Positions 1 through 64,000 of a stretch of 64,000 nt of DNA are shown here, piece after piece. The DNA lies in assembly GCF_010119545.1 (NCBI RefSeq), contig NZ_JAAEAA010000002.1:186001-250000 (forward strand), in the 5' to 3' direction. This stretch comes from Pontibacter fetidus (GTDB lineage Bacteria; Bacteroidota; Bacteroidia; Cytophagales; Hymenobacteraceae). The first letter of the stretch is position 1. The number at the start of each line of letters is the position of its first letter. The notes under the pieces are model-generated. The model had not been told where the DNA came from. It made no database searches and saw nothing but the letters and a program-made list of their open reading frames with translations. The translations under genes and the position numbers were made by a program.

Positions 1-161
1 ATATTTCGCCGCTGGCCCTGCGCGTTACTGAAAACAACGACAACCAAACGTACTTTGATCTGAAACAGGTTCGCAAGCGTAAGGACAAAGAAAAAATAAA
101 AAGCAAGGTTCGCGATTTAGCTACGCAGCATGGCTTTGAAGTAACTGAAGCAAGTAAGTAA
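1..161 (+). CDS. C-terminal end of an unidentified protein (partial, 5' end outside the window)
   Basis: An open frame beginning at base 3 runs to a TAA at 159-161 and gives about 52 residues rich in Lys, Arg, Asp and Gln, ending FEVTEASK. A strong hairpin terminator follows within 20 bases, so this is the genuine 3' end of a gene. The fragment is charged and soluble-looking, with no membrane segment. I do not recognise the family from this tail alone. The direction is opposite to dnaA, and the two genes converge on a 320-base repeat-bearing spacer. Confidence 0.6.
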   Translation, partial: ISPLALRVTENNDNQTYFDLKQVRKRKDKEKIKSKVRDLATQHGFEVTEASK

Positions 162-180
162 CCAATAGGTTAAACTATAA

Positions 181-225
181 AAAGCTCGGGCTATACTTTT
201 ATCAAGTATAGCCCGAGCTTTTTTT
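181..225 (+). terminator. Intrinsic terminator after the first gene
   Basis: A perfect 18-bp stem (181-198 with 204-221) has a 5-base loop and runs straight into a T tract ending at 225. The stem contains the GCTATACTT word that is common across the window. Confidence 0.9.
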
Positions 226-259
226 GTGTATAAGTTGCCCCAATTTTCCTTAACGATTT

Positions 260-364
260 CATCACCCTGCCCCCTTCAAAGGGGGACTTTATCTACTAAC
301 ATAAAACATTTTTTTGAATTAAACATTGCTGATCGTCTCTCTTTGAAGGAGATAGGGGGATGAC
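260..364. repeat. Inverted pair of CCCCCTTCAAAGG-type intergenic repeats
   Basis: Bases 260-288 (CACCCTGCCCCCTTCAAAG followed by GGGG) and 337-364 (CTTTGAAGGAGATAGGGG) are imperfect inverted copies of one another. Relatives of the same C-rich/G-rich element occur at 21131-21172 and throughout 26785-27180. The rest of 226-489 contains no convincing gene. Confidence 0.6.
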
Positions 365-412
365 TTACGGCAACCATGAAAAGTAGTTAGCTGTGAAGAT
401 TCATCATCCATC

Positions 413-458
413 GGCCAGAGGCCAAACTATAGTATTTCACGAGCGAGGACGCTCGCGC
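413..458. repeat. REP-like element, inverted copy of part of 49355-49400
   Basis: The segment starts GGCCAGAGG, carries CTATAG, and ends in a GAGCG-AGGA-CGCTC hairpin at 441-454. Twenty bases at 439-458 match the reverse complement of 49355-49374 exactly, and the GGCCAGAGG and AAACTATAG parts also match there in the same order. It therefore belongs to the dispersed family that brackets the RAYT gene at 11.9-12.5 kb. Confidence 0.65.
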
Positions 459-480
459 TATTGTTTATAGTTCAGAACCC

Positions 481-526
481 TTAAAAACAAACCAGGGCTA
501 TAGTTTTTGCAACTATAGCCCTGGTT
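481..526 (-). terminator. Terminator of dnaA
   Basis: A perfect 16-bp stem (490-505 with 511-526) has a 5-base loop. Read on the minus strand it is followed by TTGTTTTTAA (490-481). It lies 21 bases beyond the dnaA stop codon. Both arms carry the CTATAG core. Confidence 0.85.
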
Positions 527-546
527 ATTTATAAAGTAGAGTTTTT

Positions 547-1971
547 CTATCCGGCTTTCGACTTAAATTTTTTCTGTAATTCCTGTATGCTCGCTTTAAA
601 TTTCTTGTCCGTATCGATCAGGTCGGAAACGGTTTGGACGGAGTGAATAACGGTACTGTGGTCGCGGCCACCGAAATGGTAACCGATAGACTTAAGCGAG
701 TGGCTCGTAAACTCTTTGGCAAAGTACATGGCCACCTGGCGCGCTGTTACAATCTCTTTTTTACGCGTTTTGGCTTTCAGCGAGTCCAGGCTTACCTGGA
801 AATATTCGGCTACGGTTTTCTGGATGAAGTCAAGGTTTACTTCTGTCTCAACATCCTCGATAATATGTTTCAGGGCCTGCTTGGCAAGCTCCAGATCAAT
901 CTCTTTACGGTTCAGGGATGACTGCGCGATCAGAGAGATCAAAACACCTTCCAGCTCACGCACGTTAGTATCCACGCTATAGGCCAGGTACTCTATCACG
1001 TTATCCGGAATATCAATGCCGTCGCCCTGCATCTTTTTCTGGATGATGGCCATACGCGTTTCAAAATCCGGGCTTTGTAAGTCTGCTGTTAAACCCCACT
1101 TAAAGCGCGACAACAGTCGCTCTTCCAGGCCTTTCAGGTCGCGTGGCGGACAGTCAGAGGTCATCACGATCTGTTTGCCGGACTGGTGCAGGTGGTTAAA
1201 GATGTGGAAGAACATTTCCTGCGTCTTCTCTTTGCCGCTCAAAAACTGCACGTCGTCAATGATCAGGATATCTACCAACAGATAGAAGTTAGCGAAATCC
1301 TGCACGTTGTTCGTTTTCAAAGATTCGATGAACTGGTTCACGAACTTTTCTGACGACACATATAATACAAACTTTTCGGGATTACTGTTTTTGATGTGGT
1401 TACCAATGGCCTGCACTAGGTGCGTTTTACCAAGACCTACCCCACCATACACCATCAGCGGGTTAAAAGAGGTGGTACCTGGTTTGTTAGCCACCGCATA
1501 CCCAGCAGAGCGTGCCAATCGGTTACAGTCTCCCTCAATATAATTCTCGAACGTATAGGTTGGGTTAAGCTGTGAGTTCAGGAAGTTGCGGTCAATCGTC
1601 TTCGACTCGAACGGGCTCTTGATAAAGTTCTGCTCCGGGCGGTAAGAATTAACGACTGCTGCCGGTATTTTTTTAGTCGGGATGTTAACCGTTTGTGGCT
1701 TGTTAGACTCGTTGCCGCGGTCAACTATAATCGAGTATTCCAGGCGGCCTTCGGCGCCCAGTTCCTGGTAGATAACTTTCTTTAAAAGCTGTACATAATG
1801 CTCCTCCAGCCACTCGTAAAAGAACTGGCTCGGCACTTGTATAGTTAGCACGCCATCGCGCAGCGATATCGGTTTAATCGGCTCAAACCAGGTTTTAAAG
1901 CTCTGTTCGCCAATATTTTCCTTAATCACCTGCAGGCAATTACTCCATACAGTTGTACAATCTTTAATCAT
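547..1971 (-). CDS. dnaA: Chromosomal replication initiator protein DnaA
   Basis: DnaA is the AAA+ initiator that binds DnaA boxes at oriC and opens the duplex. The N-terminal domain (about residues 1-85) carries the family pattern EQSFKTWFEPI. The AAA+ domain has Walker A GGVGLGKTH near residues 176-184 and Walker B ILIIDDVQF near 235-243. The C-terminal helix-turn-helix carries the DnaA signature GGRDHSTVIH near 434-443. The ATG at 1971 gives MIKDCTTVW, a typical start for Bacteroidota DnaA; an in-frame GTG at 1983 would add four residues. The length (474 aa) is normal. No cluster of DnaA boxes flanks the gene, so oriC is not evident here. A terminator at 481-526 ends the transcript. Confidence 0.97.
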   Translation of the reverse strand: MIKDCTTVWSNCLQVIKENIGEQSFKTWFEPIKPISLRDGVLTIQVPSQFFYEWLEEHYVQLLKKVIYQELGAEGRLEYSIIVDRGNESNKPQTVNIPTKKIPAAVVNSYRPEQNFIKSPFESKTIDRNFLNSQLNPTYTFENYIEGDCNRLARSAGYAVANKPGTTSFNPLMVYGGVGLGKTHLVQAIGNHIKNSNPEKFVLYVSSEKFVNQFIESLKTNNVQDFANFYLLVDILIIDDVQFLSGKEKTQEMFFHIFNHLHQSGKQIVMTSDCPPRDLKGLEERLLSRFKWGLTADLQSPDFETRMAIIQKKMQGDGIDIPDNVIEYLAYSVDTNVRELEGVLISLIAQSSLNRKEIDLELAKQALKHIIEDVETEVNLDFIQKTVAEYFQVSLDSLKAKTRKKEIVTARQVAMYFAKEFTSHSLKSIGYHFGGRDHSTVIHSVQTVSDLIDTDKKFKASIQELQKKFKSKAG

Positions 1972-2076
1972 CCAGTTTTCCACAGCTCACAAGACTATTT
2001 TGGTGAAGCAAATCTCTCCTTAACCGACAGGGGGCTACAAATTTGCTTAAATATAAGTAAACAAAAAATTATTTTT

Positions 2077-3012
2077 TCACGAAGTTAATACAGGGTTATC
2101 TACAGGCAGCGCAGCCGTTTTTATACTTGTCTTTTGCTTCGTTTTTTTATTGAATTCAAAGTCGATACGTCCTAAATAGATACCACTCCAGCCTACCTGG
2201 TTTATCAGCGTTTCGTGGCCCGACTCATGGCGCAATACCTCTGGCTGCTCCATAAAAGTATGCGTGTGGCCACCTAATATCAGGTCGATGCCAGGTACTT
2301 TTGCAGCCAGTTTGCGGTCGTCTATTTTATCGGTTTCGTAACTATAGCCCAAATGCGACAGGCAGACTACCATGTGACATTTCTGGTTTTCGCGGAGCTC
2401 GGTTACCATTTCCTGCGCTTTGGCTACGGGGTCTATGTATAGGGTTTCGCCAAACTGCTTTTTACCAACCAAACCTTCCAGTTCTATACCTAAGCCAAAC
2501 ACGCCAATTTTCAGCCCGTCTTTTTCAAAAACCTTATATGGCTTAAACTTACCTGCCAGTATGGTTTTAGAAAAGTCGTAGTTGGCATTCAGAAACTCGA
2601 AACTAGCCAGCGGTAATTGTTTTGCCAGCCCTTCCAGCCCGAGGTCGAAGTCGTGGTTGCCCAAGGTAGCGGCATCGTATTTCATGTCGCTCATCAATTT
2701 ATACTCCAGCTCGCCGTTAAAAAAGTTGAAGTAGGGCGTACCCTGCCAGATATCACCGGAGTCGAGCAACAGTACGTTTGGCTCCTGTTTGCGTATCTTT
2801 TCTACCAGGCTGGCACGGCGGGCCATACCGCCCATGCCGCCATACTTGCGCCCGTCGTTCGGAAACGGATCGATGCGCGAGTGCTGATCGTTGGTGTGCA
2901 GTATGGTAAGTCTTATAGTTTTGCTGGCAGCTTCGGAGGTAAACGGTAAGCCAACTATAGTTAAGCCGGCGGCGCCCACAGCGCTATACTTTAAAAAATC
3001 TCTTCTCTTCAT
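2077..3012 (-). CDS. Metallophosphoesterase, N-terminal half of a split 5'-nucleotidase (UshA-like), Tat-exported
   Basis: This is the calcineurin-like catalytic domain of the UshA/CpdB 5'-nucleotidase family, expected to dephosphorylate nucleotides in the periplasm. The start KRRDFLKY followed by a hydrophobic stretch is a Tat-type signal. Metal-ligand motifs appear in order: LHTNDQH, LLDSGD, TLGNHDFD, CLSHLGY and GGHTHT. The usual C-terminal nucleotide-binding domain is missing; it is encoded by the neighbouring upstream gene at 3019-3786, six bases away on the same strand. The two therefore look like one enzyme encoded as two exported polypeptides in an operon with inverted domain order. 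Split pairs of this kind are found in Bacteroidota. Confidence 0.9.
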   Translation of the reverse strand: MKRRDFLKYSAVGAAGLTIVGLPFTSEAASKTIRLTILHTNDQHSRIDPFPNDGRKYGGMGGMARRASLVEKIRKQEPNVLLLDSGDIWQGTPYFNFFNGELEYKLMSDMKYDAATLGNHDFDLGLEGLAKQLPLASFEFLNANYDFSKTILAGKFKPYKVFEKDGLKIGVFGLGIELEGLVGKKQFGETLYIDPVAKAQEMVTELRENQKCHMVVCLSHLGYSYETDKIDDRKLAAKVPGIDLILGGHTHTFMEQPEVLRHESGHETLINQVGWSGIYLGRIDFEFNKKTKQKTSIKTAALPVDNPVLTS

Positions 3013-3018
3013 GGCTTT

Positions 3019-3786
3019 CTATTTTTGCGTTACACCGGCTACTCGCTTTTTGGTATCAGCAGTAAGTTGTTTACCGTTAGCTGTCAGTTCTTTTATATGC
3101 TTGAGTATCATGTCGCGCATCATAATACCTACTTTTTCGGTCTTCAGATTTTTCTTGAACATCGTCATGTTATCGCCGCCACCAGCAATGTAATCTGATG
3201 TTACGACGGTATAGGTACGGGTAAGGTCCAGTGGTTTGCCTCCTATTTTAATATCGGTAGCCGCGCCATCTTTCACCGTATAAGTAGCATTAGCAATGGG
3301 TGAGATGCCGGTCTTGGCTGCAAAATCAAACATTTCTTTAGTAGTAGAGCCATCCAAGGTAAGTATAACCACCTCGTTCTCGAAAGGCATCAGTTCAAAA
3401 ACATTGCCCACATTTACAGGCCCTGCCGGAAGCGGCACCCGCAGACCGCCGTTGGTTGTCTGGGCCATATCTGCCGGGGTAGCTACCAGTTTATTCGTTT
3501 GCGCCAGCATGAGGTCTACAACAAAGTTACCCAGCGGCGATTCGTAGTCACCTTTTCGTAACTCGGTGGCCGCTGTGCCAATTACCTCATTCATTTTGGC
3601 GCTTACCTGCGTGCGGTAAGGCGCTATCATGGCCTCGGCTTCCGGGTCGGCGGTTAGAGTGCTGTCTATGGCTACGTCGGTTTGCTCGAGGTTTGGCGTT
3701 TGGGCCTGCCATACTTTTGGCTGGCAACCCACTACGGAGCCCGCCAGCAACAGGGCGGTTATATAACTATAAATGGGGTGTTTCAT
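3019..3786 (-). CDS. 5'-nucleotidase C-terminal domain lipoprotein (partner of the gene at 2077-3012)
   Basis: A signal peptide ends in a lipobox, AGSVVGC, with the lipidated Cys near residue 21. The rest matches the substrate-binding C-terminal domain of 5'-nucleotidases: ESPLGNFVVDLM, TTNGGLRVPLPAG, VFELMPFENEVVILTLDG, and TVVTSDYIAGGGDNM, which in this family holds the nucleotide base. No metallophosphatase motifs are present, so it should need the product of the gene six bases downstream for catalysis. It is the first gene of the pair and its promoter should lie in 3787-3948, the spacer shared with the divergent T9SS cargo gene. That spacer contains one perfect DnaA-box sequence (3802-3810). 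Confidence 0.88.
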   Translation of the reverse strand: MKHPIYSYITALLLAGSVVGCQPKVWQAQTPNLEQTDVAIDSTLTADPEAEAMIAPYRTQVSAKMNEVIGTAATELRKGDYESPLGNFVVDLMLAQTNKLVATPADMAQTTNGGLRVPLPAGPVNVGNVFELMPFENEVVILTLDGSTTKEMFDFAAKTGISPIANATYTVKDGAATDIKIGGKPLDLTRTYTVVTSDYIAGGGDNMTMFKKNLKTEKVGIMMRDMILKHIKELTANGKQLTADTKKRVAGVTQK

Positions 3787-3948
3787 ACATTCAGGTGCGA
3801 GTTATCCACAAAAGTACGGATATAGCGCTTGTGGCACAACAACAATTCGCCTGCCAGTGGTTTCATAGCTTAAGGTAAGGTTTATATTATTAAATTGCTA
3901 TACTTTAAAAAAGATCCTGTTATCTTTCTTATAGTTTAACCTTACCCT

Positions 3949-5742
3949 ATGAAACAACTTATACTTATCGTTTGCCTGTTGCTGTGTTTTGTAAGCGCTT
4001 CGGCTACACATTTGCGGGGCGGTTTTATCACTTATAAAAAAGACACAACCCAACACCCAAACCCCAGAAAGTTCTTTTTCAAAGCTGTTCTTATTACCGA
4101 CAAGGCTTCTCAGGCTGATGATCCAACTATAGAAGTGCGGATGGGCGATGGCGTTCATAAAGTGGTGCCCCGGCTATCGGTTACCAGCATTAACAGCGCC
4201 TATGACCGTGAAACCTTTTTATGGGAATATACTTTTGCAGCCGACGGCACTTACACCGTTAGCTGGAATGGCATAAACCGCAATCCGAATATCTTAAATG
4301 TAACCCCACCCAGCGACCAGCTTACACTTTATTTAGCAACTACTATAAATGTTAATACTTTAAGAGGCTTTAACAGCAGCCTGCAGTTTCTGGGCCCTGA
4401 TGCCATCATTGCGCAATTCGGGCAGCCCCTTAACTATAACCTACTGGCCTACGATCCTGACGGCGACAGCCTCTCTTATAAATTAAGAGCACCTTTACGC
4501 ATGGAGGCTAGTGGCCAGGTTGCTTCTGTGCCTGGCTATAGTTTTCCAAAACAGCTTTTTAATTGCCGTACAGCTGATTTCTCTGCAAACAGCAGGTTTG
4601 AGATAGCAGCAAGAGACGGGCAACTGGCCTGGGATTCGCCATGCCGGCAGGGAGACTATATTTTTGCAGTAGCGGTTGAGGAATGGCGTAATGGTGTAAG
4701 AATCGGGGAAGTAATTTACGACATGCAAATCTCGGTGTATGACAGACCTGAAAGAAACCTACACCTAAGCAAACAGCAAAACCAAACGTACAGCCCCGAA
4801 GGCTATGTTGTAGCCAAAATAAATAAGGAGCTTGAGATACAACTGAACTATGGAGATCTGAATCCGGCGCTTGCTCCGGGCTCGCAGGTAAATCATTTTA
4901 TAAGCGAACTGACACAGGTTTTAAAAGTGCCTGTTAGCTATACTACAGAAAAATCAGCCAGCGGAACTATAGGCAAATTCAGGTTTACTCCAACAGAAAA
5001 CCTGATCAGAAGCCGGCCTTACTTTATCAGCTTTTATGGCAGTAGTAACACCGGCATGGGTTACAACAATTTAGCAACTACTTCTATTGGCTTAATCATA
5101 CGCTCAGACCAACCTATTATTAGTTTAGCTGGCTTAGGTAACGTGCAAAAATCTGACAATGGTTTTTTTGTAGTGTCGGTAAACAAGGCTGCAAAATTCA
5201 GCATATTCGCAGAGAAGGTAGACGGCTATGCACTCTCGTTAACTGTTGAAAGCCCTTTAGCAGCCAATGCCAAACAATTTGATTTTACTGTTCGTGATAC
5301 GACCGAAGGCAAAGTTGGAGAATTGCTTTTTCAGCCAAGCGAAGCGCAATTAACCCAGGATCCGCAGCCTATTATCTTTAAAGCCACTTACAATCCTGCC
5401 CGCATGGCAGGCGAAAGAGCTTCTTTTGCAGGAAATCCGATCGTAAAAGAAATGCAGCTACAGGTTATAGTTACCAACCAACTACCAACCGCCACCCCTG
5501 AAGAACTAGCCAACGCAACATACCTCATTTACCCGAACCAGGTACAAAACAAATTTACCGTTCAGGCTGAAAAGCCGGCTATACTTAGCATTTATAGTTT
5601 ACAGGGCAAGCTTATACTTCAGCGGCAATTACAACCTGGAACAACTGACGTTAACAGACCTACTGCCACATCGGGTTTATACTTTTATACTTTAACTACC
5701 CAGGATAGGCAAAAAACAACCGGCAAGCTTGTGTTGCAATAA
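3949..5742 (+). CDS. Secreted T9SS cargo protein with C-terminal type A sorting domain
   Basis: The protein has 597 residues. A signal peptide (MKQLILIVCLLLCFVSA) precedes ATHLRGGFITY, a start often seen in large Bacteroidota surface proteins. The middle is beta-rich with no recognisable catalytic motif. The last roughly 70 residues (LIYPNQVQNKFTVQAE, then SIYSLQGKLIL, SGLYFYTLTT and KLVLQ at the very end) form a typical type A T9SS sorting domain, which is cleaved during export through the outer membrane. The stop codon sits inside the hairpin at 5718-5758. Function beyond secretion is unknown; an adhesin-like role is a guess. Confidence 0.85.
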   Translation: MKQLILIVCLLLCFVSASATHLRGGFITYKKDTTQHPNPRKFFFKAVLITDKASQADDPTIEVRMGDGVHKVVPRLSVTSINSAYDRETFLWEYTFAADGTYTVSWNGINRNPNILNVTPPSDQLTLYLATTINVNTLRGFNSSLQFLGPDAIIAQFGQPLNYNLLAYDPDGDSLSYKLRAPLRMEASGQVASVPGYSFPKQLFNCRTADFSANSRFEIAARDGQLAWDSPCRQGDYIFAVAVEEWRNGVRIGEVIYDMQISVYDRPERNLHLSKQQNQTYSPEGYVVAKINKELEIQLNYGDLNPALAPGSQVNHFISELTQVLKVPVSYTTEKSASGTIGKFRFTPTENLIRSRPYFISFYGSSNTGMGYNNLATTSIGLIIRSDQPIISLAGLGNVQKSDNGFFVVSVNKAAKFSIFAEKVDGYALSLTVESPLAANAKQFDFTVRDTTEGKVGELLFQPSEAQLTQDPQPIIFKATYNPARMAGERASFAGNPIVKEMQLQVIVTNQLPTATPEELANATYLIYPNQVQNKFTVQAEKPAILSIYSLQGKLILQRQLQPGTTDVNRPTATSGLYFYTLTTQDRQKTTGKLVLQ

Positions 5743-5758
5743 CACAAGCTTGCCGGTT
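5711..5758. terminator. Hairpin between convergent genes, terminator of the M20 gene
   Basis: A perfect 18-bp stem (5718-5735 with 5741-5758) overlaps the stop codon of the T9SS cargo gene. On the minus strand it is followed by a GTTTTTTG tract (5717-5711), so it best serves the gene at 5780-7093. On the plus strand no T tract follows. Confidence 0.75.
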
Positions 5759-5779
5759 CGGGCAATATATAAACTATAG

Positions 5780-7093
5780 TTATTTCTTCCCCTTCCCCTC
5801 CATATAGTTCAGCGTTAAATGCGTAAGCGTTTTTACGCCCAGTTTCATACCTGCCTCATCAATATAGAAATCAGGAGTGTGGTGCGCGGGTGCTTTTTCA
5901 GGATTAGTGCCCTTTTTCATGCCGCCTACAAATAGGTATAAACCCGGAATTTTCTCCTGGAAAAAAGCAAAATCTTCGGCACCCGTTACTGCTTTGGTCA
6001 GGATCACGTTCTCGCGACCAGCTACGGCTTGCAGGGTTGGCAGCATCTTTTCAGTTAAGGCAGGGTCGTTGTAGGTCACCGGCGTTTGCGGATGGAAAGA
6101 TACTTCGGCAATTGCACCGGCACTTTCGGCAATTTTAGTGGCAGTGAGCTTTACCTTTTCATGTATCTTTTTCTGCATGTCGGTGTTCAGAGCGCGTATA
6201 GTTCCTTCCATCTTCACCTCTTCGGGTATAATGTTATTCCGCACACCTCCATGTATACTTCCTACAGTAACTACAGCCGCATCTTCAGCCAGTTCGGTTT
6301 GGCGGCTAATTATAGTTTGCAGGCCGTTAATGATCTGTGCCGAAACCACGATCGGGTCTACGCCGGCCCACGGGTAAGCGCCATGCACCTGTTTGCCCTT
6401 TACATTTATCCTGAAAATATCGGCGCTGGCCATAGTTCCGCCCGGCCTGTACTTTAGCTGCCCAACTTCGGTCTGGGAATTTATGTGAAGTCCGAAAATA
6501 ACTTCCGGTTTAGGGCCTTTGGTCAGCACACCTTCTTTTACCATCAGATAAGCACCGCCTTCTTCTCCAACCGGGGAGCCTTCTTCGGCAGGCTGAAAAA
6601 TAAACTTTACCGTACCTTTCAGGTCTTTTTTCATGCTTGCCAGAATCTCGGCAGCGCCAAGTAGCATGGCAATATGGGTATCGTGTCCGCAGGCGTGCAT
6701 TACGCCTACCTCCTGGCCGTTGTAGGTACTCTTTTCTTTAGATGCAAAAGCCAGGTCGGCGCGTTCGGTTACAGGCAATCCGTCTATATCGGCACGAAGG
6801 GCCACTACAGGTCCGGGCTTGCCGCCTTTTAGTATACCAACCACGCCGGTTTTAGCCACGCCGGTTTCTACTTCAATGCCCAGGCGTTTTAACTCAGCAG
6901 CAATTTTGGCGGCCGTTTTGGTTTCGCGGTTACCCAGCTCGGGGTACTGATGGAAGTCGCGGCGCCATTCTATTACTTTCGGCTCCAGTTTATCGGCCAT
7001 GGTGTTGGCCCGGGCAAGTAGTTTGGTATCCTGGGCAGTGGCAGGCAAGACAAGCAGTCCGGCACCAAGTATAGTCAGTAACGTTTTATGCAT
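5780..7093 (-). CDS. Exported M20-family amidohydrolase (hippurate / IAA-amino-acid hydrolase type)
   Basis: This is a metal-dependent amidase of peptidase family M20D that cleaves N-acyl amino acids or similar amides. A signal peptide (MHKTLLTILGAGLLVLPATAQ) places it in the periplasm. Family motifs are present: WRRDFHQYPELG, ADIDGLPV, the HACGHDTH metal site, FQPAEEG, FGLHIN, and TGAEDFAFF near the C-terminus. The length of 437 aa is usual for exported members. The gene stands alone, with a terminator at 5711-5758 and an upstream spacer shared with the divergent YkvA-like gene. The exact substrate cannot be read from the sequence. Confidence 0.92.
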   Translation of the reverse strand: MHKTLLTILGAGLLVLPATAQDTKLLARANTMADKLEPKVIEWRRDFHQYPELGNRETKTAAKIAAELKRLGIEVETGVAKTGVVGILKGGKPGPVVALRADIDGLPVTERADLAFASKEKSTYNGQEVGVMHACGHDTHIAMLLGAAEILASMKKDLKGTVKFIFQPAEEGSPVGEEGGAYLMVKEGVLTKGPKPEVIFGLHINSQTEVGQLKYRPGGTMASADIFRINVKGKQVHGAYPWAGVDPIVVSAQIINGLQTIISRQTELAEDAAVVTVGSIHGGVRNNIIPEEVKMEGTIRALNTDMQKKIHEKVKLTATKIAESAGAIAEVSFHPQTPVTYNDPALTEKMLPTLQAVAGRENVILTKAVTGAEDFAFFQEKIPGLYLFVGGMKKGTNPEKAPAHHTPDFYIDEAGMKLGVKTLTHLTLNYMEGKGKK

Positions 7094-7223
7094 TTGGGGT
7101 AAGGTTATAGTTAGGGGTGTTTCAAGTAGAAATATAGCGATTTATACGTCAAATACACAGGCTCTTTTTAACACATAACTATAAAACCCAACTCCTGCCC
7201 TGCTGCTTCCCGTAGTATAAACT

Positions 7224-7607
7224 ATGCTCCGCAAATGGAAAGAGATTGTTCGCAAACTGAAAGAAGACATTTATACCCTGTACCTGGCCTCGCGGGACCC
7301 ACGCATTCCGTTTCTGGCCAAAGTAGTGCTGGTTATAACAGTAGCCTACGCTTTCAGCCCCATCGACCTGGTACCAGACTTTATACCTGTGCTGGGCTAC
7401 CTGGATGACCTGCTATTGTTGCCGCTGGGCATTTGGCTAACTATAAAACTGATGCCCGCAGAGGTACTGGATGAGTACCGCCACAAGGCCAGAGAACAAC
7501 TGCAACGCCCCCGCAAAGTAAACTATACTATGGCTGCCATAATTGTGATTATCTGGTTGTTTATTGGGTACTGGGCATACCAGGCCTTTGTTTCGCGTAT
7601 TAAATAA
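7224..7607 (+). CDS. YkvA-like DUF1232 membrane protein
   Basis: A 127-residue protein with the DUF1232 core: SRDPRIPFLAKVVL, then AYAFSPIDLVPDFIPVLGYL and DDLLLLPLGIWL at about residues 25-75. A second hydrophobic segment (AAIIVIIWLFIGYWAY) lies near the C-terminus, so two to three membrane segments are likely. The family is widespread and its function is not established. The gene is 78 bases upstream of the mutase operon on the same strand, but the gap contains what could be a separate promoter, so co-transcription is uncertain. Confidence 0.85.
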   Translation: MLRKWKEIVRKLKEDIYTLYLASRDPRIPFLAKVVLVITVAYAFSPIDLVPDFIPVLGYLDDLLLLPLGIWLTIKLMPAEVLDEYRHKAREQLQRPRKVNYTMAAIIVIIWLFIGYWAYQAFVSRIK

Positions 7608-7685
7608 AGCAGCTCTGGCTAACACAAGCTATTAAAAACGTAAAGTAAAAGTATATCTTTACATCAAATTATACCTCTACCTAAG

Positions 7686-9518
7686 ATGACGGACGAGAAC
7701 AAACATACTCAGAAGCTATTCTCAGAATTTACTCCTGCCACGGCAACCGACTGGGAAGAACGCGCCCGCAAAGACCTGCGCGACACCCCATTGGAGCAGC
7801 TTACCTGGCACACCTACGAAGGCATCGACATTAAACCCTACTATACCAGGCAAGACCTGGACCAACTGCCTGCTACCCGGCAAAAACCGGGCAACTACCC
7901 GTTTACACGGGGTACCAGAACTGCTGCAAATACATGGCTTAACATACAGGAAATAAAAGTAGAAGGCAACGGAAAACCTGCTATAGATAAAGCCGCCGAT
8001 GCCCTGACCCGGGGCGCTGACGGCATTCATTTTATACTTCCGCAGCCCGAGCTTTTTGATATCGTATACCTGCTTAGCAAAATAGACCTGAACAAGCATA
8101 CTGTAAGCTATACTTTACCCAACAAGCTCGACCATTTCCCAAACAGGCTTTATGGTAAACTTGGCGCAAACAATGTGTCGCCGCAAAAGCTATGTGGTTT
8201 TATAAAGTATGAACCCATGACGGCTAAAGGCGAACTTACCAGGGACGAGAACAAAGCCATTGTAGAATTACTGGAACTTACCAAAGATAGCCCTGAGTTT
8301 TATGGCATTACCATTAACGGTACCAACTTCAGCAGCATTGGTGCTACAACTGTACAGGAGATAGCGTATACCCTGAGTGCCGCTGTAGCCTATATACACC
8401 GCCTGACCAATGCCGGGCAAACCGTGGAAGATGTGCTGCGCAACATGCAGTTTCATATGGCGGCGGGTACCAATTACTTTTTCGAGATTGCCAAGTTAAG
8501 AGCCCTGCGTTTGTTATGGGCAACTATAGTAGAAGCCTACAGCGCAGATAAAGCGCTTGCCGGCAAACTACGCATCCATAGCTCTACATCGGGTTGGTAC
8601 CAAACCACCCTGGACCCTTACGTGAACATGCTGCGCGTAACCACCGAGGCCATGTCGGCAGTAATGGCAGGCACCGATTCGCTCACTGTTTCTCCGTTCG
8701 ACAGTACATTTAAAGCATCAGATGAATTTTCGGAGCGCATTGCCCGCAACGTTTCTATTATTCTGAGAGAAGAAGCTTATCTGGATAAAGCCATCGACCC
8801 TGCTGCCGGCTCCTATTATTTAGAGTCGCTGACAGACCAGTTGGCTACCAAAGCATGGGAGTTGTTTAAAGAAGTGGAAAGCAAAGGTGGTTTTGAAGCT
8901 GCCTACGAAAGTGGTTTTATACTTGGCTCCATCACCGAAGTTAGCCGCCAGAAGTTCCGCGACATTGCCAAAGGCAGCATGATACTGGTTGGTACAAACA
9001 AATACCCGAACCCGAAAGAGAAAATAGACTTTGACCCGGAAGAACTGATCCAGAGCGAAGCTTTTGATACCACCCGTGCCGCCTACCCAACCGAAGTAAT
9101 GCGTATGGCTACCGAGCTGCATTTGCGCAAGCGTCAGCGCCGGCCTAAAGCTATAGTTGCCATTATAGGCAACGGTGAGCAGCGCCAGGTAAATGCTACG
9201 TTTGCCAAAGAATTCTTCAGTTGTGCCGGCTTCGAGACTGAAATGCAAAACTATAGTTCCGTGGAAGAAGCATCTGATAAACTACAGCATACAGCAGCAG
9301 AAATACTGGTTGTATCATCTTCAGAAGCGAACTATGTGAAGGAATTTGGTCCACGCATCCGTAACCACCACGCCAAACCAACCTTAATTCTGGCCGACGA
9401 CCCGCAGCACATGAAAGCTGAAATGATCGCAAACGGTTACGACGAGTTCATCTTCGAAGACTGCGACATGGGCACCATCCTGGAGATCGTACACAAAAAA
9501 TTGCACGGAGATAAGTAA
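7686..9518 (+). CDS. mutA: Methylmalonyl-CoA mutase small (beta) subunit
   Basis: This is the non-catalytic partner of the B12-dependent mutase that interconverts methylmalonyl-CoA and succinyl-CoA, linking propionyl-CoA to the TCA cycle. It has 610 residues: an N-terminal TIM-barrel-like mutase domain (DWEERARKDL, FHMAAGTNYFFEIAKLRALR, IDPAAGSYYLESLT) and a C-terminal flavodoxin-like domain that lacks the cobalamin-binding DxHxxG, as expected for the small subunit. The gene encoding the catalytic subunit begins 56 bases downstream on the same strand, so the two form an operon. The assembly GTPase MeaB is encoded 8 kb away at 19648. Confidence 0.95.
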   Translation: MTDENKHTQKLFSEFTPATATDWEERARKDLRDTPLEQLTWHTYEGIDIKPYYTRQDLDQLPATRQKPGNYPFTRGTRTAANTWLNIQEIKVEGNGKPAIDKAADALTRGADGIHFILPQPELFDIVYLLSKIDLNKHTVSYTLPNKLDHFPNRLYGKLGANNVSPQKLCGFIKYEPMTAKGELTRDENKAIVELLELTKDSPEFYGITINGTNFSSIGATTVQEIAYTLSAAVAYIHRLTNAGQTVEDVLRNMQFHMAAGTNYFFEIAKLRALRLLWATIVEAYSADKALAGKLRIHSSTSGWYQTTLDPYVNMLRVTTEAMSAVMAGTDSLTVSPFDSTFKASDEFSERIARNVSIILREEAYLDKAIDPAAGSYYLESLTDQLATKAWELFKEVESKGGFEAAYESGFILGSITEVSRQKFRDIAKGSMILVGTNKYPNPKEKIDFDPEELIQSEAFDTTRAAYPTEVMRMATELHLRKRQRRPKAIVAIIGNGEQRQVNATFAKEFFSCAGFETEMQNYSSVEEASDKLQHTAAEILVVSSSEANYVKEFGPRIRNHHAKPTLILADDPQHMKAEMIANGYDEFIFEDCDMGTILEIVHKKLHGDK

Positions 9519-9574
9519 ATGACTGAATTCTGAATAAATGAATGACAAACAGTTATTCAGTAAATCAAAATTGA

Positions 9575-11716
9575 ATGATGAAGCCTGACTTTTCTAAGAT
9601 AGATATAAACAAAGTTGCTGCGGTAGCAAACGGCCACGAAGCCCCTGCTGATGCCAGGGTTTGGAAAACGCCGGAGCAGATAAAAGTAAAGAGCTTTTAT
9701 ACATCGGAGGATGCTGCCAGCTTTGAGCACCTGGATTTTGCTGCCGGCTTGCCACCTTACCTACGCGGGCCGTACAGCACCATGTACGTACAAAAGCCCT
9801 GGACCATTCGCCAGTACGCTGGTTTCTCAACTGCCGAAGAAAGTAATGCCTTCTACCGCCGTAACCTGGCGGGTGGGCAAAAAGGCCTTTCGGTAGCGTT
9901 TGACCTGGCCACGCACCGCGGTTACGACTCGGACCACCCGCGTGTGGTAGGTGATGTGGGCAAAGCTGGTGTAGCGATTGATTCCGTAGAGGATATGAAG
10001 ATCCTGTTCGATCAGATTCCGCTGAACGAGATGTCGGTTTCGATGACGATGAACGGGGCGGTTTTGCCGATTATGGCGTTTTATATTGTTGCCGCCGAAG
10101 AGCAGGGCGTGAAGCCAGAGCAGTTGAGTGGTACTATTCAGAACGACATCCTGAAGGAATTTATGGTGCGCAACACCTACATCTATCCGCCGGAGCCAAG
10201 CATGAAAATTATTGCCGACATCTTTGCCTATACTTCTAAAAAGATGCCGCGCTTCAACTCTATTTCTATTTCGGGTTACCACATGCAGGAGGCCGGCGCC
10301 ACCGCTGATATTGAGCTGGCTTATACGCTGGCTGATGGCCTGGAATATGTGCGCACCGGATTGCAGGCAGGCATGGACATTGATGATTTCGCACCGCGAC
10401 TGTCGTTTTTCTGGGCAATTGGCATGAACCACTTTATGGAGATTGCCAAGATGCGTGCCGCGCGTATGCTGTGGGCCAAGCTTATCAAGCAATTCAACCC
10501 GAAGAATCCGAAATCTTTAGCGTTAAGAACACATTGTCAGACTTCCGGTTGGAGCTTAACTGAGCAGGATCCGTTCAATAACGTAACTCGTACCTGCGTA
10601 GAAGCCTTAGCCGCTGCCCTTGGCGGTACGCAAAGCTTGCACACCAACGCGCTCGACGAAGCCATTGCGTTACCAACCGATTTCTCGGCTCGTATTGCCC
10701 GTAACACACAGATCTACCTGCAGCAGGAAACCAACATTACCAAAGTAGTAGACCCGTGGGGTGGCTCTCATTATGTAGAAGCGCTAACGCACGAGCTGGC
10801 ACAAAAAGCCTGGGCACTGATTGAGGAAGTGGAAGAGCTGGGCGGTATGGCCAAAGCGATTGAGACTGGCTTACCGAAAATGCGCATCGAAGAAGCCGCA
10901 GCCCGCAAACAAGCCCGTATCGACTCTGGTAAAGACATTATAGTTGGTGTAAACAAATACCAACCAAGCCAGATCCAGGAAATCGAGATTCTGGACATCG
11001 ACAACACCGCCGTTCGTGAAGCGCAGTTGCGCCGGTTGGCAAGTGTAAAAGAGACCAGAGATGCAGGTGCTGTGGCCAATGCTTTACAGGCGTTAACAAA
11101 TGCCGCAGAATCCGGCGAAGGCAACTTACTTGACCTGGCCGTTGCAGCAGCACGCCATAGGGCTACATTGGGTGAGATTTCCGATGCCTTAGAGAAAGTA
11201 TACGGCAGACACAAAGCAGTAATCAGAGCCATATCAGGAGTGTACTCAGCAGAAATAACCGACGACGAAAACTTTGAACGCGCGAAGCAATTAGCTGATC
11301 AGTTTGAAGAAATGGAAGGCCGCCGGCCACGCATTATGGTAGCCAAAATGGGCCAGGACGGCCACGACCGCGGATCCAAAGTAATTGCCACTTCCTTTGC
11401 CGATCTTGGCTTCGACGTGGACATAGGACCACTGTTCCAAACGCCAGCCGAAGTAGCTATGCAAGCCGCCGAAAACGATGTGCATGTGGTAGGTGTTTCA
11501 TCACTAGCTGCGGGCCACAAAACGCTGGTACCCCAACTGATAGAAGAGCTCCATAAGTTAGGCCGCGAAGACATTTTGGTTATAGTTGGCGGCGTTATCC
11601 CAGCCCAGGATTACGACTTCCTGTTTAAAGCCGGCGCTGCAGGCGTGTTTGGTCCCGGTACTATAATCTCGGTAGCTGCTCAGAATATCCTGGATAAGCT
11701 GATCTCAGGAGTTTAG
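9575..11716 (+). CDS. mutB: Methylmalonyl-CoA mutase large (alpha) catalytic subunit
   Basis: This is the adenosylcobalamin-dependent catalytic subunit, 713 residues. The barrel domain carries [41 protein letters not shown] and WGGSHYVE. The C-terminal B12 domain contains [11 protein letters not shown], with DGH at 595-597, so His597 is the predicted lower axial cobalt ligand. Two ATGs stand in tandem at 9575 and 9578 and either could start the protein. A hairpin with a T tract at 11752-11783 ends the mutAB transcript. It contains no copy of the CTATAG word, unlike most of the window, which fits strong sequence constraint. Confidence 0.97.
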
Positions 11717-11751
11717 GAGTTAGTTAGTTTAGGATTTAAAGAGTTTAAAGT

Positions 11752-11783
11752 CGCAGTTGATTCAGTTCAGCTGCGCCTTTTTT
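11752..11783 (+). terminator. Terminator of the mutAB operon
   Basis: A 9-bp stem with one G-T pair (11752-11760 with 11767-11775) has a 6-base loop and is followed by CCTTTTTTTATT. It lies 35 bases after the mutB stop codon. Confidence 0.75.
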
Positions 11784-11794
11784 ATTGTTTATTT

Positions 11795-11914
11795 CTGGCG
11801 CGGAGCTTAGCTCCGTGACGAGTTATAGAAGCGAATCTCCAGATTCGCTAAGGCCGTTTTTGCGAATCTGAGATTCGTATTTATAAACAGGCACGGAAGT
11901 AACTTCCGCGCCAG
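11795..11914. repeat. Left REP hairpin array flanking the RAYT gene
   Basis: The segment is bounded by inverted CTGGCGCGG (11795-11803) and CCGCGCCAG (11906-11914). Inside are four short hairpins: GGAGCTTAGCTCC (11802-11814), GCGAATCT-CC-AGATTCGC (11831-11848), CGAATCTGAGATTCG (11863-11877) and GGAAGTAACTTCC (11895-11907). The right array at 12518-12606 repeats these modules in inverted order and orientation. Confidence 0.85.
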
Positions 11915-11925
11915 ATACAATTATT

Positions 11926-12468
11926 TTATACAAGCCACACAACTTCTAACCTTCCCTTCTGCCCTGCATAATCCCGGGCACTACTATAGTACCAATGTTC
12001 CGGTTCTTCTACAAAACCAGCTTTGACAGGGTTTTGATGCAGGTACTCTAGTTTCTGTTCAATCATTTGATTGTTATCTAATAGAATTGGATGATATCCG
12101 GGTTGCCAGAACTTATACTCTTCGTGTTTGCTACTTAATTCTCCGGCTGAGTTTATTAACCATAGTAACCAACTTTTTCTGCTTTCCTGTGGATTATTTC
12201 GAATAGCTCTGTACAATTCTTTTGAAGTATATTTCTTAAAATCCCTGATCTTATATGCTAATGAAGGTGATGAGCAAATAAGGTGCAGGTGATTTGTCAT
12301 GATGCACCAGGCATATAGTGTAAACTGCTTTTCTTTTTGGCAGTAAGCAAGGCTGTCACATATAATTTCAAGATACTCTCGCCTGGTTAGAACATCTGCC
12401 CATTGTATTACCGATATTGTAACAAAGTAAACCCCATCTGGCTCTTTGGCTTTAAACTTATTGCTCAT
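11926..12468 (-). CDS. REP-associated tyrosine transposase (RAYT, TnpA_REP, Y1/HUH superfamily)
   Basis: This is a single-strand DNA transposase-like enzyme related to IS200/IS605 TnpA that acts on REP hairpins. The HUH metal motif is visible as MTNHLHLI, and the C-terminal helix with the candidate nucleophilic tyrosine as LEYLHQNPVKAGFV, the hallmark of the REP-associated subgroup. I place the start at the ATG at 12468 (MSNKFKAKEP, 180 aa); an upstream in-frame GTG at 12480 is less likely. The gene is bracketed closely by inverted hairpin arrays at 11795-11914 and 12518-12606, which is the classic RAYT context. Related hairpin elements recur at 413, 30816, 49351 and 50690. It appears intact. 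Confidence 0.92.
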   Translation of the reverse strand: MSNKFKAKEPDGVYFVTISVIQWADVLTRREYLEIICDSLAYCQKEKQFTLYAWCIMTNHLHLICSSPSLAYKIRDFKKYTSKELYRAIRNNPQESRKSWLLWLINSAGELSSKHEEYKFWQPGYHPILLDNNQMIEQKLEYLHQNPVKAGFVEEPEHWYYSSARDYAGQKGRLEVVWLV

Positions 12469-12517
12469 GACGATGTGCACGAAAAATAGGTTAGCCGGGT
12501 TACAGTTTTCTATTTCA

Positions 12518-12606
12518 CTGGCGCTGAAGTTACTTCCGTGCCTGCCTATAAAAGCGAATCTCAGATTCGCGCTTATAACTCGTCACGGAGCTAAGCTCCG
12601 CGCCAG
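12518..12606. repeat. Right REP hairpin array flanking the RAYT gene
   Basis: The array begins CTGGCG at 12518 and ends CGCGCCAG at 12606. It holds GAAGTTACTTC (12526-12536), GCGAATCT-C-AGATTCGC (12554-12570) and GGAGCTAAGCTCC (12587-12599). Its reverse complement aligns module by module with 11795-11914, except that one GCGAATCT hairpin is missing. Together the arrays make an 812-base inverted-repeat cassette around the transposase gene. Confidence 0.85.
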
Positions 12607-12655
12607 AAGTTTTAATAACTTTACCCTTATCCACACAAACACCAAACTACAAACT

Positions 12656-13205
12656 ATGGCATCAGCTTTCGCGCACGCACTGGCGGCTTTAACTATAGGT
12701 AAAACCTACTCTGGCAACTATACTTCACCTAAATTCTGGCTGCTGGGTATAGCTTGTACTATAGTGCCGGATGCGGATGTGGTGATGTTCAAATTCGGGG
12801 TACCGTATGAGCACATGCTAGGGCACAGGGGATTTTCGCACTCGCTGGTTTTTGCAGGAATACTTGGCGTTATAGCTACAGCACTTTTTTACAGAAACAT
12901 AAAACTTACCTCCAGGAAAGGGCTGCTATTCATACTTTTTTTTACGCTTTGCACGGCCTCCCATAGTTTGCTGGATGCCCTGACCAACGGAGGTTTAGGA
13001 GTGGCCGTATTTGCCCCCTTCGATAACACCCGTTACTTTCTGCCATGGCGCCCGATACAGGTTTCGCCTATTGGGGTAGGTAACTTTTTTAGCGAATGGG
13101 GCTGGCGGGTAATCAAAAAGCGAACTGGTTTGGGTAGGGATGTCGACTATAGTTTATGTATTACTGGCCAAAATGTTAAAAACCACAAACGGAAAAGTAA
13201 CTTAG
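12656..13205 (+). CDS. YdjM-like metal-dependent hydrolase / DUF457 membrane protein, frameshifted in an A5 run
   Basis: The protein starts at the ATG at 12656 (MASAFAHALAALTIG) and shows the LexA-regulated YdjM/DUF457 pattern: VPDADVVMFKFG, LGHRGFSHSLVF and ASHSLLDALTNGG, with several membrane helices. The frame as written departs from the family after FFSEWGWRVIK at about 13114 and continues into an implausible basic tail to 13300. Removing one A from the run at 13115-13119 restores SELVWVGMSTIVYVLL and a TAG at 13203-13205, giving a 182-residue protein of normal shape. The indel is either an assembly error or a real slippage mutation. The corrected stop sits just ahead of a terminator at 13213-13245. 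Function is unproven for the family. Confidence 0.85.
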
Positions 13206-13212
13206 AGGGCAC

Positions 13213-13245
13213 AAAAAAAACGAGCTCCGTAAGAAGCTCGCTTTT
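13213..13245. terminator. Hairpin between convergent genes
   Basis: A CGAGCT/AGCTCG stem (13221-13226 with 13235-13240) is flanked by A8 on the left and CTTTT on the right. The minus-strand reading ends in eight T and suits the lipoprotein gene at 13281-14066; the plus reading is weaker. Confidence 0.7.
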
Positions 13246-13280
13246 AAGGGTAATCAGGGTTTATAAATTAAGCTATTGGC

Positions 13281-14066
13281 TTAGTTACACTGGTAAGTAA
13301 AGTTGGTGATGTACTGTGTACCGTCATCGTCTGTTTCCGTGATCTTGGTAGGCAGGTTTTTGTCGCTGTACACATACGTGTAAGTTGATGTATAAACCTC
13401 CGGCTCCTCACCCCACAGGTACGTTGTAGTTACTTTACCCGGGTTGTTGTTACCTGTTCCTTCGTAAAGGTTAAGAGGTCCTTTGGCAGCTGCATATGGC
13501 GTTAGCTTGCTGTCGTAGTTTTCATACTTTGTTCTCATGAAAACCTGACCCATGTATTTTACTTCGGTCTGGGTTACGTTGCCAGCGCTGTTGTAAGCAA
13601 AGGTCATCGAATATTCTTCTTCGTCCGAAGTAACCTCAGTTATTTTGCTAAGTCTTTTGCTGCCATCATAAGTAAATGTTGCTGTGTAGCTTAGCTCACC
13701 ATCATAATACTCTTTTGATTTGCTAACCATACCGTTAGAGTATTCATAGGTGATATAACCGTAAACTTCACCGTTTTCAGTAAACTCTTCTTTTACAAGT
13801 TTGTTACTGCTATCGTAGGTATAGTTTGTGGTGTACTCATACTCTTCTTCGCCATCTATTTCTACTTGCGTAATGCTGGTAATATAACCTGCCGTGTTAT
13901 AGCTAAACGCTGTAGAGCTGCCTTCGTCATCTGAAACGGCAGTGATTTTGCAGGGCGTAAGGTTTGCATTTGGCTGCGCATCGTCGTCTTTGTCGCCGCA
14001 GGCTGTAAACGTAAGAGCTGCTACCGCGAACAGGCTCAGCAACTTGCTGGTAATGTTTAACTTCAT
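13281..14066 (-). CDS. Lipoprotein with YD/RHS-like tandem repeats
   Basis: The protein has 261 residues. The signal peptide ends in a lipobox (ALTFTAC, Cys near residue 23) followed by an Asp-rich export tag, GDKDDD. The body is a run of tyrosine-rich repeats such as FSYNTAGYITSITQV, YTYDSSNKLVKE, FTYDGSKRLSKI and FAYNSAGNVTQTE, which resemble YD repeats of RHS proteins and form beta-strands. No toxin or protease domain follows. It probably sits on the cell surface or outer membrane. The gene is monocistronic and no function can be assigned. Confidence 0.8.
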   Translation of the reverse strand: MKLNITSKLLSLFAVAALTFTACGDKDDDAQPNANLTPCKITAVSDDEGSSTAFSYNTAGYITSITQVEIDGEEEYEYTTNYTYDSSNKLVKEEFTENGEVYGYITYEYSNGMVSKSKEYYDGELSYTATFTYDGSKRLSKITEVTSDEEEYSMTFAYNSAGNVTQTEVKYMGQVFMRTKYENYDSKLTPYAAAKGPLNLYEGTGNNNPGKVTTTYLWGEEPEVYTSTYTYVYSDKNLPTKITETDDDGTQYITNFTYQCN

Positions 14067-14254
14067 CGTTTTATTTTGTTAGATTTTATTTTGATAAGCA
14101 AAGTTCACATTAATATTCCAATTATACAATACTCATTTTTAGGTATATATTCTTTTTGCTAAAGATAGTGTTGGCGCAGCAACTATAAATAAGCGTGCCT
14201 GTTGGTTGTTGTGCTAAAACCCCTGTACCTTGTAACTATAACCCTTACATACCC

Positions 14255-14650
14255 ATGAAGTTAAAACATATCCTCCTTATTATAGCTATAGCCCTTGTCG
14301 GGTGGTTTCTTTACGACTCGTTTTCGCAGCCCGGTGTTGCTGACCTGGAAGGGGATTTTAAAGAAGTAGGTTTTTACCGCAACGAGAACAATACGGGCCC
14401 AGTAGTCAGGATTTATGCCGTAACTATAACTGATACCTTGTGGCAACAGATGCGCCAGTACGGTGACTATATGCCGCACACCAAGTATGGTAACACTAAA
14501 GTGTACTTCTTCCTGAAAGGTAGCCCTGCGCCTACTACTTTACAACCTGGCACTGAAAACTTTGAGGCACGATTTAAGGAATTTGTTGTAGCCCGGTATG
14601 AAAAAGACGCCATGGGGCAGGTGTCGTTTGTGCAATACCCGTTCCGTTAG
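14255..14650 (+). CDS. Small exported or membrane-anchored hypothetical protein
   Basis: I start the gene at the ATG at 14255 because the following residues, MKLKHILLIIAIALVGWFLYD, form a clear N-terminal membrane anchor or uncleaved signal. An earlier in-frame start at 14195 would bury it. The mature part is about 110 residues with a mixed alpha/beta look (VVRIYAVTITDTLWQQM, TKVYFFLKG, EFVVARYEKDAMG). I do not recognise the family. It is followed after 74 bases by trehalase on the same strand, so a shared transcript is possible. Confidence 0.7.
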   Translation: MKLKHILLIIAIALVGWFLYDSFSQPGVADLEGDFKEVGFYRNENNTGPVVRIYAVTITDTLWQQMRQYGDYMPHTKYGNTKVYFFLKGSPAPTTLQPGTENFEARFKEFVVARYEKDAMGQVSFVQYPFR

Positions 14651-14724
14651 TATACTTGTCGGTTTGCTTGCGGTTTGCGTAACAGAAATTTACTATTTGT
14701 AATACTTCTGATAACGCGCAAGCC

Positions 14725-16347
14725 ATGAAGCATACCTGTAACATCCTGAAACTATACTTTTTACTGGTTTTGCCCTTTACCCTTACCCAGTTGCCTGCCC
14801 AGGCGCAGCAGTTCTATCGTCCGGAAAAAGACCTGGGCGAGTTGTTTGAGCAGGTTCAGCTGCAACGCGTTTTCCCGGACTCTAAAACCTTCCCGGATTG
14901 TGTACCGCTTTCTGACCCGAAACAGATTCAGCAGGCGTATCAGCAGCAGAAAGGTAAGCCGGACTTTAACCTGGAGCTATTTGTGCTGCAACACTTTAAA
15001 CTACCTGCCTCACCCGACACAACATTTGCTACCAACTATAGCTATTCGGTTGCACAGCACATAGAGCGCCTCTGGCCTGTACTTACACGCCAACCCGGCG
15101 CAAACGGAGGCTCTTTAATTACATTGCCACACGCGTATGTGGTGCCTGGTGGCAGGTTCAGGGAGATTTATTACTGGGATAGCTTTTTTACCATGCTGGG
15201 TTTACAGGCCAGCGGCGAAACGGAGCTTATCCAGCAGATGGTCGATAATTTCACTTACCTGATAAACACGGTTGGTCATATACCAAACGGTAACCGCACC
15301 TATTACCTCAGCCGTTCGCAGCCACCTTTTTATGCGCTGATGCTCCGAATACTGGCTCAGCAAAAAGGTCGCGAGGTGTTGCTTAAATATGCGCCTGCCC
15401 TTAAAAAGGAATATGCTTTCTGGATGGAAGGAGCCTCTAATTTATCAGAAGCCAACCCCACGCACCGCCGTGTAGTTTTATTGCCCGACGGAAGTATACT
15501 GAACCGCTACTACGACGATAACCCAGCTCCGCGACCGGAATCTTACCTGGAGGATGTAGAAATGGCTAAGCATTCGGGCAGAAACCCCGAAGCAATTTAC
15601 CTCGACATTAGAGCCGCTGCCGAATCGGGTTGGGACTTCAGCACACGTTGGTTTGCAGACGGCAAAAACATCAGCACCATCCAAACTACCAAACTTATAC
15701 CCGTAGACCTGAACGCCCTGCTCTACCACATGGAACTAACGCTGCAGGAAATGGCTGTGCTGGAAGGCAATAAACAGGAAGCCCGCCAGTATGAAAAGCT
15801 TGCCAAAGCCCGCCGCGATGCCATGCTGACCTATAACTGGAACGATGAGCAGGACTTTTTTTACGACTATAATTTTGTAACGAAAGCTACCACCAACATC
15901 CCTACGCTGGCTGCGGTGTACCCACTATACTTTCATATGGTAAAGCGCAAACCGGCCAAAGCAGTAGCGCAAAAGATAATAGCAGAGTTTATAAAACCCG
16001 GTGGCGTAGTTACTACCCTGAACCAGAGTGGCCAGCAATGGGATGCCCCAAATGGCTGGGCCCCGCTGCAATGGATGACGATACAGGCTCTGCGCAACTA
16101 TGGCTACACCGACAAAGCTGCAACTATAGCTACAAACTGGGTACAACTGAACAACGACGTATACCTGGCTACCGGCAAGTTGATGGAAAAATATAACGTA
16201 ACCGACCTTGCCCTGGAAGCAGGCGGAGGCGAATACCCAAACCAGGATGGCTTTGGCTGGACAAATGGTGTGCTACTGAAGTTGCTTTTAGAAAACCCGG
16301 CCTTGCTAAAGCTAACAGAGAAAGGAGCAGTGTTACAGGAGAAGTAA
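14725..16347 (+). CDS. treA: Periplasmic trehalase (glycoside hydrolase family 37)
   Basis: The enzyme hydrolyses alpha,alpha-trehalose to two glucose molecules. The N-terminus is a signal peptide ending near AQAQ (about residue 28), so it acts in the periplasm. Both family signatures are present: PGGRFREIYYWDSFF at 141-155 and QWDAPNGWAP at 437-446. By analogy with the E. coli enzyme, Asp304 (ESGWDFS) and Glu503 (GGGEYPNQDGFGW) are the likely catalytic acid and base. The length of 540 aa is standard. No trehalose transporter or regulator is adjacent, so the role may be scavenging or osmolyte turnover. Confidence 0.95.
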   Translation: MKHTCNILKLYFLLVLPFTLTQLPAQAQQFYRPEKDLGELFEQVQLQRVFPDSKTFPDCVPLSDPKQIQQAYQQQKGKPDFNLELFVLQHFKLPASPDTTFATNYSYSVAQHIERLWPVLTRQPGANGGSLITLPHAYVVPGGRFREIYYWDSFFTMLGLQASGETELIQQMVDNFTYLINTVGHIPNGNRTYYLSRSQPPFYALMLRILAQQKGREVLLKYAPALKKEYAFWMEGASNLSEANPTHRRVVLLPDGSILNRYYDDNPAPRPESYLEDVEMAKHSGRNPEAIYLDIRAAAESGWDFSTRWFADGKNISTIQTTKLIPVDLNALLYHMELTLQEMAVLEGNKQEARQYEKLAKARRDAMLTYNWNDEQDFFYDYNFVTKATTNIPTLAAVYPLYFHMVKRKPAKAVAQKIIAEFIKPGGVVTTLNQSGQQWDAPNGWAPLQWMTIQALRNYGYTDKAATIATNWVQLNNDVYLATGKLMEKYNVTDLALEAGGGEYPNQDGFGWTNGVLLKLLLENPALLKLTEKGAVLQEK

Positions 16348-16431
16348 GAATCGCCATTTTCATTTTAGCTGATTTCTGTAAATAAATGCTGCTCAGGCTC
16401 GTAGTAATAAGATGTACAAAATCTGAAAGCT

Positions 16432-16671
16432 ATGAAGCAGAGAATAAATGTTATAGGAGCAGCGCTAATCACAAGCTCAATGTTACTGGCATCGTGTGGC
16501 GAAACCGGCGAAAACAGTGATATGCCACCTGAAAGCACTACTGGTAATACGCAGGAAACAGGTATAGAAGGTTCCGGCGACCAACCCGGCACAGCCGCCG
16601 ATGATACCACAGAATATGTGAATGAAACCATTGGCGACGACAATGCCGCTGCCGGTGATAGTGTACAATAA
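16432..16671 (+). CDS. Small acidic lipoprotein
   Basis: A 79-residue protein with a lipobox (SSMLLASC) and a Cys near residue 22. The mature chain is low-complexity, rich in Gly, Glu, Asp and Thr, and probably disordered. It resembles in style, though not in sequence, the short lipoproteins at 61746-61958 and 62132-62323. A terminator follows at 16689-16720. No function can be inferred. Confidence 0.7.
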   Translation: MKQRINVIGAALITSSMLLASCGETGENSDMPPESTTGNTQETGIEGSGDQPGTAADDTTEYVNETIGDDNAAAGDSVQ

Positions 16672-16688
16672 ACTATAAAGCAGAAATC

Positions 16689-16720
16689 AAAAAGGACGGG
16701 CTTATACCTGTCCTTTTTTG
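16689..16720 (+). terminator. Terminator after the small lipoprotein gene
   Basis: A 12-bp stem with one G-T pair (16689-16700 with 16707-16718) has a 6-base loop and continues into TTTTTTG. Confidence 0.8.
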
Positions 16721-16779
16721 TTGTTATAATCTGGCACTACGTTTGCAACTATGGCGTTATAGGAAAAAACGCATACCTC

Positions 16780-17904
16780 ATGATCAGATTAAAACACCTG
16801 GCAATTGCTTTTATACTTGGCTGCACAACTATAGCTGCACAAGCGCAGGGCGAGCAGAATAACTGGTACTTCGGGAAAAGTGCCGGCATTACGTTTAACA
16901 GCGACTCAGCAGTAGCAGTAGGTAATGGCAGGCTGGTAACAGAAGAAGGCAGCGCGAGCATATCAGATAAAAACGGAAACCTGCTTTTTTACACTAACGG
17001 CACCACTGTATGGAACCGTAACCACAAAGTAATGCCCAACGGCAATGGCCTGATGGGCGGAAACTCCTCCACTCAATCGGCGCTTATAGTTCCGAAGCCG
17101 GGCTCTGAAACCATTTACTATATTTTTACAACCGATATACAGGCACAGTCTGATGGCTTGCGCTATAGTATACTGGACATGAGCAAGGACGAAGGTAACG
17201 GCGACCTGGTGTTTAAAAATACATTTATGATCGCCCCTGCCACCGAAAAGCTGACTGCTGTAAGGCACAGCAACGGTAAGGACTGGTGGGTATTAGCACA
17301 TCGCTGGAACAGCAATGCTTATATTTCCTTCTTGGTTTCGGAAGAGGGAGTTGCCACACAGCCTATACTTAGCAATGTAGGTACGGTACATGGCGGACTT
17401 AACCGTAAAGCCATTGGCTACCTGAAACCATCCCCGGATGGCACCAGGCTGGCCGCAGCCCTCTGGAACGACGACAGTAACTTTGAGCTTTTACGGTTTG
17501 ACAGAAGCACAGGCAAAGTATCAGACCCTATACTTTTCAAAGGATTTTCGGAAGCATATGGCATTGCTTTTTCGCCGGATGGCAGCAAACTATATGGCAC
17601 CACCAACAATAAAAAAACTGGCAAAGGACAAATCGTGCAGTTCGACCTGAGGGCCGGCAACCCGGAGGCAATTATTAAGTCCGGTACGGTGGTAGCAACC
17701 TCTGGCAGCCCAACTATAGGGGCACTGCAGCTTGGCCCCGATGGCCGGATTTATGTAGCCCGTAAAGACAATTTATACTTAGGCGTAATCTATAACCCTA
17801 ATGCAAAAGGCAAAGCCGTAACCTACAAAGACAATGGCCTAAAATTGCTAGGCCGCAAAAGCGACTTAGGTTTACCAAACTTTGCACAGGATATCAGAAG
17901 GTAA
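16780..17904 (+). CDS. Secreted beta-propeller-like protein related to N-terminal regions of gliding-associated surface proteins
   Basis: A signal peptide ends at AQAQG. The mature start, NNWYFGKSAGITF, then ASISDKNGNLLFYTNG and VWNRNHKVMPNG, is the pattern seen at the head of large Bacteroidota proteins that carry gliding-motility-associated C-terminal domains. Repeated motifs such as LKPSPDGTRLAAALW and IAFSPDGSKLYGTT indicate PD40/WD40-like blades. Here the protein stops after LGLPNFAQDIRR (374 aa) with no T9SS sorting tail, so it may remain in the periplasm or be a shortened relative. A terminator follows at 17925-17959. Confidence 0.75.
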   Translation: MIRLKHLAIAFILGCTTIAAQAQGEQNNWYFGKSAGITFNSDSAVAVGNGRLVTEEGSASISDKNGNLLFYTNGTTVWNRNHKVMPNGNGLMGGNSSTQSALIVPKPGSETIYYIFTTDIQAQSDGLRYSILDMSKDEGNGDLVFKNTFMIAPATEKLTAVRHSNGKDWWVLAHRWNSNAYISFLVSEEGVATQPILSNVGTVHGGLNRKAIGYLKPSPDGTRLAAALWNDDSNFELLRFDRSTGKVSDPILFKGFSEAYGIAFSPDGSKLYGTTNNKKTGKGQIVQFDLRAGNPEAIIKSGTVVATSGSPTIGALQLGPDGRIYVARKDNLYLGVIYNPNAKGKAVTYKDNGLKLLGRKSDLGLPNFAQDIRR

Positions 17905-17924
17905 AACACAGCAACTATAAAAAC

Positions 17925-17959
17925 AAAAAGGCCAGCCCTGTAATGAGGCTGGCCTTTTT
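17925..17959. terminator. Bidirectional terminator between convergent genes
   Basis: A perfect 13-bp stem (17925-17937 with 17947-17959) starts with A5 and ends with T5, so it works on both strands. It separates the propeller-like gene from the DUF5723 gene. Confidence 0.85.
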
Positions 17960-17975
17960 GTTTCATAACTATAGT

Positions 17976-19376
17976 TTATAGCAACTGCGGCTTGCCAATT
18001 TTAAACCTTAGGAAGCCCATGGCAAACGAAGCGCCCGGGTTGCTTTTAGTGAAAGGTGCTGTTACGTCGCGCATACCAATACCAAACTCATACACCGGCG
18101 AAGTAATGGCAAAACCAAAAGGGATATTCAGTTTATCACCTGCACCTGTCGAAACGCCTGAGCTCAGACGGAAAACCGGAACCGGGGAGAAATCGATGCC
18201 TAAGCCAACAAAATCATCGGCTAAATTGCCTGGCGCTTTGTTAAGCGGAGCTACATAGTCTACACCTACTTCTACGCGCTGGCCAATTTTAACCCCAGCA
18301 CCAAAACGGAAACGGGTTGGCAGGTTTACTTTCATTTCGCTTACCGGGGTAAATACCAGGGCACTGTCAACTATAGTTCGGGCTACTTTACCGGCATCTT
18401 TCCAAAAATCCTCATCCGATCCATTCTCAGCCAGGTCTTCTAACTTAAAGCCTTTGTCTTGTCCTTCCAGCAGATTTTCGGTCCATTTAATGCTACCAAG
18501 GTCTGTAACCGAAGCACTTACTTTTACAATCTTAATGATCTCGGCAGATAAACCTAAGTCTACACCATGCCCACGACCCACCGGGTTCAGTAAGCCATCG
18601 GCGCTGTCGTAGTTAAATTTCGGATCATCCAGATAATCATCATAGTTGGCATCCAGCACCGGCGAAAAAGCATTGTAAGCTTTTACCTTGCCCCCTTTGG
18701 CACTAAACTCATACAAGCCCAGGCCCTGCAGATACTTATACCCTGCCCCACCGTAAATATTGATCAATGGCAGGTCAATTATTTTGCGTCCGAAGGCCAG
18801 GTTCCATTCATTTACCCACGACATTTTTACTTCAGAACCATCAAATAGATCTGATACTAAAACGGTCTCGTCGGGCGCTACTTCGTTAAACACCGAAGCA
18901 TCTTTCCCTAAAAACAACAGCTCTGAAAAGTTCTTGTTAAAGCCAACATGCCCTAACATACGCTGCCTGTTGCTTACCGCAAAGCCGCCTATTTTTGGCA
19001 CGCTCACTGATATGGCCAGTGTGTTTACATCGGCGCCCAGGTTAAGCACGTTATCGCTGGTAAAGGCACGAGCCAGTTTCTGGCGTTCTTCCAGGCTCAG
19101 GGTTGTTTCCGACGAAAACTTGATCGCACTTTTCAGGGTTTGTCGGGTAAAGGCCTGTGAACTATAAAACCCACCAAATTCGGCAACTGTAAACGAAACC
19201 AGTGATGTGCTGCGGCCAAGGTTAGCCGGGTTTACACCAATTGCCTGGTAATCGTGCACAAACGTGTTCTGTACGCCGCCCCGGCTCACCACCGAGTAAC
19301 TGCTGCTCTCAGACTGCGCCATGGCCGTTGCCTGCCCAACCAATAGGGCTGCAGCCGCTAAAAGAACCTTTTTCAT
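17976..19376 (-). CDS. DUF5723-family outer-membrane beta-barrel protein
   Basis: The signal peptide is MKKVLLAAAALLVGQATAMAQ. The 466-residue mature protein begins with YQAIGVNPANLG, a pattern common to FadL/PorV-like barrels of Bacteroidota. It continues with alternating strands and ends in an aromatic/hydrophobic strand (FAMGFLRFKIGKPQLL). It is predicted to sit in the outer membrane. Family members have no defined role; a transport or T9SS-associated function is only possible. It is monocistronic, and the 270-base spacer upstream (19377-19647) is shared with divergent meaB and carries one AACTATAGTT. Confidence 0.8.
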   Translation of the reverse strand: MKKVLLAAAALLVGQATAMAQSESSSYSVVSRGGVQNTFVHDYQAIGVNPANLGRSTSLVSFTVAEFGGFYSSQAFTRQTLKSAIKFSSETTLSLEERQKLARAFTSDNVLNLGADVNTLAISVSVPKIGGFAVSNRQRMLGHVGFNKNFSELLFLGKDASVFNEVAPDETVLVSDLFDGSEVKMSWVNEWNLAFGRKIIDLPLINIYGGAGYKYLQGLGLYEFSAKGGKVKAYNAFSPVLDANYDDYLDDPKFNYDSADGLLNPVGRGHGVDLGLSAEIIKIVKVSASVTDLGSIKWTENLLEGQDKGFKLEDLAENGSDEDFWKDAGKVARTIVDSALVFTPVSEMKVNLPTRFRFGAGVKIGQRVEVGVDYVAPLNKAPGNLADDFVGLGIDFSPVPVFRLSSGVSTGAGDKLNIPFGFAITSPVYEFGIGMRDVTAPFTKSNPGASFAMGFLRFKIGKPQLL

Positions 19377-19647
19377 AAAAACGGTCAGATAATAATTAAT
19401 TTAAAAGGAAGATGTGGTTTATGTTGTGGCTAAGTAGCAGCATCCCAACTAACTATAGTTTAGCCTGTTAAAATAGCGCACCATACAAACCGGGGCGCAA
19501 GTTCAGTTTTTTTCCTGAAAATCAGAATATAGTTCCTATAAATTATAGTTGAAGTAACATTTTACGGCAGCAGGGTTACAGCCACTATGCGGAGCCGTAC
19601 AAACTGTTAACTTTGCGTAGCAAGGCGGCAGCTTTAAACTATAAACT

Positions 19648-20628
19648 ATGGCCAAACGATTTTCTACTGACACTTATGTAAACGGCATCCTGAGCGGGGA
19701 CCGTGTGTTGCTGAGCCGTGCCATAACTATAGTTGAAAGTAAACTGCCTCAGGATCAAGACCTTGCCCAGGAAATCATTGCCAACGTGCTTCCCCACTCC
19801 GGAAATGCAGTACGGATAGGAATTACGGGCGTGCCGGGCGTAGGAAAAAGCACGTTTATTGAAGCCTTTGGTAACTATATAATAAAGCAGGCTGGTAAAA
19901 AACTGGCAGTTTTAGCCATAGATCCCACCAGCCAACGCACTGGCGGCAGTATTTTAGGCGATAAAACCCGTATGGAGTCGCTGTCTGTAAACCCGAATGC
20001 TTTTATCCGTCCTTCGCCGGCAGGCAAATCGTTAGGTGGGGTAACCAAAGCCACCCGCGAAACTATAATTCTGTGCGAAGCTGCCGGTTTTGATGCGATT
20101 ATAGTAGAGACGGTGGGCGTAGGCCAATCCGAAACGGCCGTGCATGCCATGGTGGACTTTTTTCTGTTGCTAATGCTGGCCGGCGCCGGCGACGAACTAC
20201 AAGGCATCAAACGCGGCATTATGGAAATGGCCGATGCCATCGCCATCACCAAAGCCGACGGAACCAACGCCGACAAAGCCAAACTTGCCCGCGCCGAATA
20301 CCAGAACGCCCTGCACCTCTACCCGATGAGCGCCTCCGGCTGGCTGCCTAAAGTATCAACCTGCTCCGCCTTACAACAAACCGGCTTGGACACCATCTGG
20401 CAAACTATAGTTGAGTATTTAAAACTGACCCAAAAGAACGGTTACTTCGAGAAAAAGCGCCGCGAACAGAATTTACTGTGGATGTATGAAGCGATACGTG
20501 AAGGTTTGGAAGAGAATTTTTATGCCCACCAGCAGGTAAAAGCCCAGCTTGCAACTATAGCGGAGCAGGTAAAGCATGGCCAAAAGTCCGCTTTTGCCGC
20601 TGCACATGAGTTGTTGAAGTTAGTGTAA
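19648..20628 (+). CDS. meaB: Methylmalonyl-CoA mutase-associated GTPase MeaB (ArgK family)
   Basis: MeaB is a G3E-family P-loop GTPase that loads and protects the B12 cofactor of methylmalonyl-CoA mutase. The P-loop is GVPGVGKST at residues 61-69. Downstream are IDPTSQRTGGSILGDKTRM, ETVGVGQSE (the G3 region) and ITKADGTN (the G4 NKxD-like motif). The length of 326 aa is normal. It is separated from mutAB (7.7-11.7 kb) by the RAYT cassette and several unrelated genes, so it is transcribed on its own. The composite repeat island begins 63 bases after its stop codon. Confidence 0.95.
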   Translation: MAKRFSTDTYVNGILSGDRVLLSRAITIVESKLPQDQDLAQEIIANVLPHSGNAVRIGITGVPGVGKSTFIEAFGNYIIKQAGKKLAVLAIDPTSQRTGGSILGDKTRMESLSVNPNAFIRPSPAGKSLGGVTKATRETIILCEAAGFDAIIVETVGVGQSETAVHAMVDFFLLLMLAGAGDELQGIKRGIMEMADAIAITKADGTNADKAKLARAEYQNALHLYPMSASGWLPKVSTCSALQQTGLDTIWQTIVEYLKLTQKNGYFEKKRREQNLLWMYEAIREGLEENFYAHQQVKAQLATIAEQVKHGQKSAFAAAHELLKLV

Positions 20629-20691
20629 CATAATGCTTATGTTGCTTTGTCGAGTGATGGACGAGGCATCTTTTATGACCTTTTCTTTATT

Positions 20692-20717
20692 GTCATTTCG
20701 AACACAGTGAGAAATCT
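20692..20717 (+). repeat. GTCATTTCGAAC...GAAATCT intergenic repeat (island A, module 1)
   Basis: This is one copy of a repeat seen again at 32193-32218 with a single visible difference and, diverged and inverted, at 27548-27574. It is the first module of the composite island downstream of meaB. Confidence 0.65.
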
Positions 20718-20807
20718 ATCTCGAACTATAGTTGCTAAACTGCTATAGTTCTATAGTTGCCTTTGCTTACTTCTTGAGATAAGCCGCTGTCCTATAGTTT
20801 CTACCAA

Positions 20808-20973
20808 TCCTGGGAGCTCTACTCACCTATAGTTTTATAGTTTCGTTGGCTCCTTCCTGGGCCGGGAGGCCCCGTCTTCGGGCATCGCGCTGCTGCCTTC
20901 TTGCTATCCTCGTTCCTCGGATTGGCTACGGCACCGCAACAAGTCAAAGGCGCTCAACCCAAAGACTGAGATC
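20808..20973 (+). repeat. 166-base structured repeat, copy A (candidate structured RNA)
   Basis: This sequence recurs in inverted orientation at 27317-27483. The most conserved stretch runs from GGGCATCGCGCTGCTGCC to GGCGCTCAACCC. The variable part folds as GGGCC-GGGA-GGCCC, a GNRA-type loop on a 5-bp stem; the other copy has AGCCC-GCGA-GGGCT at the same place. Outer pairings GGG/CCC and GCGC/GCGC could close the element. Open frames in either copy share a peptide only because the DNA repeats; I do not treat them as genes. Confidence 0.7.
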
Positions 20974-21060
20974 ATATTCGATAGCATCTGCCTTAACTAT
21001 AGTTTCTTTATTGCTCTACGTTAAAGCAGATCGGCTTTACTCATGGTTATAGTTCCGTAG

Positions 21061-21080
21061 GGACAGGTCGCGACCTGTCC
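21061..21080. repeat. 20-base perfect palindrome (island A, module 3)
   Basis: GGACAGGTCGCGACCTGTCC is a perfect palindrome that recurs exactly at 27225-27244. In both islands it lies about 90 bases beyond the structured repeat and is preceded by TAGTTC(C/T)GTAG. Confidence 0.8.
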
Positions 21081-21130
21081 GCTCACAGGCTGTAACTATG
21101 GAACTATAAGGTCCAACTACAGTAGTAGCC

Positions 21131-21172
21131 TTAAATTCCCCTCCTTGGATAAGGAGGGGTTAGGGGTGGTTG
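21131..21172. repeat. CCCCTCCTTGG...AGGAGGGG repeat (island A, module 4)
   Basis: A C-rich arm and a G-rich arm form a hairpin of the same type as those at 260-364 and 26785-27180. The remainder of the 717-base gap 20629-21345 holds many CTATAG words and no gene I can support. Confidence 0.6.
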
Positions 21173-21345
21173 GACCAACCGAAGCTATGAAACTATAACC
21201 ACAACTATAGTTTAAAACCCAATCCCCAAACCCCAAATCCTGTAAATCTGAAAAAATCCCTTTAATCACTGGTCAAGACAAAAACAGCCGGCCCATTTCT
21301 TAACCAGCTGTCTCTGCATCAATAAGTATTTTTAAATCTCTTGTT

Positions 21346-21702
21346 TTAACGAGATTCTTCCAGCGTAACCTTCGCCCATTTGCAAATACCACCGAGCGGC
21401 GGGTTAAACTTGTATACACTCACCTTCACGGACTGTACAAATGGGAAACGATCATACACTTTATCTATGATGCGGTGTCCGAGATGCTCTAACAGCCGTG
21501 CTGGTATTCTCATTTCTTCCAGCACCAACGCATACAGCACTTCGTAGTTTACCGTTTCGTCCAGGTCATCCGATTCGGCGGCGCGGCGCAGGTCGGTGTT
21601 AATTGTCAGGTCGATGCCGTACTTGTTGCCGATCTTCTGCTCCTCGTCGTAAAAACCATGGAAAGCAAAGAATTCCATGCCCTCCAGTGCAATCTGCCCC
21701 AT
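21346..21702 (-). CDS. folB: Dihydroneopterin aldolase (folate biosynthesis)
   Basis: FolB cleaves 7,8-dihydroneopterin to 6-hydroxymethyl-dihydropterin and glycolaldehyde. The 118-residue protein has the family pattern: LEGMEFFAFHGFYDEEQ near the N-terminus, the Tyr/Glu region TVNYEVLYALV, LLEHLGHRI, and a C-terminal VSVYKFNPPLGG with the conserved Lys. It is the last gene of a three-gene cluster read from WD40 to divIVA to folB; its start is six bases after the divIVA stop. Pairing of a folate enzyme with a DivIVA protein is unusual, but tight spacing makes co-transcription very likely. Confidence 0.93.
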   Translation of the reverse strand: MGQIALEGMEFFAFHGFYDEEQKIGNKYGIDLTINTDLRRAAESDDLDETVNYEVLYALVLEEMRIPARLLEHLGHRIIDKVYDRFPFVQSVKVSVYKFNPPLGGICKWAKVTLEESR

Positions 21703-21708
21703 ACCTTC

Positions 21709-22683
21709 TTAGATCTCGTCGAAGAAAGAACCACCGGTTTTTACAGCTGCACCATTCGCAGCATAAGCATTGCGCGAAGGCTCGGTCAGTGGAGGCTGTA
21801 TTTCAGGTTTTTCCGGCTGCACAGGCTTGATTTCTGGAACTGGTTTCTCGATGTCCGGCGCTGGCACGCGGCCCGGGTAATCTGGTTTTACAGGCTCAAT
21901 TTCCGGTGATGGCACGTTTGGCACAGGTGTAACCGGGTTCGGAATTTCCGGGTGTGGCTGTGTTACATCTGGTGCTGGGTCGCCCATTGGGTTGTATTCT
22001 TTACCATTATTAGCTACTACAATCGGTGCGTTTGCTGCCGTAGATGCAGGTATTTGCTGTTGTATAGTTTCAGTTGTAATATCCATATCTTTCAAGGTTT
22101 TCAGCAGCTCTGTGTTATCAATCGTAACGTTAGCTGCTCTTGAAAGCATACTGTTTACCGAACTCTTTGGTTTAGCTTTTGTGCGCTCTACTTTTTCCAG
22201 GGCATCGTTTGCCAGGTTCTTCAGGTCACGAACAAGCGTATCCAGGTAGCCTTCCATGCGCTGGTATTCCTGCTCCAGGCCTTTCACTTCTTCCTGCATC
22301 TCAGATACCATTTTCTCGGTCTGGCGGGCTGCATCTTCCAGAGCCTGGCGGGCCTGGTTGCGGGCTTTGTTCAGCAGTTCATTAGCTTGCAGTTCGGCCT
22401 CACGGGCACGCAACTCAGCTGATTTTGTAGCCTGCTCCAGTATGTTGTTGCCGGTATCTTCAGCGGTTTTAAGCGTTTTGTATAGCGATGATTCCACTTC
22501 GCGCAGCTTCTGGGTTTCGCGGTTGGCAGCGTCCAGCTTCAGGCGCAGGTCCTTGTTTTCATCCAGCATTTTCTCCCACTGCTGCGACAGCGTCAGCAAA
22601 AACGCATTTACTTCATCCTTATCCAGTCCTCTGAAAGCCTTCTCAAACGTTTTCTGCCTGATATCTAACGGTGTAATCTTCAT
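21709..22683 (-). CDS. DivIVA-domain coiled-coil protein with proline-rich tail
   Basis: The N-terminal DivIVA/GpsB domain (KITPLDIRQKTFEKAFRGLD, DEVNAFLLTL) targets curved or septal membrane in the family. A long coiled coil spans about residues 35-175. The C-terminal third is a low-complexity tail of P-x-P-E and V-x-P repeats that probably extends as a flexible tether, ending GGSFFDEI. The length is 324 aa. Its ATG overlaps the stop codon of the WD40 gene by four bases (ATGA), so the two are translationally coupled. DivIVA proteins are best known in Gram-positive bacteria; Bacteroidota versions exist, with unclear roles in cell shape or division. Confidence 0.85.
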   Translation of the reverse strand: MKITPLDIRQKTFEKAFRGLDKDEVNAFLLTLSQQWEKMLDENKDLRLKLDAANRETQKLREVESSLYKTLKTAEDTGNNILEQATKSAELRAREAELQANELLNKARNQARQALEDAARQTEKMVSEMQEEVKGLEQEYQRMEGYLDTLVRDLKNLANDALEKVERTKAKPKSSVNSMLSRAANVTIDNTELLKTLKDMDITTETIQQQIPASTAANAPIVVANNGKEYNPMGDPAPDVTQPHPEIPNPVTPVPNVPSPEIEPVKPDYPGRVPAPDIEKPVPEIKPVQPEKPEIQPPLTEPSRNAYAANGAAVKTGGSFFDEI

Positions 22684-23609
22684 AATGCATCAAAATTTAT
22701 ATCCCAAACCGAAATGGTACGGTCATCGCTACACGAAACTAACTGATTCTTGTGAGCCGACCAAAATAATTTATTAACCGATGTGCCGTGGCTGGCATTG
22801 CGTACTTTATCGATCACTTTCAGCAACTTAAAGGTTTCGGCATCCCACAGTTTTATGCTTTTATCCATGCTGCAGGTGGCAAAATAGCGGCCATCGGGGC
22901 TGTAAGTAATGTTGTTGATCGTATACATGTGCGCGATCACGTAGCCACGCTCTTTATAGTTGTTTGTAGCTTCCCAAACCCGGAGGTGTGCATCGCGGCC
23001 GCCGGTTAAAAGTAATTCGCCATCCGGAGAGTAAACTATAGAGAACACCGAATTGGTATGGTTCTGCAGCTCAAATTTCAGATCCATAGTTACGGCATCA
23101 AAAATGCGCACCGAGTGGTCGCTGTAGCCGGCTGCCAGTTCGTTGGTTTTAGCATTGTAAGCCAGGCTGCGCACGCTCTTCTCCGATTTCCGAACGATCG
23201 TTTCCAGTTCAAAGGTATCGGCAGCAACTATAGCTATGCCGCCATTTTTCAGGCCAACATATATTTTATTAAGTTCCGCTACGTATTCAATATCAAAAAT
23301 AGGCACCTTCGGCAACGGCACCGACTTAACTATAGCTTTCTGCTTCACATCAATCACGTGCAGGCCGTCGTTGTTCTGGCCCACCAGCAGCAGGTCGCGG
23401 TCTGGTATGTATTTGATGGCATAAACAGAGCTTTCGGTACGGGCAATCAGTTCGCCATTTTCCGGGTCGTTAAAATCCCAGCGCACGATCATGCCATCGC
23501 CGGCGGCGGAGTAAAAATGTGTTTCGCAACCGGATTGCTCCAAACTATAAACACAGTCGCGGTGACCGGTTAGGGTGGCCATTTTCTGAACTTGTACCTT
23601 GCTCGCCAT
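22680..23609 (-). CDS. WD40-repeat beta-propeller protein
   Basis: The 309-residue protein contains about seven WD40-type blades with no signal peptide, so it is probably cytoplasmic. Clear repeats include LTGHRDCVYSLEQSG, VFSIVYSPDGELLLTGGRD, INNITYSPDGRYFATCSMD, IKLWDAETFKLL and LVSCSDDRTISVWDI. Such propellers act as protein-docking platforms. It is the first gene of the WD40-divIVA-folB cluster and overlaps divIVA by four bases, which suggests the two products work together, perhaps as a scaffold pair. That is inference from arrangement only. Confidence 0.88.
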   Translation of the reverse strand: MASKVQVQKMATLTGHRDCVYSLEQSGCETHFYSAAGDGMIVRWDFNDPENGELIARTESSVYAIKYIPDRDLLLVGQNNDGLHVIDVKQKAIVKSVPLPKVPIFDIEYVAELNKIYVGLKNGGIAIVAADTFELETIVRKSEKSVRSLAYNAKTNELAAGYSDHSVRIFDAVTMDLKFELQNHTNSVFSIVYSPDGELLLTGGRDAHLRVWEATNNYKERGYVIAHMYTINNITYSPDGRYFATCSMDKSIKLWDAETFKLLKVIDKVRNASHGTSVNKLFWSAHKNQLVSCSDDRTISVWDINFDAL

Positions 23610-23694
23610 GGATGAAATCAGCGTAAGTTAAATTTTACCTAAATTTACGATTTACCCGGCAGCCCCACAAAAAGCGCCGGCTATACTTTCACTT

Positions 23695-24345
23695 ATGCCC
23701 CTACTCTTCTCACGGCAACTAAACGAGCATACTATACTTGGAGCCTGGTCTATTACAGAACGTGCCGAGGAGCTTTTGCTTGCCCTGCCCACCGGAATTT
23801 CTCCTGACCTGATGCTGGAGCAAGCCCACCCGCGGCGGCAGAAAGAGTGGCTGGCCAGTCGTGTGCTGGTTTACAGTTTGCTACAGCAGTTTACTTCTGA
23901 TATACCTGTACTTCAGCGGAATACGCATGGCAGACCGGTGTTTGAGCAGGCTCCTTTTCATGTTTCCATCAGCCACTCGCCGGGGTTGGCAGCAGTTATA
24001 GTTTCTGATAAATATGAAGTTGGCATAGATGTTGAATTACTGAGCCCGAAGGCGTTGCGTGTGGCAAACAAGTTTTTGAGCGAAGACGAGAAGAACTATA
24101 CTTGCGGAGAAGAAGGTAAAACCTGTTTGTACTGGAGCGCTAAAGAAACATTGTACAAAATGTACAGCCAACGTAAACTGATATTTAAGGAAAACCTGTT
24201 GCTGCAGCCCGATCCTGAAACTGAAAATTTGCTTTTAGGACGTGTGCAGACGGATAATTTTTCTAAATTGTATCAGGTACAGCACGAGATTATAAACGAA
24301 CACGTACTTACTTATTGCATCGATACTTCTACAAACGAACTATAA
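23695..24345 (+). CDS. 4'-phosphopantetheinyl transferase superfamily protein (Sfp-type)
   Basis: This family transfers phosphopantetheine from CoA to a serine of acyl- or peptidyl-carrier proteins. The two Mg/CoA motifs are visible: VGIDVELLSP near residues 118-127 and LYWSAKETLYKMY (the F/W-S-x-K-E motif) further along. HVSISHSPG matches the conserved SxSHxxG region. The length of 216 aa is that of Sfp-type enzymes. The target carrier protein is not in this window. The next gene starts two bases after its stop codon, so the pair is an operon. The gene is divergent from the WD40 cluster. Confidence 0.88.
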   Translation: MPLLFSRQLNEHTILGAWSITERAEELLLALPTGISPDLMLEQAHPRRQKEWLASRVLVYSLLQQFTSDIPVLQRNTHGRPVFEQAPFHVSISHSPGLAAVIVSDKYEVGIDVELLSPKALRVANKFLSEDEKNYTCGEEGKTCLYWSAKETLYKMYSQRKLIFKENLLLQPDPETENLLLGRVQTDNFSKLYQVQHEIINEHVLTYCIDTSTNEL

Positions 24346-24347
24346 AC

Positions 24348-24938
24348 ATGAAATTTTTAGCAACTCTTGCCGCTGTCTTTCTGCTTTCGGTAAGCGCATT
24401 TGCACAAGGCAGCGGTTATCAGCTTGGCGATAAGGTCGCAGACTTTACGCTGCAGGGGGTGGGTAACACCAAAGTTTCGCTGAGCGACTTTGCCAACAGC
24501 AAAACCGTAGTGCTGGTATTTACCAACAACACCTGCCCGTACGCCAAACTATACGAGAATCGTCTGGTAACTTTATCAAGCGCGTATGCCAGCAAAGGTG
24601 TGCAGTTCATTTTCGTTAACCCGGGCGTAGGCCTCGGCGAAGGTAGTGAAACCCTGGAAGATATGGCCGCCAAAAACTATAGATTCCCGTACCTGGCCGA
24701 CGAAGGGCAGAAAGTGAGCTCAAGATTTGGTGCTACTAAGACCCCGGAAGTATTTGTGCTGCACAATACCGGCGATAGCTTTATCTTAAAGTACAAAGGT
24801 GCCGTAGACGATAACCCGCAGGTAGAAAGTGGTGTTAAAAGTCCTTATCTGAAAAACGTGATTGATGAAGTATTGGCCAACCGTGCCGTAACAGTAGCTG
24901 ATAAACGTGCCACCGGTTGTTTGATCAGGAAGTATTAA
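24348..24938 (+). CDS. Exported thioredoxin-fold (redoxin/AhpC-TSA) protein
   Basis: I start at 24348, where MKFLATLAAVFLLSVSAFAQ forms a signal peptide; an earlier in-frame start at 24315 lies inside the PPTase gene. The mature chain has the redoxin layout: YQLGDKVADFTLQG, VVLVFTNNTCPYAKLYENRL, VQFIFVNPG and TKTPEVFVL with the cis-Pro. The active site has a single Cys (TCPYAK), not CxxC, so it is not a classical disulfide oxidoreductase. A second Cys lies near the C-terminus (RATGCLI) and could resolve it. It is expected in the periplasm. The stop codon is directly followed by AACTATAGTT and a terminator. Confidence 0.85.
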   Translation: MKFLATLAAVFLLSVSAFAQGSGYQLGDKVADFTLQGVGNTKVSLSDFANSKTVVLVFTNNTCPYAKLYENRLVTLSSAYASKGVQFIFVNPGVGLGEGSETLEDMAAKNYRFPYLADEGQKVSSRFGATKTPEVFVLHNTGDSFILKYKGAVDDNPQVESGVKSPYLKNVIDEVLANRAVTVADKRATGCLIRKY

Positions 24939-24961
24939 ACTATAGTTTAAAATATAAAATG

Positions 24962-24997
24962 AAAGCCGCTCTTATAGTTTAGGAGCGGCTTTTTTAT
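24962..24997. terminator. Bidirectional terminator between convergent genes
   Basis: A 10-bp stem (24962-24971 with 24983-24992) is followed by a T run on the plus strand. It lies between the thioredoxin-fold gene and the methyltransferase gene, whose stop codon overlaps the T run. Confidence 0.8.
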
Positions 24998-25647
24998 AGT
25001 CTATAACTGGTTAGTTTTGCTTCCTTTTGGCAGGTTACGAAGTAAAATTTAAGCGGCGGTTTGCCCGGCATATTCTTCATCGGTTCTGCAATCTCTATAA
25101 AATCAACCAAACCAAATTTGCCGAATTCCTGCTTTACCGCATCTTCATCATAAAAGTACATCTGCACTCCTTCAAATATTTCGAAGCGGTTTCTGCTTAG
25201 TTGCCGGCCTGCGCCATAGTTCGGAGATTTTGTTGAAACGGCAACGAAAATCATATACCCGCCCGGTTTTAGCTGATGATAGCAATCAGCAAGTAACTTT
25301 TGTCTTTCTTTTTGGTCCAGCAGATGAATGAGGGCATAACAGAAAATACCATCGTAAATCACATCATCAAAAGGCATATCTGTTACAGAACCGTAGTAAA
25401 CTTTCAGGTCTGATCCGTAATGCTGCCTGGCCAGGTCAATCGCGGTTTGGGAGATTTCGATGCCCGTTACATCCATCCCTTTCTCGCGGAACAACTGTGC
25501 ATTTCTGCCATACCCAAATCCCGGAACCAGTATGTTTTTGAGCTGCTTTTCTTTAAAGAGGTCGTTCGCAACTATAGCTGACTCCGATGGCTCGAAACCC
25601 CACATTGTTTGCTTCTCAATAAAACTCGCTTCCCAGAATTCAGCCAT
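24994..25647 (-). CDS. Class I SAM-dependent methyltransferase
   Basis: This 217-residue Rossmann-fold methyltransferase shows the TehB/thiopurine-methyltransferase-like layout. The N-terminus FWEASFIEKQTMWGFEPS is followed by motif I (NILVPGFGYGRNAQLF), the acidic loop VTGIEISQTAIDLA, motif II YYGSVTDMPF and the post-motif ALIHLLDQKERQKLL. Motif I begins VPGFGYGR, not the commoner GCGxGR. The substrate cannot be told; detoxification of tellurite or thiols is one possibility. It is followed upstream on the same strand by a 64-residue gene 23 bases away. Confidence 0.85.
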   Translation of the reverse strand: MAEFWEASFIEKQTMWGFEPSESAIVANDLFKEKQLKNILVPGFGYGRNAQLFREKGMDVTGIEISQTAIDLARQHYGSDLKVYYGSVTDMPFDDVIYDGIFCYALIHLLDQKERQKLLADCYHQLKPGGYMIFVAVSTKSPNYGAGRQLSRNRFEIFEGVQMYFYDEDAVKQEFGKFGLVDFIEIAEPMKNMPGKPPLKFYFVTCQKEAKLTSYRL

Positions 25648-25670
25648 GATCTGTTCCTGTAGTTAAGATT

Positions 25671-25865
25671 TTAGAAATGAATCAATTCTCCTGGCTTAGT
25701 CTCCTTAATCATTGCAATTATTTCTTCCCCATGCTCTTTTGAGCGACAAGGAATTATAATCTTATTCGGAGCATTTTTTATATCGTTTATGACAGCAAGA
25801 TTTCCTGCCACCATCTTCCGAATTGTCAATGTTCCTATAATTTTGGGTCTGACTAATTTAGCCAT
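25671..25865 (-). CDS. Small basic hypothetical protein (64 aa)
   Basis: A 64-residue basic protein, MAKLVRPKIIGTLTIRK to the end, with no signal peptide or membrane segment and a plausible alpha/beta composition (NKIIIPCRSKEHGEEIIAMIK). It starts 11 bases after the stop codon of the SirB1-like gene and ends 23 bases before the methyltransferase start, all on one strand, which supports translation. I do not recognise the family. A toxin-antitoxin role was considered, but no partner of matching size is present. Confidence 0.55.
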   Translation of the reverse strand: MAKLVRPKIIGTLTIRKMVAGNLAVINDIKNAPNKIIIPCRSKEHGEEIIAMIKETKPGELIHF

Positions 25866-25876
25866 GAAACTATAGT

Positions 25877-26728
25877 TTATTGAATAGCCGGATCTTCGTC
25901 CGTAATGGCGGTGAGCAGCTTAGTCACTTCCGTAGCCTTTTCCAGGTCCTTCATTTTCTCGAAAGAGAAGGCCAGGTTGCGGAGGGCACGTTTCACGATC
26001 TCGAGGTTCGAAGTCGGTTCATAGAAAATATCAACCGGGTTCAGGTTTAGCTGCAGAATATAGTTGTCGATGTCGGCTTTGGAAAGGATTAGGCCTTTGT
26101 TATAGACATTGATGTAGAACTGCACCCCGTCCATTTTGTAGGTGAGAATAAACAGGTTTGGCAGGTTTACGCCGTACACCGGGAAGCCCAGGCGCTGTGC
26201 AATAACCATATAAATAACGCAAAGCGTAAGCGGGTTGCCACGTTTGGTCTCCAGGGCCAAGTGTAGCATGGAGTTAGCCGGCGAATGAAAATTTTTGGTA
26301 TTGGCAGAGAATTTCTGCTCCCGGAACAGCACATTATTCAGCGATTTCACCTGATCATAAGGGTGCATGTCGTCCTTCATGTGGGTCCAGGCATCAAAGT
26401 ACAGCTGGTCCATCGACTTGGAGATGGCTGCAAAATCCACGTCAGGATACATGTAGGCGTTTACCAGCCACATGCCTTTCAGCAGGTCGGTCGCGCCTTC
26501 ATCTTTCCACTCCTGCAGCCGATGCAGCGTCGCGTTGAACTGCATGTCGTGTATCAGGTCTTCTATCTTTTTCTGCAGGTCGGGGTTCAGGGTCTCTTCC
26601 CACTCCTCTTCCAGCAACGGAATAGCGCCTTCGCCTAACGATATTATCTTCTGCTCCACATGCTGCGCTACCTCATAATCCGAATCATCCAACAGCGAGA
26701 TAAGCGCCTTTATTTCCTTCTTTGTCAA
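25877..26728 (-). CDS. SirB1-like transglutaminase-fold protein
   Basis: The 283-residue protein has an N-terminal helical (HEAT-like) segment of about 100 residues and a C-terminal transglutaminase-like SirB1 domain. The domain shows RGNPLTLCVIYMVIAQRLG and PVYGVNLPNLFIL, the family's most conserved block, where most members read KGNPLSL and the active-site Cys lies within it. Many bacterial SirB1 proteins lack full catalytic residues, and their role is unknown. The frame opens with TTG at 26728 (TTG ACA AAG), a rare start. It leads a probable operon with the 64-aa gene and the methyltransferase. Confidence 0.85.
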   Translation of the reverse strand: MTKKEIKALISLLDDSDYEVAQHVEQKIISLGEGAIPLLEEEWEETLNPDLQKKIEDLIHDMQFNATLHRLQEWKDEGATDLLKGMWLVNAYMYPDVDFAAISKSMDQLYFDAWTHMKDDMHPYDQVKSLNNVLFREQKFSANTKNFHSPANSMLHLALETKRGNPLTLCVIYMVIAQRLGFPVYGVNLPNLFILTYKMDGVQFYINVYNKGLILSKADIDNYILQLNLNPVDIFYEPTSNLEIVKRALRNLAFSFEKMKDLEKATEVTKLLTAITDEDPAIQ

Positions 26729-26784
26729 TGTACTGCGTAATTAGAAAATCTAACTATAAACCTACGGATCTGGAAATGTAGAAC

Positions 26785-27180
26785 ACACCCCTGCCCCTCT
26801 CAAGAGGGGAATTTCTTCAAAATATTTATTCCACTCCTCGGAGGGGTTGGGGTGGGTTAACTATTTCAAATAATTCCTAAACTATAAACTCTCCAAAGTT
26901 GTCATCCCCCTACCCCCTTCCAAGGGGACTTTTCAGATAACGTAAAACTATAGTTTAGAATTACGCATTGTGAGTGTCCCCCTTTGAAGGCAGGGCCGTT
27001 AAGTTCTAGCAAATTCTCCCCTTGAGGGGAGCGCAGAGGGGTGTTTGTATTAGCGGGTGAATTTAAAACTGGCTAACAATTGGCTTTTTGGTCCTGAATA
27101 ACACCCCTATAATCCCCTCAAGGAGATAGTTCTCGGCAGAACTTAACGGCCCTGCCTCCTTGGAGGGGGACTTTCTGCCA
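26785..27180. repeat. Cluster of C-rich/G-rich inverted repeats (island B, module 4 and beyond)
   Basis: At least four hairpin units of the CCCCTCTCAAGAGGGG and CCCCTTGAGGGG type follow one another. A perfect 19-bp inverted repeat (26989-27007 and 27138-27156, sequence GGCAGGGCCGTTAAGTTCT) spans 130 bases and contains a smaller hairpin CTCCCCTTGAGGGGAG. The gap 26729-27753 has no gene I can support; it is the largest repeat field in the window. Confidence 0.7.
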
Positions 27181-27224
27181 TTGCTATAGTTAACATTATA
27201 GTTCTATAGTTACAGTCCATCCAC

Positions 27225-27244
27225 GGACAGGTCGCGACCTGTCC
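27225..27244. repeat. 20-base perfect palindrome (island B, module 3)
   Basis: Exact second copy of GGACAGGTCGCGACCTGTCC (first at 21061-21080). Its flanks match the first copy in inverted orientation. Confidence 0.8.
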
Positions 27245-27316
27245 CTACAGAACTATTGCCACGATCAATCTCGAAGCGAGCAAGTTTAAACTATAGTTAC
27301 AGGTCAATAGTAGAAA

Positions 27317-27483
27317 GATCACAGTCTATGGGTTGAGCGCCTTTGACTTGTTGCGGTGCCGCCAGGCAATCCGAGGCACGAGGATAGCAAGAAGGCAGCA
27401 GCGCGATGCCCAAAGACGAGCCCTCGCGGGCTTGGAGCGAGCCAAGTGAACTATAAAACTATAGGTAAGTAAAGCTCCCAGGA
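27317..27483 (-). repeat. 167-base structured repeat, copy B (candidate structured RNA, inverted)
   Basis: This is the reverse-complement copy of 20808-20973. Shared ends are TCCTGGGAGCT and GATC; the inner block GCGCTGCTGCCTTCTTGC is identical. The 5-bp hairpin stem differs from copy A by paired substitutions that keep base pairing, and the loop is GCGA against GGGA. Relative to the + strand, module order is reversed, so the whole island is inverted. Confidence 0.7.
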
Positions 27484-27547
27484 TGAACGATGATTTGAAA
27501 GTATAACTTAGTTCAAGCAAGTATAAACTTGAACTATAGGACACATA

Positions 27548-27574
27548 AGATCCCTCAGCATCCCTCGGAATGAC
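27548..27574 (-). repeat. GTCATTCCGAGGGA...GGGATCT repeat (island B, module 1)
   Basis: On the minus strand this reads GTCATTCCGAGGGATGCTG then AGGGATCT, a diverged relative of the elements at 20692 and 32193. It occupies the same relative place in island B as module 1 in island A. Confidence 0.6.
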
Positions 27575-27753
27575 GAAAGAAATAATTACGAAATATAGCA
27601 TTAGACACAAGCAGGAGCTACGTACGTTGCCAAGTCTTTAAAACTCTTTACTAATTACCTAAATCCCAATATTGACCAATGTCATTTTATACTTGCTGAA
27701 GGCATCCTATACTTGCATCGTAGAAAAGTATTGACGGATAATTTTAATCGAGC

Positions 27754-28131
27754 ATGAAGCGGGATATAGAAAACGAAGAAGATATAAAGCAGTTGGTAGA
27801 TACCTTTTATGACCACGTAAACCTGGACGATATGCTGGGGCCGGTTTTCAACGATTTCGCAAAAATAGATTGGGAACACCATCTGCCACTGATGTATAAC
27901 TTCTGGAGCACTGTGTTATTCGGAAGTATGGCGTATAAAGGCCAGCCTTTCCCAAAACACATGCGCCTGCCGATTTCTAAAGAGCACTTTACACGCTGGG
28001 TAGAGCTTTTTGTTAAGACAGTGGATGAATTGTTTGAAGGAGCCAGAGCAGAGGAAATAAAACAGAAAGCCTTGAGCATAGCCCAGGTTTTCCAGATGCG
28101 CTTAGGCTTGCTTGACTACCAGGCCATCTAA
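27754..28131 (+). CDS. Group III truncated hemoglobin
   Basis: The 125-residue protein matches class III 2/2 hemoglobins: LVDTFYDHVNLDDMLGPVF, HHLPLMYNFWSTVLFG, YKGQPFPKHMRLPI and the block EHFTRWVELFVKTVDELFEG, whose His is the predicted proximal heme ligand. Group III globins bind O2, NO or peroxide-derived ligands in the cytoplasm; the physiological role differs between species. The gene stands alone between the repeat field and a strong terminator at 28161-28206. Confidence 0.93.
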   Translation: MKRDIENEEDIKQLVDTFYDHVNLDDMLGPVFNDFAKIDWEHHLPLMYNFWSTVLFGSMAYKGQPFPKHMRLPISKEHFTRWVELFVKTVDELFEGARAEEIKQKALSIAQVFQMRLGLLDYQAI

Positions 28132-28160
28132 AAAGTTTTAAGCATTGGCTTACTAATATT

Positions 28161-28206
28161 GCCCGTAAGGCTGCAACTATAGTTGTGGCTTTACGGGCAT
28201 TTTTTG
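28161..28206 (+). terminator. Terminator of the hemoglobin gene
   Basis: An 8-bp GCCCGTAA/TTACGGGC stem (28161-28168 with 28191-28198) encloses a further hairpin whose tip is AACTATAGTT, followed by ATTTTTTG. Confidence 0.85.
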
Positions 28207-28561
28207 TGCGTCTACCAATTGGTATTTACACTTGGCTAAGCAACTGGTTTATAGTATATGCTTAATCTATAATATTAATATACAGCAGGTTACTATATGT
28301 GGATAAATAAATTAAATTAAAAGTATACTCTTTTATACTTTACTAACGTATACTTCTTACTATATGTAGGGCCTTAACGACGGGGCAGGTGCAACTAATA
28401 CAAAGTCGTATCTCTTTTTTATGAAGAGATGAAAAATTAGGAGTTGCACATATAAAATGCATTACATATATTTGATTTACCATTCTTAAATAAAACTGTT
28501 CAAAAACTCTAAAACGCACAATATGATATAAAGCTCTACGTTAAACTAATGTAGCTTTACG
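28207..28561. other. AT-rich spacer upstream of the ECF sigma gene
   Basis: This 355-base gap has no gene. It is strongly AT-rich and repeats AAGTATAC / TATACTT words, often back to back, around 28320-28360. One perfect DnaA-box sequence (TGTGGATAA, 28298-28306) is present, but a single box is not an origin. The region should hold the sigma-gene promoter. Confidence 0.45.
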
Positions 28562-29164
28562 ATGAATACAACTACCCAGATGAGCGACTCTGCTTTAGTC
28601 TCGCTCTACATCTCAGGTAATGAGAATGCGTTCGAACAGTTAGTAAACCGACACAAGAACAAAGTATTTACAACGATCGTTTTGATCGTTAAAGACACGT
28701 ATACAGCCGAAGACCTGATGCAGGATGCTTTTATTAAAGCGATCCACACTATGAAGAGCGGCAGGTATAACGAAGAAGGCAAGTTTTCGTCCTGGATATG
28801 CCGTATTGCCCATAACCTGGCAATCGACTTTTTCAGGAAAGAGAAGCGAAGCCCGATGATCACGCTGGAAGATGGCAGCAATGTGTTTAACACGCTTGCG
28901 TTTGCCGCCGACTCTGCTGAGTCGCTGCAGATACAGGAAGACACCGTTGCCCGTCTGCGCGAGCTGATCCAGACGCTGCCTCAAACGCAGCGGGAAGTGC
29001 TTATGATGCGCCATTACGCCGACATGAGCTTCCAGGAGATAGCAGACGCTACCGGTGTGAGCATCAACACAGCCCTGGGCCGTATGCGCTATGCGCTTAT
29101 CAATCTCAGGAAGAAGATGCTAAACGGTAATATTGCTTATGATAAAAACATCTACTCAGAATGA
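28562..29164 (+). CDS. ECF-type RNA polymerase sigma factor (sigma-70 family, RpoE-like)
   Basis: This 200-residue protein shows sigma region 2 (NAFEQLVNRHKNKVFTTIVL, then TAEDLMQDAFIKAI) and region 4 (LPQTQREVLMMRHYADMSFQEIA, with the helix-turn-helix ATGVSINTALGRMRYA). It lacks regions 1 and 3, as ECF factors do. The downstream 78-residue gene overlaps its last 32 bases. This sigma/partner pairing next to nth is common in Cytophagales. The controlling signal and regulon are not evident from sequence. Confidence 0.93.
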   Translation: MNTTTQMSDSALVSLYISGNENAFEQLVNRHKNKVFTTIVLIVKDTYTAEDLMQDAFIKAIHTMKSGRYNEEGKFSSWICRIAHNLAIDFFRKEKRSPMITLEDGSNVFNTLAFAADSAESLQIQEDTVARLRELIQTLPQTQREVLMMRHYADMSFQEIADATGVSINTALGRMRYALINLRKKMLNGNIAYDKNIYSE

Positions 29165-29369
29165 GCTTATCCAGTATGTATACAATGAGTTGGCAGACGA
29201 TGCCCGGGAACAGCTGGAGGTAGCACTTATGCACGATAACGAGCTGGCCGACGACTGCTCTGATCTCCTGCTGATCCAACGATTATTAGACGGCGCCACC
29301 AGAACCCCGAGCGACCGCGCTATAAATAATATCCTGAATTACTCAAAAAGCTTAAGTTTGCAGTCTTAA
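29133..29369 (+). CDS. Small acidic sigma-partner (putative anti-sigma) protein
   Basis: The protein has 78 residues (76 if the second Met at 29139 is used). It resembles the N-terminal helical segment of Bacteroidota anti-sigma factors: NELIQYVYNELADDAREQLEVALMHDNELADD, then a run ending INNILNYSKSLSL. It has no membrane anchor and no zinc ligands (His/Cys). It overlaps the sigma gene by 32 bases, so translation is probably coupled. A role as a soluble anti-sigma or sigma modulator is inference from context. Its stop codon lies inside the terminator hairpin. Confidence 0.75.
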   Translation: MLMIKTSTQNELIQYVYNELADDAREQLEVALMHDNELADDCSDLLLIQRLLDGATRTPSDRAINNILNYSKSLSLQS

Positions 29370-29387
29370 CCGACTGCAAACTTTTTT
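29354..29387 (+). terminator. Terminator of the sigma/partner operon
   Basis: A perfect 12-bp stem (29354-29365 with 29372-29383) has a 6-base loop that contains the stop codon of the preceding gene, and then a T7 tract. The nth start codon follows at once (29389). Confidence 0.9.
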
Positions 29388-29388
29388 T

Positions 29389-30072
29389 ATGCGCAAAAAA
29401 GAACGCTACAAGCTCCTGATCGATTATTTTACGAATAACTTTCCGGAGCCTGAAACCGAGCTGGCTTATACCAACCCCTACGAGCTTATACTGGCCGTTG
29501 TGCTGAGCGCGCAATGCACCGATAAGCGCGTAAACATGGTTACGCCTGCCCTTTTCGAAGCTTACCCCACACCTGAGGCACTGGCTGCCGCGGCACCGGA
29601 GGAGATATTTGAGTACATCAGAAGTATATCGTACCCAAACAACAAGGCTAAGCACCTGGCCGGTTTGGGCCGCATGCTGGTAGAGCAGTTTAACTCCGAA
29701 GTACCCAGCACTGTAGAAGAACTGGTAAAGCTACCGGGCGTAGGTCGCAAAACAGCCAACGTTATAGTTTCGGTTATCTGGAACCAGCCGGCCATGGCCG
29801 TTGATACGCACGTGTTCAGGGTTAGCAAACGTTTGGGGTTGGTTGATAAAAAAGCAAAAACGCCATTGGAGGTAGAGCGCGAACTGGTAAGCAATTTGCC
29901 TGAAGAACTGATTGCCAAGGCGCACCACTGGCTTATACTGCATGGCCGCTACATCTGCGTCGCTCGCCGCCCGAAATGCGAAGAATGCCCACTCACACAT
30001 TTCTGCGCCTTCTTCCAGAAAAACTTCCCCAACATACCCGACGACCCGGAAAATAAGCTGGGCGGAATTTAA
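29389..30072 (+). CDS. nth: Endonuclease III (DNA glycosylase/AP lyase)
   Basis: Nth removes oxidised pyrimidines and cleaves the abasic site. The 227-residue protein has the helix-hairpin-helix LPGVGRKTANVIV, a catalytic Lys in this segment, the catalytic Asp in AVDTHVFRVSKRLG, and an intact [4Fe-4S] loop with C-x6-C-x2-C-x5-C spacing (CVARRPKCEECPLTHFC). AVVLSAQCTDKRVN is the family's N-terminal signature. The start lies immediately after a terminator, so expression probably depends on read-through or a promoter within the preceding gene. Its paralogue MutY is encoded 9 kb away. Confidence 0.96.
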   Translation: MRKKERYKLLIDYFTNNFPEPETELAYTNPYELILAVVLSAQCTDKRVNMVTPALFEAYPTPEALAAAAPEEIFEYIRSISYPNNKAKHLAGLGRMLVEQFNSEVPSTVEELVKLPGVGRKTANVIVSVIWNQPAMAVDTHVFRVSKRLGLVDKKAKTPLEVERELVSNLPEELIAKAHHWLILHGRYICVARRPKCEECPLTHFCAFFQKNFPNIPDDPENKLGGI

Positions 30073-30089
30073 GAGTTGATGCTGTAAAA

Positions 30090-30130
30090 TATAAAAGCCT
30101 GCTGTAACTATAGTTGCGGTGGGCTTTTTT
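30090..30130 (+). terminator. Terminator of nth
   Basis: AAAAGCC (30093-30099) pairs with GGCTTTT (30122-30128), and the interior continues pairing, with several G-T pairs, up to an AACTATAGTT tip. A T6 tract ends the element. Confidence 0.75.
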
Positions 30131-30303
30131 GTTGGAGTATAGTTTTTAGGCTATATTGTTCTGAGTTTATTCGGCTTATCTGTCATCTTTAACATATAAG
30201 CCAAAAATAGCCCCATTCATACAGTTTAAGGGCAAGTAGTTACAAGATAAGAACAAAATATTGCGATCAACTCATTAAGTTCACACAAAATCAATCAATT
30301 AGA

Positions 30304-30834
30304 ATGAACAAATTTTATCTAATAATTTTATCAGTATTTCTTTTATCAGGCTGCAGCCAAATTGCAAAAGAAGACTTGAATGGAAGTTATGAAGGAACTG
30401 TAACCTATGTGCTTAAATACTCTCAATTGAATCTTGGTATTCCAGACAAACAAGTTATAAGAAAATGTCATGCAAGGGTATTTACCAGTGGGGTACCTAG
30501 CATTGTATTTCTTACTTACGAAGGAAAATCTGTAAAAAAATCTAATGGAACTAACCTGAATATTACTGGAATTAAACTTTTATCAGATGGCGTAAGATTT
30601 AGTATACCACATCAAGAAATTAAGGAAGATGGAACAACATATCAGATATATGGAAACGCATCTTATGAAGATACTGAAGGGAACAAATTTGATGGATTTC
30701 TTGATGAAAGAAATCATTTAAATTACTCATATATCGGCCTAGCACGTTTAAATGTAAAAGGAATTGAACTCAACCCGACTTTTGAATTGCATTTTCAATT
30801 AAAAAAAACACCTCCTGCTAGTGCGAGCTTGTAG
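30304..30834 (+). CDS. AT-rich lipoprotein of unknown function, probably acquired
   Basis: A 176-residue protein with a lipobox (VFLLSGC, Cys near residue 17) and a beta-rich mature part (LNGSYEGTVTYVLKY, YQIYGNASYEDTEG). Base composition is visibly more AT-rich than its neighbours and codon use differs (many AAA, ATT, TTA). The stretch 30150-30830 has no CTATAG word, unlike most of the window. The stop codon (30832-30834) lies within the left arm of a REP-like inverted repeat, so that element supplies the last residues. These signs point to recent transfer. Family unknown. Confidence 0.7.
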   Translation: MNKFYLIILSVFLLSGCSQIAKEDLNGSYEGTVTYVLKYSQLNLGIPDKQVIRKCHARVFTSGVPSIVFLTYEGKSVKKSNGTNLNITGIKLLSDGVRFSIPHQEIKEDGTTYQIYGNASYEDTEGNKFDGFLDERNHLNYSYIGLARLNVKGIELNPTFELHFQLKKTPPASASL

Positions 30835-30897
30835 CTCGTACTTTACTATAACTTCATAATAGCAAATGTTAGTACGAGCTACAAGCTCGCACCAGCA
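30816..30897. repeat. REP-like long inverted repeat
   Basis: Arms 30816-30841 and 30872-30897 pair with one mismatch; the inner 21 bases (30821-30841 with 30872-30892) are perfect. Each arm is itself a small hairpin built on GCGAGCTTGTAGCTCG. The right edge, CACCAGCA, matches the CTGGTGCGAG edge at 50690, so it belongs to the same family. Confidence 0.75.
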
Positions 30898-30938
30898 TTC
30901 ACAAATGCTAAACATCAACTAAACCACAACGCAATCCC

Positions 30939-31631
30939 ATGTTCCTAGGTCATTTTGCTGTTGGTCTGGCAGGTAAGGCCGCAGCTCCGAAACAATCGCT
31001 TGGCACTTTATTCCTGGCTGCGCAGTTCCTGGATCTGCTTTGGCCTACGCTGCTCTTGCTCAACCTGGAGCATGCGCAGATTGCACCGGAGCCGGGTGTG
31101 CTGGTACCGCTAAAGTTTACCAATTACCCTATCTCCCATAGTTTGCTGCTGGTGCTTGGCTGGGGTTTATTGTTCGGGGTAGTTTACTGGCTTATCAAAA
31201 AAGACACACGCTCGGCGGTTATACTTGGATTACTGGTTGTCAGCCACTGGCTTTTAGATCTTATAGTTCACATACCGGACCTGCCACTTTACCCGGGCGA
31301 TGCACCAATGCTTGGCCTTGGTTTATGGACATCAACTATAGCAACTATAGTTGTAGAAGGTTTGCTGTTTATACTTGGCTTGTGGCTGTACCTGAGAGCT
31401 ACCAAAGCGAAAAACAAGACAGGCAACTATAGTTTCTGGGCACTGGTGGTATTTTTGGTAGTTATCTATTTTATGAACCTGTTCGGGCCAGTGCCGCCAA
31501 GTATGGAAGCTGTAGCCTGGGGCGGGCAAATGCAGTGGCTGCTTGTTATCTGGGCATACTGGGCCGACCGCAACCGCGAAACTATAAACTATAGCGCTGC
31601 AAGTGCACAAACTATAACGCCTGCTGTATAA
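30939..31631 (+). CDS. Polytopic membrane protein, distantly YdjM/DUF457-like
   Basis: The 230-residue protein has about six hydrophobic segments. It opens with GHFAVGLAGKAAAPKQSLG, followed by AAQFLDLLWPTLLLL, NYPISHSLLLVLGWGLL and VVSHWLLDLIVHIPDLPLYPG. The spaced His/Asp pairs (GH, QxxD, SHS, SHWxxD) resemble the metal-site pattern of YdjM-type hydrolases such as the gene at 12656, so the two may be distant relatives. Function is unknown. The next gene begins five bases after its stop, which suggests an operon. Confidence 0.75.
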   Translation: MFLGHFAVGLAGKAAAPKQSLGTLFLAAQFLDLLWPTLLLLNLEHAQIAPEPGVLVPLKFTNYPISHSLLLVLGWGLLFGVVYWLIKKDTRSAVILGLLVVSHWLLDLIVHIPDLPLYPGDAPMLGLGLWTSTIATIVVEGLLFILGLWLYLRATKAKNKTGNYSFWALVVFLVVIYFMNLFGPVPPSMEAVAWGGQMQWLLVIWAYWADRNRETINYSAASAQTITPAV

Positions 31632-31636
31632 GCCCT

Positions 31637-32143
31637 ATGGAAACTATACCTGACATTACTTATAAAACGCACATCAACAAACTGCCGCACCTGCCGGGCC
31701 ATTACATAGAAGTGCCTCCTGAAGTGGTGCAGCAGTTGGGAGGTAGCTTTAAAGCACGCGTGCTATGTACTATAAACGGCAAGCTAACATTTCAGGGTGG
31801 TTTGGTGGCATTGGGTGGCGGAAGCGGCTACATCAGCATCAACAACAAACGGCTGAAGCAACTGGGCCTGCAAAGCGGCGAGACTGCCCACGTAATTCTG
31901 CAAAAAGATGAGACGGCGTATGGCATGGAGTTTCCGGAAGAATTAACCGAACTGCTTAACCAGGACGAAGATGGTAAATGTCGGTTTGAGATGCTGCCTC
32001 CCGGGAAACAACGCTATATTATTTATTATGTGGCCGGAGTTAAAAGCAGCCAGCTACGCATAGATCGCGCCCTGCTTCTGATCAACAACCTGAAACAACT
32101 GCCTCTGGGTAAAGAATCTTTTAGAGAAATGCTGGGGAAGTAA
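31637..32143 (+). CDS. DUF1905/YdeI (OmdA-like) protein
   Basis: The 168-residue protein has an N-terminal DUF1905 beta-domain (HYIEVPPEVVQQLGGSFKAR, GKLTFQGGLVALGGGSGYI, LGLQSGETAHVIL) and a C-terminal helical segment of the YdeI / bacteriocin-protection (OmdA) type (FEMLPPGKQRYIIYYVAGV, QLRIDRALLLINNL). The function is not established; E. coli YdeI affects antimicrobial peptide tolerance. No signal peptide is present, so it should be cytoplasmic. It is likely co-transcribed with the membrane protein five bases upstream. Confidence 0.82.
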   Translation: METIPDITYKTHINKLPHLPGHYIEVPPEVVQQLGGSFKARVLCTINGKLTFQGGLVALGGGSGYISINNKRLKQLGLQSGETAHVILQKDETAYGMEFPEELTELLNQDEDGKCRFEMLPPGKQRYIIYYVAGVKSSQLRIDRALLLINNLKQLPLGKESFREMLGK

Positions 32144-32192
32144 TCATTTATAGTTTGCCTTTAACCTTTTACTAAACTATAATTATCAAGCT

Positions 32193-32252
32193 GTCATTTC
32201 GAACACCGTGAGAAATCTATTTAGGAAGTATAAAGGAGGCACTTAATAGATC
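32193..32252. repeat. GTCATTTCGAAC...GAAATCT repeat with opposed half
   Basis: The element (32193-32218) matches 20692-20717 with a single visible difference, and an opposed AGATCTCTC half follows before 32252. The gap 32144-32326 holds this element and no gene. Confidence 0.55.
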
Positions 32253-32326
32253 TCTCTTTTCGTCGAGATAACAAAAAAAACACCTCTTTAGAGATTATAG
32301 TAACATAAAAACAGCAAACTACAAAA

Positions 32327-33526
32327 CTATAGATCTGCAGCTCTCTGAAGTATAGTCTCTACGTCTTTTACCAATAGCTGCCTGTCAAACAATTTTCGGG
32401 CTATAGTTGCGCCATGCTCGCCTGCCAGTTGTAATCCTTGCCTGTCTTCCAATACCTGTTTTATAGTTTGCGCAAGTAGGGCTGGTTGCTCTGCCGGCGT
32501 ATACCATCCGCAGTTATACTTCTCTACAAAAGCTTTGGTCCAGCCGGGGTTGGTAACTATAACAGGTGTGCCACACGCCAGGCTATCATAAAATTTGGCA
32601 GGAGAATTTGACGCCAGCACAGGCAGGTTATTAAACGTAACCAGCGACAGATCCGCCAGCTTAAACAGATCGAATATGCGGTCGCGGGGTTGAGGCGGTA
32701 AAAGTAAAAGATTAGGCAAACGCTGGGCAAGTGCCCGCAACTCCGGTTCGTAAAACCCGGTTCCGGTAAGTATAAATACAATGTTTTGCTGTGTGGCCAA
32801 CTGTTCAATAGCCTGCATTATAGTCGGAATATCGTTGGCGCGGCCATACGTACCTGCATACAACACTACCTGCTTGCCCTGCAGTTTATACTTGCTACGC
32901 AGCATTTCCACATCAGCTTCTGTTACCGCATCAGCATAACTGATATCAGTGCCATTAAGTATAGTGCTGACTTTTTCAGGATTTATACCTCGCGCTATTA
33001 CATAGTCAGTCATGTCCGGGGAGAGCGTAATAATGTGGCTGGCCTGCTTATAAAGCGAAAGCTCCATTTTATACAGCAGCTTTTGCAGCCAGCTATACTT
33101 TACGGCCCCCATTTGTATCGGGAAGCTTGGCCACAGGTCCTGCACCTCAAACACCCACGGCACATTTCGCAAACGAGCCACCTGCGCCACTACCCACGGC
33201 GCCGACAACGGCACCGAAACAGCCCACATCACATCAGGCTTTTTAAGGCGCATCAGTTTTACAAAAGCACAAACTGCAAACCCTACAAACGAAAGCAGCC
33301 GCATGGCTACCCCCATTTTGTTGGCATAATTTACTTTACATTCGTGCAGTTCCACACCCTGTGGTACCCAGCTATACTTGTGCTGCAGGCGCAGTTTACG
33401 CCAGGCGTCAGGGGCAACTATAGTGAAGCTGTGCCGTAGCGCCAGCTTTTCCATAAAAGCATATTGCCTGCACGTGGCCGGGCAATCGGGGTTAGCGTGG
33501 TGCTGATGAAGTATCGTAACGCGCAT
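32327..33526 (-). CDS. GT4-family (GT-B fold) glycosyltransferase
   Basis: The 399-residue protein is a retaining GT-B transferase of the WbuB/WcaI type. The acceptor half starts MRVTILHQHHANPD and includes WVFEVQDLWPSF. The donor half has VVLYAGTYGRANDIPTI, ILTGTGFYEPEL and the nucleotide-sugar pocket SPAKFYDSLACGTPVIV. It probably adds a sugar to a surface polysaccharide precursor at the inner membrane face. It starts 20 bases after the stop codon of gldB on the same strand, so the two may be co-transcribed. No other polysaccharide genes are adjacent. Confidence 0.9.
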   Translation of the reverse strand: MRVTILHQHHANPDCPATCRQYAFMEKLALRHSFTIVAPDAWRKLRLQHKYSWVPQGVELHECKVNYANKMGVAMRLLSFVGFAVCAFVKLMRLKKPDVMWAVSVPLSAPWVVAQVARLRNVPWVFEVQDLWPSFPIQMGAVKYSWLQKLLYKMELSLYKQASHIITLSPDMTDYVIARGINPEKVSTILNGTDISYADAVTEADVEMLRSKYKLQGKQVVLYAGTYGRANDIPTIMQAIEQLATQQNIVFILTGTGFYEPELRALAQRLPNLLLLPPQPRDRIFDLFKLADLSLVTFNNLPVLASNSPAKFYDSLACGTPVIVTNPGWTKAFVEKYNCGWYTPAEQPALLAQTIKQVLEDRQGLQLAGEHGATIARKLFDRQLLVKDVETILQRAADL

Positions 33527-33546
33527 CTACAGGCGGGCAAAGCGTT

Positions 33547-34539
33547 TTAGCTCTTCTCCGGTTTATACTTCGACTCGTTGAAGATCTTTTTGTAATCTTT
33601 ATCAGCCATCAGCTCAGGCAGCGTTACCTCCGGGTGGCGCTCCATGTACTTCTTCACAATCTGCCAGCCAACCCAAGTACCCAAACGGCCAGGTGCTTTT
33701 GCATCAATTTCTGGTGTGTTAGGGCGCTCGCCAATGTATTTCTGTACCAGAAACGGGTTCTTCTCATACAGCAAGCTCTTTTCTATAAAGTGTGCCCAGA
33801 TACGGCCTTCGTTATGATGAATATCTGCCACCTGCGAGCCACTATACCCGATTATGGCAGAATCAGGGGTGCATGGCATTACAGTTTTTACAAAATAATA
33901 GGCTTTGCCAGCGCTTATCATCTCCGATAGCAGCGACCTGTCCAGGAAATCGGTTTTGTTGAATTTATTAGACAGCAATAAGATAGCTGCCGGTACCATA
34001 TTAGGGCGTTCGTAGCGCTTCAGTATATATTCATAAGTATCGGGACGGTACAAGGCATCCTTGCCAATAAAAAAATCCAGCCCCAATACCATCAGGCTAT
34101 CCGACACATGCAAGTCCTGGCCTAACCCCGACACAAACGTTTTTACCTCCGGCACATAAAACTCAGGGTAATAAAATTTAATAACCTTAAAGGCTGTTTC
34201 CAGTTGCTGCTGTTCCGGCTCCATGTTGTCAAACTTCTTCATGGCTTGCTGTGCCAGCGAGTCCAGCGATGGGTTTGTGGCCAGGCCCAACAGCGAGTTT
34301 ACAAGTATAGAGTCGTGCGGATATTGCTTCTGCTGCAGGTATTTATCGGCGAAAAGCGGATGTTGCTTTAAAAAGTCCCTCACTTGTTTTTCCTGCTTTA
34401 TCGCAAAGAAATCTTTCTCCAGCCGTTCGATCTTAACATCTACAGGTATGCGCTCTATCTCGTCAGGCAGCTCACACCCTTTTTTGCTACAACTGGCTAA
34501 AAAAAGAACTATGGCTATATATACTAATCTATATGACAT
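33547..34539 (-). CDS. gldB: Gliding motility lipoprotein GldB
   Basis: GldB is a lipoprotein first found through gliding mutants of Flavobacterium johnsoniae; its biochemical role is unsettled. The signal ends in a lipobox (IVLFLASC, Cys near residue 17). The body shows the family's Asp/Glu-rich N-terminal part (PVDVKIERLEKDFF) and the conserved C-terminal block GRLGTWVGWQIVKKYMERHP and LPELMADKDYKKIF, reminiscent of DUF2268 zinc-peptidase-like folds. The length of 330 aa is typical. It is the first gene of a pair with the GT4 gene and diverges from a porin-like gene at 34615. Confidence 0.9.
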   Translation of the reverse strand: MSYRLVYIAIVLFLASCSKKGCELPDEIERIPVDVKIERLEKDFFAIKQEKQVRDFLKQHPLFADKYLQQKQYPHDSILVNSLLGLATNPSLDSLAQQAMKKFDNMEPEQQQLETAFKVIKFYYPEFYVPEVKTFVSGLGQDLHVSDSLMVLGLDFFIGKDALYRPDTYEYILKRYERPNMVPAAILLLSNKFNKTDFLDRSLLSEMISAGKAYYFVKTVMPCTPDSAIIGYSGSQVADIHHNEGRIWAHFIEKSLLYEKNPFLVQKYIGERPNTPEIDAKAPGRLGTWVGWQIVKKYMERHPEVTLPELMADKDYKKIFNESKYKPEKS

Positions 34540-34614
34540 TACTGTTTACTTTTGTACAAAAATAGCAGGAACTTACGTACTAAGGTAACACGAATATTAC
34601 AAACCCTGATTCTA

Positions 34615-35280
34615 ATGAAAAAACTTACACTTCTATCGCTTTTTCTTTGCTTGTCTTTCGGCGCTTTTGCCCAGATCGAGATCGGACTGATGATTTCGCC
34701 AACTATAACCGGCAACCGTTTTGTAGCCGAAGACAAGTATAACTTTAAGCAAGAGAACAGTAATCTGCGTCTGGGTGTAGGCGTGGTAGCAGACTATTTT
34801 TTTGCGCAGAACTATGCTTTTGGCACTGGCCTGATTTACCGCAGCAAAGGCAGCGAAATAAGCTATACTTATGACCCACAGGATGGTAATGGCCCAATCA
34901 CATTAACGGACGATATTGCTGTTCAGTACATCGAGTTGCCGCTAACGCTTAAGCTCTTTACCAACGAAATTGCCCCGGCAACTATTTTATACTTCCAGGT
35001 GGGTGGCTCGCTAAACACGAAAATGGCAGCCAAAGTGAATGATAAAAAAGTAATTGATGGCGAAAAAACGGCCAAGCGCTTTAACCTTTTCGAAGCGGAT
35101 GTGATGCTTGGCGGCGGCACCGAGTTTCAGTTCGGCGAAAGCACTAAGTTATTTGCAGGCTTAACCTACCATCGCGGCCTAAGCGACATCGATAACAAAT
35201 ACTACAGCGAGAGGCTCAGCGACAAAAACATATCCCTTAAAAACAGCGGCGTTTCTCTCGACTTTGGTGTGAAATTCTAA
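34615..35280 (+). CDS. Porin-family outer-membrane beta-barrel protein
   Basis: I choose the ATG at 34615, where MKKLTLLSLFLCLSFGAFAQ is a signal peptide; an upstream in-frame ATG at 34552 would hide it. The 221-residue protein is a predicted eight-strand barrel of the Bacteroidota 'outer membrane beta-barrel' (PorT/OmpA-like) type: VGVVADYFFAQNYAFGTGLIY, YIELPLTLKLF, and a C-terminal strand ending VSLDFGVKF with the terminal Phe expected for Bam-assembled barrels. Specific function unknown. A symmetrical hairpin follows. Confidence 0.85.
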   Translation: MKKLTLLSLFLCLSFGAFAQIEIGLMISPTITGNRFVAEDKYNFKQENSNLRLGVGVVADYFFAQNYAFGTGLIYRSKGSEISYTYDPQDGNGPITLTDDIAVQYIELPLTLKLFTNEIAPATILYFQVGGSLNTKMAAKVNDKKVIDGEKTAKRFNLFEADVMLGGGTEFQFGESTKLFAGLTYHRGLSDIDNKYYSERLSDKNISLKNSGVSLDFGVKF

Positions 35281-35303
35281 ACTATAGGTATACGTATAAA
35301 CTG

Positions 35304-35338
35304 AAAGAGCCGCCCCGAATAGTTCGGGGCGGCTCTTT
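35304..35338. terminator. Perfect hairpin between convergent genes
   Basis: A 16-bp GC-rich stem (35304-35319 with 35323-35338) has a 3-base loop. T tracts on both sides are short, so it ends transcription from both sides with moderate strength. Confidence 0.7.
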
Positions 35339-35347
35339 GCTTATAGT

Positions 35348-36943
35348 TTAATCTTCTTTTTCGAGCACTTCCAGTTCCTCTGCGAAGGTAGTGCGTAATT
35401 CGATCTCTTCACCCCGGTCATCCATTACCTTAAAGTCAGTAATGCCCAGCGAAGTATCTTTTATTAAGCTCACCCACCTAAAATATTTAAAGAACCATTT
35501 TACCTGTTTCGAAACAATTCCTTTGGTATAATAATCATACACAAACGGGTGCACGTAAATGGTCAGGTTCTTTTGGTTGTGGCTTACCAGCAGGTCGTCT
35601 ACAGCTGCTTCAATTTCGTCAGTAACCAGTATACTGGCTGTTATCTTACCAGTGCCGCCGCACGTAGGGCAAACCTCACCAGTTACAATATTTTGCTCCG
35701 GCCTCACACGCTGACGCGTTATCTGCATCAGGCCGAATTTAGAGATTGGCAGAACTGTTGACTTTGACCGGTCGGTTCTTAGTTCTTCTTTTACAACCTC
35801 GTATACTTTCTGGCGGTTTTCCGGCGACTTCATATCGATGAAGTCAATTACTATGATACCGCCTATATCCCGGAGACGTAACTGGCGTGCCACTTCGCGG
35901 GCTGCCATCATGTTCACGTTCAGAGCCGTGGCCTCCTGATCGGCTTCGGTATTAGATTTATTGCCACTGTTCACATCAATTACATGCAGCGCTTCGGTGT
36001 GCTCAATTACCAGGTATCCGCCGCCTGGTATAGTTACCGTTTTGCCGAAAGCAGCCTTCAGCTGTTTTTCGATGTGGTAGTGTTCAAATGTTTTGGTTTT
36101 GCCGGTATACTGCTTCAGGATCTTTAACTTATCCGGTGCAATACTGCCGATGTATGTTTTGATCTCATCATAAAGCTGAACATCGTCCACTATTATGTTG
36201 TCAAAACTTTCGTTTAGCAAATCCCTCAAAATGGAAGAAGAACGACCAAGTTCACCTATAACTTTATCGCAGGGCTTCGCTGTTTTCAGCGTTTGAAACC
36301 CCTCTTCCCAGTTAGTAAGCATGTTGCGCAGGTCTCTGTCGAGCTCTGCCACATCACGTCCTTCGGCCACTGTCCTGATGATCACTCCAAAGTTCTCCGG
36401 CTTAATCGATGTGATCAAACGTTTTAAACGGGTGCGTTCATCCTTGCTTACGATCTTTTTAGATACGCTTACCGTGTTTGAGAACGGTACAAGTACCAGG
36501 TATCGGCCCGCAAGAGAAATCTCGCAGGATAAGCGTGGACCTTTTGTAGAAATAGGTTCTTTTACAATCTGCACTAACAGCTGCTGTCCTTTTTTAAGTA
36601 CATCAGCTATTTTGCCCAATTTGTCTATTTCAGGCTCAAATTTTAACTGGTTTAGTTTAGGCGACGCGTTCTTCTGAGTCTGTGCTACCTTAACAAATTT
36701 GTTAAGTGTTTTGATGTTGGCTCCCAAATCATGGTAATGCAGAAACGCATCCTTCTGGTAACCAATATCAATAAAGGCAGCATTTAGGCCTGGCATTACT
36801 TTTTTTACAGTCCCCAGAAAGATATCACCCACAATATAGTTGGTGTCTTTCTTCTCGTAGTGGTATTCTACAAGGCGTTTGTCCTGTAAGAGTGCAATGC
36901 GTTCTCCATCCTGAGTAGAATTGATGATTAGTTCATTACTCAA
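35348..36943 (-). CDS. rng: Ribonuclease E/G family endoribonuclease
   Basis: RNase G/E cuts single-stranded RNA and takes part in rRNA maturation and mRNA decay. The S1-like domain is near the N-terminus (YIVGDIFLGTVKKVMPGLNAA, FIDIGYQKDAFLH). The catalytic Mg-binding Asp residues lie in LHVIDVNSGNKS and GIIVIDFIDMKS. The zinc-link CPTCGGTGK follows. At 531 aa it lacks the long RNase E scaffold tail, so it fits the RNase G form used across Bacteroidota. The tiny basic protein gene at 37025-37114 lies 81 bases upstream on the same strand, a conserved pairing. Confidence 0.95.
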   Translation of the reverse strand: MSNELIINSTQDGERIALLQDKRLVEYHYEKKDTNYIVGDIFLGTVKKVMPGLNAAFIDIGYQKDAFLHYHDLGANIKTLNKFVKVAQTQKNASPKLNQLKFEPEIDKLGKIADVLKKGQQLLVQIVKEPISTKGPRLSCEISLAGRYLVLVPFSNTVSVSKKIVSKDERTRLKRLITSIKPENFGVIIRTVAEGRDVAELDRDLRNMLTNWEEGFQTLKTAKPCDKVIGELGRSSSILRDLLNESFDNIIVDDVQLYDEIKTYIGSIAPDKLKILKQYTGKTKTFEHYHIEKQLKAAFGKTVTIPGGGYLVIEHTEALHVIDVNSGNKSNTEADQEATALNVNMMAAREVARQLRLRDIGGIIVIDFIDMKSPENRQKVYEVVKEELRTDRSKSTVLPISKFGLMQITRQRVRPEQNIVTGEVCPTCGGTGKITASILVTDEIEAAVDDLLVSHNQKNLTIYVHPFVYDYYTKGIVSKQVKWFFKYFRWVSLIKDTSLGITDFKVMDDRGEEIELRTTFAEELEVLEKED

Positions 36944-37024
36944 TTTCTCTCAAAGATTAGTTGGATGTATAGACCAAAGCCCACAATGCGGTAGCAAAGT
37001 GGGCTCCCTAAAACGCAGAAGAAA

Positions 37025-37114
37025 TTACTTCTTCTTGTGTCTGTTCTTTCTTAGGCGCTTCTTTCTTTTGTGTGTAGCGATCTTATGTCTTTTTCTTTTC
37101 TTTCCGCAAGGCAT
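37025..37114 (-). CDS. AURKAIP1/COX24-domain small basic protein (29 aa)
   Basis: The ATG at 37114 to the TAA at 37025 encodes MPCGKKRKRHKIATHKRKK and a further ten basic residues. This matches the very short Bacteroidota proteins annotated as AURKAIP1/COX24 domain-containing, which resemble the mitochondrial small-subunit protein mS38. It is therefore a probable ribosome-associated peptide. More than half of its residues are Lys, Arg or His. Its place just upstream of rng and the strong residue pattern make it convincing despite the size. It is easily missed by gene finders. Confidence 0.88.
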   Translation of the reverse strand: MPCGKKRKRHKIATHKRKKRLRKNRHKKK

Positions 37115-37153
37115 AGTCTTGAAGTTTTGTATTTGTGAATAATTTCTTTAATA

Positions 37154-38032
37154 CTATTTAAGTCGGGCCAGGTACTCATCAACTGAGGCAGCCAGGGCCG
37201 GATCATCTTTCATTGTCTTTACCTTGTTAAACAAGGCAATGGCTTCTTCTTTTTTGCCGGTCTCAGCCAACGATACAGCCAGGTTAAAGTTACCTTCCAG
37301 GTGCTTCGGGTTTACCTTCACCAGGTGCTCAAAACGCTCCAACGCTTTATCATACTGCCCAGACTGCATCGAAAGTATACCTAAGTTAAACAGGGCTTTC
37401 TCGTTATCCGGGTCAGCAGAGATTACCTCACGTAGCATCGTAATACCCTGCATCGGGTTAGAACTTGCTATGTAGGTCATCGCCACATTGGTTTTGGCAT
37501 CCAGGTCAGCGGGGTTGTTCTTCAGCACTTTCTCGTACATGGCACGAGCTTTAGTACCTAACTCAGCAGCACGCTCCTGCGACGCAGCATACGTAAAAGC
37601 ATCAAAGTAGCTATCGCCGGCTTTTCTGAAATTACGCTCACCTGGCCTTGCATTCGCTACTGTTTCGTAGTAGTAACCTGCACTGTCAAACTTAGATGCC
37701 GCTGCATATGCTTCTGCCAGTTCTGAGGCCAGCAATACGCGCTGTTGCTTATCGGTAGCTTTGTTGTAACGGGCTCTTACTGTAGCCAGCTCCATTAGTT
37801 GCTCCGGGGTAGCTGTTGCGTGCGGGTCACCGGCATTAGCCCCGGCAACTGCAGCCTCATCTTCATGGCCGTGGCCATCATCAGCAGAGTGACCTTCCGA
37901 GGCAGCAGCTTCGGTATTACCCTTAGCCAGGCTATCTTTGTCATCTTCATTTACAACTACTTTGGGCAAGAAAAACATACCTGCTACTAGGGCAAGTGCC
38001 GCAACAACTAAAATGATCTGGTTACGTGTCAT
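37154..38032 (-). CDS. Membrane-anchored tetratricopeptide repeat protein
   Basis: The 292-residue protein has one N-terminal membrane segment (IILVVAALALVAGMFFLP), then a low-complexity linker rich in Ala, Glu, His and Asp (about residues 28-70), then four to five TPR units. Repeats include AMYEKVLKNNPADLDAKTNVAM, ALFNLGILSMQSGQYDKALE and LEGNFNLAVSLAETGKKEEAI. The repeat domain should face the periplasm. TPRs bind other proteins; the partner is unknown. It sits between HU and the COX24-like gene on the same strand, with 65-110 base spacers. Confidence 0.85.
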   Translation of the reverse strand: MTRNQIILVVAALALVAGMFFLPKVVVNEDDKDSLAKGNTEAAASEGHSADDGHGHEDEAAVAGANAGDPHATATPEQLMELATVRARYNKATDKQQRVLLASELAEAYAAASKFDSAGYYYETVANARPGERNFRKAGDSYFDAFTYAASQERAAELGTKARAMYEKVLKNNPADLDAKTNVAMTYIASSNPMQGITMLREVISADPDNEKALFNLGILSMQSGQYDKALERFEHLVKVNPKHLEGNFNLAVSLAETGKKEEAIALFNKVKTMKDDPALAASVDEYLARLK

Positions 38033-38097
38033 TCCTGAAAAAATAAGTAGGTGTTAATTATAAATCTGCAAAATCAGGAGGCAAAGATACGAAAGAA

Positions 38098-38403
38098 TTA
38101 AGAATGAGCCAGTTCTTTGATCTTTTTGCTGTTCTTTATCTTCGCGATGAAGGTTTTAGACGGCTTAAAGCTTGGAATAAAGTGCTCATCAATAATAATA
38201 GATGTATTTTTAGAGATGTTACGAGCTACTTTTTTGGCGCGCTTCTTATTTACAAAGCTACCAAAACCTCTCACGTAGATGTTGTTACCATCAGCCATTG
38301 AGTCTTTCACTACTTTGAAAAAAGCCTCGATGGTAGATTGAACATCAGCCTTATCAATCCCTGTTTTATCAGCAATCTCTGATATTACTTCTGCTTTAGT
38401 CAC
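38098..38403 (-). CDS. HU-family DNA-binding protein
   Basis: I start the gene at the GTG at 38403, which gives a 101-residue protein beginning (V/M)TKAEVISEIADKTG, the usual HU/IHF start in Bacteroidota. Farther upstream in-frame starts would add an unlikely Cys/Trp-containing leader. The beta-arm signature is present as IYVRGFGSFVNKKRAKKVARN, with basic residues for DNA wrapping. HU compacts and bends DNA as a dimer. The gene is divergent from mutY across a 310-base spacer (38404-38716) that shows one AACTATAG word and AT-rich sequence. Confidence 0.92.
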   Translation of the reverse strand: MTKAEVISEIADKTGIDKADVQSTIEAFFKVVKDSMADGNNIYVRGFGSFVNKKRAKKVARNISKNTSIIIDEHFIPSFKPSKTFIAKIKNSKKIKELAHS

Positions 38404-38716
38404 TTTCTTGAGTTTTATAAATTTTAAAATATGATAAATTTCCAATACATTAAGCTGGCAATTGCACCAACTCCGTGATTTTCGGGGCACAAAGGTAGTT
38501 TTACTTTTCGATATGTAAAAGTTTTACGCTTAAATTATTAAGTATAAATTCCTATCCCTTAAGGCTATCTAAATCGGGCATTTCTGCAACAGAATATAAC
38601 TTTTCCGCATGCCGGTTGCACAACTATAGCTTTGTTGACCGATTTACTTTTTACAGGTGTCAGAACAAAACTATAACTTTATCAGTTCTACTTTACCACT
38701 TGCTGCAGCATACCCT

Positions 38717-39805
38717 ATGGCCAACAACCCCTCCTACTTCTCTCAAACGCTGATAAACTGGTATAACCGGAACAAAAGAAATTTACCATGGCGTACCACA
38801 ACCAACCCCTATTTTATCTGGTTATCCGAAGTTATACTGCAACAGACACGTGTAAACCAGGGGCTGCCATACTATATTAAGTTTACAGAAGCTTACCCTA
38901 CCGTGCAGGACCTGGCCGCCGCCCACGAAGACGAAGTGCTGCGCCTTTGGCAGGGTTTGGGATATTACTCGCGGGCACGCAACATGCACCATACAGCCAG
39001 GCAAATTGTGCAGGAGTATGGCGGCAATTTCCCGGGTAACTATAGCGAACTACTGAAACTAAAGGGTGTTGGCAACTATACGGCGGCGGCCATTGCAGCC
39101 TTTGCTTTTAAAGAGCAGGTAGCCGTGCTGGACGGAAACGTGTTTCGGGTATTAGCGCGGGTCTTTGGTATTTCAGAAGACATAGCTGCGCCGGCTTCCC
39201 GCAAAATTTTCCAGGAGCAGGCAGACCAGTTAGTACCTGCCACTGAACCGGATACTTACAACCAGGCCATTATGGAGTTTGGGGCTATACAATGCACGCC
39301 TATTATGCCCGACTGCCTGTTTTGCCCGCTGCAACAATCGTGTTTTGCTTTTACGCACGGACTGGTGCAGGAACTACCGGTAAAATCGAAAGCTAAGGCA
39401 GCGCGGCCGCGTTATTTCCATTACCTGGTTTTTGAGTGGCAAGGGCAATATTATATGCGCAAGCGTTTGGAAGGCGATATATGGCAGGGACTTTACGATT
39501 TTTACCTTTACGAAAGCCCAGACAAAACTATAGATGCTACCGTATTATTAAAAGAACTGAATGCAGCGGGAATCCCTGTAACTATAAATCAACTTTCTAA
39601 TCCTTTAAAAGAGTATAAGCATATACTAAGTCACCAAAAAGTAACTGCTAAATTTTACCTTATAAAGCTGCAGGAAAAGCTAAATACCGAAGTAGAGCAG
39701 GAAACACGACTGGCACTTTACGATGCTGAAAAAATAGATGAATTACCGAAGGCAGTTTTGATCAGCAACTATTTGAAAGATGCCAAGATTTTACTACATT
39801 TATAG
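38717..39805 (+). CDS. mutY: A/G-specific adenine glycosylase
   Basis: MutY removes adenine mispaired with 8-oxoguanine. I favour the ATG at 38717 (MANNPSYFSQTLINWY); an in-frame GTG at 38657 would add 20 residues. The 362-residue protein shows LPWRTTTNPYFIWLSEVILQQ with the catalytic Glu, the helix-hairpin-helix LKGVGNYTAAAIAAFAF, the catalytic Asp in VLDGNVFRVLARVFG, and an intact C-x6-C-x2-C-x5-C iron-sulfur loop (CTPIMPDCLFCPLQQSC). A C-terminal NUDIX-like domain (about 225-362) reads 8-oxoG. It heads the mutY-ssb-gldE-gldD gene order seen widely in Bacteroidota. Confidence 0.95.
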   Translation: MANNPSYFSQTLINWYNRNKRNLPWRTTTNPYFIWLSEVILQQTRVNQGLPYYIKFTEAYPTVQDLAAAHEDEVLRLWQGLGYYSRARNMHHTARQIVQEYGGNFPGNYSELLKLKGVGNYTAAAIAAFAFKEQVAVLDGNVFRVLARVFGISEDIAAPASRKIFQEQADQLVPATEPDTYNQAIMEFGAIQCTPIMPDCLFCPLQQSCFAFTHGLVQELPVKSKAKAARPRYFHYLVFEWQGQYYMRKRLEGDIWQGLYDFYLYESPDKTIDATVLLKELNAAGIPVTINQLSNPLKEYKHILSHQKVTAKFYLIKLQEKLNTEVEQETRLALYDAEKIDELPKAVLISNYLKDAKILLHL

Positions 39806-39823
39806 ACTGAACTTTTTCTTTCT

Positions 39824-39831
39824 TAAATTTG
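39824..39831 (+). promoter_or_regulatory. Possible -7 promoter element upstream of ssb
   Basis: TAAATTTG matches the Bacteroidota TAnnTTTG -7 consensus. I see no clear TTTG at the -33 position, so the assignment is tentative. Confidence 0.35.
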
Positions 39832-39909
39832 TAGTTCAGTAAGCCATATTTGCCTCCGGCTTGGTTGCCGGAGTAGCCCAATTAATTAACTATTTAAACT
39901 AAAAAAGAC

Positions 39910-40374
39910 ATGGCAAGTGTAAACAAAGTAATCCTGATCGGAAACCTGGGCAAAGACCCTGAAGTTCGTCATTTAGAAGGTGGTGTGGCTGTAGCCCGCT
40001 TCCCTTTAGCAACCTCCGAATCTTACAAAGACAAAAGCGGCCAGCGCGTTGAGAAAACAGAATGGCATAACATTGTTGTATGGCGCGGCCTGGCCGAAGT
40101 AGCCGAAAAATATGTACGCAAAGGTCAGTCTGTTTTTATCGAAGGCAAGATCCGCACCAACCAGTACCAGGACAAAGATGGCAACCAGCGCTACTCTACC
40201 GAAATTGTAGCAGATTCATTAGAGATATTATCTCCTAAAGGTAGCAATGAAGGTGGTAACACTGCAGAGCAACAGTCAGCAGCATTACATCAAAGCTCAA
40301 CTCATCAGACTGGCAAAACATCGGCCCCAGCTGGTGTAGCACAGAACGACGAGCCAGACGACCTGCCGTTCTAA
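39910..40374 (+). CDS. ssb: Single-stranded DNA-binding protein
   Basis: The 154-residue SSB has an N-terminal OB fold (residues 1-110: VNKVILIGNLGKDPEVRHL, KTEWHNIVVWRGLAEVAEKYV, GQSVFIEGKIRT) and a flexible Gln/Ser-rich tail that ends in the acidic tip DEPDDLPF, which recruits repair and replication proteins. Length and layout are standard. About 80 bases before the ATG a TAAATTTG sequence (39824-39831) fits the Bacteroidota -7 consensus TAnnTTTG, so the gene may have its own promoter within the mutY-gldD cluster. Confidence 0.96.
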   Translation: MASVNKVILIGNLGKDPEVRHLEGGVAVARFPLATSESYKDKSGQRVEKTEWHNIVVWRGLAEVAEKYVRKGQSVFIEGKIRTNQYQDKDGNQRYSTEIVADSLEILSPKGSNEGGNTAEQQSAALHQSSTHQTGKTSAPAGVAQNDEPDDLPF

Positions 40375-40400
40375 TCCTTGTTTAACCTAACAATTGAATT

Positions 40401-41762
40401 TTGGGAAGTATAGATCCTGGAGACCCCCTGAGTTATAGTTTACTGCAGTTATTCCAAAACACGTCTGCTTTACTCAGGATCGAATATATTATAGCTATAG
40501 TTGGCTGTATAATCCTTTTGCTGCTTTCTGCCCTTGCTTCAGGGGCAGAAGCAGCATTTTTTTCTTTACAAGAGCCTGATCTGGCAAAGCTTAACAACAG
40601 CCCAAACCCTACCGATAAACGCATTTTAAAGCTGCTTGCTGATCCGCGCCAATTACTTACACAAATACTGGTTATCAATAATGCAATCAATGTTAGCATT
40701 ATTACCCTGTTTGCCTACATTGCCTGGTTGCTGTTTGGTACGTTAGGTATAGCTGAGTTTGCCGGCTGTATGCTGTTTGCTACTTTCTTGATCGTTTTTT
40801 TCGGGGAAGTGCTGCCCAAAGTATATGCCCACAAAAACCCGCTAACTATAGCCAGGCGTGCAGCACCTGGCTTAGCTATACTTAAACCATTTATACAGCC
40901 ATTTGCTAAATTACTGATGGCTATTGGCAGTTGGATAGAGGCCAGATATGGCGCCCGTAGTTATAACCACACCATGCAGGAACTAAAGCACAGCCTGGAT
41001 GTAGCGCTAACCAACGAGGATACTTCCCCTGAAGAGCGTCGTATTTTGCGCGGTGTCGTAAATTTTGGTTCTATTACTGTGAGGCAAATTATGCGGCCGC
41101 GTGTGGATATCGTGGCATTTAAAACGACACTTACTTTGCCCGAGCTGCTACCGGAAATTATGAAATGGGGCTACTCGCGTGTACCGGTTTATAAAGAAAG
41201 CACCGACCAGATTGAAGGTATACTTTACGTAAAAGACCTGTTACCGCACATTGATAAAGGCCCTGAGTTTAATTGGCAACGCCTGATACGTGCTCCTTTC
41301 TTTGTGCCGGATAACAGGCGTATTGCAGACCTTTTCGAGGATTTTAAGGACAAGCACGTGCACATGGCTATAGTATTGAATGAGTACGGCGCTACGGCAG
41401 GTTTGCTTACGTTAGAGGATATTGTGGAAGAAATTGTGGGCGAAATAAACGATGAGTTTGACGACGACGAGGTTTTCTACTCCCAGTTAGATAAAAATAC
41501 CTTTATCTTTGATGCCAAGACATCGTTGCACGACTTCTGCAAAATAGCTGAAGTGCCTTTCGATGTTTTTGATGATGTGAAAGGCGAAAGCGAGTCGGTG
41601 GCCGGGCTGGTGCTGGCGCTTTTTTCGCGCATACCCAAGCCAGGCGAAACTATAAACTATGGCCCGTTTCACTTTACTATAGAATCTGCGGACAACAAAC
41701 GCGTAAAACGAGTAAAAATAAATGTCGGAAATAAAAAAAAGAACCCGCACAAAGTTAGTTAA
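40401..41762 (+). CDS. gldE: Gliding motility-associated membrane protein GldE (CNNM/CBS-domain)
   Basis: The 453-residue protein begins at a TTG codon (40401). It has a DUF21/CNNM membrane domain with three to four helices (residues about 25-185, containing [16 protein letters not shown]), a paired CBS domain ([60 protein letters not shown]) and a C-terminal CorC_HlyC domain. This is the hemolysin C/CorC type of divalent-cation-linked protein. In Flavobacterium, GldE supports gliding together with GldD. Its end overlaps the start of gldD by 41 bases. Confidence 0.92.
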
Positions 41763-42342
41763 GCTGCAACTCGGGTTATGGTTTGCCCTGGCACTGGCCG
41801 TTGTTTCCTGTGAAACAGAGTATACACCAAAACCAAAAGGCTACAACCGTATTGATCTTCCGGCACAAACTTACCAGCCTTTAAAAGAAGCGCACCCTTA
41901 TACTTTCGAGTTTTCGAGCCACGCCAAAATACGCCCCGACTCGTCTAAGATAGCGCAACCTCATTGGATAAACATAATTTACCCAAGCCTTGGTGCCAAT
42001 GTGCAGCTTACCTACAAAGACCTGAACGGCAACACCAAAATGCTGAACGACCTGGTAGAAGATGCCCGCAAGTTAACCGGCAAGCACCAGATTAAGGCGT
42101 ATGCTATAGAAGAGGCCGAAATCAAAACACCAACCGGCGATATTGCTTCTGTGTTCGAACTGGAAGGCGAAGTACCAAGCCAGTTCCAGTTCTATGTTAC
42201 CGACTCAACAAAACATTTCCTGCGCGGTGCTTTATACTTCAGAACAGCCACACAGAATGATTCCCTTGCCCCAGTTATTGAGTTTGTAAAAAAAGACATC
42301 GTTCATTTGCTGAACACACTGAAGTGGCAGAAAGGGAAGTAG
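41722..42342 (+). CDS. gldD: Gliding motility lipoprotein GldD
   Basis: The 206-residue lipoprotein has a basic N-terminus, a hydrophobic segment and lipobox (LALAVVSC, Cys near residue 30). Next comes the family mark [14 protein letters not shown], and the conserved C-terminal part [16 protein letters not shown] and [18 protein letters not shown]. GldD is required for gliding in Flavobacterium; its molecular role is not known. The ATG lies inside the gldE reading frame (41-base overlap), which implies translational coupling. The gene is followed by the complex inverted repeat at 42344-42425. Confidence 0.93.
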
Positions 42343-42343
42343 A

Positions 42344-42425
42344 AACCTCACAGCGTTTTACAGACCTGTGAGTGTCTTTTGCTATAGAACCTGGGCACTA
42401 CAGGTCGTGAAGACACTGTGAGGTT
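42344..42425. repeat. Nested inverted repeat between gldD and recG
   Basis: Outer arms AACCTCACAG (42344-42353) and CTGTGAGGTT (42416-42425) enclose further inverted pairs: GACCTGT with ACAGGTC, and AGTGTCTT with AAGACACT. The element starts two bases after the gldD stop codon and could act as its terminator, though it lacks a T tract. Confidence 0.6.
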
Positions 42426-42508
42426 GGCAGCTTCACCACTCATGCAAATACTGATTCAGACAAAATCAGTATCTTTATACTTTCATCACCCAAGTATAGC
42501 CAAAGACA

Positions 42509-44608
42509 TTGAGTAACTTCTTCCATACGAAGATCGAGTATCTGAAAGGGATAGGCCCTATGCGTGCCGAGCTGTTGCAGAAGGAGCTGAACATGTATAC
42601 GTACGGCGACCTGATACAACATTACCCCTTCCGTTACTTAGACCGCACCCAGTTTTACCGTATTGCCGAACTCGACGAAAGCATGCCGTATGTACAGGTA
42701 CGCGGGCGTGTAAAAGGCAAGCAACTTTTGGGCGAAGGCCGCAAGCAACGCCTGGCAGCTACGCTTGTAGATGAAGCCGGTGACGAGATGGAACTGGTTT
42801 GGTTTAAGGGTGTGAAATGGATGGAGAAAAGCCTGAAGAACCACACCGACTATATTGTTTTCGGGAAACCGACGGAGTTTAATGGCAAGTATAATATGGC
42901 TCACCCCGAGCTGGAAGAACTTGCCGAAGAAAAGCAAACTACCTCCTTCCTGCAGCCGGTTTACCATACTACCGAAAAACTAAAGGCCCACCGCATCGAC
43001 AGCAAAGTGATCTCTAAGTATATCGAATCATTGCTGAAGATCGCTGCGCCTAACATACACGAAACCCTTTCGCCGGACCTGATAGATCTTTACCGACTCA
43101 CAGACAAACGAAGCGCGCTGCAAAACATACACTTCCCGGAGTCGGTGGAAAAGTATAATGCGGCCAAGTTCAGGCTTAAGTTTGAGGAGCTTTTTTATAT
43201 ACAGTTGCGCCTGTTGCGCCAGAAAGTAGTGCGCCGCGCCGACCTTGCAGGACAGATTTTCAAACAGGTGCCAACGGTTACGGAGTTCTACAAAAACCAC
43301 ATGACCTTCGACCTGACCGGTGCGCAGAAACGGGTTATAAAAGAGATCCACAAAGACATGACGTCGGGCAAGCAAATGAACCGTTTGCTGCAGGGCGATG
43401 TGGGCTCCGGTAAAACTATAGTTGCCTTCATCACCATGCTGATCGCTGCCGATAATGGGGCTCAGTCGGTGTTGATGGCGCCAACCGAGATATTAGCAGA
43501 ACAGCATTATACAGGCCTGAAAGAATTTGCTGACAGGTTAGGTATAAAAATCGGGAAGTTGACAGGATCATCTAAAACAAAGGAACGGCGCGAACTACAT
43601 GAACAGCTCCGCTCCGGCGAAATGAAGATGATTGTTGGCACACATGCCCTATTGGAAGATGTAGTGCAGTTCCATAACCTGGGTTTGTGTATAGTTGATG
43701 AGCAGCACCGGTTTGGCGTTGAGCAGCGATCTAAACTATGGCGCAAAAATCCGCGCATCATTCCCCATGTGCTCGTGATGACGGCCACTCCTATTCCGCG
43801 CACACTGGCCATGACCTTATATGGCGACCTGGATGTATCGGTAATTGATGAGATGCCGGCCGGCCGTAAGGAAATCGTTACCGTGCATCGCTTCGACTCT
43901 CACAGGCTGCGTGTTTTCCAGTTTGTAAGAGATCAGATAAAGCTTGGTCGTCAGATTTATATCGTGTATCCACTGATCGAGGAATCGGAGCAGATGGAAC
44001 AGTATAAGGATCTGATGGATGGCTATGAAAGTATACGGCGGGCTTTTCCGGAGTACCAGGTAAGTATGGTGCACGGCAAACTAAAGCCACAGGACAAAGA
44101 TTACGAAATGCAGCGCTTCGTGAAACACGAAACCCAGATAATGGTGGCTACTACGGTTATTGAAGTGGGTGTAAACGTGCCAAATGCCTCAGTAATGATC
44201 ATAGAAAGTGCTGAACGTTTTGGGTTATCGCAGTTGCACCAGTTGCGTGGGCGCGTAGGCCGTGGGGCCGAGCAGAGCTACTGTATCCTGATGACGGGCT
44301 ACAAACTGAGCAAAGACAGCAAAACCCGCCTGGAGACAATGGTGCGCACTAACAATGGTTTCGAGATTGCCGATATTGACCTGAAATTACGCGGTCCAGG
44401 GGATTTAATGGGTACCCAGCAAAGCGGTGTGCTCGACCTGCTCATCTCTGACCTGGCCAAGGATGCACCTATACTTCAGGAAGCGCGTGCCGCAGCACAA
44501 AACATATTACACGATGACCCCCAACTCGAAAATGCCGAACATCAGAACATCCGCAGGCATATTCAGTCGTTGAGCGCTAATACTGTAAACTGGAGCCGTA
44601 TCAGTTAA
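42509..44608 (+). CDS. recG: ATP-dependent DNA helicase RecG
   Basis: RecG remodels stalled replication forks and branch-migrates Holliday junctions. The 699-residue protein opens at a TTG codon (SNFFHTKIEYLKGIGP is the expected start). It has the wedge/OB domain (about 50-150), then the helicase core: LLQGDVGSGKTIVA (Walker A), LMAPTEILAEQHY, CIVDEQHRFG (Walker B, DExQ), TATPIPRTLAM, and the C-terminal VATTVIEVGVNVPNA and QLHQLRGRVGRG. The RecG TRG-like region follows. Length is normal. It is separated from gldD by the repeat at 42344, so it probably has its own promoter. Confidence 0.96.
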   Translation: MSNFFHTKIEYLKGIGPMRAELLQKELNMYTYGDLIQHYPFRYLDRTQFYRIAELDESMPYVQVRGRVKGKQLLGEGRKQRLAATLVDEAGDEMELVWFKGVKWMEKSLKNHTDYIVFGKPTEFNGKYNMAHPELEELAEEKQTTSFLQPVYHTTEKLKAHRIDSKVISKYIESLLKIAAPNIHETLSPDLIDLYRLTDKRSALQNIHFPESVEKYNAAKFRLKFEELFYIQLRLLRQKVVRRADLAGQIFKQVPTVTEFYKNHMTFDLTGAQKRVIKEIHKDMTSGKQMNRLLQGDVGSGKTIVAFITMLIAADNGAQSVLMAPTEILAEQHYTGLKEFADRLGIKIGKLTGSSKTKERRELHEQLRSGEMKMIVGTHALLEDVVQFHNLGLCIVDEQHRFGVEQRSKLWRKNPRIIPHVLVMTATPIPRTLAMTLYGDLDVSVIDEMPAGRKEIVTVHRFDSHRLRVFQFVRDQIKLGRQIYIVYPLIEESEQMEQYKDLMDGYESIRRAFPEYQVSMVHGKLKPQDKDYEMQRFVKHETQIMVATTVIEVGVNVPNASVMIIESAERFGLSQLHQLRGRVGRGAEQSYCILMTGYKLSKDSKTRLETMVRTNNGFEIADIDLKLRGPGDLMGTQQSGVLDLLISDLAKDAPILQEARAAAQNILHDDPQLENAEHQNIRRHIQSLSANTVNWSRIS

Positions 44609-44614
44609 AAACCC

Positions 44615-44851
44615 CTATTTTATAGTTGCTGGTGTAGCTACTACAGCCTGCACAGTGTTATGGGGCAGGCTTGCTTCTTTGTACATTTGGCCAACCGTAA
44701 GTGTTGCAGATGCCTTTTGCACAGTGCTATGTTGGGTGTTAACTATAACCTGAGGGCTTTCGGCAGGAGTAGTTACCAGTGTATCTTGTCGGGTTAATTT
44801 GCTTATCAGTAAAAGTGCTATAAAGGCTAGTATTTTAAATACAAATCTCAT
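44615..44851 (-). CDS. Small exported or membrane-anchored hypothetical protein
   Basis: A 78-residue frame starts MRFVFKILAFIALLLIS, a good signal anchor, and continues with a Thr/Val/Gln-rich chain (TTPAESPQVIVNTQHSTVQ). It converges on recG with a six-base gap. I see no family resemblance and no terminator after it. The hydrophobic N-terminus and the lack of a better alternative frame favour a real gene, but the evidence is limited. The gap 44852-45101 upstream carries no other gene. Confidence 0.45.
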   Translation of the reverse strand: MRFVFKILAFIALLLISKLTRQDTLVTTPAESPQVIVNTQHSTVQKASATLTVGQMYKEASLPHNTVQAVVATPATIK

Positions 44852-45149
44852 TTTCTATCTACCCTAAGGTGTACTATAACAGAAAATACATGTTGCAGCA
44901 GAAGCTTCATATTAAGTGAATGACCAAATTCATCGCTCTACAGGCAGGCTTTTATAAGTAGTCAGAATCCAACAAATGTTCATATAAAACTATAGCTATA
45001 TTGGCTTTAAACCCCTATACTATAAATTAAATACAATTTTATAATTACTGCTTTACATTGGCTGCATTTTGTTTAGTAGCCTCCTAAATTAAATTTGACT
45101 AATGCTTGGCTATACCTTAAGTTTGAGTTCGATTCAAAAATATCAACCC

Positions 45150-46598
45150 GTGAAAAACCTGTACTTCCTTATTGCTTTTTGCTTGTTTGCAATAACCTCT
45201 TTTGGGCAATCCAGAACAAAAGGCACCATGCCATTCGAGTATCACCCGAACGTATCTGAAGACAGGTATAACCAGCGCATTACAACTAAAACGATACCGA
45301 CAGGTGCCGAAGAATTTGTGATACTCAGCCGCAAGCCTAACGGTAATTATGCTGTGGAAAAGTACATGGCAGGTCTGAAAAAAAAGTGGGGAGCTACTAT
45401 ACCGTTAACCACAGAGCAAACAGTGTATGGTTTTTATACTAACCCAACAGCAGCTATAGTTGTAGCCCATACCAAAACAGGCGCTACCCAGCAATTACAC
45501 GGATATATTATAGATCTTGCCAGCGGCACCCTAAAGGATAAGCAACTATTAATGGAAAGCCCTGTTTCTAACCGCGAGCCGGGCATTGCGTTTTCGCAGG
45601 ACGGGTCTAAGCTATTGGTTTTTAACTACCAGGCCGACAGCAACTATAAGATCAGAAGTGTAAAAGGTGTGCTGTATGATGCCAAACTTGAGAAGGTAAC
45701 CGATACAAACTATAACCTGAACGATGTGCGCGACATACTTTCGGTGGATATACATGTGAGCAACAGCGGCGAGCAGTACCTGAGCCTGATATCGGATAAC
45801 ATGAATCGCCTGACGGTACGCCAGTATAACATGAAAGACCCGAAAGCCAAAGTAATGAGCGTGTTGGTGGGCGGCATGTATGGTGGCAAAAAAGTATACA
45901 TCATGGATTCGCGGTTTAAGCTGATGGCCGACAACCAACTATACGGTGCCGTAATTACTGCCGAAGAAGCGTCCGGTTTATACTATAGTTTGAAAGCCGT
46001 ACGCTTTAACTTTGAAGCCGATGACATGGTGTTTGCTGAAGAGTTTAAATTTACGCCTGATTATCTTGCCAAAATAAATGCCTTAAACAAAACAGACCAG
46101 AACAAGCCGAAGCGTTTTGAAGACATCTATATTTCTGATTTACTACAAACTACTGATAACAAACTACTTATACTGACTGAAAAGAAGTACACTACTGGCG
46201 GTAAGAACGCACCATATTTTGCAAAAGAAATGCTGCTGTTTGCTTACGACGAGTATATGAACTCCGCCTGGACCTCTGTCTTGATGAAACACCAGCAAGC
46301 GCCTGCCGAAGATGTATTTTCTGGCATCTCGTATAGTGCTTACCTGAATGGCAATACCCTGAGCCTGCTTACTTTAGAAGAACTGGAAGGTAAATACGAC
46401 CTGTACCTTCGCCAGATTGATACCAAAACCGGTCAGACAACCGAGCCAAAAGGTGTGCGCCTGAATGTAGCCAATGACAAAGAACTGGCTTATGTAAAAG
46501 ATTTTACAAGCTGGCTGACAGAAAGAGATGTAACCGTAGTGGTGCGTCCGAAAAAACGCGAAGCTGGTCTTAGATTACATCATATTCAGCTGAAGTAG
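45150..46598 (+). CDS. Exported propeller-like hypothetical protein
   Basis: The frame is open from an ATG at 45102, but the GTG at 45150 gives (V/M)KNLYFLIAFCLFAITSFGQ, a clean signal peptide, so I use it (482 aa). The mature chain is beta-rich with blade-like repeats (IAFSQDGSKLLVFNY, QYLSLISDNMNRLTVRQY, LLILTEKKYTTGG) and no catalytic motif I recognise. It is expected in the periplasm or at the outer membrane. Its 3' end overlaps the convergent GT2 gene by 13 bases. Confidence 0.75.
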   Translation: MKNLYFLIAFCLFAITSFGQSRTKGTMPFEYHPNVSEDRYNQRITTKTIPTGAEEFVILSRKPNGNYAVEKYMAGLKKKWGATIPLTTEQTVYGFYTNPTAAIVVAHTKTGATQQLHGYIIDLASGTLKDKQLLMESPVSNREPGIAFSQDGSKLLVFNYQADSNYKIRSVKGVLYDAKLEKVTDTNYNLNDVRDILSVDIHVSNSGEQYLSLISDNMNRLTVRQYNMKDPKAKVMSVLVGGMYGGKKVYIMDSRFKLMADNQLYGAVITAEEASGLYYSLKAVRFNFEADDMVFAEEFKFTPDYLAKINALNKTDQNKPKRFEDIYISDLLQTTDNKLLILTEKKYTTGGKNAPYFAKEMLLFAYDEYMNSAWTSVLMKHQQAPAEDVFSGISYSAYLNGNTLSLLTLEELEGKYDLYLRQIDTKTGQTTEPKGVRLNVANDKELAYVKDFTSWLTERDVTVVVRPKKREAGLRLHHIQLK

Positions 46599-47320
46599 TT
46601 TTTTAAGTATAGCTGTCGTTTGGGTGCAGGGGCTGTTGTGCCCTGGTGGTGTAGCTTTTTAGTAAATGATGCCAGTTGCAGGCACATATGCGAGAACCCT
46701 ACATAGTTTACAATATCAACATACATATTAAACTCTTTACGGGAGCCGTGTAATACGCCAAGTTTATCTACTTTATAGGTATTCATGGCGGAGCATGGCA
46801 TCCAGCGAACTGTTTTTTTGTGGCGCAGCATGTAGCGGTTTATAGCCACTTCCAGTTGGTAGCACTTCAAGCGTTGCTTTAATACCTGTCTTAAATCGGC
46901 AGTTTGCAAAATGCGCTCACCCGAAAGTAACACATCGCTACGGTACCATTTCACAAACCATGGCGAGTTAATGCGCCGCATAATGATCATGTCTACTTCA
47001 AAATATTCCTTATAGGCATCTAAGGCTGCTTCCAGTTCACTTTTTTTCAGGCCCTTTAAATCAGCATCCATCATTAACAGCGAAGCATGCAACACATACT
47101 TTAATCCCTGTTTTATAGCTTTGGTTTTGCCCTGATTATGTAGTAACCTGATAACTTCCACTGTAGGCCAGTTCCTTTCGATATATTCTGCTGTTCCGTC
47201 TGTAGAGCCATCATCTACACAAATTACCTGCTCTATATATTTCGTGCTCACAACAACATCAAGAACCTGGGCAATTCGCTTACGTTCGTTATAACAAGGT
47301 ATTAGGCAGCTTACTTTCAT
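46586..47320 (-). CDS. Family 2 glycosyltransferase (GT-A fold)
   Basis: The 244-residue protein begins VSCLIPCYNERKRIAQVL and has the nucleotide-sugar region ICVDDGSTDGTAEYI, then HNQGKTKAIKQGL and the metal-binding LLMMDADLKG. These are the marks of GT2 enzymes such as dolichyl-phosphate mannosyltransferase-like proteins. The C-terminal part lacks clear membrane helices. The sugar and acceptor are unknown. Its 3' end overlaps the convergent exported-protein gene by 13 bases, which leaves no room for a terminator between them. Confidence 0.88.
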   Translation of the reverse strand: MKVSCLIPCYNERKRIAQVLDVVVSTKYIEQVICVDDGSTDGTAEYIERNWPTVEVIRLLHNQGKTKAIKQGLKYVLHASLLMMDADLKGLKKSELEAALDAYKEYFEVDMIIMRRINSPWFVKWYRSDVLLSGERILQTADLRQVLKQRLKCYQLEVAINRYMLRHKKTVRWMPCSAMNTYKVDKLGVLHGSRKEFNMYVDIVNYVGFSHMCLQLASFTKKLHHQGTTAPAPKRQLYLKNYFS

Positions 47321-47435
47321 TAGATACTATAGGTTTATAGTTGGGGCGCTGCTCTTCATACGTATAAAATACTATAGGCTTTACATTTTTAGATAAAAAA
47401 ATATACTTTTTATTATATTTAAAATATGTATCAAA

Positions 47436-47469
47436 ACAAAAAAGGCTTTCCCCTTAAGAGAAAGCCTTT
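47436..47469 (-). terminator. Terminator of the beta-oxidation operon
   Basis: A 10-bp stem AAAGGCTTTC/GAAAGCCTTT (47441-47450 with 47460-47469) is followed on the minus strand by a T-rich tract. It lies 23 bases past the acyl-CoA dehydrogenase stop codon. Confidence 0.8.
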
Positions 47470-47491
47470 CTAAACTATAAATGGTCAGAAA

Positions 47492-49285
47492 TTAATAAAC
47501 GTATTCGTTTGCTTCGATAAGCGCTGCTGCAATACGACGGCGGGCGTCTTTTGTATTGTAGAGGTCTTTTTTGGTGAAGCGTTTTAAGCCCATAAACAAC
47601 AGGCGTTGCTCATCACCTTCGGCCATTGCGGCAATCGCATCTTTACCAGCAATGTATGAAGAGTCTACCGCATCGTTCACAACTACACGGGCAATATCTA
47701 TCTGGTTAGCAACAGCTTCTTCACCTTTGCTGGCAACAAGCTTCTCTACACGCAGTAAAGTAGACTCTGCCACATAGGTTTTAATAGCCATATCCGCAAT
47801 GTGCATTAGTATCTCCTGCTCTTTTGCCAGCGATGCCATGTACTTCTGAACAGCCGTACCAGCTACTAACAGGATAGCTTTTTTCAGGTTACGGATAACC
47901 TTGTGCTCCGCCGTAAACAGACCTTCCTCTTCCTCAGCGCCGAAATCAGGAATAGCCATCAGTTCGTTCTGCACGTTCTGCGCAGGGCCCATCAGATCAA
48001 GTTCGCCATTCATAGCTTTCTTCAGGATCATGTCCACGGTAAGCATGCGGTTAATCTCGTTGGTACCTTCAAAAATGCGGTTGATACGCGAATCGCGGTA
48101 AGCACGGTCCATTGGGTAGTCAGCTGAGAAACCGTAACCACCATAGATCTGTACCCCTTCATCCACCACGTAATCCAGCACTTCAGAACCTTCTACTTTC
48201 AGCATGGCACACTCTACGGCAAACTCGCGGGCAGCACCTAGTAGAGCTTCATTTTCGTCCTTGCCGGCAGCCATTAGCTCCTGTTCCATGCGGTAAATGT
48301 CCATACCGGCACGGTATTGCGCCGACTCTACAGCAAAGATCCGGATTGCCTGCTCTGCCAGTTTATGACGGATGGCACCGAACTTAGAAATAGGCAGTTT
48401 AAACTGGTGACGCTCGTTCGCATACTTCACTGATAAACTTGCCACGCTCTTAGACGCACCCAACGTAGCAGCACAAAGCTTGATACGACCGATGTTCAGG
48501 ATGTTGAAAGCGATCAAATGACCTTTACCAATCTCGCCCAGCACATTCTCTTTTGGAACTTCGCAGTCTGTTAAGAATACCTGGCGCGTAGACGAGCCTT
48601 TGATCCCCATTTTATGTTCTTCGTTACCAAGGCTCAGGCCCGGGTAATCTTTCTCAACTATAAAACCGGTAAACTTATCGCCATCTACTTGCGCGAAAAC
48701 AATAAATACGTCGGCAAAGCCTGCGTTCGTGATCCACATTTTCTGACCGTTCAGGATATAGTGTGTGCCCGCTTCATTCAGCACCGCTTTGGTTTTAGCA
48801 GCCAGGGCATCCGAGCCAGAACCCGGCTCTGTTAAGCAGTAAGACGACATCCATTCACCGCTCACTAACTTTGGAATGTATTTCTGTTTCTGCTCTTCTG
48901 TACCAAAGTATAAAATTGGCAGCGTACCAATACCCGTGTGAGCCGCAAAAGCAACCGGGAACGAATGCCCACCACCTACTGATTCTGTTACCAGCAGCGA
49001 AGTATTAAAGTCCATGTTCAGGCCACCGTATTGCTCCGGAATAGACACTGCGAACAGACCAAGCTCTCCTGCTTTTTTCATCAGGCTCTCCATCAGGCCT
49101 TCTTCGTGGTTATCCAGTCTTTCAAGCAGCGGGTGTACTTCTTCGCGCACAAAGTCCAGACAGGTCTGGGCCATCATGCGCTGCTCTTCGTTAAAATCTT
49201 CGGGCGTAAACACGTCCTGCGGATTCGTTTCCTTTATCAGGAACTCACCACCTTTTAGTATTGCGGTTTTATTCTGAGTTTCCAT
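47492..49285 (-). CDS. Acyl-CoA dehydrogenase (FadE-like, long form)
   Basis: This flavoenzyme catalyses the first step of fatty-acid beta-oxidation. The 597-residue protein has the standard core (AFAAHTGIGTLPILYFGT, YCLTEPGSGSDALAAKTKA with the FAD/substrate signature, KMWITNAGFADVFIVFAQ, and QIYGGYGFSADYPMDRAYRD with the C-terminal signature). A further 190-residue helical extension, seen in FadE-type and VLCAD-like enzymes, follows. The catalytic Glu is expected in YRDSRINRIFEGTNEINR. It is the last gene of the marR-fadN-thiolase operon. The 183-base gap before it contains a full REP-like element. Confidence 0.94.
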   Translation of the reverse strand: METQNKTAILKGGEFLIKETNPQDVFTPEDFNEEQRMMAQTCLDFVREEVHPLLERLDNHEEGLMESLMKKAGELGLFAVSIPEQYGGLNMDFNTSLLVTESVGGGHSFPVAFAAHTGIGTLPILYFGTEEQKQKYIPKLVSGEWMSSYCLTEPGSGSDALAAKTKAVLNEAGTHYILNGQKMWITNAGFADVFIVFAQVDGDKFTGFIVEKDYPGLSLGNEEHKMGIKGSSTRQVFLTDCEVPKENVLGEIGKGHLIAFNILNIGRIKLCAATLGASKSVASLSVKYANERHQFKLPISKFGAIRHKLAEQAIRIFAVESAQYRAGMDIYRMEQELMAAGKDENEALLGAAREFAVECAMLKVEGSEVLDYVVDEGVQIYGGYGFSADYPMDRAYRDSRINRIFEGTNEINRMLTVDMILKKAMNGELDLMGPAQNVQNELMAIPDFGAEEEEGLFTAEHKVIRNLKKAILLVAGTAVQKYMASLAKEQEILMHIADMAIKTYVAESTLLRVEKLVASKGEEAVANQIDIARVVVNDAVDSSYIAGKDAIAAMAEGDEQRLLFMGLKRFTKKDLYNTKDARRRIAAALIEANEYVY

Positions 49286-49350
49286 GGGGATGTATGTTTT
49301 AAGTTTTTAGATACAGTTATAGTTAGTTGTTTTATGTAGAGCTGCTTTTG

Positions 49351-49456
49351 CTGGCGCGAGCGTCCTCGCTCGTGACTAACTATAGTTTGGACCTCTGGCC
49401 CAGTTGAGTTACAAACTCAACATCATAGCAAGGCACGAGTTACAAACTCGCGCCAG
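49351..49456. repeat. REP-like element inside the beta-oxidation operon
   Basis: Inverted edges CTGGCGCGAG (49351-49360) and CTCGCGCCAG (49447-49456) enclose hairpins CGAGCG-TCCT-CGCTCG, GTTGAGTTACAAACTCAAC (49403-49421) and a second GAGTTACAAACTC. The architecture equals the arrays around the RAYT gene, though stem sequences differ. Part of it is copied at 413-458. Confidence 0.8.
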
Positions 49457-49468
49457 CAGTTAACTAGC

Positions 49469-50647
49469 TTACTTCAGCAATTCGTAGATACCAGCCACGC
49501 CCTGGCCACCACCCACACAGGCGGTTACCATGCCGTACTTCTTGCCTAAGCGACGAAGCTCGTGGAACTGCTGGATTGACAGCTTAGCACCAGAGCAACC
49601 CAGCGGGTGACCTAAAGCAATAGCACCACCACTTATGTTAAGCTTAGCAGGATCGAAATCCAGATGACGCATTACAGCTATAGATTGTGCCGCAAAAGCC
49701 TCATTCATCTCGATCAGGTCGATATCGTTCAGCGTCATGCCGGCCATTTTCAACGCTTTCGGAACAGCTGCGATCGGGCCCATACCCATAATGCGCGGAT
49801 CAACACCACCTGTAGCATAACTCACCAGACGTGCAATTGGCTCCAGGTTCAGCTCTTTCACCATGCGCTCACTCATCACTATAACGAAGGCTGCGCCATC
49901 CGAAGTCTGAGAAGAGTTACCGGCTGTTACGGTACCACCTGCTGCAAATACAGGCTTAAGTCTAGCTAAAGCTTCAATAGATGTATCAGCACGTGGGCCT
50001 TCGTCGGTATCAACTACATAACTGCGGGTTTTCTTTTTGCCGTTCTCATCCAGGTAAGTTTCTTCTACCGTAATCGGCACGATCTGCTCTTTAAAGTAGC
50101 CGTTCTTGATCGCGTTGATTGCTTTCTGATGCGAGTGGTAAGCAAACTCATCCTGGTCTTCGCGGGTAACTTTATAGTCGTTAGCTACCGCTTCGGCAGT
50201 TAAGCCCATGCTCAGGTACCAGTCCGGGTTGTTTTTGGCGATCTTATAGTTTGGAACTGTTTTCCAGCCAGCCGTTGGCACCAGCGACATTGATTCGGTT
50301 CCGCCTGCCACGATACAGTCAGCCATACCAGCTGAAATTCTGTTTGCAGCAATAGCTATAGTTTCCAGGCCAGAGCCGCAGTAACGGTTCACCGTCATAC
50401 CAGAAACCGACATCGGCAACGACAAAAGGGAAATCATACGGCCAATCTGTAAACCTTGCTCCGCTTCCGGTACTGCGTTACCAACTATAAGGTCGTCTAC
50501 ACGCTCCGGGTCTAAAGCTGGCACAGAAGCCATAAGGTGTTTGATGACATCAGCGGCCAGGTCATCAGGTCTGGTGAACCGGAATCCGCCACGGCCAGCT
50601 TTACCAACGGCGCTACGAAATCCGGCTACGATATATGCATTGTTCAT
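49469..50647 (-). CDS. fadA: Acetyl-CoA acyltransferase (3-ketoacyl-CoA thiolase)
   Basis: This thiolase releases acetyl-CoA in the last step of beta-oxidation. The acyl-binding Cys is Cys90 in VNRYCGSGLETIAIA. The other active-site residues are in the C-terminal blocks: MNEAFAAQSIAV, GGAIALGHPLGCSGA (His) and TACVGGGQGVAGIYE (second Cys). The length of 392 aa is usual. It lies between the multifunctional HAD/ECH gene and the acyl-CoA dehydrogenase gene. The 92-base gap to the former holds a half REP-like element at 50690-50714. Confidence 0.95.
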   Translation of the reverse strand: MNNAYIVAGFRSAVGKAGRGGFRFTRPDDLAADVIKHLMASVPALDPERVDDLIVGNAVPEAEQGLQIGRMISLLSLPMSVSGMTVNRYCGSGLETIAIAANRISAGMADCIVAGGTESMSLVPTAGWKTVPNYKIAKNNPDWYLSMGLTAEAVANDYKVTREDQDEFAYHSHQKAINAIKNGYFKEQIVPITVEETYLDENGKKKTRSYVVDTDEGPRADTSIEALARLKPVFAAGGTVTAGNSSQTSDGAAFVIVMSERMVKELNLEPIARLVSYATGGVDPRIMGMGPIAAVPKALKMAGMTLNDIDLIEMNEAFAAQSIAVMRHLDFDPAKLNISGGAIALGHPLGCSGAKLSIQQFHELRRLGKKYGMVTACVGGGQGVAGIYELLK

Positions 50648-50689
50648 ATCTATGAATTGCTAAATTGTTAAATGGTTGATTGTTGTTCC

Positions 50690-50714
50690 CTGGTGCGAGC
50701 TTGCAGCTCGTATC
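50690..50714. repeat. Half REP-like element between thiolase and HAD/ECH genes
   Basis: CTGGTGCGAGCTTGCAGCTCG starts here; it matches the arm type at 30816-30841, with one visible change in the hairpin loop. No opposed half is evident. Confidence 0.6.
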
Positions 50715-50739
50715 AACTACATTACCACTATCTACATCA

Positions 50740-53142
50740 TTAATTTCTCAGCGGCTTGCCAGTTGTTAGGATGCTTTGAATACGCTCCAATGTTTTGCGC
50801 TCACCTGTTAATGAAAGGAAGGCTTCACGCTCCAAATCCAACAGGTATTGCTCGCTCACTTCAGTTGGGGCAGACAAGTCACCACCGCACATCACGTAAG
50901 CCAGTTTCTGAGAGATCTTCAGGTCGTGCTCTGACATATAGCGGCCGGTAAACATGGCATTAGCTCCAGTCAGGAACATACCTAACGCGCCTTTGCCCTG
51001 TACTTTAATATTAGTGCGTTGTACCGGTTTGGTGTAACCGGCTTCGGCCAGAAGTATAGCCTGCGCTTTAGCATCGGCAATCAGGCGGTTACTGTTTATA
51101 GTTATACCATCTGATTTACGCATAAAGCCCAGGTCTACCGCTTCTTTAGCCGACGTAGAAACCTTTGCCATACCGATGTTCAGGAACACGTTTTTCAGGT
51201 CGTTGTACTCTATGTCGCCGTCGGCATACATATCCGCAGCGCGTAGCGTCATTTCTTTTGTACCGCCACCGCCTGGGATCAAACCGACACCAAACTCAAC
51301 CAAGCCCATGTAAGTCTCAGCAGCCGCCTGTATGTGATCCACGTGCAGGTTAAGCTCGCAGCCACCGCCCAGCGTTAAGCCATGTGGTGCACCTACTACA
51401 GGTATAGCCGAATAACGCATGCGCATCATGGTGTTCTGGAACTGGCGGATGATCATGTTCAGCTCATCAAAATCCTGATCCAGCGCATACATGTAGATTA
51501 AGCCTACGTTAGCACCCGCAGAGAAATTAGCGCCCTGGTTACCTACTACCATACCACGGAAGTCTTTCTCGGCAAGGTCAATACCTTTGTTCAGCGCCAT
51601 GATCACGTCGCCGCCCATAGTGTTCATTTTGGTATGGAACTCTACGTTCAGGATGCCGTCGCCTAAATCAGTTATAGTTGCACCGGTGTTTTTCCAGATT
51701 ACGTTGCTGCCACGCAGGTTCTCGAGTATAATAAAGTTCTCGGCACCTGGTATGGCTTTATATTCTTTGCTGTTGATGTCGTAGTAGCGGCGGTTGCCGT
51801 TCTCTACAATGTAGAAGGACTCTTTGCCGCTGTTCAGCATTTCTTCTACCCAGGCAGCAGGCTGATAACCGTTTTCGATCATGCGCTGCACACCTTCACG
51901 GGCACCAATGGCATCCCAGTACTCAAACGGACCAAGCTCCCAGCCAAAGCCGGCACGCATGGCATCGTCTATTCTGTATAGTTCATCAGAAATTTCAGGA
52001 ATGCGGTTGCTCACGTACTGGAACAAACCATAGAGTGACTCATTAAAGAATTGCGCAGCTTTGTCTGACTGACCAGAGAAAACTTTCACACGCTTCTTCA
52101 GATCTTCAATCGGCTTTAGCACTTCCAGGCTCTGGAATTTGGCACGTTGCTTCGGTCCGTACTCCAGCGTATTCAAATCGAGCGTCAGGATCTCTGTTTT
52201 GCCTTTCGCGTCTTTCGTTTTTTTATAGAAACCCTGACCGGTTTTATCACCCAGCCATTTGTTCTCTACCATCTTTTGCAGGTAGTCCGGCAACTGGAAC
52301 AGTTCCCGCGACTCGTCTCTCTCGCCAGTCTGGTAAAGACCATTTGCTACGTTAGCCAGTGTATCCAGACCAACCACATCCAGCGTTCTGAAAGTAGCCG
52401 ACTTCGGACGACCGATGATCGGACCGGAAATTCTGTCTACTTCGTCTACGTTCAGGCCCAGTTTGTTCATAACCTGCAGCCCCTGCATGATAGCATAGAT
52501 ACCTACACGGTTTGCGATGAAGGCAGGTGTATCTTTTGCCAGTACAGTAGTTTTCCCTAAGTATAGATCACCGTAGTGCATCAGGAAATCAACTACAGCC
52601 GTATCAGTTTCTGGCGTTGGTATGATCTCGAGAAGCTTTAGGTAGCGTGGCGGGTTAAAGAAGTGTGTACCGCAGAAGTGTTTTCTGAAATCATCTGATC
52701 TCCCTTCCAGCATCATGTAGATTGGGATACCCGATGTATTGGAAGTGATTAGTGTACCCGGCTTGCGATGCTGCTCCACCTGGTCGTACACCAGTTTCTT
52801 GATCTTCAGGTTCTCCACTACCACTTCAATGGTCCAGTCGGCAGTAGCGATATCCTTCATGTTGTCTTCGAAGTTACCTGTCTGTATCAGGCGTGCATCG
52901 GATTGGCGGTAAATCGGCGACGGGTTTGACTTTAAGGCTGCATCCAGTGAGCTGTTTACAATACGGTTACGCACGGCTTTACTTTCCAGCGTCAGTCCTT
53001 TTTTCTCTTCGTCGGGCGTTAGCTCCTTTGGTACGATGTCGAGCAGCAGCACCTGCACCCCGATATTGGCAAAATGGCAGGCAATACGCGAGCCCATTAC
53101 ACCGGAACCAAGTACGGCTACTTTCTTAATTATTCTCTTCAT
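50740..53142 (-). CDS. fadN: 3-hydroxyacyl-CoA dehydrogenase / enoyl-CoA hydratase fusion (FadN type)
   Basis: The 800-residue protein carries two beta-oxidation activities. The NAD-dependent dehydrogenase comes first: VAVLGSGVMGSRIACHFANIG at residues 8-28, HFFNPPRYLKLLEI, and DTPAFIANRVGIYAI, with its C-terminal helical domain to about 420. The hydratase (crotonase) domain follows from about 480 (KMNTMGGDVIMALNKG, QGANFSAGANVGLIYM, LGGGCELNLHVDHIQAAAE, GVGLIPGGGGTKEM). The order is the reverse of E. coli FadB and the same as Bacillus FadN. It is preceded by the marR gene 24 bases upstream on the same strand and is followed by the thiolase and dehydrogenase genes. Confidence 0.95.
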   Translation of the reverse strand: MKRIIKKVAVLGSGVMGSRIACHFANIGVQVLLLDIVPKELTPDEEKKGLTLESKAVRNRIVNSSLDAALKSNPSPIYRQSDARLIQTGNFEDNMKDIATADWTIEVVVENLKIKKLVYDQVEQHRKPGTLITSNTSGIPIYMMLEGRSDDFRKHFCGTHFFNPPRYLKLLEIIPTPETDTAVVDFLMHYGDLYLGKTTVLAKDTPAFIANRVGIYAIMQGLQVMNKLGLNVDEVDRISGPIIGRPKSATFRTLDVVGLDTLANVANGLYQTGERDESRELFQLPDYLQKMVENKWLGDKTGQGFYKKTKDAKGKTEILTLDLNTLEYGPKQRAKFQSLEVLKPIEDLKKRVKVFSGQSDKAAQFFNESLYGLFQYVSNRIPEISDELYRIDDAMRAGFGWELGPFEYWDAIGAREGVQRMIENGYQPAAWVEEMLNSGKESFYIVENGNRRYYDINSKEYKAIPGAENFIILENLRGSNVIWKNTGATITDLGDGILNVEFHTKMNTMGGDVIMALNKGIDLAEKDFRGMVVGNQGANFSAGANVGLIYMYALDQDFDELNMIIRQFQNTMMRMRYSAIPVVGAPHGLTLGGGCELNLHVDHIQAAAETYMGLVEFGVGLIPGGGGTKEMTLRAADMYADGDIEYNDLKNVFLNIGMAKVSTSAKEAVDLGFMRKSDGITINSNRLIADAKAQAILLAEAGYTKPVQRTNIKVQGKGALGMFLTGANAMFTGRYMSEHDLKISQKLAYVMCGGDLSAPTEVSEQYLLDLEREAFLSLTGERKTLERIQSILTTGKPLRN

Positions 53143-53166
53143 AGAATAGCTATAGTTGTCTATGGG

Positions 53167-53601
53167 TTAAAATATCTCTTTATTCTCGATCAACCCCTGT
53201 ATGCGGCCACACACTTTAAAAAACACATCAAGTTCTTCCTGGGGTATCTGTTCGCGCACCTTGTGGTTAAAATGCAGCACCGTTTTCCGGGATATCTCTT
53301 TTTTCTGCAGTCCTTTTTTTGTGAGGAAGATGCGCACCAGGCGTTTATCGCTTGGGTCCGAAACTTTAAAGATCAGCTTCTTCTCTTCCATGCTTTTCAG
53401 GATGCGGGTAAGGCTACGTGCCTCCAGGCCTAATAAGGGCGCAATTTTAGTGGCAGGCGTACCGGCTTCCTGGTCTATGTTTAACAACACAAACCCGATA
53501 GATGTTGTAATGTCATTTTTGGCAGCCTCGGTGTTGTACATGCGCGAAATGGCATGCCAACATACTTTCACATTATAATCTACTGTCTCTTCTGGCTTCA
53601 T
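53167..53601 (-). CDS. MarR-family transcriptional regulator, likely controller of the beta-oxidation operon
   Basis: The start at 53601 (MKPEETVDYNVKVCWHAISRM, 144 aa) is preferred to a longer frame from 53646, because a likely promoter and operator lie between the two. The winged helix-turn-helix is visible in LDIDQEAGTPATKIAPLLGLE-like order: GTPATKIAPLLGLEARSLTRIL, then KKLIFKVSDPSDKRLVRIFLT with the Asp/Arg wing typical of MarR. Such regulators bind as dimers and often respond to small ligands such as acyl-CoAs. It is the first gene of the operon with fadN 24 bases downstream. Confidence 0.9.
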   Translation of the reverse strand: MKPEETVDYNVKVCWHAISRMYNTEAAKNDITTSIGFVLLNIDQEAGTPATKIAPLLGLEARSLTRILKSMEEKKLIFKVSDPSDKRLVRIFLTKKGLQKKEISRKTVLHFNHKVREQIPQEELDVFFKVCGRIQGLIENKEIF

Positions 53602-53608
53602 AAACACA

Positions 53609-53622
53609 TTGGTATATACCAA
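53609..53622. promoter_or_regulatory. Candidate MarR operator palindrome
   Basis: TTGGTATATACCAA is a perfect 14-base palindrome just upstream of the marR start codon and next to the predicted -7 element. Its place and symmetry suit an autoregulatory operator. I find no second copy in front of the acyl-CoA ligase gene. Confidence 0.55.
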
Positions 53623-53646
53623 ATATAGAAAATAAATGTTATGCAA
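53620..53646 (-). promoter_or_regulatory. Candidate promoter of the marR-fad operon
   Basis: On the minus strand TTG (53646-53644), 16 bases, then TATATTTG (53627-53620) resembles the Bacteroidota -33/-7 promoter. It overlaps the palindrome at 53609-53622. Confidence 0.5.
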
Positions 53647-53743
53647 GCATACTATTTTAGAAAAATTTATTCGGCATGCATAAAATGTAGTACGGCAGAA
53701 GCAGATTACAGATACTATAGTTATAGCCTTAACAATCGGGCAA

Positions 53744-53774
53744 TAAAAAAGCCCTCCGTTTTGGGAAGGGCTTT
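53744..53774 (-). terminator. Terminator of the small-protein/lipoprotein transcript
   Basis: AAAGCCCT pairs with AGGGCTTT (outer stem to 53774), and on the minus strand a T6 tract follows. It is placed immediately after the 56-aa gene. Confidence 0.75.
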
Positions 53775-53778
53775 GGTT

Positions 53779-53949
53779 TTATAGGCTATCGAGTTCAGCT
53801 TCAGTGTAGGTTACGCCGGGTGGTGGAATTAAGACATCTTTGGCGGTACTAAACTTATGGTTATCACTTTTCTTCATCTCCTGGGCTTCAACTATTTTCA
53901 GCAGTTCCCGCACACTTTTCTCAACATCATCATGAAGCGTGGTTTTCAT
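53779..53949 (-). CDS. Small acidic protein (56 aa), unknown
   Basis: The ATG at 53949 to the TAA at 53779 encodes 56 residues: MKTTLHDDVEKSVRELLKIV, a helical start, followed by a charged centre and VLIPPPGVTYTEAELDSL. It starts seven bases after the stop codon of the frameshifted lipoprotein frame and is followed by a good terminator, so it appears to be the second gene of a short operon. The layout (helix, then linker and acidic C-terminus) is like some antitoxins, but there is no recognisable toxin partner. Function unknown. Confidence 0.6.
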   Translation of the reverse strand: MKTTLHDDVEKSVRELLKIVEAQEMKKSDNHKFSTAKDVLIPPPGVTYTEAELDSL

Positions 53950-53955
53950 TTGCAC

Positions 53956-54356
53956 CTATCCATTATACATAGTAATTCTAAGGGAGTAGAAACCCATATC
54001 AAAGCCGTCATGTATAATCTCTTTAAGGTGGTTTAAATCAATAGAACGATATAATGTATAGACCTCTTTCAGATCAACTGAGTCTAACTCTCCAGTATAG
54101 TTAGCCTTAATACTTAAATCATATAGTTCCCGCAGCCGATAGTAAAACTTACCATCCGGTGTAATTTCTACATCTTTAGAATAGGCTTTTCGCCTAAAGC
54201 TGGGAAGATTGAAAAAGTAATCTTTTCAAACTCTAGTCCATTTGTCTTTTCAGCTTTTACAGGCTGGGCATTATCATCAACTATAGTTTCGGGTTGCTTC
54301 TGCTCTTTACAGGCAAAACAAACTATAGCTAAAACTATAAACAGGCATCTCTGCAT
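53956..54356 (-). pseudogene. Lipoprotein gene broken by a one-base frameshift in a homopolymer
   Basis: The 5' part (from the ATG at 54356) encodes a lipobox signal, MQRCLFIVLAIVCFAC, and a linker, then NGLEFEKITFS, and stops early at 54168. A second frame continues without a start: FRRKAYSKDVEITPDGKFYY, RELYDLSIKANYTGELDSVD and DGFDMGFYSLRITMYNG, to a TAG at 53956. Adding one base to the A5/T5 run at 54212-54216 joins them into a protein of about 133 residues. The joined product vaguely resembles DUF6438-type small lipoproteins. The indel may be a sequencing error or a true null or phase-variable allele. Confidence 0.65.
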
Positions 54357-54382
54357 GGTAACTATAGGTTAGTATATAAAAA

Positions 54383-54436
54383 AATCATCCTGAAAGAATC
54401 TTAAGCTTATAAAACCAAGATCTTTTCAGGATGACA
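54383..54436. repeat. Inverted CATCCTGAAAGA...CTTTTCAGGATGAC repeat
   Basis: Arms near 54385-54402 and 54416-54434 pair with small gaps. The type (a GTCATCCTGA end with an AAGATC centre) is common in Bacteroidota intergenic regions. It lies between the lipoprotein and acyl-CoA ligase genes and may also serve to stop transcription from the latter. Confidence 0.6.
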
Positions 54437-54484
54437 GTATTGGTAACTATAACTTTAGCAGGCAAGAGCCGCCTTAGCTATAAT

Positions 54485-56248
54485 CTAAAACATGCTATCA
54501 ATCTCTTTCTTATAGTTAGCTGTGATGATTTTACGCTTCACTTTCAGAGTTGGGGTTAGTTCGCCGGTTTCTACGGTCCACATGTTCGGTATTAGCTTAA
54601 ACTTCTTAACAGTTTCGTACTGGGCCAGGCCGTGGTTTGCTCTCTCAATCTCGCGCTTATACTTCTCCAGAATTTCAGGCTTGGTTATCATCTCAGCGTC
54701 TGAAGTATACGGAATGCCTTTGTGCTGGCAGTAATCCTGTAAGCCCATAAACGACGGAACTATAAGCGCAGCGGCATATTTCTGCCCATCGCCTACTACC
54801 ATAACCTGCTCAATTACAACAGACTCTTTCAGCTTATTTTCGATTGGCTGCGGTGCCACATATTTACCGCCCGACGTTTTAAACATTTCTTTTTTGCGGT
54901 CTGTGATCTTGATGTACTTGCCCTGAACCAGTTCGCCGATATCGCCGGTATGGAACCAGCCTTCGCTATCTATTACTTCCTGGGTAAGCTCAGGTTTGTT
55001 GTAGTAGCCTTTCATTACATGTGGCCCGCGGGTCAGAATTTCACCATCGGTTTCAGCTATTTTCACTTCCACGCCATCTATTGGCATACCTACCGTACCA
55101 ATCATGTTGTTTTCAGGCTCAAAACGGTTAACCGTAATTACCGGCGAGGTCTCCGTTAGACCGTACCCTTCCATTACCCGGATGTTGGCAGACCAAAACA
55201 CGCGCGCCAGGCGAGGCTGCAACGCTGCGCCACCCGAAACTATAGCTATAACGTTCCCGCCCAGAGCTTCGCGCCATTTACTGAAGATAAGTTTATTGGC
55301 CAGCGCCAGCTGCTGGTTATACCACCAACCATGGTTTACCTGCGGGTCATATTTAAGGCCAAGCTCCAGTGCCCAGAAAAACAACTTACGCTTTATGCCT
55401 GTCAGCTCCATACCTTTCGCTATAATCTTATCATATACCTTCTCGAGCAGGCGCGGCACCGTGGTAAATACATGTGGCTGTACTTCTTTCAGGTTTTCGG
55501 CTACTTTTTCTATACTTTCGGCATAATAGATAGACACACCTACACGCATGTATAAGTATAGTAGCATACGCTCGAAAATATGGCAAAGCGGCAGAAAGCT
55601 AAGTGCACGGTGTGTATTATTTACCGGCACGTAAGGCACCGTACCCTGCACGTTGCTTACCAGGTTGCTATGTGTCAGCATTACGCCTTTCGGGTTACCT
55701 GTAGTGCCGGAAGTATAAATAATGGTCAGGATATCGTCGGGGGTAACAGCATCGCTCAGGGCTTTAAGCTGCTCCGGGTTTTCCATTTGCTTGCCGAGTT
55801 CTACTACATCAGACCAGTGCTTGGCACCATGTACTTCATCAAAGGTGTAAATCTCTTTTATACTATCCATGCCGTCGGTGGCGGCTATTACTTTATTGTA
55901 TAGTTCGCTGTCGGCAACAAAAATTACCTTTACGGCTGCATCGTTAAAAATATAGCGGTAATCCTCAACGGTTATAGTTGGGTACATGGGCACGCTAATG
56001 GCCCCTATCTGCTGAATACCAAAGTCGGCAAAAACCCACTCCGGACGGTTAAAGGAAATGATCGCAACTTTATCGTTTTTACCGATACCTAATTTCAGAA
56101 GGCCAAGGCTTACGTGGTTGGCCATGTTCTGTACATCCTGGGTGCTATACTTTACCCACTGGCCTTCTCTTTTTACAGCAAGGCAGTCTGAGTTAGGGTA
56201 ATTGTTTAGCTGATGCGACAATAGGTCGATAGTACGGGTAATGCTCAT
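54485..56248 (-). CDS. Long-chain fatty acid-CoA ligase (AMP-forming)
   Basis: This enzyme activates fatty acids to acyl-CoA, feeding the operon at 47.5-53.6 kb. The 587-residue protein has the AMP-binding motif TIIYTSGTTGNPKGVMLTH near 175-193, the A5 motif EGYGLTETSPVIT, the GWFHTGDIGEL block and the C-terminal DRKKEMFKTSGGKYVAPQPIE, with a catalytic Lys expected near the end (TPTLKVKRKII). This is the bubblegum/FadD15-type form without an extra domain. It has no signal peptide. The spacer 56249-56497 upstream holds AT-rich sequence and no gene. Confidence 0.94.
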   Translation of the reverse strand: MSITRTIDLLSHQLNNYPNSDCLAVKREGQWVKYSTQDVQNMANHVSLGLLKLGIGKNDKVAIISFNRPEWVFADFGIQQIGAISVPMYPTITVEDYRYIFNDAAVKVIFVADSELYNKVIAATDGMDSIKEIYTFDEVHGAKHWSDVVELGKQMENPEQLKALSDAVTPDDILTIIYTSGTTGNPKGVMLTHSNLVSNVQGTVPYVPVNNTHRALSFLPLCHIFERMLLYLYMRVGVSIYYAESIEKVAENLKEVQPHVFTTVPRLLEKVYDKIIAKGMELTGIKRKLFFWALELGLKYDPQVNHGWWYNQQLALANKLIFSKWREALGGNVIAIVSGGAALQPRLARVFWSANIRVMEGYGLTETSPVITVNRFEPENNMIGTVGMPIDGVEVKIAETDGEILTRGPHVMKGYYNKPELTQEVIDSEGWFHTGDIGELVQGKYIKITDRKKEMFKTSGGKYVAPQPIENKLKESVVIEQVMVVGDGQKYAAALIVPSFMGLQDYCQHKGIPYTSDAEMITKPEILEKYKREIERANHGLAQYETVKKFKLIPNMWTVETGELTPTLKVKRKIITANYKKEIDSMF

Positions 56249-56497
56249 GCTGTCTTATTATCTTTGTATATAGTATAACCTGTTGCTCCTGCAACCCGGT
56301 CCGAAATATTTGCTGATTGGGCAATCGTTAGTGCATTTTAATTATTTTTTTTTATTTCTACCAGTTTCCTTCCTATAAATATTTAATATCAGTTATATTA
56401 CACTCCTTAATTTACCTTTTACCAGTTAGGTGCAGCTATAGTTAGCGCTTGCCCCTACTAGTTTGGTACTTTAAACTTAAAGTAAAGCAGCCAGCAC

Positions 56498-57655
56498 ATG
56501 AACCTGTCGATCTTTTTTGAACCGCTGAACGAAGATATTTTTGCAGCACTAAACAAGCCCCGCACGCTGGGCGCTTACATCAACCGTTTTGTAAGCAAGT
56601 TCCCGGACTGGCGTGCTGCCGACATAGCCATTATAGGGATAAACGAAACACGCGGTGCCGGTAACGACGAGAACACAGACCCCATGCTGGCAGCAGCGCG
56701 GGCCGTGCGTAAAAAGCTTTATACGTTAAACAAAGGTGCGGGCATCTGCAACATTGTAGACCTTGGCAACCTGCGCCCCGGCATTACCTTAGATGATACG
56801 TACCTGCGCATAAAGGAAATTGTTGAGGTCCTGATATCGCATGGCACCATACCTATAGTTATAGGCGGCTCGCACGACCTGGAGTATGGGCAGTTTATGG
56901 GCTACGAGCACCTGGAGCGCGTGGTAAACATGGTGACTGTAGACAGCAGCGTAGACATGACCGAGGATACCGATGCAACCCCGAATAAAAAGCAACTGCG
57001 TAGCATATTAATGCACGAGCCTAACTACCTGTTCAGCCTTGGGCAGATCGGGTACCAGTCGTATTTAGTGGAGCCGGAAGTAATGGCTACGCTGGAGAAA
57101 ATGCATTTTGAAGCGTACCGCGTAGGCGAAGTGCACCGCAACGTGCAGGAAATGGAACCGGTTGTGCGCCTCGCCGACCTGCTGACGATAGATGTAGCAG
57201 CCATTAGGTACCAGGATGCGCCGGGCTACGAACCTGCAAACCCGTTTGGCCTGACCGGCGAAGAAGCCTGCCAGCTTTGCTGGTATGCCGGCCTGAACGA
57301 TAACCTGACCTCGCTGGGAATTTATGAATACAATCCCGCCCTGGATAAACGCGAGCTAACCGCCATGACCGTTGCCACCATGATCTGGTATTTTATTGAA
57401 GGCTTTTACCACCGCAAAAACGAGATCAGCTTCGACAGTAAACAGTTTACCAAATACGCCGTTGCCTTTAATGATAACCCGGACCGGATGGTATTTTATA
57501 AAAGTAAGCAAAGCGAAAAATGGTGGCTTGAAGTGGAGTCGCTTTCAGAGGGGAAAAGCCCGCGCGTGGTGCCCTGCAGCTACGAAGATTACCTACAGGC
57601 AACCAAAGGCGAAGTGCCCAACCGCTGGATTCTGACACAAGCGCGGATTGGTTAA
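56498..57655 (+). CDS. Arginase-fold (ureohydrolase family) protein with degenerate metal site
   Basis: The 385-residue protein aligns along the arginase/agmatinase/formimidoylglutamase fold and would be annotated as formimidoylglutamase in many Bacteroidota. The metal-binding motifs are altered: IVIGGSHDLEYG replaces GGDHS, MVTVDSSVDM replaces the DAHxD motif, and LLTIDVAAIRYQDAPG replaces SxDxDxxDP. Only part of the usual ligand set remains, so ureohydrolase activity is doubtful. FGLTGEEACQLCWYAGL and MIWYFIEGFYHRKNEI are conserved Bacteroidota-specific blocks. No histidine-degradation genes adjoin it. It may have a structural or new catalytic role. Confidence 0.8.
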   Translation: MNLSIFFEPLNEDIFAALNKPRTLGAYINRFVSKFPDWRAADIAIIGINETRGAGNDENTDPMLAAARAVRKKLYTLNKGAGICNIVDLGNLRPGITLDDTYLRIKEIVEVLISHGTIPIVIGGSHDLEYGQFMGYEHLERVVNMVTVDSSVDMTEDTDATPNKKQLRSILMHEPNYLFSLGQIGYQSYLVEPEVMATLEKMHFEAYRVGEVHRNVQEMEPVVRLADLLTIDVAAIRYQDAPGYEPANPFGLTGEEACQLCWYAGLNDNLTSLGIYEYNPALDKRELTAMTVATMIWYFIEGFYHRKNEISFDSKQFTKYAVAFNDNPDRMVFYKSKQSEKWWLEVESLSEGKSPRVVPCSYEDYLQATKGEVPNRWILTQARIG

Positions 57656-57751
57656 CTATAAATGTGTAAATTTGGAAGCCTGCACAAACGGGCAACTATA
57701 AACCAAGCTACAGGCATTTTATTTTAGCTTACAAACCACCCGAACACCAGC

Positions 57752-58006
57752 ATGCAATTACCCGAGTACACGTTACAACAGCTTGCCCTGCGCAACGGCC
57801 AGGACCGAGACGAAGTATGGGTAGCATACAAAGGCGTTATTTATGATGTCAGGAAATCGAGGTTATGGCGCAGCGGCAACCATTACGAGCACTGGGCCGG
57901 CCAGGACCTTACCGAAGAACTAAAAGATGCCCCGCATACCGCTTATGTATTTGATAAATTTGAGGCGATCGGGCTAGTTAAAAATTCGGTATATCTTAGC
58001 AAATAG
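57752..58006 (+). CDS. Cytochrome b5-like heme/steroid-binding domain protein
   Basis: A free-standing 84-residue domain: LPEYTLQQLALRNGQDRDEVWVAY, KGVIYDVRKSRLW, NHYEHWAGQDLTEELKDAPH and FDKFEAIGLV. This matches the membrane-associated progesterone receptor / cytochrome-b5-like fold used for small heme proteins. The classic HPGG motif is replaced by NHYEHWAGQD, so if heme binds, the ligands are different. No signal peptide is visible. The gene is 96 bases after the arginase-fold gene and 68 bases before the kinase gene, all on one strand. Confidence 0.82.
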   Translation: MQLPEYTLQQLALRNGQDRDEVWVAYKGVIYDVRKSRLWRSGNHYEHWAGQDLTEELKDAPHTAYVFDKFEAIGLVKNSVYLSK

Positions 58007-58074
58007 CCGGGAAACCGGGCAAAAAACAACTATAGACAAACAACAACTTTTACTCATATTTACTTTAACAGCAT

Positions 58075-58947
58075 ATGGTTCTTATTGCAGATAGTGGCTC
58101 TACCAAAACAGACTGGAACGCTCTAAACCAGACAGAAGTATTACAGAATGTGCAGACAGTGGGCTTTAACCCCATGTATCAGGAAACAGAAGATATCTTT
58201 AAAGAGTTAGAAAAGAGCCTGCTTCCGAATCTGGATAATAAGAAACCATCGGCTATCTATTTTTATGGTGCCGGCTGCAGCTCTCCGGAGCGAAACAAGA
58301 AGGTATCGGATGCTTTACAGCAATTATTTCCGGAAAGTGAGATACACGTAGACCACGATTTGCTGAGTGCGGCGCGCGCACTTTGCGGCCATAACCCAGG
58401 CATTGCCTGTATACTTGGTACTGGTTCTAACACCTGCCTGTATGATGGCAAAAACATTACCGATAACGTGCCTTCGCTGGGCTTTTTGCTGGGCGACGAA
58501 GGCAGTGGTGCCTACCTGGGCAAATTGCTGATGCGCGCATACTTTTACCGCGAACTTCCGGAAGAACTGGCCCAATCGCTGAAAAATACTTACAACATTA
58601 CCAAAGACGAGTTCCTGGACGCGTTGTACGGTGCTGAAGTGCCAAGCCGCTATATGGCTACCTTTGCCAAATTTGCGCATGATAAACGCAAACACCCATT
58701 CATCAAGGAGCTTATCTATACCAATTTTGAGAACTTTTTTGAGCGCCATGTGCTAAAGTATAAAGGCCACATGGAATTGCCTGTAAACTTTGTAGGCTCT
58801 ATTGCCCACTACTTTTCTGAAAACCTGAAAACCGCTGCTCAAAAGTATGGCCTGCGCATCGATACGATCATCCAAAGCCCCAGCGAAGGCCTGATCAATT
58901 ATCACCAGGAATTACTGATAAAATCCGGAACGGCAAACAAACTATAG
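58075..58947 (+). CDS. BadF/BadG-family sugar kinase (N-acetylglucosamine / MurNAc kinase type)
   Basis: This is a 290-residue ASKHA-fold kinase with the phosphate motifs LIADSGSTKTDW at residues 3-14, the loop ILGTGSNTCLYDG near 113-125 and GFLLGDEGSGAYLG near 136-149. This family includes GlcNAc kinases and the MurNAc/GlcNAc kinase MurK. Its start lies 68 bases after the cytochrome-b5-like gene, and murQ follows 48 bases downstream, which supports a role in peptidoglycan amino-sugar recycling: it would make GlcNAc-6-P or MurNAc-6-P, the latter the substrate of MurQ. The stop codon is embedded in an AACTATAGTT palindrome. Confidence 0.85.
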   Translation: MVLIADSGSTKTDWNALNQTEVLQNVQTVGFNPMYQETEDIFKELEKSLLPNLDNKKPSAIYFYGAGCSSPERNKKVSDALQQLFPESEIHVDHDLLSAARALCGHNPGIACILGTGSNTCLYDGKNITDNVPSLGFLLGDEGSGAYLGKLLMRAYFYRELPEELAQSLKNTYNITKDEFLDALYGAEVPSRYMATFAKFAHDKRKHPFIKELIYTNFENFFERHVLKYKGHMELPVNFVGSIAHYFSENLKTAAQKYGLRIDTIIQSPSEGLINYHQELLIKSGTANKL

Positions 58948-58995
58948 TTTATCTCCAGAGAATAATACATCATTCGTCATTTATAACTAATAAGC

Positions 58996-59811
58996 GTGTC
59001 TACTACCGAATCAGCGTCTAACTACGACAGCCTGGAGCAAATGCCTGTACGCCAGCTGCTGGAAAGTATAAACAACGAAGATAAGACCGTACCGCTGGCT
59101 GTAGAAAAAGCAATTCCGCAACTGGAGCTGCTGGTTAATGCTACTATAGAACGATTGCAGCAGGGCGGCAGGCTGTTTTATATTGGCGCTGGCACGAGTG
59201 GTCGTTTGGGCGTGGTAGATGCATCGGAGTGTCCGCCTACCTATGGTGTGCCGCATGGCATGGTAATAGGCCTTATAGCCGGTGGCGATGCAGCGATACG
59301 CAAAGCCGTAGAGTTTGCCGAGGATGATGAACAACAAGCCTGGAAAGACCTGCAGGAATACGACATTACTAATAAAGATATAGTGGTAGGGATAGCTGCT
59401 TCCGGACGTACACCTTACGTTATCGGGGGGCTTACTACCTGCCGCGAAAATGGTATAGCTACCGGCTGCATTGTTTGCAACGCCGGTAGCGCCGTTGCCG
59501 CCGCCTCCGATTACCCCGTGGAAGTTGTAACAGGACCTGAATTTGTAACCGGCAGCACCCGCATGAAAGCCGGCACCGCCCAGAAACTTGTCCTGAACAT
59601 GCTTACTACCTCTACTATGATCCGGTTAGGGCGTGTAAAAGGCAATAAAATGGTAGACATGCAACTATCTAACCTGAAACTGGTAGACCGTGGCACATGC
59701 ATGCTGATGGATGAACTACAACTGGCAAAACCCGAAGCCGCCGCGTTACTGCAAAAATATGGCAGTGTACGGGCAGCTATAGATGCTTATAATAACGGCC
59801 TTCCTTCTTAA
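58996..59811 (+). CDS. murQ: N-acetylmuramic acid 6-phosphate etherase
   Basis: MurQ cleaves the lactyl ether of MurNAc-6-phosphate to GlcNAc-6-phosphate and D-lactate. The 271-residue protein begins at GTG (58996). It shows the SIS-fold signature GRLFYIGAGTSGRLGVVDAS, then ECPPTYGVPHGMV with the catalytic Glu, VVGIAASGRTPYVIGGL and the second signature GPEFVTGSTRMKAGTAQKLV. The length is slightly short for the family because it lacks the C-terminal UBA-like tail. It follows the BadF-type kinase by 48 bases on the same strand, forming a recycling pair. An AACTATAGTT word sits directly after the stop codon. Confidence 0.95.
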   Translation: MSTTESASNYDSLEQMPVRQLLESINNEDKTVPLAVEKAIPQLELLVNATIERLQQGGRLFYIGAGTSGRLGVVDASECPPTYGVPHGMVIGLIAGGDAAIRKAVEFAEDDEQQAWKDLQEYDITNKDIVVGIAASGRTPYVIGGLTTCRENGIATGCIVCNAGSAVAAASDYPVEVVTGPEFVTGSTRMKAGTAQKLVLNMLTTSTMIRLGRVKGNKMVDMQLSNLKLVDRGTCMLMDELQLAKPEAAALLQKYGSVRAAIDAYNNGLPS

Positions 59812-59831
59812 ACTATAGTTATACGTCTTAT

Positions 59832-60920
59832 TTATTCTGCTGCCAGGGCGGTGTCGGGTATAACCAACCCACGGAGCAGCACCTGGGCAGCATCCCGGCT
59901 TGGTGCAAGGTAATTGGCAACCGACCATTTATACCCAAACATAAAGCGGTTATCTGATAAACTATAGAGCACCTTTCTACGATAATCGGTAACAGGCTCT
60001 AACCCGATTTCAGCACGCAGTGCATTTACTTTTGCTTCTTCCTGTTCGGTGAGCTTCTCTACTAAATATTTATTCAGCGACTTAAGTTTCTTATCACCTT
60101 CACAGTCCTTTTTATTAGAGCAGGCTACTTTTACAAGCGCTTTCGTTTTATAGTTCCGGTTACCTTGCTGCGTCTCCATCAGGTAAGCAGCTGCCTGTGG
60201 CGAGAGCTTGCCCTGCTGCACCGCATCTTTTAAAATATCCGTAAAATCGAAACCTTTTTTAGCTTTTGTCTGCCGCTCTATCACTATACTGAAGCGTGGC
60301 AACTGTTCTATGGTATCACCAACGCCAATTAGCGTTTCGCCGGGGTAGCCATGTTTCTGAATGTTACGGAGCAGGATATCTACATTGTCGCTCTCAATTT
60401 TGCGAAGGGTATCGGCATATACGCGCAGGCCGCCTTTTGCAAACCTATAGTATTTATCGCGCGCGTATAGTTCGTCCAGGTCGGCTCTTACATCCAGGTT
60501 AGCATGGCGTTTATACTTTTCGCGGCGCTTAGGGTAGCTTTTCAGAAATTTATCCCAGGCTTTGGTTTCGTGCAAGGGCTTAAATACATCTTGTTTCCTG
60601 ATAAACGGCAACTCTACTCCTTTCAGCACCAGTTCATCAAGGTATTTAAAGGTCTGCTCATAATCTTCGGATAGCATGGCGCACACGGCAGCATTGTAAT
60701 AGTCGCGGGCAAAGGGCTCTTTAACGGCCTTAAAGGCATCCCTATACTTGGCCAGCGCAGCACTATAGTCTTTAGCTATAACCAGCAGTTCAGCTTCGTG
60801 TATAACCGGGTGGTATATTTTAATATAATCCTTGTCGTTGGCATAAACCTGTTGTACCCAAAGCAGGGTTGCCAGGCATAACGTAACGCGCAGAAGTAAA
60901 AAGTTTTTGAATGGGAACAT
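59832..60920 (-). CDS. Exported TPR-like hypothetical protein
   Basis: The 362-residue protein has an N-terminal signal (NFLLLRVTLCLATLLWVQQVYA). It then has TPR-like helices (HEAELLVIAKDYSAALAKYRDA, YYNAAVCAMLSEDYEQTFKYL), and a charged helical second half with DVRADLDELYARDKYYRFAKGG and SVANYLAPSRDAAQVLLRGLV. It is predicted to be periplasmic. I do not recognise the family; the arrangement is known among conserved Bacteroidota hypotheticals. It converges on murQ with only 20 bases between stop codons. Confidence 0.75.
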   Translation of the reverse strand: MFPFKNFLLLRVTLCLATLLWVQQVYANDKDYIKIYHPVIHEAELLVIAKDYSAALAKYRDAFKAVKEPFARDYYNAAVCAMLSEDYEQTFKYLDELVLKGVELPFIRKQDVFKPLHETKAWDKFLKSYPKRREKYKRHANLDVRADLDELYARDKYYRFAKGGLRVYADTLRKIESDNVDILLRNIQKHGYPGETLIGVGDTIEQLPRFSIVIERQTKAKKGFDFTDILKDAVQQGKLSPQAAAYLMETQQGNRNYKTKALVKVACSNKKDCEGDKKLKSLNKYLVEKLTEQEEAKVNALRAEIGLEPVTDYRRKVLYSLSDNRFMFGYKWSVANYLAPSRDAAQVLLRGLVIPDTALAAE

Positions 60921-61121
60921 ACTACCTGTAAGTGTAAAGTGGCTGGCAGGCGCCGGCTCTATCGTTTTCTTTCTGATATCAATTTACAAATCTATCTTTA
61001 CTATACTCTGATGCAACAACTATAGTTTACGGCTATAGTATATCCAATACAGGTAGAGAAAACATAGGCAACAACTGCTGGCTTAGCCTGTGTTAAGTAT
61101 TAACGATCACGAACTATTTTT

Positions 61122-61691
61122 ATGCATACCATAGAGCCTTTTTATAACTGGCTGGAACTATACAGTGCCTCCGAAGACCCGCGCTCGCCCTTATATGGCG
61201 CCGAAAACAGCCTGTCGCAATACACCAACACCATTTACGGCTATTACATTCATCCGCAGTGGGACGACATCGAATCTGAAACGCTGTTCCTGAAAGTGCT
61301 GTTTACGGATTACGAAGCAGGCTTTGCTATTATTGAGTTTATTGGCGAATGGAACGATGCCCTGCACAACGATATCATGAAGCTAAAGCGCAACATTATT
61401 GACCCGATGGTACATGAAGGCATCAAGCATTTTATCCTTATCGGGGAGAACGTTTTTAACTTTCATGGGTCGGATGATTCGTACTACGAGGAGTGGTTTG
61501 AAGATGTGGAAGATGGCTGGATCGTGGCGATCGGTTTCCAGGATTTTGTGCTAAGCGAGATGAAGAACTATAACCTGGACTATTACCTGAACTATGGCGG
61601 CAACCTGGAACTGGTAAACTGGCGCACCCACACACCTAAGCAGCTCTTCAAAAGTATAAATACCCTGATACAGCGCCGGTTAAGTATGTAA
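61122..61691 (+). CDS. Conserved hypothetical protein (189 aa)
   Basis: A soluble acidic protein without a signal peptide: MHTIEPFYNWLELYSASEDP, YGYYIHPQWDDIESETLFLKVL, DYEAGFAIIEFIGEWNDALH and KHFILIGENVFNFHGSDDSYYEEWFEDVEDGW. Alternating strands and helices suggest a compact alpha/beta domain. Its style fits proteins conserved in Cytophagales, but no function is known to me. It is monocistronic, with a terminator right after the stop codon. Confidence 0.75.
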   Translation: MHTIEPFYNWLELYSASEDPRSPLYGAENSLSQYTNTIYGYYIHPQWDDIESETLFLKVLFTDYEAGFAIIEFIGEWNDALHNDIMKLKRNIIDPMVHEGIKHFILIGENVFNFHGSDDSYYEEWFEDVEDGWIVAIGFQDFVLSEMKNYNLDYYLNYGGNLELVNWRTHTPKQLFKSINTLIQRRLSM

Positions 61692-61730
61692 CTATAAAGG
61701 CGGGCCTGTTATAGGTCCGCCTTTATAGTT
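61690..61730. terminator. Bidirectional hairpin between convergent genes
   Basis: An 18-bp stem with one G-T pair (61690-61707 with 61713-61730) starts at the end of the preceding gene. Its outer arms are AACTATAAAGG and CCTTTATAGTT, so the stem is built partly of the window's common word. Confidence 0.75.
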
Positions 61731-61745
61731 GGCATTGGTACAAAC

Positions 61746-61958
61746 TTACTGAACTGCAGTTGTATCCATGTTATCAGCTGCATCTTCCATTTGGTCAGCC
61801 TTCTCTTCGCCGGCTTCTTCTATCTGCTCACCTCTTTCTTCGGCAGATTCTTCTACCTGCTCAGCTTGCTCTTCTGTTTTGTTTTCGGTTGCAGAGTCGC
61901 ATGATGCAAATGCAAAAAGGCCAGCGGCCAGCATCATCATAAAAATTGGCTTCTTCAT
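61746..61958 (-). CDS. Small Glu-rich lipoprotein
   Basis: A 70-residue protein: MKKPIFMMMLAAGLFAFASC (lipobox, Cys20) followed by a low-complexity chain of Glu, Gln, Ala and Asp (TEEQAEQVEESAEERG) predicted as a helix. The leader ends AAGLFAFASC, nearly identical to that of the gene at 62132 (VAGLFAFASC), so the two are probably diverged duplicates. No function is known; such small lipoproteins are abundant in Bacteroidota. Confidence 0.7.
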   Translation of the reverse strand: MKKPIFMMMLAAGLFAFASCDSATENKTEEQAEQVEESAEERGEQIEEAGEEKADQMEDAADNMDTTAVQ

Positions 61959-62062
61959 TTTTTATTTGTTTTGGTTTATAAACACTGTAATGTCAGTTAC
62001 CTGCTAACAAACAGCTAACATGAACACGAATACGGTTATAAAGCTATATAGTTCTGAAAAAC

Positions 62063-62094
62063 AAAAAAGGCACCTGTAAACAGGTGCCTTTTTC
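62063..62094 (-). terminator. Terminator of the lipoprotein gene at 62132
   Basis: A perfect 13-bp stem (62064-62076 with 62081-62093) has a 4-base loop, with A runs before and T runs after, so it can act on both strands. Confidence 0.85.
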
Positions 62095-62131
62095 TTCCCT
62101 GGCCATGCGCCAGGCAGTTCTTTGTTGCTAA

Positions 62132-62323
62132 TTACTGAGCAGAAGCAGCAGAATCAACTGGAGCTGAAGTAGTGTCAACTTCAACAGCAGTAGTGTCTTC
62201 AACTACTGTTTCTTCTACTGTAGTTTCAGTAGTTTCAACTTCTGTAGCAGTTTCTTCTGCTTTGTTGCAAGATGCGAAAGCGAAAAGACCAGCAACGAAT
62301 AATAAACCGAATACTTTTTTCAT
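62132..62323 (-). CDS. Small Thr/Val/Glu-rich lipoprotein
   Basis: A 63-residue lipoprotein: MKKVFGLLFVAGLFAFASC (Cys19), then a chain of Glu, Thr and Val (ATEVETTETTVEETVVEDTT). It is the duplicate-like neighbour of the gene at 61746; each has its own terminator. The repeats in its DNA (GTAGTTTCAACT-like) make it a site where slippage could alter length. No function can be assigned. Confidence 0.7.
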   Translation of the reverse strand: MKKVFGLLFVAGLFAFASCNKAEETATEVETTETTVEETVVEDTTAVEVDTTSAPVDSAASAQ

Positions 62324-62401
62324 GATGATTTGTTGTTTTTTTGAAAACGAGTTACAAATATAACACTATATTTTAATCCTATATATATCTTAAAAAATAT
62401 T

Positions 62402-63715
62402 TTACTTCTTTTTAAACAATACCTTAATTGGTACCCCTTTAAACCCGAAATGCTCGCGGATGCGGTTCTCTAAATAGCGGGTATAAGATTCTTTAAGATA
62501 CTGCGGCAGGTTACAGAAAAAAGCAAATGTTGGGTTATGCGTCGGCAGCTGCGTAACATACTTTATTTTAATAAACTTACCTTTAATAGCTGGCGGCGGA
62601 TAACGCTCTATGTCAGGCAACAAGGCATCGTTCAGTTTAGAAGTAGGTATTTTGCGTGTCTTGTTGTCGTATACTTCCATGGCTACCTCAATGGCTTTGT
62701 GTATACGCTGCTTGGTAAGCACTGACGTAAAAATAACCGGCACATACTTTATAGGCGCAATCTTGCTTAGTATCTCCTCCTCAAACTCTTTTGTTGAGTT
62801 GGTATCTTTCTCTACTAGGTCCCATTTGTTTACCAGTATTACTATGCCTTTGCGGTTCTTTTCGGCCAGGGCAATAATATTTACGTCCTGGGCTTCTATA
62901 CCACGGGTGGCATCCAGCATCACAATACATACATCAGCATCTTCCAGTGCACGTACCGAGCGCATCACCGAGTAAAACTCAATGTCTTCGCTTACTTTGC
63001 TCTTGCGGCGCAGACCGGCCGTATCAACTATAATAAACTCTTTGCCAAAAGCATTGTAGTGCGAATGGATGGCATCGCGGGTGGTACCGGCAATGTCAGT
63101 AACTATATTTCGCTCTACACCCAGTAGCAGGTTTACAAACGATGACTTACCAACGTTTGGTCGGCCAAGCACAGCAATTTTAGGAATACCAGCAGTCGGA
63201 TCCTCAATACCTTCGTCTTTAAAGTGCTTTACAACTTCATCCAGCAGGTCACCGGTGCCTGATCCGCTTTGCGATGAGATCGGGTAAATTTCTTCGGCAA
63301 TACCTAAGGCATAAAACTCACCTACCTGGTGTGCGCGCGCGTTGGTATCGGCTTTGTTGGCAACTAAGTATATTGGTTTATCAGAGCGGCGCAGTACGTT
63401 GGCAAATTCTTCATCCAGGCCAGTTAAGCCGGCATCCACATCTACCATAAACAAGATCACGTCGGCTTCTTTAATGGCCAGTTCTACCTGCTTGTTAATT
63501 TCACCTTCAAAAATATCATCGGAGCCGTGCACATAGCCACCGGTGTCGATAACTGTAAAAAACTTACCGCACCACTCACCGTGGCCGTAGCTTCTGTCGC
63601 GGGTTACGCCGCTTTCGTTGTCCATAATAGCCTGTCTACGTCCGACAAGCCTGTTAAATAAAGTAGACTTACCCACATTTGGGCGGCCTACAATAGCAAT
63701 AATGTTTGTTGACAT
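62402..63715 (-). CDS. der: Ribosome assembly GTPase Der (EngA)
   Basis: Der is a double-GTPase that helps assemble the 50S subunit. The 437-residue protein has G domain 1 (IVGRPNVGKST at residues 8-18, DTGGYVHG, ANKAD) and G domain 2 (VLGRPNVGKSS, DTAGLRRKSK, VNKWD) followed by the KH-like domain (LPTHNPTFAFFCN, RYLENRIREHFGFKGVPI). Length is normal. It follows era by about 70 bases on the same strand, a common arrangement. Confidence 0.97.
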   Translation of the reverse strand: MSTNIIAIVGRPNVGKSTLFNRLVGRRQAIMDNESGVTRDRSYGHGEWCGKFFTVIDTGGYVHGSDDIFEGEINKQVELAIKEADVILFMVDVDAGLTGLDEEFANVLRRSDKPIYLVANKADTNARAHQVGEFYALGIAEEIYPISSQSGSGTGDLLDEVVKHFKDEGIEDPTAGIPKIAVLGRPNVGKSSFVNLLLGVERNIVTDIAGTTRDAIHSHYNAFGKEFIIVDTAGLRRKSKVSEDIEFYSVMRSVRALEDADVCIVMLDATRGIEAQDVNIIALAEKNRKGIVILVNKWDLVEKDTNSTKEFEEEILSKIAPIKYVPVIFTSVLTKQRIHKAIEVAMEVYDNKTRKIPTSKLNDALLPDIERYPPPAIKGKFIKIKYVTQLPTHNPTFAFFCNLPQYLKESYTRYLENRIREHFGFKGVPIKVLFKKK

Positions 63716-63784
63716 TATTAAAGTATAAAATAGTTAAAGTGCCCCCGGAGCACCTTGCCCCGAAGCTTTAATACATGCGCCTAC

Positions 63785-64000
63785 TTACTCGCTATAGCCA
63801 AATCGCCTTAACAGCTTTTGGTCTGTTCGCCAGTTTTCGTTCACGCGCACATACAAATCAAGAAATATCTTTTTCTGGAAGAACTGCTCCATATCAATAC
63901 GGGCCTGCATGCCCACTTTTTTCAGTGCTTCGCCCTTGTTGCCGATCACAATACCTTTCTGGCTCTTGCGCTCCACACTAATCTCGGCCCTGATGCGGAT
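63785..64000 (-). CDS. era: GTPase Era, C-terminal KH domain (partial, 5' end outside the window)
   Basis: Only the last 71 residues are present: IRIRAEISVERKSQKGIVIG, then GEALKKVGMQARIDMEQFF and QKKIFLDLYVRVNENWR, ending FGYSE. This is the KH domain of Era, which binds the 3' end of 16S rRNA during 30S maturation. The frame is open through base 64000, so the GTPase domain lies beyond the window. An internal GTG at 63976 is not a start. It is upstream of der on the same strand. Confidence 0.93.
   Translation of the reverse strand: MRIRAEISVERKSQKGIVIGNKGEALKKVGMQARIDMEQFFQKKIFLDLYVRVNENWRTDQKLLRRFGYSE

Follow-up and report, generated by a model that had tools for sequence, protein, structure and literature searches.

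The window, i.e. the whole stretch of 64,000 bases analysed here (G+C 45.8%), contains 97 copies of the hexamer CTATAG and 25 copies of the palindromic decamer AACTATAGTT. These counts agree with an earlier note on this DNA (about 95 and about 25), and all seven decamer positions it gave as examples are exact. Folding covered three stretches of the window (28150-28215, 30085-30140 and 485-545) and placed two decamers at hairpin tips, as the note had claimed for terminators. Searches of the window for Rfam families and tRNAs returned no matches. The features are listed below; decamers and the inverted pair carry no strand, and decamers without further detail, as well as the one at 2953, come from the exact count.

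1..64000, 114 on the plus and 94 on the minus strand: AACTATA, 208 words, of which 103 run on as AACTATAG and 76 as AACTATAA
1..64000, 39 on the plus and 54 on the minus strand: AAGTATA, 93 words, probably the ancestral spelling in the genus
498..518: inverted CTATAG pair, part of a hairpin stem (485-545: -26.5 kcal/mol, z -7.2)
2953..2962: AACTATAGTT, two overlapping AACTATA
5772..5781: AACTATAGTT
9249..9258: AACTATAGTT
17967..17976: AACTATAGTT
18369..18378: AACTATAGTT
19451..19460: AACTATAGTT
19725..19734: AACTATAGTT
20403..20412: AACTATAGTT
20724..20733: AACTATAGTT, first of three decamers sharing one inter-ORF gap
20995..21004: AACTATAGTT
21203..21212: AACTATAGTT
24938..24947: AACTATAGTT, its first base also the third base of a TAA stop codon
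25868..25877: AACTATAGTT
26946..26955: AACTATAGTT
27289..27298: AACTATAGTT
28175..28184: AACTATAGTT, tip of a terminator-like hairpin at 28160-28199 (28150-28215: -31.1 kcal/mol, z -6.5)
30106..30115: AACTATAGTT, tip of a terminator-like hairpin with a T run after it (30085-30140: -23.7 kcal/mol, z -6.3)
31343..31352: AACTATAGTT
31425..31434: AACTATAGTT
43414..43423: AACTATAGTT, within recG
49378..49387: AACTATAGTT
54279..54288: AACTATAGTT
58940..58949: AACTATAGTT, its TAG being the stop of ORF 58075-58947
59811..59820: AACTATAGTT, its first base also the third base of a TAA stop codon
61018..61027: AACTATAGTT

The word excess is real and larger than first described. The chance level named earlier (near 18 for CTATAG and 0.1 for the decamer) is that of an order-0 model (18.05 and 0.10). 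Expectations in the window are 13.98 and 0.10 at order 2, 39.9 and 0.76 at order 3, and 82.4 and 6.1 at order 4. At this last order the decamer remains in excess (25 vs 6.1) and CTATAG is barely over expectation (97 vs 82), because the signal sits in longer words containing CTATAG. Markov models of the highest orders showed no excess in the window for either word and are uninformative, since the sub-words bear the signal. In the whole genome the decamer occurs 1,087 times versus 5 for a reversed-word control.

The 10-base palindrome is not the unit of the word. The decamer consists of two overlapping copies of the asymmetric AACTATA, and the window holds 208 of these on both strands (order-2 expectation 13.6) versus 25 palindromes. 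In the genome AACTATA is found 11,674 times in 4.07 Mb, i.e. 2,867 per Mb (control 645). The second word, AAGTATA, exceeds its order-2 expectation of 18.6 in the window and reaches 5,110 copies in the genome versus 414 for its control. Overlapping palindromes account for 74 decamers among 776 AACTATA in the AAC dialect; those of the AAG word number 19 versus 801 words and those of the AGG word 23 versus 525. A T at +9 in 0.44, 0.35 and 0.37 of the sites of the three dialects marks a weak second half-site. Beyond -1 to +9 the AAC set shows just weak flank values, and a larger repeat with flanks was rejected. The consensus reads (N)RRSTATA(R), with TAT nearly strict and the seventh base A, less often G. 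Words one base off form a spectrum graded by position around this core, and such a spectrum fits a recognition site; those of the TAT core reach at most 1.78 in rich versus 1.12 in word-free genomes, and the full word stands at 10 to 17 times expectation in rich genomes and at 0.9 to 1.5 in word-free ones.

Two statements of the earlier note hold with a qualification. For CTATAG, mutB, rng and 30150-30830 are indeed empty, but two AACTATA lie in each of mutB and rng. Copies directly after or over stop codons are present at all four positions named (24938, 35280, 59811 and 58947), but the one at 35280 reads AACTATAGG and is no full decamer.

Codon usage, transcription and replication polarity fail to account for the word. 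Within genes, called as plain ORFs with the longest first, codon usage is already refuted by synonymous shuffles, which answer the earlier concern about codon pairs in all three dialects: 33.4 copies were expected versus 257 seen for AAC, 68.4 versus 417 for AAG and 30.9 versus 309 for AGG. ORFs hold 275 of 419 copies, and the density of the AAC set is 7.3 per kb in gaps versus 2.1 in genes; REP/BIME elements are longer imperfect palindromes restricted to intergenic gaps, and this share within ORFs and the weak flanks do not fit them. The word is densest between convergent genes, divergent gaps match tandem gaps (7.1 vs 6.5 per kb, AAC), and the AAG dialect runs 230 times in sense and 234 times in antisense to the genes. 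Even spacing was looked for and not found, the copies being clumped (CV 1.2-1.3). In 21 stretches of 20 kb from the one-contig genome G031, 687 words read forward and 640 in reverse; with strands assigned from the GC-skew sign of each stretch, 700 are leading and 627 lagging. Among the five 5-kb bins of G031 with the fewest words, the three inspected correspond to an rRNA operon, to a UmuDC/SRAP region and to a run of uncharacterised ORFs. A search for plasmid carriage of a replication-like protein from a word-poor stretch yielded 15 records, all below 60% identity, and gave no lead.

Across Pontibacter, the leading word reaches 4,114 to 13,168 copies in both orientations in 39 of 50 genomes, and in nine of the 50 no word reaches four times its own control; several species have no word or weak remains alone. 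Clades spell it differently around a common TATA, as AAGTATA (probably ancestral), AACTATA (the clade of the window), AGGTATA or a weak GGTATA type, the third base having changed from G to C in one clade and the second from A to G in the other. These dialects map onto the clades of both the recG tree (11 of 62 loci left out) and the comEC tree, and several genomes are mixed (G000, G027, G033, G071). That the spelling differs between species groups suggests a cell component which reads the word.

At orthologous places within a dialect, the same word is conserved 1.6 to 2.5 times as often as permuted words in two regions; the G and L genome sets overlap, so the two regions sample separate loci from species that are in part shared. 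Pooled over both, the word is lost at 0.59 times the control rate (136/1118 vs 1074/5171) and gained at 1.88 times (32/1403 vs 1334/109763), with gains and losses at all seven positions. Gains are few (32 in all; 12/581 for AAG by itself, p 0.14), and although one triplet was used per row, branches are still partly shared and the p-values assume independent sites. In an earlier analysis of smaller size, loss ratios were 0.49, 0.75 and 0.45 and gain ratios 2.57, 1.85 and 2.13 on 5, 7 and 8 gains. Dialect words replace one another at orthologous sites more often than control words undergo the identical one-base change: AAC to AAG 15/621 vs 17/2935, AAG to AAC 18/391 vs 21/2657, AAG to AGG 92/1431 vs 698/27736, and AGG to AAG 99/1900 vs 369/10668, the last just 1.5 times control. 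In the recG region the AAG to AGG count (751/4575) is inflated by sites shared across many species pairs, and we therefore rely on the control rates of the second exchange analysis; all conservation and exchange counts are species pairs, not events. The gain, loss and exchange tests fit selection or a mutation/repair process recognising the whole word alike and do not separate the two. Of the mixed genomes, L006 was left out of the AAC set in the flank, one-off, comEC-divergence and gain/loss analyses, and G027, G033 and G071 in the exchange, comEC-divergence and gain/loss analyses; the one-off spectrum was computed without L009, L021, L025, L036 and the G071 stretches in the AAG set and without L023, L044, L053, L058, L061 and the G068 stretches in the word-free set.

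Tentatively, we favour a recognition word kept by a putative sequence-specific reader, most likely in uptake or recombination of self-DNA. A DNA-binding factor would contact the TAT core and sense the dialect in the three preceding bases; once its specificity shifts, the genome would slowly be respelt, and mixed genomes, including that of the window, would be part-way. By analogy with uptake sequences, the most likely use would be recognition of own DNA, where fragments with the current word may be favoured, so that the word would accumulate by drive and no separate benefit per site would be needed. The genome-wide excess, the dialects, the conservation, exchange above control, raised gains and lowered losses, the graded one-off spectrum, the higher density in gaps, the content of the word-poor bins, and ComEC in 50 of 50 genomes speak for this uptake-like reading. 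Against it stand the missing pilus ATPase, ComEC in word-free genomes, the clumped spacing, a slightly raised ComEC divergence, the low number of gains, the weak AGG to AAG exchange, and G009, which is rich in AGGTATA despite an internal stop in its comEC match (found also in G022). Bacteroidota can be naturally competent according to PMC8459023; for Pontibacter, no report of transformation was among the literature matches listed.

The uptake-sequence systems known so far depend on type IV pili. The type II secretion/type IV pilus ATPase (PF00437) gave no match of useful length in the 50 genomes; in most of them 31 of 32-45 first-look candidates were scored, and the best matches span some 60 residues, passing the cut-off narrowly in three genomes. 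The word is hence not filed as a DNA uptake sequence, and if the missing motor holds, a standard type IV pilus receptor is excluded as the reader. ComEC, equally present in word-free genomes, does not discriminate; its between-dialect divergence ratio is 1.17, against 0.81-1.15 in other genes and 1.57 in a single short one. This is a weak signal, and we do not claim ComEC as the dialect determinant.

With spellings that change by clade while the core stays fixed, the word is closer to the dialects of DNA uptake sequences than to HIP1. Few groups are known to carry genome-wide words that have such dialects: mainly Neisseriaceae and Pasteurellaceae, where the words serve uptake, and cyanobacteria, where the role of HIP1 is debated. 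The dialects of Neisseriaceae, as described in PMC3630211, are likewise short asymmetric words in thousands of copies that track the species tree around an invariant core (CTG there, TATA here), with overlapping dyad pairs, hairpin copies after genes, and two dialects one base apart in one genome (S. muelleri there; G000, G027, G033 and G071 here). An atypical distribution of the word has led to ICEs according to PMC7371117. The densest case in that account, K. oralis, has 5,918 copies in 2.4 Mb versus 11,674 in 4.07 Mb here. In contrast to the Neisseriaceae words of 10-12 bases (PMC3630211), the Pontibacter word belongs to another phylum, has 7-8 bases and is missing from some species, and no type IV pilus motor was found beside it in the PF00437 search. 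Uptake enhancing sequences of Haemophilus and Neisseria, treated as molecular drive in PMC1939737, share the graded excess of full and one-mismatch words but differ in words and machinery.

It is possible, though we put this forward with still more reserve, that Bacteroidota possess a pilus-free recognition of self-DNA, in which a putative receptor or recombination factor reads RRSTATA and its specificity changes rewrite thousands of sites and sexually isolate Pontibacter clades, several genomes being mid-switch. The Pontibacter word is unrelated to the cases in other groups and occurs in a non-pathogenic Bacteroidota genus of which many species are in culture. Its three distinct spellings, the genomes in between and several losses amount to a natural experiment, in which rich species would be expected to have the reader, dialects to differ in it and word-free species to do without it. 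How such words spread and how specificity changes can be tested directly here, and a DNA-recognition protein independent of pili may be revealed.

Among the alternatives, a rather unlikely one is that the word binds an abundant nucleoid-associated or chromosome-organising protein, selection keeping the sites and the dialect shifting with its specificity. High density, both orientations, gap enrichment, conservation of the whole word, the weak second half-site and the excess of overlapping palindromes (AAC) agree with such a protein; selection on each of thousands of sites would be a heavy load, however, spacing is not regular, and a word missing or weak in several species would be odd for an architectural protein.

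A HIP-like origin, in which a methylase and methylation-dependent mismatch repair make and keep the word as a by-product (the model of PMC4390886), appears improbable. The likeness to HIP1 drawn in the earlier note extends to density (most cyanobacterial HIPs lie around 500-2500 per Mb in PMC4390886), clade restriction and independence from codons. Further parallels with that account are alternative words in relatives, the old spelling being lost as the new arises, and one-off words graded by position that avoid a strict centre. Yet HIPs are described there as palindromes tied to resident methylases, whereas the Pontibacter unit is asymmetric and gains and losses occur at all seven positions. 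The methylases examined were PF01555, PF02384, PF07669, PF00145 and the MmeI type. In the 50 genomes none of the four families is at full strength in every word-rich genome: PF01555 is absent from 19 (including word-rich G031, G018, G060, G065 and G061) and PF00145 from 27 (including G061, G014, G027 and G071), and only weak matches occur for PF02384 in G061 and G006 and for PF07669 in G031 and G060. An N6_Mtase match in every genome, weak in some, could favour the HIP-like model. For an asymmetric site of 7 bases an MmeI-type enzyme would be the obvious candidate, but its recognition domain does not track dialect, with 96% identity between G000 (AAC) and G006 (AAG) and 54% between G000 and G027, and it was rejected as the common factor. 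For none of these types do the matches point to a resident methylase shared by the word carriers, though a single target could be common to enzymes that differ from genome to genome.

No better prospects are seen for a Chi-like word that regulates a RecBCD/AddAB-type nuclease so that own DNA is spared and recombined. Chi sites are short, over-represented and lineage-specific, varying among species according to PMC3630211. In E. coli they are strongly polar; the Pontibacter word shows little replication polarity in the one genome examined (G031), and its AAG form has no preferred gene strand. Pure mutational bias, with no reader of the whole word, is less probable still: context-dependent mutation would also raise gains and lower losses, but the word in excess is 7-8 bases long and is gained and lost through changes at every position, TAT-core one-off words are hardly raised, and clades change different bases. 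Codon usage, promoters or terminators, to which copies in hairpins and at stops and the peak between convergent genes might point, can practically be dismissed given the shuffles, both orientations, and divergent gaps as rich as tandem ones.

Another unexplained over-represented motif, in another bacterial phylum, is the 18-base palindrome of Caldithrix abyssi, which according to PMC5317091 differs in that its core is longer and has 38 exact copies, most of them between genes; it is compared there with REP sequences. A minor observation concerns the AAG and AGG sets, whose scattered flank values probably reflect redundancy of orthologous copies.

Word counting in the window gave 97 CTATAG and 25 copies of the 10-base palindrome AACTATAGTT (the decamer), so the by-eye counts of the earlier note were nearly exact. 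The excess of the decamer over Markov models also stands, the expected number being 0.10 for orders 0 to 2 and rising to 0.76 (order 3) and 6.1 (order 4), and it holds genome-wide: the 4.07 Mb source draft (49 contigs) contains 1,087 decamers versus 5 copies of the control word, i.e. the same word spelt backwards. The palindrome as the unit was not borne out. When window words on both strands were ranked against an order-2 Markov model, the best 7-mer was the non-palindromic AACTATA (208 vs 13.6 expected); AACTATAG occurred 103 times (2.4 expected), AACTATAA 76 times (3.9 expected), and AAGTATA was the second word (93 vs 18.6 expected). The decamer consists of two AACTATA copies overlapping in a shared TATA. 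Genome-wide, AACTATA is present 11,674 times (reversed-word control 645), AAGTATA 5,110 times (414) and AGGTATA 1,690 times (321). These words are hereafter called the AAC, AAG and AGG dialects. Overlapping palindromes are frequent in the AAC set (74 decamers per 776 AACTATA), and own-word palindromes are less frequent in the other two sets (19 per 801 and 23 per 525 words). Flank signal in the AAC set peaks between -1 and +9. Among one-off words, compared with expectation, TAT is nearly strict and the first three bases show graded tolerance. With G as the last base, AAGTATG reaches 5.5 times and AGGTATG 2.6 times expectation (1.3 and 0.5 in word-free genomes), while AACTATG is raised only 2.1 times (1.6). 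Separately, CTAG is scarce in the window (22 copies vs 172 of GATC).

Sixty-two named loci were obtained with the window's RecG as query, and the leading word in about 22 kb was taken as the dialect of each. AACTATA leads in P. populi, P. burrus, strain Tf4 and isolate 903; AAGTATA in P. vulgaris, ruber, mucosus, chinhatensis, flavimaris, oryzae, arcticus and others; AGGTATA, as CAGGTATAG, in P. roseus, indicus, ramchanderi, lucknowensis, virosus, amylolyticus and others. At these recG loci the word does not lead in P. ummariensis, qinzhouensis, beigongshangensis, Botryobacter, Rufibacter or Adhaeribacter. Weak AACTATA remains in the silvestris/harenae (0.45 per kb) and diazotrophicus/pamirensis (0.38 per kb) pairs. 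A weak fourth type, GGTATA, was found in strain E15-1 and genome G069; it is diffuse (GGTATA, GGGTATA, GGTATGG; loci L118-L120 and L061). Fifty genomes of Pontibacter (Hymenobacteraceae) were then classed by the copy number of the leading word versus control. AAG leads in 22 (one of them, G007, at just 4.0 times control), AGG in 12 and AAC in six (G000, G018, G027, G031, G060, G065); G069, with AGG at 5.7 times control, was counted apart. No word reached at least 4 times control in nine genomes (maximum 3.9, in G002). Spelling is mixed in G000, G027 (8,118 AAC, 7,552 AAG), G033 (6,094 and 9,116) and G071 (3,531 and 10,614). The decamer had at most 12 copies in each of 22 genomes searched outside Pontibacter. 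In word-free G068 (L134, L135), TATATA/CTATATA is in excess.

The dialects follow phylogeny. Of the 52 rows in the recG tree, the five with AAC group in a single clade (SH-aLRT 100) and the twelve with AGG in another (support 100). AAG is present on either side of the deepest split in the core genus and, read off this tree by eye, is therefore likely the ancestral spelling. In the comEC tree (40 rows) two clades have support 100, one made up of G027, G000, G033, G065, G031, G060 and G018 and the other of the 12 AGG genomes; G071, AAG-rich with some AAC, lies outside the AAC clade. The stem branch of the AAC clade measures 0.37 in the comEC tree and 0.11 in that of the slower-evolving recG, and the ComEC protein distance ratio between dialects is 1.17. 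These values could hint at co-evolution with the dialect, or at gene exchange.

Same-word conservation was scored in species pairs at aligned orthologous places, with permuted words as control. Around recG, words were kept within the dialect in 457/892 (AAC), 3,172/5,866 (AAG) and 2,840/4,112 (AGG) cases, versus 0.287, 0.233 and 0.291 for permuted words; around comEC the fractions were 0.522, 0.512 and 0.657 (controls 0.282, 0.317, 0.262). Between dialects, same-word retention around comEC was about control or below. Around recG, AAG words were retained in AAC species at 0.263 (control 0.225), two of the five AAC rows still using AAG. Exchanges between dialects in the comEC region were more frequent than the identical single change in control words, amounting to 15/621 for AAC to AAG (control 17/2935), 18/391 for AAG to AAC (21/2657), 92/1431 for AAG to AGG (698/27736) and 99/1900 for AGG to AAG (369/10668, only 1.5 times). 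When the two regions were pooled and each row contributed one triplet, losses were depleted (136/1,118 vs 1,074/5,171; ratio 0.59, p 5.6e-12) and gains enriched (32/1,403 vs 1,334/109,763; ratio 1.88, p 0.0013), and changes fell on all seven positions. Per dialect, the gain test gave p 0.04 for AAC (6 gains), 0.14 for AAG (12) and 0.02 for AGG (14).

Codon usage as the cause is rejected, since synonymous shuffles fall far below the genic counts in all three dialects (AACTATA 257 vs 33.4, AAGTATA 417 vs 68.4, AGGTATA 309 vs 30.9; AACTATAGTT 15 vs 0.7). Gaps hold 7.31 (AAC), 4.12 (AAG) and 4.39 (AGG) words per kb, compared with 2.07, 1.60 and 1.40 for ORFs; convergent gaps are densest (13.8, 5.7 and 7.2). 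Transcription is likewise rejected, because words lie both sense and antisense to genes (AAC 168/107, AAG 230/234, AGG 140/189); for the AAC word, TAG arises in one antisense frame. Replication polarity was examined in 21 stretches of 20 kb from the single-contig genome G031 and does not explain the excess: 687 words were forward and 640 reverse, and after sorting by GC-skew sign 700 were leading and 627 lagging. Word orientation in G031 seems to follow gene orientation. Five of its 84 bins of 5 kb hold at most four words. Three of these were inspected; one overlaps an rRNA operon, the second carries UmuC, a UmuD-like peptidase and an SRAP protein, and the third has unknown ORFs with an adjoining HTH_36 protein. 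The word-poor stretches L106:15001-20000 (UmuDC/SRAP) and L112:1-7200 (HTH_36 with large unknown ORFs) look like acquired islands, and low word density could serve for island detection.

The signal involves the whole word, its core being strict and its arm varying by dialect; spellings switch between clades and are mixed in some genomes, and the word is lost from others. A sequence-specific DNA-binding reader with shifting specificity would leave such a pattern. We rank first a role of the word as a recognition signal for uptake or recombination, for two reasons: a drive can raise the number of sites into the thousands even if no single site is beneficial, and the parallels with Neisserial dialects hold closely for one feature after another. 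Frye 2013 (PMC3630211) describes eight DNA uptake sequence (DUS) dialects that keep CTG as their core, the presence of two of them in one genome, and overlapping dyads. Riemerella transformation requires ComEC, DprA, ComF and RecA together with four proteins whose function is unknown (PMC8459023); k-mers listed for Riemerella and F. johnsoniae include A/T-rich runs whose function is left open there (PMC7965970). ComEC is present in all 50 genomes. In two, the matched comEC domain contains an in-frame stop (G009:C76, TAG; G022:C1, TAA), perhaps through assembly error or recent loss; G009 is AGGTATA-rich despite it. Despite the likeness to DUS, the type IV pilus/type II secretion ATPase family matched only in short pieces, barely above the cut-off in 3 of 50 genomes (31 of 32-45 first-look candidates scored in most genomes), and the word is therefore not filed as a DUS. 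In the open-access literature searched, no paper naming Pontibacter was among the matches listed for methylase, uptake or over-represented words, and AACTATAGTT, TTATACTT, CAGGTATA and AAGTATAA appeared as whole words in no paper. The main rival to an uptake or recombination signal is a nucleoid protein as the reader.

HIP1 and alternate HIPs, the iterated palindromes of cyanobacteria, have been tied to methylases (Elhai 2015, PMC4390886). In Pontibacter, 31 of 50 genomes have PF01555 methylases, and those that lack them include the word-rich G031, G018, G060, G065, G033, G061, G062, G023, G014, G003, G011 and G036; PF00145 occurs in 23. PF02384 matches in all 50 (G061 and G006 weakly only, 7e-5 and 1.5e-4) and PF07669 in 47 (G031 and G060 weakly only). 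Several weak PF07669 matches turned out to be MmeI-type restriction-methylases, with Pfam MmeI domains and PADLOC REase_MTase_IIG hits in the four proteins scanned. For an asymmetric target of seven bases an enzyme of this type is the obvious candidate, and three pairs at 79-81% identity differ mainly in the target recognition domain. Across 18 copies (that of G017 a fragment without the domain), however, this domain does not track dialect: it is 96% identical between G000 (AAC) and G006 (AAG), 54% between G000 and G027, and 41-73% among six AGG genomes. The four Pfam families and the MmeI-type enzyme were rejected as a factor common to the word-rich genomes. A methylation-repair model is disfavoured, as is a Chi (recombination word) model, the foregoing tests counting against both.

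The MmeI-type body itself is near-constant across Pontibacter (88-96% identity in full copies; L184:2891-6376, from contig C47 of G000, L185-L189 and L192-L203), and its recognition domain is varied (39-73%, one pair at 96%). G061, G004 and G024 each carry two copies with differing recognition domains, and from these alignments the domains look to be frequently exchanged across the genus.
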